Source: a virus
Reading direction: 5' to 3' (one strand)
Virus record (IMG/VR): IMGVR_UViG_3300037189_022715
Coordinates: 1-26,508 of that record
Length of the DNA stretch: 26,508 nt
The notes below the pieces were generated by a model. It had not been told where the DNA came from and searched no databases. It was given only the letters and a program-made list of their open reading frames with translations. Below, in pieces: positions 1 to 26,508 of the stretch. Both the position numbers and the translations under genes were made by a program. Numbering within the stretch: position 1 is the first letter of the stretch; the number at the start of each line of letters is the position of its first letter.

Positions 1-197
1 TCAATTGAATATTCAAATAGGTAGCTATCTAAATCTATTCCAAAATCAGGTTCACCTAACACCTCTCCTTTACTTGTAAAAAGAGTCATTTTTACCTGTT
101 GAATAGCTGATTCTAATTCATCACTAATCTCTACGCGGTCTCCTAAATATTTAGGATCCTCATCTGTTCGGGTATAAAAATCTCTAAGATTTGCCAT
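1..197 (-). CDS. Baseplate wedge protein, T4 gp25-like (partial, 3' end outside window)
   Basis: The reading frame opens at an ATG at 197 and runs off the left edge after 65 codons. The residues GEVLGEPDFGIDLDSYLF match the core of the GPW/gp25 family (a start of the type 'L.T..GE....PDFG..L...LF'), a structural subunit of contractile-tail baseplate wedges. The downstream gene (200-934) ends 2 nt before this ATG, so both lie in one minus-strand late transcript. Identification is by recognition of the conserved core only; the C-terminal part cannot be seen. Confidence 0.75.
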   Translation of the reverse strand, partial: MANLRDFYTRTDEDPKYLGDRVEISDELESAIQQVKMTLFTSKGEVLGEPDFGIDLDSYLFEYSI

Positions 198-199
198 AA

Positions 200-934
200 T
201 TATTGTCTTGTTAAATACATCCAGTCTGGAGTGTTTTCACCCTTCATCATTGCTTTAACATCTTCCATCTCCTTTTCAGCAGTGGTTACGATATTTTGAT
301 AATTTACGGTAACTCCTCCAGGAAGAGTATAATTAAATGTTTGGAGCATGTGAGCTAATCTCACTTTTGCATGGGAACGAACATATCTTTGAAACATCTC
401 GTCCTCAAACAATTTATCTTGATCAAGTTTTTTAAATACTCGAAGAACTGCTGGAGTCTTAGGTGTTCTTCCTATTACTCCAAGTAATTTACTGTTTTTA
501 TTATAGTCATATGCAATAGTATCAATCATCATTGCTTTAGTTAAGTCAAGGAATGAAAACATTACTGTTCGATACATAATACTCTCCCCAATAAATGGAG
601 TTAAGAAGATCTCAGCACCAATAAATTTTTGCTCTGCAAAATCTCTATCGATCGTTCCAAAGATAGATCCTCCCTTTGCCTCTTTAAAATCTACTACAAA
701 CTGAACACAGTCAGGTAGTTGAATTTGACGAAGTTTTTTAAATGTCTCATTTTGAAACAAGTCTAGGGGTAAGAGTAAATATCTACTCTCTACCGCATGT
801 CTCCAGTTATCCCAAAAATATCTAGAATCATTCTCAATAATACGCTTTACCTCCTTTTCAGGAAGACCGTATGGTAGAGCACCTGAGAAGGTAATCTCAT
901 CATTTATGTCCTGTATTAATTCCTGTTCCGTCAT
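200..934 (-). CDS. Putative virion structural protein next to gp25
   Basis: A 244-residue soluble protein with no signal peptide or membrane segment. It mixes long amphipathic helices (about residues 165-200) with beta-rich stretches and ends in PDWMYLTRQ. I do not recognise the family. It lies between a gp25-like baseplate gene (2 nt gap) and small minus-strand genes with capsid-targeting-like N-termini, so a baseplate, neck or other virion role is the natural inference from position. It lacks the F-x-x-F-I-N-E leader seen in many of its neighbours, which fits a tail/baseplate rather than a capsid-interior protein. Confidence 0.6.
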   Translation of the reverse strand: MTEQELIQDINDEITFSGALPYGLPEKEVKRIIENDSRYFWDNWRHAVESRYLLLPLDLFQNETFKKLRQIQLPDCVQFVVDFKEAKGGSIFGTIDRDFAEQKFIGAEIFLTPFIGESIMYRTVMFSFLDLTKAMMIDTIAYDYNKNSKLLGVIGRTPKTPAVLRVFKKLDQDKLFEDEMFQRYVRSHAKVRLAHMLQTFNYTLPGGVTVNYQNIVTTAEKEMEDVKAMMKGENTPDWMYLTRQ

Positions 935-940
935 CTTCTT

Positions 941-1384
941 TTATTGATTTGATCCCGTTCCTCCACCTCTTTCATCACTAAATCTAACACTTGACTTATC
1001 GATGTTTACATTAAATTCTCTGTCTCCCATTGATCTACCTAGAGCTCTTTGGTTTTTACTAGCAATTACTGAATCCTGCTTTCCGGCACGATCCATTGAA
1101 CTTCTCATTACCTGGTCTAGCGACTGATCCTTTATCTTCTTTTTCCAATCACTATGGAAGATCATGTTCATTGCTCGAGTAATATCAACCTCTTGAACAT
1201 TGCCATCATACCGGTTTGGGTTTCTTGCAGCTTTTTCGTTTGCTAGTTCCCTAGCTATTGCCATAATCGAAGTATAAAGTCCACCCAGTGCACCTTGTAC
1301 CATGCCTTTAAAATTAGTTGGATACACCACTTCCTTAGTAGATTCATTGATAAATTGATGATATGTTTTTATATTTCTTTCCAT
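941..1384 (-). CDS. Putative capsid-internal protein with T4-like capsid-targeting N-terminus
   Basis: A 147-residue protein. Residues 5-14 (IKTYHQFINE) are very close to the leader of T4 internal proteins (KTYQEFIAE type), which the prohead protease cuts after the Glu; here the cut would follow E14. The body is basic and helical, followed by a Gly/Ser-rich tail (GGGTGSNQ). No domain is recognised. Its ATG overlaps the stop of the upstream gene by 1 nt (TAATG), indicating translational coupling in a late operon. Inferred role: packaged or head-associated protein of unknown activity. Confidence 0.6.
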   Translation of the reverse strand: MERNIKTYHQFINESTKEVVYPTNFKGMVQGALGGLYTSIMAIARELANEKAARNPNRYDGNVQEVDITRAMNMIFHSDWKKKIKDQSLDQVMRSSMDRAGKQDSVIASKNQRALGRSMGDREFNVNIDKSSVRFSDERGGGTGSNQ

Positions 1385-1710
1385 TATGCTGTAGGTGCGG
1401 CCGGTGTTGCTGGTGCTGTTGGTGCAGGTTGATTTGCAGCAGCAGTCTTTTGTGCAGTTTGACTCTTAGTAACGGCAATGTCATACGCAGCCTGTATGTC
1501 CAAAACTTTTTTATCTTGGGCAGCTTTTTGTAAATTTATTTGATTCTGTAAAGTTTTCTCCTTTTGCAAAGTGTTATATTGAGTTAAAAGTGCAGGATCA
1601 GTAGGTACACCTTCCTCTTTAATCATTTGAGGATTCGCACCAGCTGATATGTCATCAGACACCTTTTTTTCAGCATTTTGAAAGCCCTTAAAACTTTTTA
1701 CGTAAGCCAT
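1384..1710 (-). CDS. Small Ala/Pro-rich, coiled-coil late protein
   Basis: 108 residues. The N-terminus (YVKSFKGFQNAE) is a degenerate form of the leader found on neighbouring late proteins. Residues about 40-85 are Gln/Lys/Ala-rich and predicted by eye to form a coiled coil; the last 20 residues are Pro/Ala/Thr repeats (PAPTAPATPAAPTA). No known domain. The start lies about 17 nt downstream of a late-promoter motif (ATAAATAA on the minus strand at 1728-1735). Likely a minor virion or assembly protein, but nothing in the sequence gives a function. Confidence 0.55.
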   Translation of the reverse strand: MAYVKSFKGFQNAEKKVSDDISAGANPQMIKEEGVPTDPALLTQYNTLQKEKTLQNQINLQKAAQDKKVLDIQAAYDIAVTKSQTAQKTAAANQPAPTAPATPAAPTA

Positions 1711-1727
1711 TTTAATTTGCTTTTTTA

Positions 1728-1735
1728 TTATTTAT
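1728..1735 (-). promoter_or_regulatory. Late-promoter motif (ATAAATAA), overlapping upstream stop codon
   Basis: Minus-strand ATAAATAA preceding the gene that starts at 1710. It overlaps the last codons and stop of the gene at 1728-2003, so it is an internal promoter of the operon. Confidence 0.55.
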
Positions 1736-2003
1736 TTGTAAATTTTCGAGTAGTCTCGACAAATTCCTGGTATGATAAAACCTTAGTCTTTTTCTCCATT
1801 CTAGGATTAGATCCGAATGCGCTGCTTGCACTTCTTCCTGCAAGGAACGGAGAATTATTCCAATGAGTTGGAGTGGTCCCAGATGATCCCGAATAGAACA
1901 TCATTGCATTTGCACGCTTAGTATCGGGCTGCATGATTCGTTCAGCAGGATCTGGCTCCATCATTATCGCGCCAAAGCCTTCAACTAGTCTCTTTAGCCT
2001 CAT
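1728..2003 (-). CDS. Small late protein with leader-like motifs at both ends
   Basis: 91 residues. It starts MRLKRLVEGFG, parallel to MRIKRLYEADD of the upstream gene, so both may carry a short hydrophobic-x-Glu cleavage site at residue 8. Near the C-terminus, residues 75-83 (LSYQEFVET) again resemble the T4 KTYQEF(I/V)xE leader. The centre is Ser/Gly/Asn-rich and probably disordered. The gene begins 1 nt after the upstream gene ends (2005). Function unknown; a head-packaged or protease-processed peptide is inferred from the motif only. Confidence 0.5.
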   Translation of the reverse strand: MRLKRLVEGFGAIMMEPDPAERIMQPDTKRANAMMFYSGSSGTTPTHWNNSPFLAGRSASSAFGSNPRMEKKTKVLSYQEFVETTRKFTNK

Positions 2004-2004
2004 C

Positions 2005-2448
2005 TTATGCTTGTGGAAAGTCTAACTCTTGTGCAGGCTGATCTAGTGAAAATTCAGGAGCTTGCGGTTCCATTTGTTTTGAGAAGTTAACGTCAGTATC
2101 ATCTGCAGTAATGTCTCCAGTCTCTTCAGGAGCTTCACCAGTAGTTTGGTTAAGGAGCTCTTCAGTATTTGACTCGATAAATTGTCTAAGTCCCATACAA
2201 ATAAGAGGATTGATTGTATCACAACGATCAAGCAGTTCTTGCACAGTTAGAGTCATTACATCAGGTTGAGGCAATGCAAGCTGCTCCTGTTCTGGTTCAT
2301 TTTGAAAGTCAAAATCCGGCATCATCTCAGCTGGAGATTGAACTGGAGTAGGTGGAGCCATTTGTGGCATCTCTTGAGGAAGTGGCATTTGGCCATTCAT
2401 TGGTAGCTGTTGAACATCATCCGCCTCATAAAGTCTCTTAATACGCAT
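2005..2448 (-). CDS. Acidic Pro/Gln/Met-rich late protein
   Basis: 147 residues, strongly acidic, with Pro/Met/Gln-rich low-complexity sequence at residues 14-65 and an acidic tail. A short helical patch (about 66-100, LTVQELLDRCDTINPLICMG) is the only region that looks folded. The start MRIKRLYE|A resembles a prohead-protease site. A late-promoter motif lies at 2472-2479, 24 nt before the ATG. Unknown function; composition is reminiscent of scaffold or internal phage proteins, which is inference. Confidence 0.55.
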   Translation of the reverse strand: MRIKRLYEADDVQQLPMNGQMPLPQEMPQMAPPTPVQSPAEMMPDFDFQNEPEQEQLALPQPDVMTLTVQELLDRCDTINPLICMGLRQFIESNTEELLNQTTGEAPEETGDITADDTDVNFSKQMEPQAPEFSLDQPAQELDFPQA

Positions 2449-2471
2449 AATTTAAAGTTTATTTTATAGTG

Positions 2472-2479
2472 TTATTTAT
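2472..2479 (-). promoter_or_regulatory. Late-promoter motif (ATAAATAA)
   Basis: Minus-strand ATAAATAA, 24 nt upstream of the ATG at 2448. It is one of a set of identical octamers that sit at similar distances before late genes in this window and resembles the T4 late promoter core TATAAATA. Confidence 0.6.
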
Positions 2480-2505
2480 TTGGAAACCTAATCGTCGTTT
2501 TAAGA

Positions 2506-2511
2506 TATAAT
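2506..2511 (+). promoter_or_regulatory. Early promoter -10 box (TATAAT)
   Basis: TATAAT 5 nt before the ATG at 2517. The usual 7-nt distance to the start of transcription puts +1 at about the start codon, implying a leaderless mRNA. No convincing -35 box. Confidence 0.4.
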
Positions 2512-2516
2512 AAACT

Positions 2517-2771
2517 ATGAAGGAAAAAGATATATCTGCACGACAAGCTGCACTAAATAGTGCTCTTCGTGATGCAATACTTAAGAAAATTGATGTGATT
2601 CGGGAAAATATTGTTTTTGATAAAGGCTCAGATAAATCATCGTATTTTCAAATGTTAATAATGGTGGATGAAGATTTAGATGATGTCCTACTTAATTGGG
2701 AATATGATTCAATTAATCCAAGTCTTTCTTTTCTAGACTCAGACGACCTAGACGATGAGGACGACGACTAG
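2517..2771 (+). CDS. Small acidic early protein
   Basis: 84 residues, helical N-terminal half and a very acidic tail (DSDDLDDEDDD). No Shine-Dalgarno; a TATAAT box at 2506-2511 is so close that transcription would start at about the ATG. The 3' end overlaps a convergent small gene on the other strand (2713-2880) by 59 nt. It is not in a recognised family. The acidic tail could act as a nucleic-acid mimic or binding surface, but that is speculation. Confidence 0.55.
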   Translation: MKEKDISARQAALNSALRDAILKKIDVIRENIVFDKGSDKSSYFQMLIMVDEDLDDVLLNWEYDSINPSLSFLDSDDLDDEDDD

Positions 2772-2880
2772 TCTTCTTTTTCTTTTTTGGGTTTGAACCA
2801 TATGTAGTCCATCCATTTGGTCCCTGATTAATACTTGCAAGATCTAGGAACTCTTTAAAATTTTCTACTAATCTTATCAT
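2713..2880 (-). CDS. Small basic late protein, overlapping convergent gene
   Basis: A 55-codon frame from ATG 2880 to TAA 2713. The protein begins MIRLVENFKEFLDLAS, similar in style to the leaders of other late proteins here, then NQGPNGWTTYGSNP, and ends in a Lys/Arg-rich segment (KKKKKTSRR). The upstream gene (2882-3484) ends 1 nt before it, the same tight packing as other late genes, and without it this stretch would be an unexplained gap. The basic tail is encoded opposite the acidic tail of the plus-strand gene 2517-2771. Possibly a DNA-binding virion peptide; function not known. Confidence 0.6.
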   Translation of the reverse strand: MIRLVENFKEFLDLASINQGPNGWTTYGSNPKKKKKTSRRPHRLGRLSLEKKDLD

Positions 2881-2881
2881 G

Positions 2882-3484
2882 TTAGTGACTCATTAGAACA
2901 CCGCCGATAGATGAAGAGTGAACCGCAAGATGATTAATTGATTCAATGTCAAGTTTTGTTTTTCTCTTTGTATAGTCTACACAAAGCACTCCTACAAACT
3001 TATCATCAATTGTCTTTATTGCAAATAGGTATCCTGATTTGCAACCAGACTCTTCAGCGACATATTTTAAACCATATGTAGCTATTTTATCATCTTTATA
3101 ATCACTAATCTCAATAATATTCGCATCTAATAATTGATTCATAGATCGAGTAAATAGGTTAACTGGGATATTTTGAAAGTTTGTTTGAATTGATGTAGTA
3201 TTAGGTGAAACAGTTTCATAAATAACACTAAACTTTGCTATTGATTTACCTGTTGGATAAAAGTGACCACCGTTATGAAATTGACTAACCCAAACACGGT
3301 CCGCTTTAAATTCTTCTCTAATATGATCTAGTCTAGCCATTACTAATTCACCTATTCTAAGAGCATCAGTCACCATATCAGGCTTGTCCTTATTCTTATC
3401 TAATCTATTTTTGATTAGAATTATTAATACTGGTCCTAGTACACCAGTTATGAAAGCTATTGCTATTGAAGTAAATGAATTCAT
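2882..3484 (-). CDS. Membrane-anchored GAF-like protein
   Basis: 200 residues. Residues about 5-25 form one hydrophobic transmembrane helix, followed by a basic linker (KNRLDKNKDK). The rest (about 40-198) has the strand-helix pattern of a GAF domain, including an F-H-N-G-G-H-F stretch around residue 70 and a C-terminal GVLCVDY strand. GAF domains bind small ligands or mediate dimerisation; no catalytic motif is seen. It is on the minus strand among late genes. A cytoplasmic-face membrane sensor or anchoring protein is inferred; the fold call is from pattern and is not certain. Confidence 0.55.
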   Translation of the reverse strand: MNSFTSIAIAFITGVLGPVLIILIKNRLDKNKDKPDMVTDALRIGELVMARLDHIREEFKADRVWVSQFHNGGHFYPTGKSIAKFSVIYETVSPNTTSIQTNFQNIPVNLFTRSMNQLLDANIIEISDYKDDKIATYGLKYVAEESGCKSGYLFAIKTIDDKFVGVLCVDYTKRKTKLDIESINHLAVHSSSIGGVLMSH

Positions 3485-3505
3485 CCCTAAATCTTAAAAT
3501 TTTTA

Positions 3506-4078
3506 TTACATATTGCATCCGCAAGAATATCCATATTCATTTGAAATAGGAACTTCTCCGCACTCTTCGCAAGTATCATCATCTTCTCCACAATCTTCAC
3601 ACTCATCATCTGGCATATAATCGCTTTCATCAAAAAGGTTTGGATAATCTCCATGATCTTCATTGATAAATTGAGCGAATCCCTTTACTAACGTAACACT
3701 CTCTTCTACTTTCTTTTTAGGATTTGCACCAGCTTCAGGATTTCCTTCTTCTGTCTCGTCCTCATCTTCTTCTTCCTCGTCAGCTTCTCCTTCTTCTTCC
3801 TCTGGAGATTCTTCATCTTCTTGGGGAGCATTCATATCTTTAGTATTATTGGCAGAAAATGCCGGAGATCCTTCCTCTCCAGGTTTAGCTGGAGTAGCTT
3901 CATAGTTACCAGCAACTGGTCTATTTGGTCCTATTTGAGGTTGATCGTATGTTTCTTGGTCAAAGCCTTCTTCGAAATTAGCGGCAGCGTTTTTAATATC
4001 GTCTACGCTAGCTGGTTCAGTACTTCCGTTAGAATATTTATCAGAAAATTCTAAAAAATTTAAAACTCTACCTGGCAT
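3506..4078 (-). CDS. Acidic late protein with internal cleavage-like site and Cys-rich tail
   Basis: 190 residues. Residues 1-65 are mixed, 66-125 are low-complexity Glu/Asp/Pro (runs such as EEEEDEDETEEG), residues 131-140 read VKGFAQFINE, the same peptide that opens other late proteins, and residues 141-190 contain six cysteines (C160, C163, C170, C173, C186, C188) in C-x2-C pairs suggesting zinc binding. Cleavage after E140 would release a 50-residue Cys-rich peptide. The protein also starts with a related pattern (RVLNFLEF). A late promoter lies at 4097-4104. Confidence 0.6.
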   Translation of the reverse strand: MPGRVLNFLEFSDKYSNGSTEPASVDDIKNAAANFEEGFDQETYDQPQIGPNRPVAGNYEATPAKPGEEGSPAFSANNTKDMNAPQEDEESPEEEEGEADEEEEDEDETEEGNPEAGANPKKKVEESVTLVKGFAQFINEDHGDYPNLFDESDYMPDDECEDCGEDDDTCEECGEVPISNEYGYSCGCNM

Positions 4079-4096
4079 TGTGTATAATTATTTTAG

Positions 4097-4104
4097 TTAT
4101 TTAT
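4097..4104 (-). promoter_or_regulatory. Late-promoter motif (ATAAATAA)
   Basis: Minus-strand ATAAATAA 19 nt before the ATG at 4078; heads the late operon 4078 down to at least 2713. Confidence 0.6.
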
Positions 4105-4121
4105 CTTGACCTATTCTTTAG

Positions 4122-4151
4122 TTTAGATGATAACTTTTAAAAAAATACAAT
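4122..4151 (+). promoter_or_regulatory. Early promoter (TTTAGA ... TACAAT)
   Basis: TTTAGA at 4122-4127 and TACAAT at 4146-4151 fit the TTTAA(A/C)-N17-TA(C/T)AAT pattern (spacing 18) of the early promoters in this window. The -10 is 3 nt from the ATG at 4155. Confidence 0.45.
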
Positions 4152-4154
4152 ACT

Positions 4155-4364
4155 ATGTCAATTAAAGTAAAGGACGAATATCGTCGAAATGATTTAAGTC
4201 TTTCTCCTGGAGGATCTGACGTTACTGCAATAATGAGTAACGGTAAGAAATTAACCTATGATAAGATTAAATCTATTGAAAAATACTGTGCACGACTAAA
4301 GGGTGAGCCATTAGTTATGGAGATCCTAGTGGACGGTGAATCATATTGGAAACGTAATCAATAA
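4155..4364 (+). CDS. Small hypothetical early protein
   Basis: 69 residues, beta-rich C-terminal half (LVMEILVDGESYW). The sequence has the look of a small phage protein of the 'YDKIKSIEKYCARLK' type, but I cannot name a family. There is no Shine-Dalgarno. A TACAAT box at 4146-4151 lies only 3 nt before the ATG, so the message is probably leaderless. It is the first gene of a three-gene early unit ending at the terminator near 5040. Confidence 0.55.
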   Translation: MSIKVKDEYRRNDLSLSPGGSDVTAIMSNGKKLTYDKIKSIEKYCARLKGEPLVMEILVDGESYWKRNQ

Positions 4365-4374
4365 AACCTAGAAT

Positions 4375-4773
4375 ATGACTGAGGAAATAGAAAAATTGAT
4401 TGATCTACACTATGCAGACTCAATTGAATTACCTGAAAACCGACTACTTTGTTTTAAAAGAGTCCAAGATTACCGACGCACTGACCGTCAGGCAGTAAAA
4501 GTATCGATTGATGATCTTGAAACTGAGACAAGCACTGAATTAGGTATATACTTTGACGCTGTGTGGAAATTTAGTTCGCCAATGAACGAAAGAACCTTTT
4601 GGCAAAATGCAAAATCACATGCTGAAGAGTTTAAAGAAGTCTTTGATCGCATGCGAGTAAAAGTTCCTAGGGCACATGCGATACGGTTCAACATGCTTAC
4701 TGGCAGAACTTCATCACAATTAGATAAATTAACAACACTCTTTAAAAGCGAACTAGATGAGCACAATGTATAA
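4375..4773 (+). CDS. Hypothetical early protein
   Basis: 132 residues, soluble, charged, mixed alpha/beta; no motif recognised. It begins 10 nt after the upstream stop and overlaps the next gene by 17 nt, so the three genes 4155-5026 are likely one transcript. Nothing in the sequence fixes a function. Confidence 0.6.
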   Translation: MTEEIEKLIDLHYADSIELPENRLLCFKRVQDYRRTDRQAVKVSIDDLETETSTELGIYFDAVWKFSSPMNERTFWQNAKSHAEEFKEVFDRMRVKVPRAHAIRFNMLTGRTSSQLDKLTTLFKSELDEHNV

Positions 4774-5026
4774 AAACACAGAGGTTGACGTTGAGATTGA
4801 ATTTGATGATGTCATGGAATATATTACAGACTATGCATCAGACTCTGAAATAGCCACGATTCGCAAAGAAATCGGTGAAATTGAGGCAGATGAAAAGGAG
4901 AGGTCGAATACTCTTGAAGGATCATATGTTCGAGAAGAAAAAATGATTCTATTTGAGTTGGCTGCAAAGAAATATACTCTTGAAGAGCTTGAGCAAAGGC
5001 TCGGTAATAAATTTGATTTAATGTAA
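4757..5026 (+). CDS. Small acidic helical early protein
   Basis: 89 residues, 20 or more acidic residues, mostly helical (heptad-like from about residue 30 to 85, ending LEELEQRLGNKFDLM). The likely start could also be the Met at codon 4 (MYKNTEVDVEI), which would reduce the 17-nt overlap with the preceding gene. The unit ends at a hairpin terminator immediately downstream. Unknown function. Confidence 0.55.
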   Translation: MSTMYKNTEVDVEIEFDDVMEYITDYASDSEIATIRKEIGEIEADEKERSNTLEGSYVREEKMILFELAAKKYTLEELEQRLGNKFDLM

Positions 5027-5030
5027 AAAA

Positions 5031-5054
5031 AGCCGAGTTTAACTCGGCTTTTTT
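5031..5054. terminator. Bidirectional intrinsic terminator
   Basis: AGCCGAGT-TTA-ACTCGGCT forms an 8-bp perfect hairpin, flanked by a run of A on the left and six T on the right, so it can stop transcription from both strands. It sits exactly between the convergent genes ending at 5026 (+) and 5057 (-). Confidence 0.9.
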
Positions 5055-5056
5055 AT

Positions 5057-5860
5057 TTACATTTTATATGCTTCTTTAAATGATGTGTATCCATTCGTAA
5101 ATCTTCTCCAGTCAAGTTCTTTTTCATAAGATACTCCTTCGTCAATTAGGAATTTAACTAAATCCATTGCATTTTTTCGATCTGCTGCAAGTAGTGGCAT
5201 TCTTCCGCTTTCAAACATTTGAACAGATCCTTCATTAGTCGTAAATCCTTCAATTACGACTGTGCCCCAATCAGAATCCTTACCTACTATTTTAAAGTTT
5301 GAACCAGATTTTTGTCTAAGCTCAAGATTAGTAACTGATAAGTAAACTTCGTCTCTTTCATATCCACTGGTTGGCATACCTACTAATTTAACCTCAGTCA
5401 CTTGATTTGTCCCATATTGCTTACCGTGAGCAGATACTCGATCAGCAAATAAATCCATTTTTCTTCCTCGTAAATTAGTTTCGATTTCTCTCCACTTTTT
5501 ACCTGAGACTTCGTTTATATAACCTTCAAAAGTTTTAACCATCATATCATCTTCTCCAAGTGGACCAAGGTTAAACGAATTCACGATTTCTCTATTTGCA
5601 GGAATACCTACACTATTCTTTAAAAAGTTATAAACTTCTTGTACATCATCTGCAGATGATGCAATATGATCAACTGCCCATTCATGGCCACCCTTTAGGA
5701 TTTCATCAATTTGAGCATGATCCATTTGTACAAGCTCGTCAATCATTCTTTTTAGAGTTTCAAGGTTTCCAAAAAACATATAATTTAGGTCAGATTCACG
5801 GTTTTTCATACACCTATTAGATGTTCCTTCACATCCACATGAACATTCATTAATTCTCAT
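5057..5860 (-). CDS. Late protein with Cys-rich start and internal cleavage-like site
   Basis: 267 residues that look like two modules. Residues 1-105 start with MRINE then four cysteines (C6, C8, C10, C17) and a helical domain (NLETLKRMIDELVQMDHAQI). Residues 108-117 read VKTFEGYINE, the leader peptide seen at the start of other late proteins, and residues 118-267 form a second, beta-rich module (VYLSVTNLELRQ, TVVIEGF). Cleavage at E117 would separate them, or the gene may be a fusion of two genes that kept the second leader. The upstream gene ends 7 nt before its ATG. No enzyme motif seen. Confidence 0.6.
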   Translation of the reverse strand: MRINECSCGCEGTSNRCMKNRESDLNYMFFGNLETLKRMIDELVQMDHAQIDEILKGGHEWAVDHIASSADDVQEVYNFLKNSVGIPANREIVNSFNLGPLGEDDMMVKTFEGYINEVSGKKWREIETNLRGRKMDLFADRVSAHGKQYGTNQVTEVKLVGMPTSGYERDEVYLSVTNLELRQKSGSNFKIVGKDSDWGTVVIEGFTTNEGSVQMFESGRMPLLAADRKNAMDLVKFLIDEGVSYEKELDWRRFTNGYTSFKEAYKM

Positions 5861-5867
5861 ATCTAAT

Positions 5868-6626
5868 TTATTTTTTAATTACACCCTTAGCAATTAAGAT
5901 ATCCTTTTTTGTAACAAGGCCGTCTCCGCTCATATCTGGAAAGCCTTTATCTTTTTTAGGCTTCTTCTTTATCTTAGTATCTTCTTTAGCTACTTTAGCT
6001 TTAGCCATTTGTTTCTTACCCTCATTAATAAATTGATTAAAGCTCATAATTCCTCTAGACTCATTCGGCATTTCACCGACGACTGCAGTTGGAGCAACTA
6101 CTCCGCTCTCAATCTGCTCAGGAGAAGCTGGAACAACCGTCTCTTTAGTTGATGTATCTAATTCTACTGATTTAATAAATCTAACTGTAATATCAGGAAT
6201 CTCAATTCCGTCTCCACCGGTTCCTTTCAATACTTGTGTAACATTACCTAGCTTAATTCCTTCTACTATATCACCAGTGATTGAATCATCTAGATTAAAT
6301 ACTAGTGCTTCTGCATCGTTTTTAGATGTATCGTTTTTAGTATTTAAGATGATCAGCTTAATATCTTTAGATTTAGTTTCATTTGTTTTATCTTTCCACT
6401 TAGCATCCTCTTTAGATACTGACTCGCCGGTCTCAAGCGCATCCATATCCTTCATAGTTAGTGTGACCTCTAGGATATTTTCTTTCGCTAGGAGTTCAAA
6501 GTCTTCTAATTTATCAGTAGGTAATGCTTCAGGCAAACTTCCAGGTGTCCCCATCTCTTCTGGATCAAGTGGCATGCCCATCTGTTCAGCTTCGTAAATT
6601 TTCGTAAAGTTAAAATATTTATGCAT
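5868..6626 (-). CDS. Late protein with internal cleavage-like site and EF-hand-like loop
   Basis: 252 residues. The N-terminus (FNFTKIYEAEQ) carries a hydrophobic-x-Glu site at E12. Residues 45-165 form a beta-rich domain. Residues 194-202 (MSFNQFINE) repeat the capsid-leader peptide, followed by a Lys-rich linker (KIKKKPKKDK) and residues 231-242 DMSGDGLVTKKD, whose spacing (D1, S3, D5, G6, V8, D12) fits a calcium-binding EF-hand/dockerin-like loop. Cleavage after E202 would free a basic 50-residue peptide with the calcium-binding loop. A late promoter sits at 6645-6652. Confidence 0.6.
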   Translation of the reverse strand: MHKYFNFTKIYEAEQMGMPLDPEEMGTPGSLPEALPTDKLEDFELLAKENILEVTLTMKDMDALETGESVSKEDAKWKDKTNETKSKDIKLIILNTKNDTSKNDAEALVFNLDDSITGDIVEGIKLGNVTQVLKGTGGDGIEIPDITVRFIKSVELDTSTKETVVPASPEQIESGVVAPTAVVGEMPNESRGIMSFNQFINEGKKQMAKAKVAKEDTKIKKKPKKDKGFPDMSGDGLVTKKDILIAKGVIKK

Positions 6627-6644
6627 AGTGCTTTTTATTTTTTA

Positions 6645-6652
6645 TTATTTAT
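6645..6652 (-). promoter_or_regulatory. Late-promoter motif (ATAAATAA)
   Basis: Minus-strand ATAAATAA 19 nt before the ATG at 6626. It overlaps the stop codon of the upstream gene 6649-7389. Confidence 0.6.
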
Positions 6653-7389
6653 TCTGAATATATCTTTGAATATAGTTCTGATAGTAATTCAATGATTTCT
6701 TCAATTGTTCCATCTCGGCGTAACTCTTTAAAGACTAGATTTTCTACCGCAAATTCACCGCCTTTTGCAAGACCCTCTTTACGATCATTCATGATCTTCT
6801 TTTTAATACGATCTAGATAATCATACATGTTTTGAGCTTCATCACCCTCAGCAGAGCGAGCCTTTGCCTTCACCATCTTGATTTCAGTCTTAATGACTCT
6901 CATCTTTTCATCAATATCCTTCTGATCAAAGTTAGGTTCACTCCAATTAGGAACAATAATCCACCTATCTCTAAGTATTGAAAAGAGACCTGATGCAACG
7001 TGTTGTTCGTCCTTGTGTTGAACATAGCACTCAACATCGTGTCCTCTAAGAATTACAGGATGGCGTAAGTTCCACATAAATCGCTGACCATCTAGTGCTT
7101 TTCTAACTAGCTCTAGGTTTCCATCAATCTGTGCAAAATCAATAATTATATGTACGTCTAGGTCTGAGTCCTTATTCCAATTAAAATTAGCGATTGAACC
7201 AGTCAATTGGATATCCATAATTGGAACTTCTAATTTTAGTGAAGACCAGAAATCGTCAGCTACTGCAAGCAATTTTGCTCGTATTGCCTGGTCCATCTTA
7301 CCCTCTTCCCAGAACTTAGGACAAAGGTCACGATTGTATTCTACCTTTTCGTTGATCCATTGATTAAAAGTATTTGCTTTATGCTTCAA
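6649..7389 (-). CDS. Nucleotidyltransferase (Pol beta superfamily) with capsid-targeting-like N-terminus
   Basis: 246 residues. Residues 63-81 contain TGS (63-65) followed by D76-L-D78, the G-S-x(n)-D-x-D signature of Pol-beta-type nucleotidyltransferases, with a candidate third acidic residue at E120 (DVECYV). Such enzymes transfer a nucleoside monophosphate to RNA, protein or small molecules; the substrate cannot be read here. Residues 6-14 (NTFNQWINE) match the T4-like capsid leader, so the enzyme is probably packaged in the head, trimmed after E14 and delivered with the DNA. A late promoter at 7410-7417 fits virion timing. Confidence 0.75.
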   Translation of the reverse strand: MKHKANTFNQWINEKVEYNRDLCPKFWEEGKMDQAIRAKLLAVADDFWSSLKLEVPIMDIQLTGSIANFNWNKDSDLDVHIIIDFAQIDGNLELVRKALDGQRFMWNLRHPVILRGHDVECYVQHKDEQHVASGLFSILRDRWIIVPNWSEPNFDQKDIDEKMRVIKTEIKMVKAKARSAEGDEAQNMYDYLDRIKKKIMNDRKEGLAKGGEFAVENLVFKELRRDGTIEEIIELLSELYSKIYSE

Positions 7390-7409
7390 AACAGTAAAGA
7401 TGATTTATT

Positions 7410-7417
7410 TTATTTAT
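7410..7417 (-). promoter_or_regulatory. Late-promoter motif (ATAAATAA)
   Basis: Minus-strand ATAAATAA 21 nt before the ATG at 7389. Confidence 0.6.
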
Positions 7418-7455
7418 CTAGGATATAAGTATCTTAATAATGACACTTGCTCTAA

Positions 7456-7463
7456 ATAAATAA
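7456..7463 (+). promoter_or_regulatory. Late-promoter motif (ATAAATAA), plus strand
   Basis: Plus-strand ATAAATAA only 5 nt before the ATG at 7469 and 11 nt before a second in-frame ATG at 7475. Together with the minus-strand copy at 7410-7417 it makes a divergent pair of late promoters. Confidence 0.55.
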
Positions 7464-7468
7464 TTTAT

Positions 7469-8356
7469 ATGAACATGTACATTAAACCGTTTGAGCCAAT
7501 TAATGAGTCCATGAAACAGCATGGAATCCTGCTAATCAAAGGCAAGCCTAGGGGCAAGAACAAGGAACAGATGCTTTTTGCAACTCACGTAAATACTTGG
7601 GCAGAACTTCGTCCAGGTGCAACGATGATGTTCCTCTCTGATATATTCTATCGTGTTATTAAAGAGGGTGATAAGATTAAGGGAGTAAAAATCAATTGGA
7701 GAAGCGAAGATTCACTAAAGGATGCTCTTAATTTTAAGGCTCCTGGTAAACTTAGTGTAGTTCTTAATAATAACAAGACACCATACCACTGGAAGACACT
7801 GAAGCATACTAATTTAAGAGACGCTCTTGACTCAGTCGAAGGAGACATTAGCCGAGAAAATTTTATATTCGAATCAGCTGATTCGTTAGAATCAATTAAG
7901 AAGATTGTTACAACTGATGCAACTGATGCAATCTTTAGAGAAGGAACGAACGTTATTGTTCTCGACTGGGCTATTCCGGAAACTAATTTTGCAGATATGG
8001 TTACTGACAATGATCGACATGGTTCAGAAATGACAGAATGGGAAGCTACATTTGACTGTCTATATGTAGGTCGACCTGAATTAGATGAAGAACTTAAGGA
8101 AATGGAACTTAATCGATTTGAAGTTACTATCACTTTTGAGTCAAACTTTTCATATCAACAATGGTATGATCCAGGAGATCGAGATACTCCACCAGATGGG
8201 GATATTGAAATAACTGATATTGATACCAAAATAACAAATATGCTAATCGGTGGAATAGAGTCAGAAGATACTTTTGAGCTGGCTAAAATCGTTAGTGGCA
8301 TGGATGGAGAAGACTTTGAATCATTCATCAAGAAAAAACACGAAAAATTTATTTAA
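7469..8356 (+). CDS. Late protein with capsid-targeting-like N-terminus, plus strand
   Basis: 295 residues. Residues 4-13 (YIKPFEPINE) match the capsid-leader pattern with cleavage predicted after E13. No domain is recognised in the rest; the C-terminal half is acidic (PDGDIEITDIDTK). It is one of two plus-strand genes in the window that have both the late promoter motif and the leader, showing that the leader follows promoter class, not strand. The close promoter suggests that the true start may be the second Met (codon 3) or that the message is leaderless. Confidence 0.65.
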   Translation: MNMYIKPFEPINESMKQHGILLIKGKPRGKNKEQMLFATHVNTWAELRPGATMMFLSDIFYRVIKEGDKIKGVKINWRSEDSLKDALNFKAPGKLSVVLNNNKTPYHWKTLKHTNLRDALDSVEGDISRENFIFESADSLESIKKIVTTDATDAIFREGTNVIVLDWAIPETNFADMVTDNDRHGSEMTEWEATFDCLYVGRPELDEELKEMELNRFEVTITFESNFSYQQWYDPGDRDTPPDGDIEITDIDTKITNMLIGGIESEDTFELAKIVSGMDGEDFESFIKKKHEKFI

Positions 8357-8380
8357 CTTTTCCTAATTCTTAAGTACAAT
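8352..8380 (+). promoter_or_regulatory. Early promoter (TTTAAC-N17-TACAAT)
   Basis: TTTAAC at 8352-8357, 17-nt spacer, TACAAT at 8375-8380, giving a start of transcription near 8387, about 10 nt before the ATG at 8397. The -35 box overlaps the stop codon of the preceding gene. It heads the early operon that contains the ADP-ribose/NAD genes. Confidence 0.6.
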
Positions 8381-8396
8381 ATTAAAAAAGTACTTG

Positions 8397-8786
8397 ATGG
8401 AATCTTCAAAGGAAAAACTTGATGCTTATCTCGAATCAATAGGTGGGCTTGAAAACGGTTGGCGACCTGACCGTCCACCAATAAAGGATGCTCACTATTT
8501 TGAGTGTAATGAAGGCTGGTATCCGCTAATTCAAAAACTTATCGAAGACCTTATCCAACTCGGTTGGGACAAACAGGTAACTCAAGTAAAGGAAAAGTTC
8601 GGTGGACTTCGGTTCTATATCAATGAAGGATCCGATGAAGTACACACTCGAATTACTAAAGCTGAAGGTGAAAGCTACACCATCTGTGAGATGTGTGGAG
8701 AAGCTGGTGAAATTAGAAGGGATACTGGATGGTACCGAACCCTATGCGAAGCACATCATATTGAAATCAAAGATAGGAAACGATGA
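8397..8786 (+). CDS. Zinc-binding hypothetical protein ('KFGGLRFY' family)
   Basis: 129 residues from the ATG at 8397 (a TTG one codon earlier is less likely). Residues 41-73 carry the string GWYPLIQKLI and KEKFGGLRFY, which I recognise as the hallmark of a widespread small bacterial/phage hypothetical family. It continues with C97-x2-C100 and C117-x2-H120, a likely zinc site. Biochemical role unknown. It overlaps the next gene by 4 nt (ATGA), so the two are translationally coupled. Confidence 0.65.
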   Translation: MESSKEKLDAYLESIGGLENGWRPDRPPIKDAHYFECNEGWYPLIQKLIEDLIQLGWDKQVTQVKEKFGGLRFYINEGSDEVHTRITKAEGESYTICEMCGEAGEIRRDTGWYRTLCEAHHIEIKDRKR

Positions 8787-9130
8787 CAGAATTTAGATTC
8801 TATAAAGAAGAGACACACCGGTGGTATGTTGACCTGCCTAAATGGGAAGGCCCTAAAGCTGCACTAGAAATGGTCGACGGTGCCGATACTATGTTAGAAT
8901 ACATGGCAGAAGGTTTAGGAGAAGTCAGAGCTATTCTTTCCACCAGAAAAGTAGATAATGCATATCACCTACACTTTGTACGAGAGACTCCTGAAATAGG
9001 TGAAGGTGCTCAATATTACCTTGAAGAATATATCGGACTTACGATTAATTTAAGAGTCTGGTTATGTGACGTCACAAAATTTGTCTTTGGAGACTTTCCT
9101 AAAGATATTTGGATCACACCTATTAATTAG
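8783..9130 (+). CDS. Hypothetical protein of a conserved DUF family
   Basis: 115 residues, starting with the pattern RFYKEETHRWYVDLP and containing KAALEMVDGADTMLEYM and WLCDVTKFVFGDFP. These strings recur in a small family of uncharacterised bacterial and phage proteins (I think DUF6717, not verified). No catalytic residues can be named. Second gene of the early operon, coupled to the preceding one by an ATGA overlap. Confidence 0.55.
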   Translation: MTEFRFYKEETHRWYVDLPKWEGPKAALEMVDGADTMLEYMAEGLGEVRAILSTRKVDNAYHLHFVRETPEIGEGAQYYLEEYIGLTINLRVWLCDVTKFVFGDFPKDIWITPIN

Positions 9131-9144
9131 TCAAAACCCTTTAG

Positions 9145-9150
9145 TATAAT
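9145..9150 (+). promoter_or_regulatory. Early promoter -10 box (TATAAT)
   Basis: CTTTAGTATAATATACG, with TATAAT at 9145-9150, matches the context of the other early -10 boxes (CTTTAGTACAATATT at 25862-25876, CTTAAGTACAATATT near 8369-8383). +1 would fall at about 9157, the A of the ATG, implying a leaderless transcript. The -35 (ATTAAT, 9122-9127) is weak. Confidence 0.5.
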
Positions 9151-9156
9151 ATACGT

Positions 9157-9549
9157 ATGAAATTATTTTTAGATGATATTCGCCAACCTAAGGATGCTTG
9201 CTATCTTGTCCTAAATCCGGCTCTCTATTGGGAGGACGATTGGGAAATAGTAAAGAACTATCCTGAATTTTGTGCATGGATCAAGAGAAATGGTCTTCCA
9301 AAAATAGTATCATTTGATCATGATCTAGCTGATGTTCACTATGAAGTCGACTTCAATGACTGGAATGACATGACTGCAGATCAACTTGGAGTTGAAGAGA
9401 CTGGATTAGATTGTGCCAAATGGATGGTAGAATACTGTTTAGATAATGGTTTTAAATTACCTGAATACCATGTACACTCTGCGAATCCAGCAGGAAAGAA
9501 GAATATACAGGGATATTTAGATAACGCTAAAAAACACCTAGAATTATGA
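9157..9549 (+). CDS. Cyclic-phosphate-processing receiver-like protein (cREC)
   Basis: 130 residues. The opening KLFLDDIRQP (D6, D7), the strand VSFDHDL (D54, H55, D56), the segment TGLDCAKWMVEY and the end LPEYHVHSANPAGKKNI (H105, H107) are the signature of the cyclic-phosphate-processing receiver domain, a REC-fold family with His residues. From comparative genomics this family is predicted to act on cyclic phosphates such as ADP-ribose 1'',2''-cyclic phosphate in RNA-repair pathways; activity here is inference. It overlaps the next gene by 4 nt and shares an operon with a PRPP-synthetase homologue and a macro domain. Confidence 0.7.
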   Translation: MKLFLDDIRQPKDACYLVLNPALYWEDDWEIVKNYPEFCAWIKRNGLPKIVSFDHDLADVHYEVDFNDWNDMTADQLGVEETGLDCAKWMVEYCLDNGFKLPEYHVHSANPAGKKNIQGYLDNAKKHLEL

Positions 9550-9950
9550 GTGAGAATATATTTGAAAAATTAACAGCTTTTTTAAAGACTGAAGAAGGGA
9601 AACGATCTATCACAGAGTTTGGTAAAAAAATGAAAGCTGCTGATGATTACAAGAAGCTTAATATTGAACGCTTTAAAAAATATGCAGAACATCGACTCGA
9701 TGAAGTGCTTGAAAGGATAATTGACAAGTACGATTCAGACGAATACGTTCGTCGAGAATATAGATTAGGCTATGAGCCTAGAGAGACTCTTCTTTGGGTC
9801 GCATTTAATTATGCCGAAGAATATTGCAAGCCTTGTGAAGATCCTGAATATGCAAACACTTTTACTGGAGCGATGTATACTATTGGCTCCTATGTGATTC
9901 AAGTAATGCACGGCCAAGGGTCGGTGGTTAAAATAGAAAAAATAAAATAA
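9546..9950 (+). CDS. Hypothetical early protein
   Basis: 134 residues, helical, charged. Strings such as DSDEYVRREYRLGYEPRE and the aromatic WVAFNYAEEYC suggest a conserved phage family, but I cannot name it. It begins by an ATGA overlap with the cREC gene and ends 11 nt before the PRPP-synthetase homologue, so it belongs to the same operon. No function is visible. Confidence 0.6.
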   Translation: MSENIFEKLTAFLKTEEGKRSITEFGKKMKAADDYKKLNIERFKKYAEHRLDEVLERIIDKYDSDEYVRREYRLGYEPRETLLWVAFNYAEEYCKPCEDPEYANTFTGAMYTIGSYVIQVMHGQGSVVKIEKIK

Positions 9951-9961
9951 AAACAACTAAC

Positions 9962-10855
9962 ATGTCAAAAATTAGCACGCTCAATCTCGCATATCCTGAA
10001 AAATCAGATATTAAGTTCGAGAAGACAAAATTTCCTGATGGACAACAGTCAATTAAGATAACTTCAGGTGTAGCCTCTGAAATAGCAATTAAAATCTATT
10101 CAAGATTTACTAATTTTCAGGACTTAGAACTTATTCTTTGCGCTACCGCTGCTCTAAAGAATATGGGAATGACTGATATTTTTCTCTATGTTCCATACTT
10201 CTTAGGCGGTCGTAGTGATCGTAAGTTCGAAGACGGCTCAATCAATTATATCAAGGATGTAGTTGCTCCAATTATTAATGCACAGCACTATAAAGGAGTT
10301 CTAGTCCTGGATCCTCATTCTGACGTAATCGAAGCGTGTATTGATCGACTAGACAAGATAGACAACTATAGTCTAATCAAAGCTGCTCTTACCGCAATTG
10401 ATAATACAAATGCTGCTCGAGAAAAGATGTGTATTATCTCTCCAGATGCTGGTGCACTTAAGAAGATTTATGGAGTAGCTAAGCATTTCGATATCCGAGA
10501 AGTTGTGACTGCATCTAAAGTCAGAGACTTGACAACCGGTAAGATCATATACACTGAACTTCCGCAGATCGATGGTTCCCGTGGAAAAAACTTTGTAATC
10601 ATCGACGATATTTGTGACGGAGGTCGAACATTTATTGAAGTTGCAAAAGCTATTCGCGAACAGAGACCGCTGGACTTATTTGGTGATAAAATCTACTTGA
10701 TTGTCACTCATGGAATATTTTCAGCTGGTCTACTTGAACTTTTCAACTATTTTACTGGTGTTTACTGTACAAATAGTGTCAAGGATATCAAAGTCGACGA
10801 ATATTCAGACTATGCTGTCGATAATAGCTTCTTAACCCAATTTAATATATTCTAA
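9962..10855 (+). CDS. PRPP synthetase homologue (Prs / ADPR-PP synthetase Adps type)
   Basis: 297 residues, close to the usual 300-320. Motifs in order: FPDG (24-27), PYFLGGRSDRK (78-88, ATP/ribose-5-phosphate region), LDPHSD (116-121, metal-binding His), SPDAG (160-164), the K-x-R flexible-loop pair K186/R188 and the PRPP-binding VIIDDICDGGRTF (212-224). Canonical enzymes make PRPP from ATP and ribose-5-phosphate. In phage NARP1 a homologue instead pyrophosphorylates ADP-ribose to ADPR-PP for NAD+ rebuilding. Sequence alone does not tell me which substrate is used; the NAMPT homologue at 14670 and the ADP-ribose-type neighbours favour an NAD role. The stop overlaps the next start by 1 nt (TAATG). 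Confidence 0.85.
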   Translation: MSKISTLNLAYPEKSDIKFEKTKFPDGQQSIKITSGVASEIAIKIYSRFTNFQDLELILCATAALKNMGMTDIFLYVPYFLGGRSDRKFEDGSINYIKDVVAPIINAQHYKGVLVLDPHSDVIEACIDRLDKIDNYSLIKAALTAIDNTNAAREKMCIISPDAGALKKIYGVAKHFDIREVVTASKVRDLTTGKIIYTELPQIDGSRGKNFVIIDDICDGGRTFIEVAKAIREQRPLDLFGDKIYLIVTHGIFSAGLLELFNYFTGVYCTNSVKDIKVDEYSDYAVDNSFLTQFNIF

Positions 10856-11328
10856 TGAGAGTAATCAAACCACCGCACCCAATAAGTAAAGCTGGTGCAA
10901 ATATCCGGACTATCTTCCTAGCTGGCAGCATTGAAATGGGAATCGCAGAAGACTGGCAAACGCAAGTCGAGAACTACTTTAAAGAGTATCCCAAGGATAT
11001 TGTTATTCTTAATCCTCGACGAGATGAATGGGATTCAAGCTGGCAACAGACTATAACTAATCCTCAATTTTATCAGCAAGTAAACTGGGAATTAAATGCA
11101 CTAGAAAAGGCTGACCTGATCATCATGTACTTTTCTCCAGACACAAAATCACCAATCTCTCTACTTGAATTCGGCAAGTTTGCAGATTCTGGAAAGATGC
11201 TAGTATGTTGCCCGACTGGCTTTTGGAGAAAAGGCAACGTTGATATCGTATGTGAACGATATGGAATACCTAACTATGCAAAGTTAGAAGAATTATTAGA
11301 AGACATTAGAAACAAAGATTTAATATGA
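10855..11328 (+). CDS. Nucleoside 2-deoxyribosyltransferase-like protein
   Basis: 157 residues. IFLAGSIEMG (20-29), NPRRDEW (53-59), VNWELNAL (76-83), ADLIIMYFSPDTKSP (86-100) and SLLEFG (102-107) match the nucleoside 2-deoxyribosyltransferase-like family; E105 is the likely nucleophile. Members transfer or hydrolyse the N-glycosidic bond of (deoxy)nucleosides or nucleotides. It is translationally coupled (1-nt overlap) to the PRPP-synthetase homologue, so it may act on a related ribose metabolite, for example salvaging base or trimming a nucleotide signal. The real substrate is unknown. Confidence 0.8.
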   Translation: MRVIKPPHPISKAGANIRTIFLAGSIEMGIAEDWQTQVENYFKEYPKDIVILNPRRDEWDSSWQQTITNPQFYQQVNWELNALEKADLIIMYFSPDTKSPISLLEFGKFADSGKMLVCCPTGFWRKGNVDIVCERYGIPNYAKLEELLEDIRNKDLI

Positions 11329-11525
11329 TGGATTTTTTAGAATTTACGTTCAGATCATTTTGGACATTTATTGGAGTGCTGATTCTAGTCTCAGTACCCC
11401 TAAACTTTTTATTTAAGATGTGGAACCGTTTTTGGAGACACATAAGTATTCGTAAACATGGATATCCTCCGGTTCATTGTGATGCAGATGGAGATTTTCC
11501 AAAAAAGAAGGACTCAGATGAATAA
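11325..11525 (+). CDS. Small single-pass membrane protein
   Basis: 66 residues with one hydrophobic helix (about residues 9-31, FRSFWTFIGVLILVSVPLNF), a basic patch just after it (KMWNRFWRHISIRKHG) and an acidic Lys/Asp tail. The positive patch predicts a cytoplasmic C-terminus. It overlaps its upstream neighbour by 4 nt and its downstream neighbour by 8 nt. Function unknown; possibly an inner-membrane regulator of host or superinfection processes. Confidence 0.55.
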   Translation: MMDFLEFTFRSFWTFIGVLILVSVPLNFLFKMWNRFWRHISIRKHGYPPVHCDADGDFPKKKDSDE

Positions 11526-11712
11526 GTATCAATTAATCGTAATGACTGGCGATCGCGTAGATCGCTACACAGTATTTGCAGAAAACTTTAGTACTACCAC
11601 AAATAGTGGCACTTCTAGTGGTTTCTATTCATTCTATGCAGATCGTAAACTTGTTTGCTGTTATCCAATTGAGAGGACAATAATCGTTTCAATAGAAGAC
11701 GTCGATGAATAG
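11518..11712 (+). CDS. Small hypothetical early protein
   Basis: 64 residues from the ATG at 11518 (MNKYQLIVMTGD), chosen because it gives a short 8-nt overlap (ATGAATAA) with the preceding gene; an earlier in-frame ATG at 11458 would overlap it far more and read a hydrophobic, un-neighbour-like segment. Beta-rich, no motif recognised. Its end overlaps the macro-domain gene by 8 nt. Confidence 0.5.
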   Translation: MNKYQLIVMTGDRVDRYTVFAENFSTTTNSGTSSGFYSFYADRKLVCCYPIERTIIVSIEDVDE

Positions 11713-12220
11713 GATAGATGGAGACTTGATCCAGCTTGCTAAAGAGGGCAAGTTTGACGTGATTGCACATGGTTGTAATTGCATGAGTACTATGGGAGCT
11801 GGTATCGCTCCTCAAATGGCTAAAGAGTTTGGATGTGACCGTTTTGATATGGAAAGACGCGGTCGAGACATTAATAAATTAGGCAACATTGATTACGAAA
11901 CCCTTTATTGGGAAGACGATAAGTATTGGACTAAGTATCCAGATGAAGATGGAAAATGGGTTTCACATAAGTTAACAGTAGTAAATGCATACACTCAATA
12001 TAATTATGGTCGTAATCATAAAGATGGTGCAACTGCTCCATTCGACTATGAAGCCTTTACCTTATGTATGAGAAAAATCAATAACCTATTTGGAGGCAAA
12101 CATATTGGCTTGCCAAAAATTGGTGCAGGCCTTGCTGGAGGAGACTGGGAAAGGATTGAAAAAATTATTGAGAAGGAGCTTTGGTTTTGTGAGGTGACTA
12201 TCGTTAATTATGTAAAATAA
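11705..12220 (+). CDS. Macro domain protein, ADP-ribose-1''-phosphate phosphatase type
   Basis: 171 residues covering one macro domain. IDGDLI (4-9), VIAHGCNCMSTMGAGIAPQ (19-37, ligand loop 1 with the Asn and Gly-rich turn), VVNAYTQ (92-98) and GLPKIGAGLAGGDW (135-148, ligand loop 2) are the macro-domain landmarks, closest in style to the Appr-1''-p processing (Poa1-like) branch. Such proteins bind ADP-ribose and remove the 1''-phosphate. In this operon, with a cREC and a PRPP-synthetase homologue, it would give a route from ADP-ribose 1'',2''-cyclic phosphate to ADP-ribose. Catalytic class is inferred. Confidence 0.85.
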   Translation: MNRIDGDLIQLAKEGKFDVIAHGCNCMSTMGAGIAPQMAKEFGCDRFDMERRGRDINKLGNIDYETLYWEDDKYWTKYPDEDGKWVSHKLTVVNAYTQYNYGRNHKDGATAPFDYEAFTLCMRKINNLFGGKHIGLPKIGAGLAGGDWERIEKIIEKELWFCEVTIVNYVK

Positions 12221-12286
12221 TCTAACATATTTTAATTGTTGCAGTATTTAGTAGTATTCTTATCTTAACCAATTAAAATTTAAGTC

Positions 12287-12838
12287 ATGAAAAAGTCAGT
12301 GTTAGGCTTCGCGTTATTAGTAGGAATGATTAGTAACTCTCAAGAAAAACTTCAAATTACTCAATACCAAGCATTAACACAATCTGAATACGCATCTTTA
12401 AAATCATATGGTATTAATTATGTATGCCCATTGGGTAGAAATACACTACTTAATGATAAAAAATATTTTGATCTGCTAACTAGCGGAAGCAAGAAATTAT
12501 TAAAATCAGATATTGAAAGATTTAAGAAATGGAATACATCATATTTTTCGTTAGATCCAAATAAATCTGATACGTTAATGATGTCATCTAGTTTTCACGA
12601 TAGAACATATATTCCATGGAACGTACCAATTACTGGTTACTATAAACATGAAATCAATAATGACAATATTGAATACATTGAAATCGTAGAGTATAAGATA
12701 TTTTATCCTGGTTTAAAAACACATGATCAATTAATGTATAACTTTACTATTTTGATCAAGTATCGAAGCGAGCAATTAACGAAACTTATACCTGCTGGAT
12801 ATTTTGAAGACGACTGTGGCCAATGTCAAGTATACTAG
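12287..12838 (+). CDS. Secreted protein with signal peptide, unknown function
   Basis: 183 residues. Residues 1-18 (MKKSVLGFALLVGMISNS) are a classic signal peptide (Lys-rich n-region, hydrophobic core, small residues before Gln) of the style common in Flavobacteriia. The mature part is polar and beta-like with cysteines at the C-terminus (CGQC), suggesting a periplasmic or outer-membrane-facing protein. It sits 66 nt after the macro gene on the same strand. Not recognised; an envelope role during infection is inference from export only. Confidence 0.6.
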   Translation: MKKSVLGFALLVGMISNSQEKLQITQYQALTQSEYASLKSYGINYVCPLGRNTLLNDKKYFDLLTSGSKKLLKSDIERFKKWNTSYFSLDPNKSDTLMMSSSFHDRTYIPWNVPITGYYKHEINNDNIEYIEIVEYKIFYPGLKTHDQLMYNFTILIKYRSEQLTKLIPAGYFEDDCGQCQVY

Positions 12839-12851
12839 TCGTTTATATAAG

Positions 12852-13511
12852 TTATAGTTTTTTAGCTACTGGTGCAGTTGTTGTGGTCGGTGTAGCAACA
12901 GTCAATGGTTTAATTGCTAACCATAGTGTTCCTGCAAAACCACTAGGCTGCGTTTTATAAGTATCTAAATTTCTAACTACATGACTTCTAAACTTGTCCT
13001 GTATAACAGTATTTGATCCTAATTTAGTACACCATGCTGTAAATACTTCTCCAGTTAATCCTGCTTCAGTTAATGGCAAAATATCATCATTAGTAATTCC
13101 TTTCCAGCCAGCTGCAACAGCCGGATAAAAATTCTGTCTATCCATCGGTCCACTATCAGTTGGATTTATTGCTTTACCAGTAGTTGAAATAAACACTGAA
13201 CCTGCATAAAAAGGCATAGGCGTACCTAATTTGTTTGGCTCTAAACTATATACATTAAATGACTGTTCATTCATGAGAGCTCCACCCTGTGGGTTAGCTG
13301 AAAGTTTTGCACAAATATAATATGTTGATCCAGCATATGCAACAGTTTGGCCTTTAATAGTATTCCAATTACCTTTATGTTTAGCCAAAAATGATTTTGC
13401 GGCTGCTGCCAGGTCTGGATTGCCTGAAAGAGCTTCATTCAGAGCAAATCCTCCATGTTTTGAACGATACGATTCGTTAAGCCAGTTTTTGAAGTTTAAA
13501 ACATTTGACAT
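12852..13511 (-). CDS. Late protein with capsid-targeting-like N-terminus
   Basis: 219 residues. Residues 5-13 (LNFKNWLNE) and 21-26 (GFALNE) give two consecutive candidate prohead-protease sites at E13 and E26. The body (residues 30-195) is Gly/Ala/Thr-rich and beta-like; the last 20 residues are a Thr/Pro/Ala tail. Cysteines at C68 and C163. A late promoter lies at 13529-13536. No domain recognised; probably a head-packaged or virion protein. Confidence 0.6.
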   Translation of the reverse strand: MSNVLNFKNWLNESYRSKHGGFALNEALSGNPDLAAAAKSFLAKHKGNWNTIKGQTVAYAGSTYYICAKLSANPQGGALMNEQSFNVYSLEPNKLGTPMPFYAGSVFISTTGKAINPTDSGPMDRQNFYPAVAAGWKGITNDDILPLTEAGLTGEVFTAWCTKLGSNTVIQDKFRSHVVRNLDTYKTQPSGFAGTLWLAIKPLTVATPTTTTAPVAKKL

Positions 13512-13528
13512 ATTTTGATGTTTTCTTA

Positions 13529-13536
13529 TTATTTAT
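13529..13536 (-). promoter_or_regulatory. Late-promoter motif (ATAAATAA)
   Basis: Minus-strand ATAAATAA 18 nt before the ATG at 13511. Confidence 0.6.
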
Positions 13537-13604
13537 CAAATAAAATTTAAAAATATTTTAATTTTTATCCAGGTTAGAGTATTTTAATACTAAATAAAAT
13601 TATA

Positions 13605-14384
13605 ATGGGATTAGACATTTATCTTTATAAGTATCAGGATTTTGAGAAAACTCAAAAGGCTAAGAAAGAATACGAAGAATTTTCAGAAAAACTATGGGAA
13701 GGTCACGAATATGACACAATGGCACAAGAGGTAAAAGACGAACTTCGCTCAAAAGAGAAAGAATTTGCTGAGAGCCTAGGTCTTGATGAATATGGAGACG
13801 ATAAGACAGGTAAGGAATGTGTAGAGTTACCTCATCCAGATTATCCTGATCACTATTTCAAAATAGGCTACTTCAGAAGCTCATATAATTCTGGTGGACT
13901 TGAGAGAATACTACGCAATTTAGGACTACCTACAATGCATGATATCTTTCAAAAAGAGGATGATGAGTATACGTTTCAACCTGACTGGCAAGATGCTTTA
14001 ACTAGAGTAACTGAAATAATTGCTCTATTTAAAGAGAAAGGTGCATATCGAGTAAACACAGTCTCGGCAAATATGTTTAGTGAACCTGACATAAAATCTG
14101 AGTTTGCTGCACTTAGTGCTTTTATCGATGAGACCAGTCGAGAAAATAGACTTAACTCAAACTATTCTAATAAGACTGGTGAGTTCTATATGGCTGAACC
14201 ACTTAAAGTCTTAGCGATTATACCTGGAAAGTCCACCCTCTTTAGAGAACGTGAATGTGTATACGTAGTGACTGAAAGCGACAACTCATGGTATGAACAC
14301 GCTCTTGAAATTGTGAAGGCAACTTGTGAACATGTCATTGCACAAGCAGATATCAATCAATATTACCTACACTGGAGTGGATAA
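13605..14384 (+). CDS. Conserved MGLDIYL-family hypothetical protein
   Basis: 259 residues starting MGLDIYLYKY and containing YFKIGYFRSSYNSGG at about residue 85. This combination marks a widespread family of bacterial and phage hypothetical proteins of unknown activity. Residues 17-65 are a highly charged coiled coil. A TAAATAA element at 13591-13597 lies 7 nt upstream, so the promoter class is unclear (early by strand, late-like by motif). The 3' end overlaps the next gene. Confidence 0.7.
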   Translation: MGLDIYLYKYQDFEKTQKAKKEYEEFSEKLWEGHEYDTMAQEVKDELRSKEKEFAESLGLDEYGDDKTGKECVELPHPDYPDHYFKIGYFRSSYNSGGLERILRNLGLPTMHDIFQKEDDEYTFQPDWQDALTRVTEIIALFKEKGAYRVNTVSANMFSEPDIKSEFAALSAFIDETSRENRLNSNYSNKTGEFYMAEPLKVLAIIPGKSTLFRERECVYVVTESDNSWYEHALEIVKATCEHVIAQADINQYYLHWSG

Positions 14385-14667
14385 ACATGACAAACCTGCA
14401 TTGAGCGACTTTCGAGCAATCGCTACTGGCGAATACTGTATTGAGATCACAATATCAAACGAATTAGATCTCACTGGTGCTTCGCTAAAGATCTTGGGAG
14501 AAAATAGAAATTTTCTAACTGAGATAAAAAACCTAGAATACGTCACAACCGTATGTACCTATTCTGGAAACCCAATGTTTGTTGAACTACATACTCCGAC
14601 TGGACTATCAGTTCAATACGTCAAAGGTTCGGGCAAAGAATTCTATAAGAACTTTAATAATAACTAA
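14332..14667 (+). CDS. Small beta-rich hypothetical protein
   Basis: 111 residues if started at ATG 14332; a GTG at 14377 (overlap with the preceding stop of 8 nt, GTGGATAA) is an equally good start and would give 96 residues. The sequence is a series of short strands (IEITISNELDL, VELHTPTG), suggesting a beta-sandwich. No family recognised. It ends 2 nt before the NAMPT homologue, so the two are probably co-transcribed. Confidence 0.55.
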   Translation: MSLHKQISINITYTGVDKHDKPALSDFRAIATGEYCIEITISNELDLTGASLKILGENRNFLTEIKNLEYVTTVCTYSGNPMFVELHTPTGLSVQYVKGSGKEFYKNFNNN

Positions 14668-14669
14668 AT

Positions 14670-16202
14670 ATGTTTAAGCCAATCACGCTTTTTTATTCTG
14701 ATGGATACAAGATAGGCCATCGTAAAATGTTAGCACCAGGAACAGACTTTCTATATGGAACCTGGATTCCTCGCAGCACAAAACACGCGCCTAAAGGTGT
14801 TACTAAAATTGTTTCATTTGGTCAGCAACTAGTAGTTCGCTGGTTACATGACGAATACCAAGAGAATTTTTTTAGTCTCCCTAAAGACGAAGCTCTAAAG
14901 TTTGGTCAGGACATGTCAATGTATCTAGGAATGGAGTTCGACTCTACTCATTTTGGTGAACTACACGACCTAGGTTACTTGCCTATTCGTTTTAAATCTC
15001 TACCTGAAGGAATTGAGACTAGTCCAAATGTTCCTCATATGACTTTCGTTAATACTGTTGCAGGATTTGCATGGTTGACTCTTTATCTAGAGACGATTGT
15101 CTCCTCTCTTGCATGGAAACCTGCGACGTCAGCCACTATTGCTCTTCAGTACAAAAGAAACCTTGTTAAGTGGGTAATGAAGACTGATCCTGCAAATGCG
15201 TGGTTGATTCCTTTCTTAGCTCATGACTTTAGTGCTAGAGGATTAAGCCCATGGGATATGTTATCTAGCGGACTTGGTCACGCTACCTCTTTCAGAGGCT
15301 CAGATTCAATCATCGTGATTCCAGGAGCCCGATACTTCTATGGAGAACCTGAAAACGAAGTCAGTATCAATTCTGTAAATGCATCCGAGCACTCAGTGTC
15401 TACTACTTGTATCTTTACAATGGGTGAATCACAGATGTTGAAATACTTTATGGATCAATTTCCTACTGGAATTCTGTCAGTTGTATCTGATACATTTGAC
15501 CTATGGACGTTGATTACTGAATACTTGCCTGAAAATAAAGAACAGATCATGTCACGTGAGGGTAAGCTAGTTATTCGCCCTGACTCAGGAGATCCTGTTG
15601 ATATTCTCTGTGGACCTATCGTGATAAGAACAAACATACAAAACGACAATGATTTAGTTGTTAGATTAGCTGATGGTAAAACACTTGTGAATCCTTCAGA
15701 AGAATACTTATCCAAACCAGAAGTAAAAGGAGTTGTTGAATTACTTTGGGATATTTTTGGCGGTACGGTAAACGAACAAGGTTACAAAGTACTTGATCCA
15801 CATATCGGTGCAATCTATGGAGACTCAATTACACTGGATCGCCAAATTCAAATCTATGAGCGATTGGCAGCTAAAGGATTCGCTTCAACTAATATTGTGT
15901 TAGGCGTTGGTTCGTACACATATCAAATGAATACTCGAGACACTTTCGGATTTGCAGCTAAAGGCGCATGGTTCGAAGCTGATGGTAAAGCTTACGATAT
16001 CTTTAAAGATCCAATCACTGATGATGGGACTAAGAAATCCTTAAAGGGTCTAATCATGGTGGATGAGGATCATGAAGTACACACTCAATGTACTTGGTTA
16101 GAAGAGGCAAAGGGTATTCTTCAAACTATTTATATTGATGGTAAATTCTTGAATGCGACTACCCTTACTCAAGTTCGTGAACAGTTAGACTCAGCAATAT
16201 AA
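14670..16202 (+). CDS. nadV: Nicotinamide phosphoribosyltransferase homologue (NadV/NAMPT; possibly Namat of NARP1)
   Basis: 510 residues, the usual NAMPT length (about 460-510). Motifs that match the enzyme family: SDGYKIGHRKM (10-20), HDFSARG (185-191), FRGSD with D212 at the nicotinamide-selecting Asp position, NASEHS with H241 equivalent to the catalytic His of human NAMPT (H247), VVSDTFDLW (271-279), VIRPDSGDP (301-309), GVGSYTYQMNTRD (412-424) and FKDP (445-448). It joins nicotinamide to PRPP, giving NMN. In NARP1 a relative uses ADPR-PP and gives NAD+ directly; I cannot tell the two apart by eye. Paired with the PRPP-synthetase homologue at 9962. Overlaps the following gene by 1 nt. 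Confidence 0.9.
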   Translation: MFKPITLFYSDGYKIGHRKMLAPGTDFLYGTWIPRSTKHAPKGVTKIVSFGQQLVVRWLHDEYQENFFSLPKDEALKFGQDMSMYLGMEFDSTHFGELHDLGYLPIRFKSLPEGIETSPNVPHMTFVNTVAGFAWLTLYLETIVSSLAWKPATSATIALQYKRNLVKWVMKTDPANAWLIPFLAHDFSARGLSPWDMLSSGLGHATSFRGSDSIIVIPGARYFYGEPENEVSINSVNASEHSVSTTCIFTMGESQMLKYFMDQFPTGILSVVSDTFDLWTLITEYLPENKEQIMSREGKLVIRPDSGDPVDILCGPIVIRTNIQNDNDLVVRLADGKTLVNPSEEYLSKPEVKGVVELLWDIFGGTVNEQGYKVLDPHIGAIYGDSITLDRQIQIYERLAAKGFASTNIVLGVGSYTYQMNTRDTFGFAAKGAWFEADGKAYDIFKDPITDDGTKKSLKGLIMVDEDHEVHTQCTWLEEAKGILQTIYIDGKFLNATTLTQVREQLDSAI

Positions 16203-16447
16203 TGAGAAGATTAATTATTTTGAGTGCAGTTCTATTGGGACTGCGCTCTTGTGCCTTTGAAGATAAGGACACTAAACGTCACTCACCAGTCAAGTATTTA
16301 GATAAGTCTTCAACTAATTATGACAAGCAGTACGAAATATACATATTAGATGGCTGTGAATATATTGTGGTCGGTGTAGGTAATACAAAATGGGGTTCGC
16401 ATAAGGGCGATTGTAAAAATCCTATTCACTTGTGTAATGTTAAGTAG
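16202..16447 (+). CDS. Small lipoprotein-like protein of a conserved phage family
   Basis: 81 residues. Residues 1-16 form a signal peptide (RRLIILSAVLLGL) ending in LRSC17, an atypical lipobox. The mature part has DGCEYIVV followed by HKGDCKNPIH, a string seen in many small phage and Bacteroidetes proteins of unknown role. The start overlaps the stop of the NAMPT homologue (TAATG), so it is co-translated. Probably membrane-anchored in the envelope. Confidence 0.65.
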   Translation: MRRLIILSAVLLGLRSCAFEDKDTKRHSPVKYLDKSSTNYDKQYEIYILDGCEYIVVGVGNTKWGSHKGDCKNPIHLCNVK

Positions 16448-16455
16448 AATAGTAG

Positions 16456-16461
16456 TATAAT
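16456..16461 (+). promoter_or_regulatory. Early promoter -10 box (TATAAT)
   Basis: GTAGTATAATAATATAAA with TATAAT at 16456-16461, 25 nt before the ATG of the SPFH gene at 16487. No clear -35, so confidence is low. Confidence 0.35.
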
Positions 16462-16486
16462 AATATAAATCAAATAAATTAAACAA

Positions 16487-18352
16487 ATGTTAGAAACAGT
16501 TTTAAATTATGCATGGATGGCGATTCCACTTATCGCTTTAGTGTTTTACAAGTTTACACTAAGAGTATTTTTCGGTATGGTAATTATTCCAGAGGACAAG
16601 ATTGGATTAGTTACTAAGAAATTCGTTCTATTTGGAGCAAATCGATCCTTACCTGATGGTAAGATTATTGCACTTAATGGTGAACCTGGATTTCAAGCAG
16701 ACACCCTAGCTCCTGGACTCTATTGGTTCTATTGGGTATGGCAATTCTCAATTGAACAGTCACCATTAACTATTATTCCACAAGGAAAGATTGGACTCTT
16801 ATCTGCTAAAGACGGTGCACAACTACCAACTGGTGCTATCCTAGCTCGACACGTAGAGTGTGATAATTATCAAGACACCCATGCATTCTTAACAAATGGT
16901 GGTCAACGAGGTAAGCAAGTAGGTTACTTAAATAATGGTGTATATCGTATCAATCCATTCCTATTCGATTTAGCAATGACTGATATTACTTATATCGAAG
17001 ATGGTCAAGTCGGAGTAATGACTGCACTTGATGGTGTTCCACTAGATCAAAGCGCGATCGCTGGAAAAGTAATCGAAGGTCATAATAATTTCCAAGATTT
17101 CGATTCATTCTTATTAAATAACGGTCAACGTGGTCTACAGACTCAAGTAGTTCAAGCGGGTAATTACTCTCTTAACCCATGGGCAGTACAGGTCGAAAAG
17201 GTTGCCATGACTCAAATTCCTATTGGACACGTAGGTGTTGTAATATCCTATGTTGGAGATGAAGGAGTAGACACTACTGGTGAAACCTTTAAACATGGTA
17301 ATATCGTGAAGAAAGGTGAAAAGGGTGTATGTATCACTCCATTAGATCCTGGAAAGTACGCAATCAATCCATATACACATAAGATTGAAGTTGTACCAAC
17401 AACTAATCTAGTACTTAACTGGGCAAATGCACGAAACGAGTCTCATCAATTAGACAAGGGATTAAGCACAATCACAGTACGTTCTAAAGACGGTTTCCCA
17501 TTCAACCTAGATGTATCTCAAATCATACATATTCCTGCAACAGAAGCACCGAAAGTAATTGCACGATTCGGATCAATGCAAAACTTGGTTTCTCAAGTAT
17601 TAGAGCCAACTATCGGTAACTACTTTAGAAACTCGGCACAGGACTCTGACGTTATTGCATTCTTAACTACTCGTCAAGCTCGACAAAATGCAGCTAAAGA
17701 TTCTATCAGTAGAGTATTAGAAGAGTACAACGTACATGCAGTAGATACACTTATCGGTGATATTACTCCACCTGAATCCTTGATGAAAACTCTTACTGAT
17801 CGTAAGATTGCTCAAGAAGAGGAGGTAACGTTTGAGACTCAACGTAAAGCACAAGATCAACGTAAGACCCTGGAATCTGCAAAAGCATTGGCTGACATGC
17901 AAGGAAAAATGGTTGCTGCTCAACAATCAGTAGAGATCTCACAACGTGAAGCTGAAGCATCTGTTAAGAGATCTGAAGGTGAAGCTAAAGCACTAGAATT
18001 AAAAGCTGGAGCTCAAGCCAAAGCTAAGAAGATGATGGCAGAAGCTGATGCAGCTCAAATCAAACTTACTGGTGATGCTGAAGCAAGTAAAATCGCAGCA
18101 ATCGGTAAGTCTACTGCGGAAGCCTATGAGAAACAGGTAAAAGCAATGGGAGCAGATAACTTCGGTAAATTAAAGGTAACTGAAATGATTGGTACTAACG
18201 GAATCAAAATTATCCCAGAGATCTTGATCTCAGGTAATGATGGAAACGGTGCAATCAATGGATTACTTGGAATGGAAATGTTAAAGCAAATCCAGGACAA
18301 GAAACAAGTAATCACAGAGGTTACAGCAAAGGTGACTCCTCCGACTGAGTAA
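16487..18352 (+). CDS. Flotillin-like SPFH/band-7 membrane protein with four vault-like repeats
   Basis: 621 residues. Residues about 8-32 are one hydrophobic membrane segment. Residues 33-303 contain four similar units, each opening with (I/V)-x-P/E-x-G/D-x-(I/V)-G (at 33-41, 95-104, 168-177, 242-251) and ending in G-x-Y-x-(I/L)-N-P in units 2-4 (150-157, 225-231, 289-295). Residues 308-425 form the SPFH domain (NARNESHQL, FPFNLDVSQI). Residues 436-555 are an Ala/Lys/Glu-rich coiled coil (AKALADMQGK, EAKALELKAG), followed by a short tail. SPFH proteins build membrane-bound ring or cage assemblies. It is a long gene for a phage accessory function and is followed by a terminator. Confidence 0.85.
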   Translation: MLETVLNYAWMAIPLIALVFYKFTLRVFFGMVIIPEDKIGLVTKKFVLFGANRSLPDGKIIALNGEPGFQADTLAPGLYWFYWVWQFSIEQSPLTIIPQGKIGLLSAKDGAQLPTGAILARHVECDNYQDTHAFLTNGGQRGKQVGYLNNGVYRINPFLFDLAMTDITYIEDGQVGVMTALDGVPLDQSAIAGKVIEGHNNFQDFDSFLLNNGQRGLQTQVVQAGNYSLNPWAVQVEKVAMTQIPIGHVGVVISYVGDEGVDTTGETFKHGNIVKKGEKGVCITPLDPGKYAINPYTHKIEVVPTTNLVLNWANARNESHQLDKGLSTITVRSKDGFPFNLDVSQIIHIPATEAPKVIARFGSMQNLVSQVLEPTIGNYFRNSAQDSDVIAFLTTRQARQNAAKDSISRVLEEYNVHAVDTLIGDITPPESLMKTLTDRKIAQEEEVTFETQRKAQDQRKTLESAKALADMQGKMVAAQQSVEISQREAEASVKRSEGEAKALELKAGAQAKAKKMMAEADAAQIKLTGDAEASKIAAIGKSTAEAYEKQVKAMGADNFGKLKVTEMIGTNGIKIIPEILISGNDGNGAINGLLGMEMLKQIQDKKQVITEVTAKVTPPTE

Positions 18353-18373
18353 TCAGTCACTCATATACCGACC

Positions 18374-18401
18374 GAGGGCTTGCTAACCGCAAGCTCTTTT
18401 T
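18374..18401 (+). terminator. Intrinsic terminator after the SPFH gene
   Basis: GAGGGCTTGC-TAACC-GCAAGCTC followed by TTTTT forms a 6-8 bp hairpin (two bulged G) with a T run, 22 nt after the SPFH stop codon and 20 nt before the next gene. A weaker outer pairing CCGA/TCGG flanks it. Confidence 0.75.
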
Positions 18402-18420
18402 CGGGTTAAGAAGCATTAAT

Positions 18421-18630
18421 ATGACATACGAATCAATTGATATTACTCTTGAACAGGCTCAATTCATCAAGAATCTTCGAGTAGTCGAAGGCTATAGTTG
18501 GAGAGCAGTGGCTAGAGATTATTCTGAAAAGTACATGAAAGAGAAAACCACTAACCAAATTTTAGGTATGAATCTATGTACATCGGCTATGTGTCTATTA
18601 GGTGAAACTGTAGAAGACGATTGGAATTAA
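18421..18630 (+). CDS. Small hypothetical early protein
   Basis: 69 residues, helical. Residues 9-35 (LEQAQFIKNLRVVEGYSWRAVARDY) have the look of a helix-turn-helix DNA-binding segment, though the match is weak. First gene of a four-gene early unit 18421-19661. Function unknown; a regulator is a guess. Confidence 0.5.
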   Translation: MTYESIDITLEQAQFIKNLRVVEGYSWRAVARDYSEKYMKEKTTNQILGMNLCTSAMCLLGETVEDDWN

Positions 18631-18635
18631 TAAAA

Positions 18636-19043
18636 ATGAAAATGAAAGTATACTGTAAATCTTGTGAAAAGCCTACATCGCATCGTCAGAAGCTGCACGA
18701 TATTGTATGTAACAAATGTGATATCTGTAACTATCCTATCTTCCTTCAGAGGATCGGCGATGGAAGAAGTAATATTGGAAAAAGATTGATATGGGTCGAA
18801 TGGTCAGAAGACGGTCGAGGCAAAGCTTTACACGGTGAACCTCAAGTAGGATTCAGTCTATGTTTAGATCCATATACAATTAATCCAGATATTGAAGGTA
18901 TACCTTCTGCTTCCGGTTTTGGTTGGATGACTACTGGTGTTACTGAAATCTTAGAAGATAAAGTGTCTAAAGAATATCATAAGATTCACTTCAAGACCAA
19001 GAATTCTGAATATGTTTTACACTCAACAACCATTGAACCATGA
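18636..19043 (+). CDS. Zinc-ribbon-like hypothetical protein
   Basis: 135 residues from the ATG at 18636. C7-x2-C10 and C25-x2-C28-x2-C31 suggest a zinc-binding knuckle at the N-terminus. The rest (WVEWSEDGRGKALHGE, SGFGWMTTGVTEI) is beta-rich and unrecognised. It overlaps the next gene by 4 nt. Could bind nucleic acid or protein; no function assigned. Confidence 0.6.
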   Translation: MKMKVYCKSCEKPTSHRQKLHDIVCNKCDICNYPIFLQRIGDGRSNIGKRLIWVEWSEDGRGKALHGEPQVGFSLCLDPYTINPDIEGIPSASGFGWMTTGVTEILEDKVSKEYHKIHFKTKNSEYVLHSTTIEP

Positions 19044-19240
19044 CAAACTGGAAAGAAATACCAAGCACAGCACAGTGCTTTCAATTAGGAGACGAACCTG
19101 AATTAATCCATGTAATTAAGACTGGATTTAGAGACATGTACATGGTAGTGCATGAAGATGCATATGAATACTCAATTGGAAAAGTTGAATTTGGAACCAA
19201 GAAGGATATTGAAGTAAAATATAAAATAACAATTAATTAG
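19040..19240 (+). CDS. Small hypothetical early protein
   Basis: 66 residues, beta-rich (YMVVHEDAYEYSIG, DIEVKYKITIN). Starts by a 4-nt overlap with the previous gene and ends 1 nt before the next. No motif recognised. Confidence 0.55.
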   Translation: MTNWKEIPSTAQCFQLGDEPELIHVIKTGFRDMYMVVHEDAYEYSIGKVEFGTKKDIEVKYKITIN

Positions 19241-19241
19241 A

Positions 19242-19661
19242 ATGGAAGATCGACAAATTATCCTAAATCAAATCAGGACGCCAGACGGTACCGTTTTGAA
19301 ATCTATGCATCGTCATGATTACGTGACCTACACTGATAAGAATGGTCTTGAATATATGGTAGATGGAGGTAGTGAATACTTACGACGTACTGTTCATGAA
19401 TCAGCACCATATGAAGAGATAAGTGTTTATGAAGATGCCCCATTCGAAGAGATTCGTGAAGCTTTCCATAGAGGCGGCCGAGGTAAAGACGGTACTGAGC
19501 CTCTTACTTGGGTACCGATGTCAAAAATGAGCGATGAGTGGTTACTTGCATGTATTGAATACAACGAAGATCGCGGAATGAGTGAATCTTTCGCAAATGA
19601 AATGTACAAGAAGGAGTTAATGCATCGTCTTTACGATCCGGCTCTTTCAATTAAAGATTAA
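19242..19661 (+). CDS. Conserved phage hypothetical protein (RTPDG...RGKDG type)
   Basis: 139 residues. RTPDGTVLKSMHRHDYVTYT, MVDGGSEYLRR, APFEEIREAF, RGGRGKDG and MSDEWL are strings I recognise from a family of uncharacterised proteins in several T4-like phages. The function is not established. Its stop codon overlaps the convergent stop of the lysozyme-like gene (19658) by 3 nt, with no terminator between. Confidence 0.65.
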   Translation: MEDRQIILNQIRTPDGTVLKSMHRHDYVTYTDKNGLEYMVDGGSEYLRRTVHESAPYEEISVYEDAPFEEIREAFHRGGRGKDGTEPLTWVPMSKMSDEWLLACIEYNEDRGMSESFANEMYKKELMHRLYDPALSIKD

Positions 19662-20233
19662 GGCTGTGGATCAAACGGAGCGTCTATCTCAGCTTGAGTT
19701 ACATCAGGTGCCTGGAATTTAACGATTTCAGGCATTTTTAGTTTTTGATAAAGATCATATAGTTCTCTAGCACCAGCTATTCGATTTGGGTGGCGACGAT
19801 CAGATTCTGCACAACGCTCATATCGAGCAGCTACTTGATATGCTGCGTCTTCAACCGTTGCAGCTTTTTCAATTGCTGGCAATGATGATTTCTCAGCAGT
19901 CTGAGTAAGCTCATAATTAAGTAATTTTAATTGAGAGTCTACTGTAAACTGAGCTGCTCCAGTTATTCCAAGTTTAGCTAGTCTACTAAATCGATCTGAT
20001 CCCCACTGAACAAGTCCTTTAAATGATCCACCGACCGCTTTAGGATTGAATTTTGATTCTCTAAACATGTTACCAGCAAAAGCGGCAGCCGTTTTTTCTG
20101 AAAAACCATATTCAGAAATGAGCTTACTCATTATCTCAATACCTTTATCTCTTATGCTAGCATAAGCCGCTCCATCATCAAAATAGGACTCATTTATTTG
20201 AATCCACTCATTTAGTGGTAAAATATGTTTCAT
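19658..20233 (-). CDS. Phage lysozyme-like protein with capsid-targeting-like N-terminus
   Basis: 191 residues from the ATG at 20233 (a longer frame from 20305 would overlap the upstream gene by 71 nt and lacks a leader). Residues 6-15 (PLNEWIQINE) match the capsid leader, with cleavage predicted after E15. Residues 31-95 (GFSEKTAAAFAGNMFRESKFNP, VGGSFKGLVQW) match the phage tail-lysozyme/muramidase-like domain; E59 is the likely catalytic Glu. It would cut peptidoglycan during DNA entry, as a virion-carried enzyme, rather than in lysis. A head location is inferred only from the leader; tail or baseplate is possible. The upstream gene ends 1 nt before this start. Confidence 0.75.
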   Translation of the reverse strand: MKHILPLNEWIQINESYFDDGAAYASIRDKGIEIMSKLISEYGFSEKTAAAFAGNMFRESKFNPKAVGGSFKGLVQWGSDRFSRLAKLGITGAAQFTVDSQLKLLNYELTQTAEKSSLPAIEKAATVEDAAYQVAARYERCAESDRRHPNRIAGARELYDLYQKLKMPEIVKFQAPDVTQAEIDAPFDPQP

Positions 20234-20234
20234 A

Positions 20235-21614
20235 TTAAAATAACCAGTTACCTGATGTTTTTTCTTTAGCTGATGAAGTCTTCTTAAATTCATTTTCAGT
20301 ATCATCCATCGATACTCCTAATAGACCTGCAATACTTACTTCAGGCGCTTTAATTTTACCAGTAACAATATATGCTGCGAACTTATCAATTGCACCATCT
20401 AGTGTATGCACAGAAATAATACTTGGAATAGATGCATAATTCCCAGCAACTGGTAATTCTCTTTTATATTTCTCAGGTTGAGCTTCTCTAAATCCAGTTT
20501 CAGGATCTGAACCCTCTTCATCTGGACTAAATTTTTTCTTAGCTACACTATATACTGCAGTGTACGACATTCCTCGAGAGCTTGCCTCCTGATTTTCTTT
20601 TTCTAATTCAAATCCAGAAGTCTTAGCGTATGCACTTGGTGCTCCTTGTACTCTACCTCTACCTTCTTCAAAAAGCTCCTGTCTAAAATCTCTAAATTTT
20701 GAAAATAACCAAGTTTGGGTTCGACCTGCATCTGAACCTAGTGCAGATGCAACTTCATCAAATTCAGGATCATTTTCTCTAGAATAGGGTTGATTATCGA
20801 TTTGATTTATCATTCTCTCCTTGATTTCAGGTCTAGCTTTAGCTGCAATCTTTGCAAATCGATTAGCAAATACTCTTACAAAATCCCTTGATGTAGTTTC
20901 TCCTTTTGCTGCTGTTCGGGTTTCTCTAGTTGTTCTAGGCTCAGTCGCTGGAGTAACTGGTAAAACGTAAACATATAATGGTTTCTCTAGAGAAGGAGCG
21001 TATTTTTTCTCTCCTTGTCTACTCATTGCTCTAACGAATTCTTGGATCTTACCGTTCGTGTTTCCTCCTTTAGTATCATGAACACCTCTTAGTTGTGATC
21101 TATCTACACCACTAGTAGTCAACTCAGAATATCCATAATCAATTACCTTCTTTCTTTCTGGGTCCCATGCCATTACTGCATACTGTTCTCCAGTAGCACC
21201 CTTACTTGGTTGTTTATGGTATAGGAACATAAAGAAGTCAATCTCTTTGTTTACAATAAAGATTCTGATCTCACCAAATGGAATCGATTGTAGGTACCAT
21301 GCAAAATCAGTGTATTCGCTCTTAACCTCCTTGTCTTGGAATGGACTGCGATTAGACTTACGACCTCTTAACTTAATTGGTTCGGGAATCTCAACGTCCG
21401 GTGAAGGAATATAATACTTATATGACATAGGCACAGCTGCTCTAGATTTATAAGTGTGACCCATTTGAGGATAACGATCAGCGTAGTGTTCCTCTTTTGT
21501 ATGGATCGTTCGGATCATATCTTTTGGAAGACCTAATTGACTTAAATTCGAGTCTTCAAATATAAAAAATGACTCAAAAGTCGGTGCACAATAAATATCT
21601 CTTTTAGACATCAT
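20235..21614 (-). CDS. Large late protein, unknown function
   Basis: 459 residues starting MMSKRDIYCAPTFESFFIFED. Residues 12-20 (TFESFFIFE) resemble the leader of its neighbours, with a candidate cleavage after E20. The region 90-175 is beta-rich (FGEIRIFIVNKEIDFFMFL), residues 225-300 are Arg/Glu/Thr-rich and probably helical, and the end is a Ser/Thr/Lys tail. I do not recognise a domain. A late promoter lies directly upstream at 21628-21635, shared back-to-back with the divergent gene 21665. Probable virion or head-internal protein. Confidence 0.55.
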   Translation of the reverse strand: MMSKRDIYCAPTFESFFIFEDSNLSQLGLPKDMIRTIHTKEEHYADRYPQMGHTYKSRAAVPMSYKYYIPSPDVEIPEPIKLRGRKSNRSPFQDKEVKSEYTDFAWYLQSIPFGEIRIFIVNKEIDFFMFLYHKQPSKGATGEQYAVMAWDPERKKVIDYGYSELTTSGVDRSQLRGVHDTKGGNTNGKIQEFVRAMSRQGEKKYAPSLEKPLYVYVLPVTPATEPRTTRETRTAAKGETTSRDFVRVFANRFAKIAAKARPEIKERMINQIDNQPYSRENDPEFDEVASALGSDAGRTQTWLFSKFRDFRQELFEEGRGRVQGAPSAYAKTSGFELEKENQEASSRGMSYTAVYSVAKKKFSPDEEGSDPETGFREAQPEKYKRELPVAGNYASIPSIISVHTLDGAIDKFAAYIVTGKIKAPEVSIAGLLGVSMDDTENEFKKTSSAKEKTSGNWLF

Positions 21615-21627
21615 ATGAAGTTTTTTA

Positions 21628-21646
21628 TTATTTATTCGATAAATAA
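21628..21646. promoter_or_regulatory. Palindromic divergent late promoter
   Basis: TTATTTAT-TCG-ATAAATAA: two perfect late-promoter octamers in opposite orientation, separated by 3 bp. The left copy (21628-21635, minus) serves the gene starting at 21614; the right copy (21639-21646, plus) serves the gene starting at 21665. Confidence 0.65.
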
Positions 21647-21664
21647 TAAAAATTATTCTCTATT

Positions 21665-22879
21665 TTGATAAAGGATTTTCAAAGTTTCATAAATGAAGCA
21701 ATAACTTTAAAAAAGGAAGGGGGCGCTCATTATTTAGAGAGAGCAGACACTCGCCTTTCTCAACTTGAAATAATTGGATTCACTAATAGTAAAGGAGAAA
21801 AGGTTGAATCTACAAAATCAGATATCTCACAAGCTCAACAGTTTTTTAGAAAAGCTCTATCGAATATCGCTGACCCAAATAAAAGCAAGATATTTGCAGA
21901 TACAGATATTCAGCCAGGATATATTGGAATTATTCGATTAGGCAAACCAAAGGTCACTCTTTCAAATGGAGAAGAGGTGATGCCTATCTTTAGAGTATAT
22001 GAGAGAACTGATAAATCGACAGGTCAACAAGTCTTTCGTACCGGTACATGCTTTTGGTTATTTACGATAGGCTCGGAAGTATCAACTATTAAGTTATATG
22101 ATGTTGATGGAAATAGCAAGTCTGAAAAATCTTTCCTAATCAATAAGTCAATCGGCCATATGTTAGCAGATCGACAAGCTGAACTTGCTAAGATATCTAG
22201 AGTATTTTCCGTTAAGATGGAATCAACTGAAGACCTTGAAAAGCGACATAATATTGTTCTAACTCCAGGTGGAATATCAATAGTTCACTTAAACCTTGAG
22301 AATGCAAATATTAAGGATCAACTTGATGCTATTCTTAAAGACTCAACTTTTATTAAACAGGAGAAAATTCAATTGATTCCTAATCTAGATCGAGAGTCTT
22401 CATTTAGTCTTGAAGCAATTCCAAAACAGATGAACGTTACACCAGAAAAAGTATGGTTACTTGAGAAAAACGAGAAATTTAATACTTGGGGAGCAATGCC
22501 TATTCTACAATCAAAACAGATTAAAGGACTTACTGGTAATGAGATTCAAATTAAGCTTGGTAAAAAATGGTTACACTGGTTGGAAAAACCAATGTTTAAT
22601 ACTCCACTACAAATCGATAGAGTTATAAAAAAGGGTGATACTATAGTATTGGCTAAAGAGATCGGAAACGGTGATTGGTTAGTAAACACTGGTCTAATCA
22701 CTGATATTGCCACTGATTCTAGGTCAAGTGAATTTCCATACGTGAAAACCAATGGTTGGGATAGTTCAATCATTATTAATAAAGAGAATGCTGCAAAGAT
22801 ATTTGTTGATTCTAGACTAGTTAATGAGAGTCATAGAGCTCTAAGCTTTTCACAATGGCGATCGCTTAATCACCAATAA
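21665..22879 (+). CDS. Late protein with capsid-targeting-like N-terminus, TTG start
   Basis: 404 residues. No ATG exists before the leader; the frame starts at TTG 21665, and the first residues (MIKDFQSFINEAITL) match the capsid leader, so cleavage after E11 is predicted. The plus-strand late motif at 21639-21646 is the promoter. The body is beta-rich with repeated short strands; no domain recognised. Near the C-terminus (SHRALSFSQWRSLNHQ) another leader-like string occurs. The 3' end overlaps the convergent gene at 22866 by 14 nt. Confidence 0.65.
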   Translation: MIKDFQSFINEAITLKKEGGAHYLERADTRLSQLEIIGFTNSKGEKVESTKSDISQAQQFFRKALSNIADPNKSKIFADTDIQPGYIGIIRLGKPKVTLSNGEEVMPIFRVYERTDKSTGQQVFRTGTCFWLFTIGSEVSTIKLYDVDGNSKSEKSFLINKSIGHMLADRQAELAKISRVFSVKMESTEDLEKRHNIVLTPGGISIVHLNLENANIKDQLDAILKDSTFIKQEKIQLIPNLDRESSFSLEAIPKQMNVTPEKVWLLEKNEKFNTWGAMPILQSKQIKGLTGNEIQIKLGKKWLHWLEKPMFNTPLQIDRVIKKGDTIVLAKEIGNGDWLVNTGLITDIATDSRSSEFPYVKTNGWDSSIIINKENAAKIFVDSRLVNESHRALSFSQWRSLNHQ

Positions 22880-23300
22880 AGGATCTGATATCCTCGCCGT
22901 CTGGATTATCAAGCGTCCAACATGCATCACCAATTGAACTACTTGCACAGGCAATAGTATTATCCCTCTTTAGTTTTGCCCAAATCTTATCGACTACCGG
23001 ATTCTGACGGCGCCCTCTACCTGAGTAGAGATGACCAAGTTTCTCAATCAGTGCCCTGTATATTTTAGTAGCCAGACCCTTTCGCATAAGACCCTCATCT
23101 AATGTTATATGAGGTTGATATAAGTAATCATGAATCACCTGAAGGGTTAGTACTATTCCAGGATTAGGAATACTATCTCCAGGAAGAATGACTCCCAGAT
23201 TCATTAAGTTTCCTTCAGACTCTAGTTTTACAAACCTGATCCCTTTCCAATCTAATTCTTGATCAAAAAAATCAGCTCTTTCAAATATATGTTTTAACAC
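22866..23300 (-). CDS. Possible GNAT-like protein, GTG start
   Basis: 144 residues starting at GTG 23300 (the codon just upstream is a stop, so no earlier start is possible). The central part, HITLDEGLMRKGLATKIYRALI, has the R/K-x-G-L/I-A arrangement and helix of the GNAT acyl-CoA-binding motif A; the remainder (LYSGRGRRQNPVVDKIW) is unusual for a GNAT. The start MLKHIFERADF gives a candidate E7 cleavage. A late promoter is at 23316-23323. Enzyme activity is uncertain; a structural GNAT-like protein is an alternative. Confidence 0.5.
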   Translation of the reverse strand: MLKHIFERADFFDQELDWKGIRFVKLESEGNLMNLGVILPGDSIPNPGIVLTLQVIHDYLYQPHITLDEGLMRKGLATKIYRALIEKLGHLYSGRGRRQNPVVDKIWAKLKRDNTIACASSSIGDACWTLDNPDGEDIRSFIGD

Positions 23301-23315
23301 TTAAAAATCTTTTAG

Positions 23316-23323
23316 TTATTTAT
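23316..23323 (-). promoter_or_regulatory. Late-promoter motif (ATAAATAA)
   Basis: Minus-strand ATAAATAA 16 nt before the GTG start at 23300. Confidence 0.6.
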
Positions 23324-23337
23324 TCTTAACAGATATT

Positions 23338-23366
23338 TTAAACCCTGTTGAAAAAACAAGTATAAT
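23338..23366 (+). promoter_or_regulatory. Early promoter of the structured RNA (TTAAAC-N17-TATAAT)
   Basis: TTAAAC at 23338-23343, 17-nt spacer and TATAAT at 23361-23366, predicting +1 near 23373. It matches the promoter pattern in front of the early genes at 8397 and 25903. Confidence 0.6.
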
Positions 23367-23372
23367 AGAATA

Positions 23373-23796
23373 GTTCTTTGAATATTGTATGAGCTGTAGG
23401 AATTGAGTATGATTAAGCAACCTTGTGTTCTCAAGGCGCTCTGTGACCGACGGTTCTACATTTGACTACTTACTGAATGTTGGCACAATGGAAACAATAG
23501 ATGCTACCAATCCTTGAGAGTCTTTAATTCTGATAAAGATTCAAATAGTTAGGGGGAACGGAATTGGGATTTTGGGGTAATACCGCGTCGAGCGACTGAC
23601 ATAAAAGGCCGAATCTTTATCTGAAATTGTTTACAGCCAATAGTATTCTGTGCGATGCATAGCATAGAGCCAACGGTAAGACGTCTAATTCTTCGAGTTG
23701 GTTTTAAGCCTAACTTTTATCCAACAAGATAAGATGTTCCAATTGGAAGTGGATAAAGTAGTTATGAAGGTCTCGGTGCGTCACCGAGACCTTTTT
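23373..23796 (+). ncRNA. Unassigned ~424-nt structured non-coding RNA
   Basis: No convincing coding frame spans the 519 nt between 23300 and 23820. The segment has a promoter at its 5' end and a terminator at its 3' end, and its sequence is rich in self-complementarity: GATAAAGATTC (23532-23542) with GAATCTTTATC (23611-23621), 11 bp perfect; TAACT+TTTATCCA (711-723) with TGGATAAA (750-757) and AGTTA (760-764), 13 bp with a 2-nt bulge; TCTCAAGG (429-436) with CCTTGAGA (512-519), 8 bp; CCAAC (670-674) with GTTGG (697-701); TTCC-AATT-GGAA (737-748). (Numbers are 23xxx.) The internal G-rich stretch AGGGGGAACGG is single-stranded in this model. I found no tmRNA, RNase P or 6S hallmarks. Function unknown. 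Confidence 0.7.
23767..23796 (+). terminator. Intrinsic terminator of the structured RNA
   Basis: AAGGTCTCGGTG-CGT-CACCGAGACCTT, a perfect 12-bp hairpin, followed by TTTTT. Very strong, ending the RNA 24 nt before the HAD gene start. Confidence 0.9.
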
Positions 23797-23819
23797 ATTT
23801 TTGTAAAATAGTAATAAAA

Positions 23820-24206
23820 ATGGATATATTAGTAGATTTTGATGGAACGTGTACTACACATGACTTTCCAAGAGTTGGTCAAGAAATTGGTGCACCTGAA
23901 GTATTAAGAGACTTAGTATTGGCAGGTAATCGGTTGATACTATTCACCATGCGCAGCGATAGCAGTCAAGGTAAATACTTACAGGATGCAATAATATGGT
24001 TTGACGAAAATGATATTCCTCTTTATGGAATTCAGGAAAATCCTACACAAAAGGCTTGGACAAGTTCACCAAAAGCATATGGTCAATTAATAATAGACGA
24101 TATTTGCTTGGGTATTCCTCTAATGGTTGATCCAAACTTATCGGACCGTCCCTTCGTTGATTGGCCTAAGTGTAGAGTCTTAATGGGAGATCTTGGAATC
24201 CTTTAA
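23820..24206 (+). CDS. HAD-superfamily phosphatase-like protein
   Basis: 128 residues. VDFDGTCTTHDF opens with the HAD motif I (D6-x-D8-G-T); LFTMRSD at 41-47 carries motif II (T/S); IIDDICLG (D93, D94) fits motif IV. Short HAD proteins with this layout remove phosphate from small substrates, sometimes nucleotides; the substrate is not indicated by the sequence. It starts 24 nt after the ncRNA terminator and its 3' end overlaps the convergent gene at 24203. Confidence 0.75.
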   Translation: MDILVDFDGTCTTHDFPRVGQEIGAPEVLRDLVLAGNRLILFTMRSDSSQGKYLQDAIIWFDENDIPLYGIQENPTQKAWTSSPKAYGQLIIDDICLGIPLMVDPNLSDRPFVDWPKCRVLMGDLGIL

Positions 24207-24538
24207 TCTCTAAACTTTCCAGGAAAGATTCTTCTTAAATCATGTCCGTGAGGAACATCCTTTGTTCTAATACCAAAGATCTTCTTTTCTGGTTTCATGC
24301 CAGGTTGACATGCATCTTCACCATTCCATTTGAATCCATTACGACATGCCCATCCTTTCATAAAAGGTATTTGTAAAAGTTGACCTGTTACAAAAGGAAA
24401 GATTATTCCTGTATTGTTGTCGATCTCCTCTATCTTTCCATGGCGAATAGTTAAAGTTATATCACGACCCATTCTAGAAGTCATGATAATCTCCTCTTCA
24501 CGCTGCCAGCTTTCAAATAATTGAATATATCTCTTCAT
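24203..24538 (-). CDS. Small late protein with leader-like N-terminus
   Basis: 111 residues. The start KRYIQLFESW fits the late-protein leader with cleavage after E9. The remainder has two cysteines near the middle (WACRNGFKWNGEDAC) and a Lys-rich end. No domain recognised. It begins 9 nt after the upstream gene ends, so they form one transcript from the promoter at 24893. Confidence 0.55.
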   Translation of the reverse strand: MKRYIQLFESWQREEEIIMTSRMGRDITLTIRHGKIEEIDNNTGIIFPFVTGQLLQIPFMKGWACRNGFKWNGEDACQPGMKPEKKIFGIRTKDVPHGHDLRRIFPGKFRD

Positions 24539-24547
24539 GCTTTTAGA

Positions 24548-24874
24548 TTATACAGTCGGTGTAACTGCTGCAATTAACTCATCAACTAGGTTAGCTAAGA
24601 TAGTCTCGTCAACTTCAGTCATGCTAACAATAAAGTCAGTCTTATCTGCGCGATTTTCAGTACCTCTACCTAAATAGCGAACGTCCATCTCATTAAAGAT
24701 ATGAATCACGTGATAGTCAGTTAATATTACTTCTTCTGGTTTAAAAGTCACTACGTGATCTACGAATGCTTGTAAATTAGTTAGGGTATCTGATTTTACA
24801 GTACCGTTATTATCTTTTCCGATAATTTGTGAATCACCAAATCCAAAAAGGTGAATTGTATTAAATTGTGACAT
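24548..24874 (-). CDS. Small late protein, possibly structural
   Basis: 108 residues, compact alpha/beta (IHLFGFGDSQIIGKD, VILTDYHVIHIF). No leader peptide at its start, unlike its neighbours. I do not recognise the family. A late promoter is at 24893-24900. Confidence 0.55.
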   Translation of the reverse strand: MSQFNTIHLFGFGDSQIIGKDNNGTVKSDTLTNLQAFVDHVVTFKPEEVILTDYHVIHIFNEMDVRYLGRGTENRADKTDFIVSMTEVDETILANLVDELIAAVTPTV

Positions 24875-24892
24875 TGTCAGTAATTATTTTTA

Positions 24893-24900
24893 TTATTTAT
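24893..24900 (-). promoter_or_regulatory. Late-promoter motif (ATAAATAA)
   Basis: Minus-strand ATAAATAA 19 nt before the ATG at 24874. Confidence 0.6.
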
Positions 24901-24914
24901 CTCTTAAAACAACA

Positions 24915-24936
24915 AAGGATCCCTTTCGAGATCCTT
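24915..24936 (-). terminator. Intrinsic terminator after 24959-25720
   Basis: On the minus strand AAGGATCT-CGAAAG-GGATCCTT (8 bp including one G-T) is followed by TGTTGTTTT. It lies 23 nt beyond the stop of the gene 24959-25720 and before the next late promoter at 24893. Confidence 0.75.
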
Positions 24937-24958
24937 CATTAGAGCCTGACTTTAAAAT

Positions 24959-25720
24959 TTATATTGGTGTTCCGCAATTTGGACAGAACTTCCAACTCGA
25001 TTTTTTGTGGCGAGTTCCACAATTGGTGCAATAGTTTCTGATTTCAGCAACTTCTACTGGTTTTTGAGATTCCGGTAAGATCTGCATGTGAACAGTATTA
25101 CAGGTCCATGAATTGTAGGAAGAGTCATCATTTTTAAATCCTTGATCTGAACCTGCTCCCCTCTCTGCACGACCCGTCTCAAACGAAGTCAAATTAACTG
25201 CCGAACTTGTCGATGAACTAATTGTTGGATTAGTCTGACCAATAATGTTACTTGATCCTCCAATCGAAGAGCTAAAATAGATCTGGTTGTGAGTAGTTCC
25301 ACCATAAATAGGTTGACTCATAGGATCATATGTCCACGTAGTAGGCATAATAGTTGAATTACTCGGCAAAGACTGATCATAAAATTCAACCTTTACCTTT
25401 CCATTCTCTCTAATTGCATTTTTGGCTTCGATTGAATCGTCAACTTCATAAGTTTCAAATAGAAACTTTTTAGGCTCATCGATCCATCTCTCTAGGAAGA
25501 CTCTTTGTCCAGGCTTAATCACTATTCCCGCACTGGAGATTTTAACTCCATCAAGATAGATCATTGCCAAGACCTTTGATGTTTTTGGATTAAAGAGCTC
25601 AATTTCGAAATGAGTGCCGCTCTTTACATAGATTTTTTCGCCATATGACTTTAGGCGATTTCTGTTTACTGCAATATTCGCAGTTGGACTCATAAAGCCC
25701 GTTGTGTTTTGATAGTACAT
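24959..25720 (-). CDS. Beta-rich protein with C-terminal zinc ribbon
   Basis: 253 residues. Residues 20-115 form a beta-sandwich-like domain (YGEKIYVKSGTHFEIELFNP, GIVIKPGQRVFLERW); 120-220 is Ser/Thr/Asn-rich and probably flexible; residues 231-249 hold a zinc ribbon, C231-x2-C234 and C246-x2-C249 (NYCTNCG...KFCPNCG). I recognise the first domain as belonging to a family seen in several large phages, but have no assigned function. An imperfect late-type element (ATAAAAATAA, 25732-25741) precedes the start. Probably a virion protein or a late accessory. Confidence 0.6.
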   Translation of the reverse strand: MYYQNTTGFMSPTANIAVNRNRLKSYGEKIYVKSGTHFEIELFNPKTSKVLAMIYLDGVKISSAGIVIKPGQRVFLERWIDEPKKFLFETYEVDDSIEAKNAIRENGKVKVEFYDQSLPSNSTIMPTTWTYDPMSQPIYGGTTHNQIYFSSSIGGSSNIIGQTNPTISSSTSSAVNLTSFETGRAERGAGSDQGFKNDDSSYNSWTCNTVHMQILPESQKPVEVAEIRNYCTNCGTRHKKSSWKFCPNCGTPI

Positions 25721-25844
25721 AAGTTTACCTGTTATTTTTATAAGCAGACATCATCGTGGCTATAGACCACTCAAGAGCTATTAAACTCGATGCCGACTAG
25801 AGTGTCAGGCTCTAATAGTATTTAACTATATTTTTTACAAAAGT

Positions 25845-25873
25845 TTTAAAGGTAATTATTTCTTTAGTACAAT
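25845..25873 (+). promoter_or_regulatory. Early promoter (TTTAAA-N17-TACAAT)
   Basis: TTTAAA at 25845-25850, 17-nt spacer, TACAAT at 25868-25873, +1 near 25880, 23 nt before the ATG at 25903. It matches the pattern before the genes at 8397 and 23373. Confidence 0.6.
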
Positions 25874-25902
25874 ATTACTATTGTCTAACTAAAATAAAAA
25901 TT

Positions 25903-26223
25903 ATGAAGTTTAGCAGAATAATGATTGCTAGAAGTTTAAAGCCAATCGTGAATATTGTAATCCTAGTTTCAGTAGCAACCGCTGCTTTTAAATTAGGTCA
26001 AAACTATCAGTCTTCTAAAAAGGAGGAGGCCACTGTGAGTAATCCATATGCACACGCCTTTTCTCCGGAAGAGATTTCAATTGCAGTTAATGAGAGCAAT
26101 GAGCTTATCATGATTGAACGTGCCACTGGAAAGTATATTGTGTATTCAGATAAGATAGGTCAAACGATCTTTGGAATGTATGCTAATCGTATTCACCAAG
26201 AGGTAACGAATGCTGGTAAATAG
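25903..26223 (+). CDS. Small membrane-anchored protein
   Basis: 106 residues. Residues about 14-32 (PIVNIVILVSVATAAFKLG) are one transmembrane or signal-anchor helix after a basic n-region; the rest is exported or periplasmic in orientation and contains EEISIAVNESNELIMIERATG. It overlaps the lytic transglycosylase gene by 14 nt, suggesting they are co-translated and possibly work together in the envelope (for example as an accessory to cell-wall cleavage or lysis). The pairing is inference. Confidence 0.6.
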   Translation: MKFSRIMIARSLKPIVNIVILVSVATAAFKLGQNYQSSKKEEATVSNPYAHAFSPEEISIAVNESNELIMIERATGKYIVYSDKIGQTIFGMYANRIHQEVTNAGK

Positions 26224-26508
26224 TATTAAAATCGGTTTAGTGGTGGGAGCCTTTGCTGTCACCGCTCTTACCGTTACTGAGCCGACCACTCCTCAAAAAG
26301 AAGAGGTACGTATTCCGGAAAGTATTGATCGAGGCTCTCCGCCATGCATACAAGTGTATAATTATATTAAAGAGTACGCAGATACTTTTGATATTCCTAT
26401 TCGGTACGCATTTGGTGTTGCCTATGCTGAGACTCGATATAATGGACCATTTCATTGGAGCTACAATCCAGCACAGACAAGTTCAGCTGGAGCAGTCGGT
26501 CCGATGCA
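26210..26508 (+). CDS. Lytic transglycosylase (SLT/lysozyme-like), partial
   Basis: Open from ATG 26210 to the window edge (99 codons). Residues 8-23 are a hydrophobic signal-anchor. From residue 60 the sequence IPIRYAFGVAYAETRY and NPAQTSSAGAVGPM matches soluble lytic transglycosylases: E74 in A-E-T is the catalytic Glu, and the S-S-A-G-A-V-G-P-M stretch is the conserved motif that follows. It cleaves the glycan strands of peptidoglycan. Downstream part is not visible. It overlaps the small membrane gene before it by 14 nt. Confidence 0.75.
   Translation, partial: MLVNSIKIGLVVGAFAVTALTVTEPTTPQKEEVRIPESIDRGSPPCIQVYNYIKEYADTFDIPIRYAFGVAYAETRYNGPFHWSYNPAQTSSAGAVGPM

Follow-up and report, generated by a model that had tools for sequence, protein, structure and literature searches.

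Tagged genes of the window

Several otherwise unrelated proteins encoded in the window, the whole 26.5-kb stretch of viral DNA analysed here, begin with the same short leader, or tag, as is typical of a T4-type capsid-targeting sequence. On the minus strand, the tag MERNIKTYHQFINE (1343–1384) stands at the N-terminus of the gene 941–1384 (147 aa), with the loose pattern in 37 of 39 distinct orthologues, MKHKANTFNQWINE (7348–7389) at that of 6649–7389, which has a TTG start and retains the pattern in 11 of 14 orthologues, and MSNVLNFKNWLNE (13473–13511) at that of 12852–13511. The product of 6649–7389 is nucleotidyltransferase-like (phrog_36119, E = 1.1e-33; Pfam E = 0.0017, below the Pfam cut-off). 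The plus strand carries MIKDFQSFINE (21665–21697) on the gene 21665–22879 (404 aa, TTG start) and the variant MNMYIKPFEPINE (7469–7507) on 7469–8356 (295 aa), where KPFEPINE lacks the second aromatic residue; in the sample of its orthologues displayed, the sequence reads FEPINE, LSFEQITE, ISFDELLE or LTFSQIINE. A second form of the tag, [FYL]xx[WFY]xx[ILV][NST]E, is represented by MKHILPLNEWIQINE (20189–20233, minus) on the gene 19658–20233, whose N-terminus LNEWIQINE precedes a Phage_lysozyme2 domain (Pfam E = 1.3e-26). The gene 941–1384 adjoins a gene for a neck (head–tail adaptor) protein (200–934, minus; phrog_211, E = 1.7e-8), which served as the query for finding relatives.

The initial annotation had grouped these six peptides under the pattern F-x-x-(F/W/Y)-(I/L)-N-E. 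All six are present, but the literal pattern fits only those at 6649, 12852 and 21665; the peptide at 941 fits if Tyr is admitted for the first Phe, and those at 7469 and 19658 do not fit. A further variant, TFESFFIFE (21555–21581, minus), lies near the N-terminus of the gene 20235–21614 (459 aa), in which F13, E14, F19 and E20 are invariant across 8 sequences. Among the shorter forms, MRLKRLVE (1980–2003, minus) of the gene 1728–2003 represents the same element, since its orthologues have FxxY[LI]xE in the aligned place, whereas MRIKRLYE of 2005–2448 (2425–2448, minus), MHKYFNFTKIYE of 5868–6626 (6591–6626, minus; the KIYE form) and MKRYIQLFE of 24203–24538 (24512–24538, minus) are too short to count alone; their Glu is held at that place in most orthologues of the sample displayed. 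MLKHIFE of 22866–23300 (23280–23300, minus) is a weak variant.

The motif also occurs inside proteins, all on the minus strand: FAQFINE at residues 134–140 of the acidic protein 3506–4078 (3659–3679; 29/31 orthologues), FEGYINE at residues 94–100 of the frame 5057–5809 (5510–5530; 13/16), FNQFINE at residues 196–202 of 5868–6626 (6021–6041; 12/13), where it is flanked by an acidic part of net charge −19 and a basic tail of net charge +11, and a less regular YQEFVE near the C-terminus of 1728–2003 (1755–1772; 14/34). These internal copies, the second form and the scaffold repeats described below were missing from the earlier list, and the expanded tag set and the protease-fused repeat scaffold go beyond it. 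The metabolic genes 9962, 14670 and 16487 carry neither the strict nor the loose tag.

A late-promoter-like ATAAATA lies 25 nt upstream of gene 12852 (13530–13536, minus), and similar sites precede 1384, 2005, 3506, 5868, 6649, 7469, 20235, 21665, 22866 and 24548, so that 11 of the 45 window genes have one, nine of them on our own list of 14 genes with a tag, variant or internal motif. Such sites accompany the tag in the window (5/7 tagged versus 6/38 other genes, with the site chosen post hoc) and in the relative G002, where ATAAATAA precedes 6/9 versus 46/203 genes, but not in G003 (1/4 versus 43/223) or LR756501 (1/35 versus 44/947), where the association is not significant; TATAAATA with one mismatch gave no significant association in four genomes. 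The expectation that early genes would have fewer tags is borne out only in part: with strand as a stand-in for timing, the six examples are distributed 4/18 on the minus versus 2/27 on the plus strand (p = 0.20), and adding the variants and internal copies, from a list that we made ourselves, gives 12/18 versus 2/27.

N-terminal excess and conserved positions

The strict pattern was defined as [FY]xx[FYW][ILV]NE starting within the first 20 residues of a predicted protein, with genes predicted by our own hexamer-based caller. It occurs in 17 of 484 proteins from the window (4/45) and two long relatives, G002 (176 kb; 9/212) and G003 (207 kb; 4/227), against 0.11 matches for the whole set with shuffled N-termini (maximum 1 in 200 shuffles); the observation is real. 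None of six altered versions of the pattern (one reversed, one swapped, two shifted and two with K or D in place of E) matched any of the same 484 proteins. In LR756501, the 735-kb phage, there are 35 strict carriers among 982 proteins, versus 0.27 and 0.33 expected in two shuffle runs. The loose pattern, whose false positives include a DnaB helicase, yields 68 carriers in LR756501, where chance predicts about 9, and 15 and 12 in two partial genomes close to the window, where it predicts about 1.5 apiece. Long tagged genomes hold 4–35 strict and 12–68 loose carriers, whereas T4 has five loose matches among 257 proteins, two of them being IPII and IPIII; strict carriers number 0 in T4, Acj61, S-WAM1, PTm1 and Lak-A2.

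The second form is likewise enriched in G002 (5/212; 0.27 by shuffling), G003 (4/227; 0.13) and LR756501 (8/982; 1.13); LR756504 and LR756500 show no such enrichment (2 each versus about 1 expected). In an unbiased search of gapped triplets, aromatic-x-x-aromatic-x-x-E came top in G003 and took second place in LR756501, LR756500 and G002; it fell outside the top 12 in Lak-A2, PTm1 and also LR756504, whose top N-terminal pattern is K-x-aromatic-x-x-aromatic with Glu absent at the tag position. A DNA probe for the tag matched 58 IMG/VR stretches, and 54 tagged ORFs of at least 40 aa fell into 29 clusters by protein body (27 without two doubtful pairs).

Conservation is concentrated on few positions. 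Among the 39 orthologues of the protein encoded at 941, the first aromatic is kept in 38 (as Tyr), the second in 38 (as Phe or Tyr), the aliphatic residue in 37 and Glu in 38, while the positions between vary. The heptad as a whole is not unusually conserved: in six proteins its mean identity ranks 75/141, 169/240, 49/184, 41/244, 4/246 and 30/86 among the segments compared, and only the four positions stand out. In T4 IPIII, whose sequence has Y4, F7, I8 and E10, targeting is reported to depend mainly on residues 4 and 7 and processing on residues 8 and 10, with a processing specificity of L/I-x-E (PMC9026906). At the level of sequence, the conserved tag positions coincide with those to which genetic work on T4 has ascribed head targeting and gp21 cleavage. 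The [LI]xE site follows directly on the two aromatic positions, with Glu in 38/39 (941) and 30/31 (3506) orthologues and Val also frequent for L/I; the window variants at 7469, 1728, 2005 and 24203 lack the pair of aromatics. In 43 of 77 strict tags the position after Glu (P1′) is taken by Ala, Ser or Gly.

The T4 major capsid protein, with a reported propeptide of 65 residues (PMC9026906), carries FGSFLTE at 59–65. An alignment of the capsid proteins of four relatives, inspected by eye, shows short candidates such as WLAE and LFE in the N-terminal part but no complete heptad there.

A scaffold–protease fusion in the relatives

A gp21-type protease, looked for as a companion of the tag, is encoded in relatives, the gene being absent from the 26.5-kb window itself. 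Peptidase_S77 was found on 7 of 14 contigs of relatives and in 7/7 named relatives, three of them above the Pfam cut-off (8/8 records and 4/8 with T4 included); G002 and G003 score above the cut-off, and LR756501, LR756502, LR756504 and LR745206 below it. The putative catalytic columns H81, S136/S137 and D158, assigned by eye against T4 gp21 with the H/S/D triad taken from PMC5694885, are invariant across 19 sequences. As in the gp21/gp22 region of T4, the protease gene adjoins a gp23-type capsid gene.

Unlike in T4, where the gp22 scaffold and gp21 protease are separate genes, the protease of the relatives is fused to the scaffold in one chain of about 600–800 aa. In the scaffold part, [FY]xx[FYH][ILVM]xE recurs as many as 13 times in a 14-residue register. 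Such repeats occur in 5/5 tag-rich genomes, although LR756500, tag-rich as it is, has only 3 motifs in register, versus 0/5 tag-poor genomes, and they are also present in 5/5 fusions on tag-probe contigs, one of which an earlier search had already found. No such tandem repeats were seen in gp22 of T4 and Acj61 or in the S-WAM1 scaffold. The repeats favour Tyr-Tyr and Ala before Glu, whereas Phe and Asn are frequent in the tags. When a profile is made from the repeats alone, it finds tagged N-termini only moderately, with 9 in the top 30 versus 2.3 expected, column-permuted controls reaching 7. The structure model of the fusion is of low confidence (pLDDT 51).

Probable capsid targeting and its alternatives

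The T4-like reading of the initial annotation is supported by conservation on the T4 targeting and processing residues together with the gp21-type protease of the relatives. We consider it very probable that the shared N-terminus is a capsid-targeting sequence of the T4 type, as part of the following course of events. Through its two aromatics, the tag would dock onto the scaffold inside the assembling head, and docked proteins would be built into the prohead core. The S77 protease, which we infer to be encoded by the window's own phage as well, would then cut after the Glu of [ILV]xE, which would set the tagged proteins free within the head and dismantle the scaffold. These proteins, among them the cell-wall hydrolase and nucleotide enzymes, would travel with the DNA and probably be injected. 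Since [FY]xx[FYH][ILV]xE is also found in the 14-residue repeats, the tag may function as one scaffold-repeat unit on its own.

This last step has a substantial competitor. The tag may be a capsid-targeting sequence whose likeness to the repeats reflects convergence under one protease specificity rather than docking by mimicry, a possibility we rate somewhat below even; T4 has tags without repeats, and the favoured residues differ between tags and repeats. Yet the T4 specificity L/I-x-E does not require the two aromatics that tags and repeats share, and tag-rich genomes and repeats co-occur, in phages that are related and hence not independent. Less probable, and in our view unlikely, is a signal for a target outside the prohead, such as a chaperone, a factor in tail or baseplate assembly, or a phage compartment inside the cell, with a Glu that marks no cleavage site. 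The tail-type lysozyme domain of one tagged protein and the related N-termini without a clean [ILV]xE would suit such a signal, as would the fact that cleavage at the tag is read from sequence; it leaves unexplained the match to the residues of the T4 signal, the recurrence of the heptad in a protease-fused scaffold and the preference for Ala, Ser or Gly after Glu.

Recent gene duplication as the sole source of the likeness is very improbable. Some tagged genes are paralogues: two of 66 aligned LR756501 proteins are 52% identical, and 62965, 64066 and 65144 look similar by eye. But all that the 66 (out of 68, picked by motif) have in common is xxxxYxxFxNE close to the N-terminus, and the many body clusters argue against it. 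Moreover, the tag of 12852–13511 recurs on an unrelated body in G002 (gene 16122) with 13/14 residues and 34/42 nucleotides identical, the difference lying in synonymous codons. The least credible of these explanations is a nucleotide-level signal, for instance one that enhances the translation of late mRNAs on ribosomes modified by the phage. The motif does sit at the very start of genes, and possibly related published phages carry a gene for ribosomal protein S21 (PMC9723584); however, it is also conserved inside proteins, and synonymous codons within the tag vary much as they do elsewhere in the genome, so that selection seems to act on the peptide.

Capsid targeting is the preferred reading, and known systems resemble it to differing degrees. 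The capsid-targeting sequence of T4 IPII and IPIII is likewise N-terminal, of about 10–20 residues, with aromatics at 4 and 7, an aliphatic residue at 8 and Glu at 10 (YQEFIAE; PMC9026906), borne by unrelated bodies and accompanied by an S77 protease, which T4 itself encodes and which is seen here in relatives. Unlike T4 tags, those described here often have Asn before Glu, include enzymes among their carriers and have internal copies and a protease-fused scaffold with repeats of the motif. In SPN3US and phiKZ (gp245), a gp21-related protease cuts head proteins after Glu and head proteins are ejected, as proposed here, but cleavage follows AxE and most propeptides span 111–254 residues; a gp22 counterpart in giant phages was called unconfirmed in 2017 (PMC10052503, PMC5694885). 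The bS21-encoding Bacteroidetes phages of PMC9723584 come from freshwater, like the phage of the window, and by description rather than phylogeny possibly belong to the same broad group; the available text of that source describes neither tag nor scaffold repeat.

More tentatively, and at slightly under even likelihood, a lineage of huge Bacteroidetes-type phages may have a head scaffold made of serial 14-residue units for docking and cutting, in one chain with the protease, single units having spread onto dozens of unrelated genes. Any protein gaining a unit would be loaded and released in the head, so that some of the largest known phages would deliver tens of proteins, enzymes included, with their DNA, a modular arsenal that would parallel bacterial secretion systems in its logic. 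To the question of what a capsid-targeting sequence binds, the repeat scaffold fused to the protease offers a testable answer. Few huge phages are in culture, and the proteins they inject are therefore mostly uncharted; should this reading of the tag hold, candidates could be listed from sequence alone. T4 IPI is reported to inhibit a restriction system, and IPIII to be needed for infecting one E. coli strain (PMC9391042). Most tagged proteins belong to no known family and are candidates for roles in early host takeover or anti-defence.

A common N-terminal peptide and its conservation

The initial annotation had proposed that otherwise unrelated proteins of this freshwater phage open with a common peptide, and the counts bear this out. 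The strict form of the tag, [FY]xx[FYW][ILV]NE starting within the first 20 residues, was found in 4 of the 45 window proteins, 9 of 212 in G002 (176 kb) and 4 of 227 in G003 (207 kb), the two long relatives used for comparison. Shuffled N-termini gave an expectation of 0.11 over all 484 proteins, and six altered patterns, employed as controls, gave 0 among the same 484; gene calls for the window and its relatives were computational. Of its six examples, genes 6649, 12852 and 21665 fit the pattern as originally worded, and gene 941 does so with Tyr for the first Phe. Gene 7469 lacks the second aromatic residue, and gene 19658 carries an alternative form of the tag, [FYL]xx[WFY]xx[ILV][NST]E, which occurs in 5/212 proteins of G002, 4/227 of G003 and 8/982 of the relative LR756501 (0.27, 0.13 and 1.13 by shuffling) and was not enriched in two other relatives, LR756504 and LR756500.

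Bare [LI]xE is weakly enriched at N-termini (159 against 116 expected in the 484 proteins), so the short variants RLVE (1728), RLYE (2005), KIYE (5868) and LFE (24203) are not countable alone. The relaxed, loose form of the tag takes in chance matches, such as a DnaB helicase at 630708-632054 of LR756501; with Lys or Asp in place of Glu, it yields 8 and 5 matches in LR756501, 13 and 8 in LR756504, and 13 and 6 in LR756500. Many N-termini of LR756504 (loci L191-L210 and L243-L250) are of the type MKYLK[LTK][FY]EN[FY], with Glu between both aromatics, resembling the start of window gene 24203, MKRYIQLFESW.

Among 39 distinct orthologues of the 941 protein, each of the two aromatics is conserved in 38, the aliphatic residue in 37 and Glu in 38, while intervening residues vary; the loose pattern is present in 37 of the 39. 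The heptad as a whole is not unusually conserved (window rank 75/141 in 941, 169/240 in 6649 and 4/246 in 5868), and the constraint falls on four of its positions. The short form KRLVE of 1728 aligns with FxxY[LI]xE of its orthologues. Internal copies persist in orthologues of 3506 (29/31), 5057 (13/16) and 5868 (12/13), that of 1728 being less well kept (14/34). Since the tag codons approximate the genome's usual synonymous choice, selection seems, judging from the sequences, to act on the peptide rather than on RNA. Two of the proteins with an internal copy, 3506-4078 and 5868-6626, are acidic, the latter with a basic tail after the copy; they are like the T4 core precursors gp67 and gp68 in charge only.

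The window record is a fragment of 26,508 bases, and no close match to its first 24,000 bases was found among 50,697 phage records. Its neck-like protein (200-934) has 64 related loci in IMG/VR and matches 29 phage records, the best 20 of the 29 (26-33% identity) belonging to uncultured phages of 462-735 kb and to Lak phages. A head gene cluster of similar kind is described in PMC9723584 for freshwater Bacteroidetes phages, which are candidate kin of the window phage. No description of the tag or of a repeat scaffold in huge phages appeared in the titles and abstract openings of the literature matches listed.

The fused prohead protease and its repeats

G002 and G003 carry T4-type head genes, namely a Gp23 capsid protein and Peptidase_S77, the gp21-type prohead protease. 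S77 was detected in 7 of 14 contigs of relatives and in all eight named records, T4 included (4/8 exceeding the Pfam cut-off); it was not found within the 26.5-kb window. In G002 and G003, the protease makes up the N-terminal region of a longer protein (658-659 aa), whose middle has a 14-residue period, roughly x-Y-x-x-Y-[LIV]-x-E-x-[LIV]-[ND]-x-[SN], with eight motif copies in register in each. Other fusions of protease and scaffold contain 13 such copies (LR756501), 11 (LR756504, LR756502 and LR745206 each) or 3 (LR756500), and none was found in those of Lak-A2 and PTm1. Two of the seven fusions of one repeat count (loci L080 and L082) were translated from a late Met and therefore show only four motifs. 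Across 19 S77-scaffold proteins, no variation occurs in the columns of the putative catalytic His, Ser and Asp.

The tag and the scaffold repeat have four key positions in common, the repeat favouring Tyr and Ala and the tags often Phe and Asn. Used as a blind tag finder, a profile built solely from the repeats had moderate success: tagged N-termini made up 9 of its 30 best matches, where 2.3 would be expected and permuted controls reached as many as 7. Across genomes, all five with repeats are rich in tags, and none of the five lacking them is. Strict and loose matches number 35 and 68 of 982 proteins in LR756501 (loose expectation from shuffles, 9.1), 13 and 28 of 713 in LR756504, covered from 40 to 600 kb of its 636 kb (6.8), 12 and 26 of 659 in LR756500 (5.5), 9 and 15 of 212 in G002 (1.5), and 4 and 12 of 227 in G003 (1.6). 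The corresponding values are 0 and 0 of 575 in Lak-A2 (3.4), 0 and 5 of 298 in PTm1 (1.9), 0 and 5 of 257 in T4 (1.5), 0 and 1 of 226 in Acj61 (1.2), and 0 and 4 of 191 in S-WAM1 (1.1). These co-occurrences are not independent events, because the phages are related; PTm1 and Lak-A2 were chosen as relatives, with a negative outcome. T4 has tags without repeats, so repeats are not needed for tags.

A DNA probe for the tag retrieved 58 IMG/VR stretches. Fifteen of the larger contigs hit, all possibly fragments, were inspected, with the earlier S77-negative contig of locus L353 omitted. Five have an S77 gene, one of them previously reached through the fusion itself, and all five fusions bear repeats (7-11 in-register copies).

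By eye, the scaffold part of the PTm1 fusion (17853-19547) is repetitive in a different way, around LSEGIEKWI; such fusions may therefore often have tandem repeats even without the heptad. A second S77-like stretch, below cut-off, lies in a 181-aa open frame at 11386-11787 of LR756501, whose fused protease is at about 74 kb, and a second weak match was seen at 154951-155127 of LR756500. Structure predictions were too poor to use for both the protease-scaffold fusion (pLDDT 51, pTM 0.30) and window protein 20235 (pLDDT 51, pTM 0.45).

Likeness to the T4 capsid-targeting signal

According to PMC9026906, the first 10 residues of T4 IPIII suffice for head incorporation, targeting acting mainly via residues 4 and 7 and processing via 8 and 10; gp21 cleaves after L/I-x-E, and the major capsid propeptide has 65 residues. 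The T4 record reads Y4, F7, I8 and E10 for IPIII, corresponding to the positions conserved in the tag, and FGSFLTE at 59-65 of the major capsid protein. Of the 77 strict tags collected from six sets, 43 have Ala, Ser or Gly directly after Glu. Gene 941 also matches the PHROG 'internal head protein', though below threshold (E 0.07).

The shared N-terminus is thus very probably a T4-type capsid-targeting sequence. Our confidence is slightly lowered by two results: the six original examples are not significantly biased by strand (4/18 minus, 2/27 plus, p 0.20), and no full heptad was seen by eye in the N-terminal part of four relatives' capsid proteins aligned to that of T4. The simplest account would make the tag a single scaffold-repeat unit that has become detached. 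Its aromatics would dock the protein bearing it within the prohead core, cleavage after its Glu would be the work of the fused protease, and the freed cargo would leave with the DNA, being packaged and injected. Docking on the scaffold would fit the co-purification of T4 internal proteins with scaffold gp22, as reported in the same review (PMC9026906).

In the T4 record AF158101, small open frames at 18966-19130 and 114210-114440 start with MKTFKEFIKED and MLLEFKQFLYEA, respectively, and look capsid-targeting-like; the latter lies in frame inside uvsW as annotated.

Tagged proteins and their late-promoter-like sites

Many tagged proteins belong to no known family. Among those assigned, 19658 is a phage lysozyme (Pfam E 1.3e-26), G002 contributes a NUDIX hydrolase and a peptidoglycan-binding protein, and 6649 is nucleotidyltransferase-like, below the Pfam cut-off and in a PHROG of unknown function. 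Among ten scanned probe hits, one encodes a CHAP protein, and matches to nucleotidase and AAA families were weak; ten tagged LR756501 proteins gave one weak Pfam match. The loose LR756501 set (66/68 scanned) includes a methyltransferase and an aldolase, not assigned to single tags. The 54 probe ORFs of at least 40 aa (four shorter ones excluded) fall into 29 body clusters, a number that includes two doubtful pairs and drops to 27 without them. The pairs are L302 and L334, each part of a longer frame that stays open upstream for 609 and 494 residues, respectively, and the chance-like L326 and L352. Window protein 12852 and G002 16122, the latter encoded between the genes that correspond in G002 to 21665 and 6649, agree at 13 of 14 tag residues, and their BLAST alignment ends at residue 14; the tag was therefore retained and the cargo exchanged. 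No other match to 12852 was found in the loci searched.

The late-promoter-like ATAAATA lies 13-31 nt 5' of the start in 11 of 45 window genes, nine of which are among the 14 that we ourselves had listed as having a tag, a variant or an internal motif. It precedes 5/7 strict-motif genes against 6/38 others (one-sided p 0.006), a post hoc result, since the test was devised once the window upstreams had been viewed. G002 offers a fairer test; there, ATAAATAA precedes 6/9 strict-motif genes against 46/203 others (p 0.008). G003 and LR756501 showed no such association, and TATAAATA with one mismatch allowed was not significant (p 0.12 in the window, 0.056 in G002, 1 in G003, 0.055 in LR756501). 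Late control of tagged genes is plausible in this clade and unproven in general. Between the divergent tag-type genes 20235-21614 and 21665-22879, the short intergenic region has ATAAATA sites in both orientations.

G002 also encodes a 1,813 aa protein (119791-125232) with the N-terminus MSNRDINYVKLLTED and no Pfam match. In the window, 16487-18352 (621 aa) resembles by eye an SPFH/flotillin-type membrane protein, without a match in the NCBIfam scan. Genes for a ribose-phosphate diphosphokinase-like protein (9962-10855, below NCBIfam cut-offs), a by-eye macro-domain-like protein (11705-12220) and a nicotinate phosphoribosyltransferase family member (14670-16202, above cut-off) form one block. 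Some phages use an NAD-rebuilding pathway against NAD-depleting defences, of which we take the 9962 and 14670 genes to be reminiscent.

Follow-up and report, generated by a model that had tools for sequence, protein, structure and literature searches.

Few classes of large structured RNA are known in phages. The best known, GOLLD and ROOL, often lie near tRNA islands, carry conserved intermolecular kissing loops and have no assigned function (PMC12286853). ROOL can reach the abundance of 16S rRNA, and at least one strain can do without it; GOLLD increases during phage lysis and is bound by ribosomes in pull-down experiments (PMC12286853; PMC5643018). Here we describe an unrelated family of about 300 nt from the same setting, with sharp compensatory evidence for two pseudoknots and a putative dimer loop, which makes it a tractable model for phage RNAs kept beside tRNAs.

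The RNA from which this analysis started lies at positions 23373–23796 of IMG/VR record IMGVR_UViG_3300037189_022715, an uncultured virus. The whole 26,508 nt stretch, referred to here as the window, has a T4-like flavour and encodes NadV, a PRPP synthetase, a band-7 protein and a tail lysozyme. The RNA resembles GOLLD in being phage-borne, in lying often near or within tRNA islands, in self-association by kissing loops (PMC12286853 for GOLLD; predicted from sequence for the new RNA) and in joining a conserved region to a variable 5′ part. However, many GOLLD members exceed 800 nt, whereas the conserved unit of the new RNA measures about 300 nt, contains two pseudoknots of its own and has no match in sequence or by covariance model. 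ROOL is likewise a phage RNA found near tRNA islands, with multiple pseudoknots and a conserved intermolecular kissing loop (PMC12286853; predicted in our case), but its length is about double (659 nt in the example with a solved structure) and it again gives no covariance-model match. Since the new family shares with these RNAs a setting and a predicted self-association, and neither size nor covariance model, it is like GOLLD and ROOL at most by analogy.

A first-pass annotation, made from the window's letters, had found here none of the marks of tmRNA, RNase P, 6S RNA or group I introns and had raised the possibility of a new class of ornate RNA, proposing an Rfam covariance-model search and a comparison with related phages as checks. 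Neither the covariance models of the four excluded classes nor ARAGORN gave a match over the RNA. The whole window had nothing in Rfam at gathering thresholds, and what permissive filters returned was weak, with the top match on the terminator tail; we discarded rteR/BTnc231 (E 0.08 and 0.29), which covers the terminator and tail only and scores far below gathering. With permissive filters, no match to GOLLD, ROOL, OLE or other large-RNA families was found at E = 10 over the RNA in three members, and in member L024 none at E = 5 except to neighboring tRNA-like stretches. An RNA of this kind is not described in Rfam 15, INPHARED, PLSDB or the GTDB genomes, and literature searches for such phage RNAs brought up only GOLLD and ROOL, large supplementary motif collections (e.g. 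PMC8040213) lying outside their scope. The RNA is thus without a confident match to a known RNA and belongs to a new family, separate from GOLLD and ROOL and loosely grouped with the large ornate phage RNAs.

The outer features of the RNA gene in the window are as follows.

23337–23366, plus strand: promoter-like −35 TTTAAA and −10 TATAAT, spacing 18, 10 of 12 matches
23373–23460, plus strand: 5′ add-on domain, folding alone at −21 kcal/mol, seen only in the window and L011
23766–23794, plus strand: intrinsic terminator of 13 pairs, also in L011 and L005

Stop codons interrupt all six frames between 23373 and 23796, so that the first-pass statement that no coding frame is present holds. The 424 nt fold at −118.8 kcal/mol compared with −102.8 kcal/mol in shuffled sequences (z −2.9; 0 of 100 shuffles better), and together with the strong covariation in homologues described below this bears out the earlier description as a long structured RNA. 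The RNA starts 7 nt downstream of the promoter-like site, and although a promoter scan is weak by itself (5 sites versus 2.7 expected), GTATAAT is also found ahead of the RNA in L011 and L005, its two closest relatives; the first-pass description of the promoter as an early one is not supported from sequence. With the terminator at the other end, the RNA has, as had been proposed, a promoter and a terminator of its own. The window RNA is a real, stand-alone, non-coding structured RNA.

The family has eight members, the window and seven others (L011, L005, L015, L016, L017, L022 and L024), all on uncultured phage contigs and amounting to about six independent lineages; a further record, L019, is a near twin of L022. 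L011 (91% identical across the full RNA) and L005 (80%) were reached through the small gene downstream of the RNA, and the other five, on phage contigs of 8.7–362 kb, were found with short exact patterns of conserved parts. Common to all eight are GTCG[A/T]GCGACTGACATAAAAGGCC, ATGCTACC and a GAACGGAATTGG-like motif. A looser gapped pattern gave no further members, and we rejected the pattern matches L021, L023 and L025–L032, as well as all 21 pattern matches in genome contigs, because the rest of the core is missing from them. A covariance model built from the core (R1) was run on the member records, on nine other records carrying the downstream gene and on six isolated phages. Exactly one strong copy was recovered per member record, and nothing rose above noise in the nine gene-carrying records or in the whole genomes of PAU, PTm1, Lbo-JY46, Lak-B2, cr85_1 and RCIP0012. 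Searches with blastn against isolated phages (queries: window, L017, L022 and L024) produced only chance matches and tRNA pieces, a search of plasmids with the window produced nothing beyond the same, and a pattern search of the species-level GTDB genome collection produced chance matches only.

Comparison of the members places the conserved unit at about 23463–23764 (roughly 300 nt). The 5′ add-on, an extra hairpin domain making up the first 88 nt of the window RNA, is absent from L005 and is not seen in the members that lie in tRNA arrays. We rejected the minimum free-energy fold of the 424 nt as the conserved structure since its long-range pairing uses this add-on. That the domain is cleanly missing in L005, where the −10 box stands directly before the closing helix P0, means that an entire RNA domain has been gained or lost naturally. 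The elements of the closing helix and core are the following.

23463–23471 with 23756–23764, plus strand: closing helix P0, own pairing the best of 120 permutations
23485–23489 with 23626–23630, plus strand: P1, permutation p 0.0028 (2/720)
23493–23498 with 23545–23550, plus strand: P2 of an H-type pseudoknot, 100% paired, AU to GC in L024
23507–23513 with 23560–23567, plus strand: P3, crossing P2, 96.4% paired, AU to GC in L024
23519–23541, plus strand: P4 hairpin, varying in length and sequence between members
23568–23570 with 23619–23621, plus strand: P6, enclosing the invariant block, two-sided changes in 3 of 3 pairs
23587–23610, plus strand: 24-nt block GTCG[A/T]GCGACTGACATAAAAGGCC, invariant in 8 of 8 members apart from its one A/T-variable position

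Because the register of P0 and P1 shifts between members, these two helices were tested without an alignment, by a swap test in which each member's 5′ strand is paired with every other member's 3′ strand. P0 was tested in seven members, with an energy between −7.2 and −13.5 in every one, and its own pairing stays the best (1/120) when the 3′ partner is sought anywhere in the last 75 nt. The pseudoknot strands (AACaAU/AUaGUU in P2 and CCAAUCC/GGaAUUGG in P3) interleave around the variable hairpin P4, and in L024 one pair of each helix is G-C in place of A-U, the two having changed together. Across the core, nine of 26 pairs have two-sided changes and 91.8% of cells are paired; 0 of 500 shuffles reach either value, and all slid controls fall far below. 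A possible 3-bp helix, P5, inside the invariant block is beyond covariation testing because it does not vary. On this comparative evidence the RNA is shown to be a unit closed by P0 around a compact core of P1, the P2/P3 pseudoknot, P6 and the invariant block.

Two helices singled out in the first-pass annotation were found in the sequence and did not prove to be conserved. The 11-bp helix (23533–23543 with 23611–23621) is perfectly complementary in the window, but at −16.1 kcal/mol there versus −1.2 to −6.1 in seven homologues it is specific to the window and we rejected it as a family helix. The bulged 13-bp helix (−11.2 in the window, falling to −6.7 and −7.5 in its two nearest relatives and to −1.3 in L015) competes with P0 for the same 3′ strand; it is strong in the window only and loses to P0, and was also rejected.

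Between the core and the 3′ strand of P0 lies a second domain.

23637–23641 (CCAAT) with 23742–23746 (ATTGG, in the P8 loop), plus strand: pseudoknot PK-B, 100% paired, two-sided changes in 4 of 5 pairs
23647–23668, plus strand: P7 hairpin with 8-nt loop GATGCATA containing the palindrome ATGCAT, two-sided changes in 7 of 7 stem pairs
23681–23686 with 23732–23737, plus strand: P9, enclosing P10, two-sided changes in 6 of 6 pairs
23697–23701 with 23721–23725, plus strand: P10, a candidate seen by eye only in the window, L011, L005 and L015
23738–23753, plus strand: P8 hairpin TCCA[ATTGGAAG]TGGA, 100% paired, two-sided changes in 3 of 4 pairs, its loop the 3′ partner of PK-B

PK-B, the second long-range pseudoknot, joins five bases following P1 to the P8 loop and occurs in five versions (CCAAU/AUUGG, CCAAG/CUUGG, CCUAG/CUAGG, CCUAU/AUAGG and UCAGG/CCUGA). 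In the swap test its own pairing is the best of 120 permutations and remains so (1/120) when the search covers the last 75 nt; P9 scores 1/120, and 4/120 in the same wide scan. These permutation tests use five lineages, for which 1/120 is the floor. The strands of P9, P8, PK-B and the 3′ side of P0 were located by eye before counting, a bias that the wide scan reduces and does not remove. Counted over P7, P8, P9, PK-B and the palindrome of the P7 loop in seven members, which were aligned as a composite (A4, made of chosen segments with N placeholders), 96.6% of cells are paired and 22 of 25 pairs have two-sided changes, compared with 70% and 12.5 in shuffles, and 0 of 500 shuffles do as well. 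The pairing pattern shows a 3′ domain locked by PK-B. Taken together, the compensatory changes in both domains, which the comparison with related phages had been expected to reveal if the structure were real, establish at the level of sequence comparison a structured RNA family. The alternative that the RNA is a chance structure or a relic, for which its restricted distribution might speak, is contradicted by this covariation and hardly deserves credence.

In the composite alignment the P7 loop has 8 nt with a purine on either side of a palindrome (G-AUGCAU-A, A-AUGCAU-G, A-GUGCAC-G and G-GUCGAC-A). Self-complementarity is kept in seven of eight members through three palindromes, AUGCAU, GUGCAC and GUCGAC, and the chance that a random central hexamer is a palindrome is 1 in 64. 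Retention of a palindrome through two other versions is hard to explain without pairing of the loop with that of a second molecule, and we infer that P7 is a putative homodimer kissing-loop site, while some other reason for its retention could exist. The retroviral dimer initiation site is a hairpin loop with a purine-flanked 6-nt palindrome whose versions, such as GUGCAC, are kept palindromic. P7 has the same arrangement, with GUGCAC among its versions; the analogy extends to this one hairpin, in a different RNA and context and without homology, and the loop has 8 nt here as opposed to 9 nt in HIV-1. L024 keeps the core and has no recognizable P0, PK-B or palindromic loop, so dimerization is perhaps not universal in the family. 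The natural variants of the family already supply the swaps with which dimerization and the long-range pseudoknot could be probed.

Five of the eight members (L015, L016, L017, L022 and L024) lie inside tRNA arrays, with one boundary of the folded unit about 1–20 nt from a tRNA in each. Most of these five contigs carry tRNA arrays, as does that of L011, where the array lies elsewhere; the number of tRNA matches reaches 46. The window, L011 and L005 have the RNA instead as a gene of its own, between a promoter and a terminator and upstream of the same small gene (23820–24206 in the window).

We favor a reading, and think it probable, in which this is a self-associating phage RNA of a new family, GOLLD- and ROOL-like while belonging to neither. 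Two copies would join through the palindromic P7 loop as a kissing homodimer, which might in turn assemble into something larger, as GOLLD and ROOL do. In most members the RNA would be transcribed as part of the tRNA array, and tRNA-processing enzymes acting at the adjoining tRNAs would trim it; cutting of the ends by these enzymes is suggested because the RNA abuts tRNAs and the contigs carry arrays. In the clade of the window it would be expressed from its own promoter-terminator gene. Our guess is that it accumulates during infection as an abundant RNA particle or scaffold, like GOLLD and ROOL, and has a role around translation, such as the holding of tRNAs, ribosomes or host factors, this role being a guess from gene context. 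A bolder form, in which the invariant core is a catalytic or tRNA- or ribosome-binding site of an RNA machine that forms a kissing homodimer, comes from tRNA arrays and has become a stand-alone gene in one lineage, we put forward tentatively as the less likely outcome; if true, such a machine of large phages would be categorically new.

Other readings of the same features seem to us less likely than either. Phages carry regulatory RNAs, and the conserved segments GACAUAAAAGG and AGGGGRAAC are predicted to be unpaired, so that a trans-acting decoy or antisense RNA, with these exposed segments binding a protein or RNA of the host, for instance a regulator or defence sensor, is conceivable, if unlikely. 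Complementarity to the E. coli rRNA operon, which may not be that of the host, reaches at most 7–8 nt, no more than in shuffled sequences. We also rejected, as being at chance level, a likeness of the core to 23S rRNA (the GGGGGAAC motif) and an antisense relation to rRNA.

Slightly less likely again is a ribozyme or RNA-processing RNA, with the invariant core as catalytic or substrate-binding center, for instance cutting or binding neighboring tRNA transcripts. The 24-nt block, unchanged but for one A/T position even between L024 and the window, is more conserved than folding alone needs, and the RNA packs closely against tRNAs. However, it is not beside tRNAs in the window's clade, no cleavage site is apparent and there is no RNase P, group I/II intron or ribozyme match in Rfam at E up to 10.

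The position of the RNA just upstream of the same small gene in the window, L011 and L005, with the terminator between them, would fit a riboswitch-like leader acting by attenuation, but this we consider improbable. Only three of eight members precede that gene and the other five are in tRNA arrays; most other contigs carrying the gene are without the RNA in front of it, and none is found elsewhere in those records above chance. Moreover, no antiterminator stands out beyond shuffles (a fraction of 0.305 of shuffled terminator arms pair equally well), and P0 and the terminator do not overlap. More doubtful still is strong divergence from GOLLD, ROOL or some other large RNA already known: the setting of phage and tRNA islands and the predicted kissing loops are the same, but no large-RNA family matches over the RNA in the members scanned even at permissive E, and the unit of about 300 nt is much shorter than GOLLD or ROOL.

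Several further observations concern the contigs themselves. In L017 (contig 3300042868_008486) the tRNA array at 9669–10072 and 8770–8843 includes a tRNA with anticodon CUA, which ARAGORN calls Pyl and which may be an amber suppressor, together with several tRNAs whose anticodon loops are odd; calls of a similarly odd kind occur in L015 and L024. Matches to the tRNA model of 113–120 nt in L016 (3198–3317) and L017 (9757–9869), far above normal length, suggest large inserts or variable arms. In L024 the RNA core is followed (2470–2560, minus strand) by a T-arm and an acceptor-like 3′ end with no evident 5′ acceptor partner; a weak tmRNA-model match in this downstream tRNA-like stretch is a 17–18-nt T-arm.

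Finally, many otherwise unrelated proteins of the window carry one kind of motif, represented by FxxFINE, FNQWINEK and FKNWLNES, usually near the N-terminus (regions 941–1384, 2005–2448, 5057–5860, 5868–6626, 6649–7389, 12852–13511, 19658–20305, 21665–22879, 24203–24538 and others). The motif resembles the capsid-targeting sequences and the (I/L)xE sites for prohead protease that T4-like internal head proteins have, and the window may be a repository for proteins that are co-packaged.
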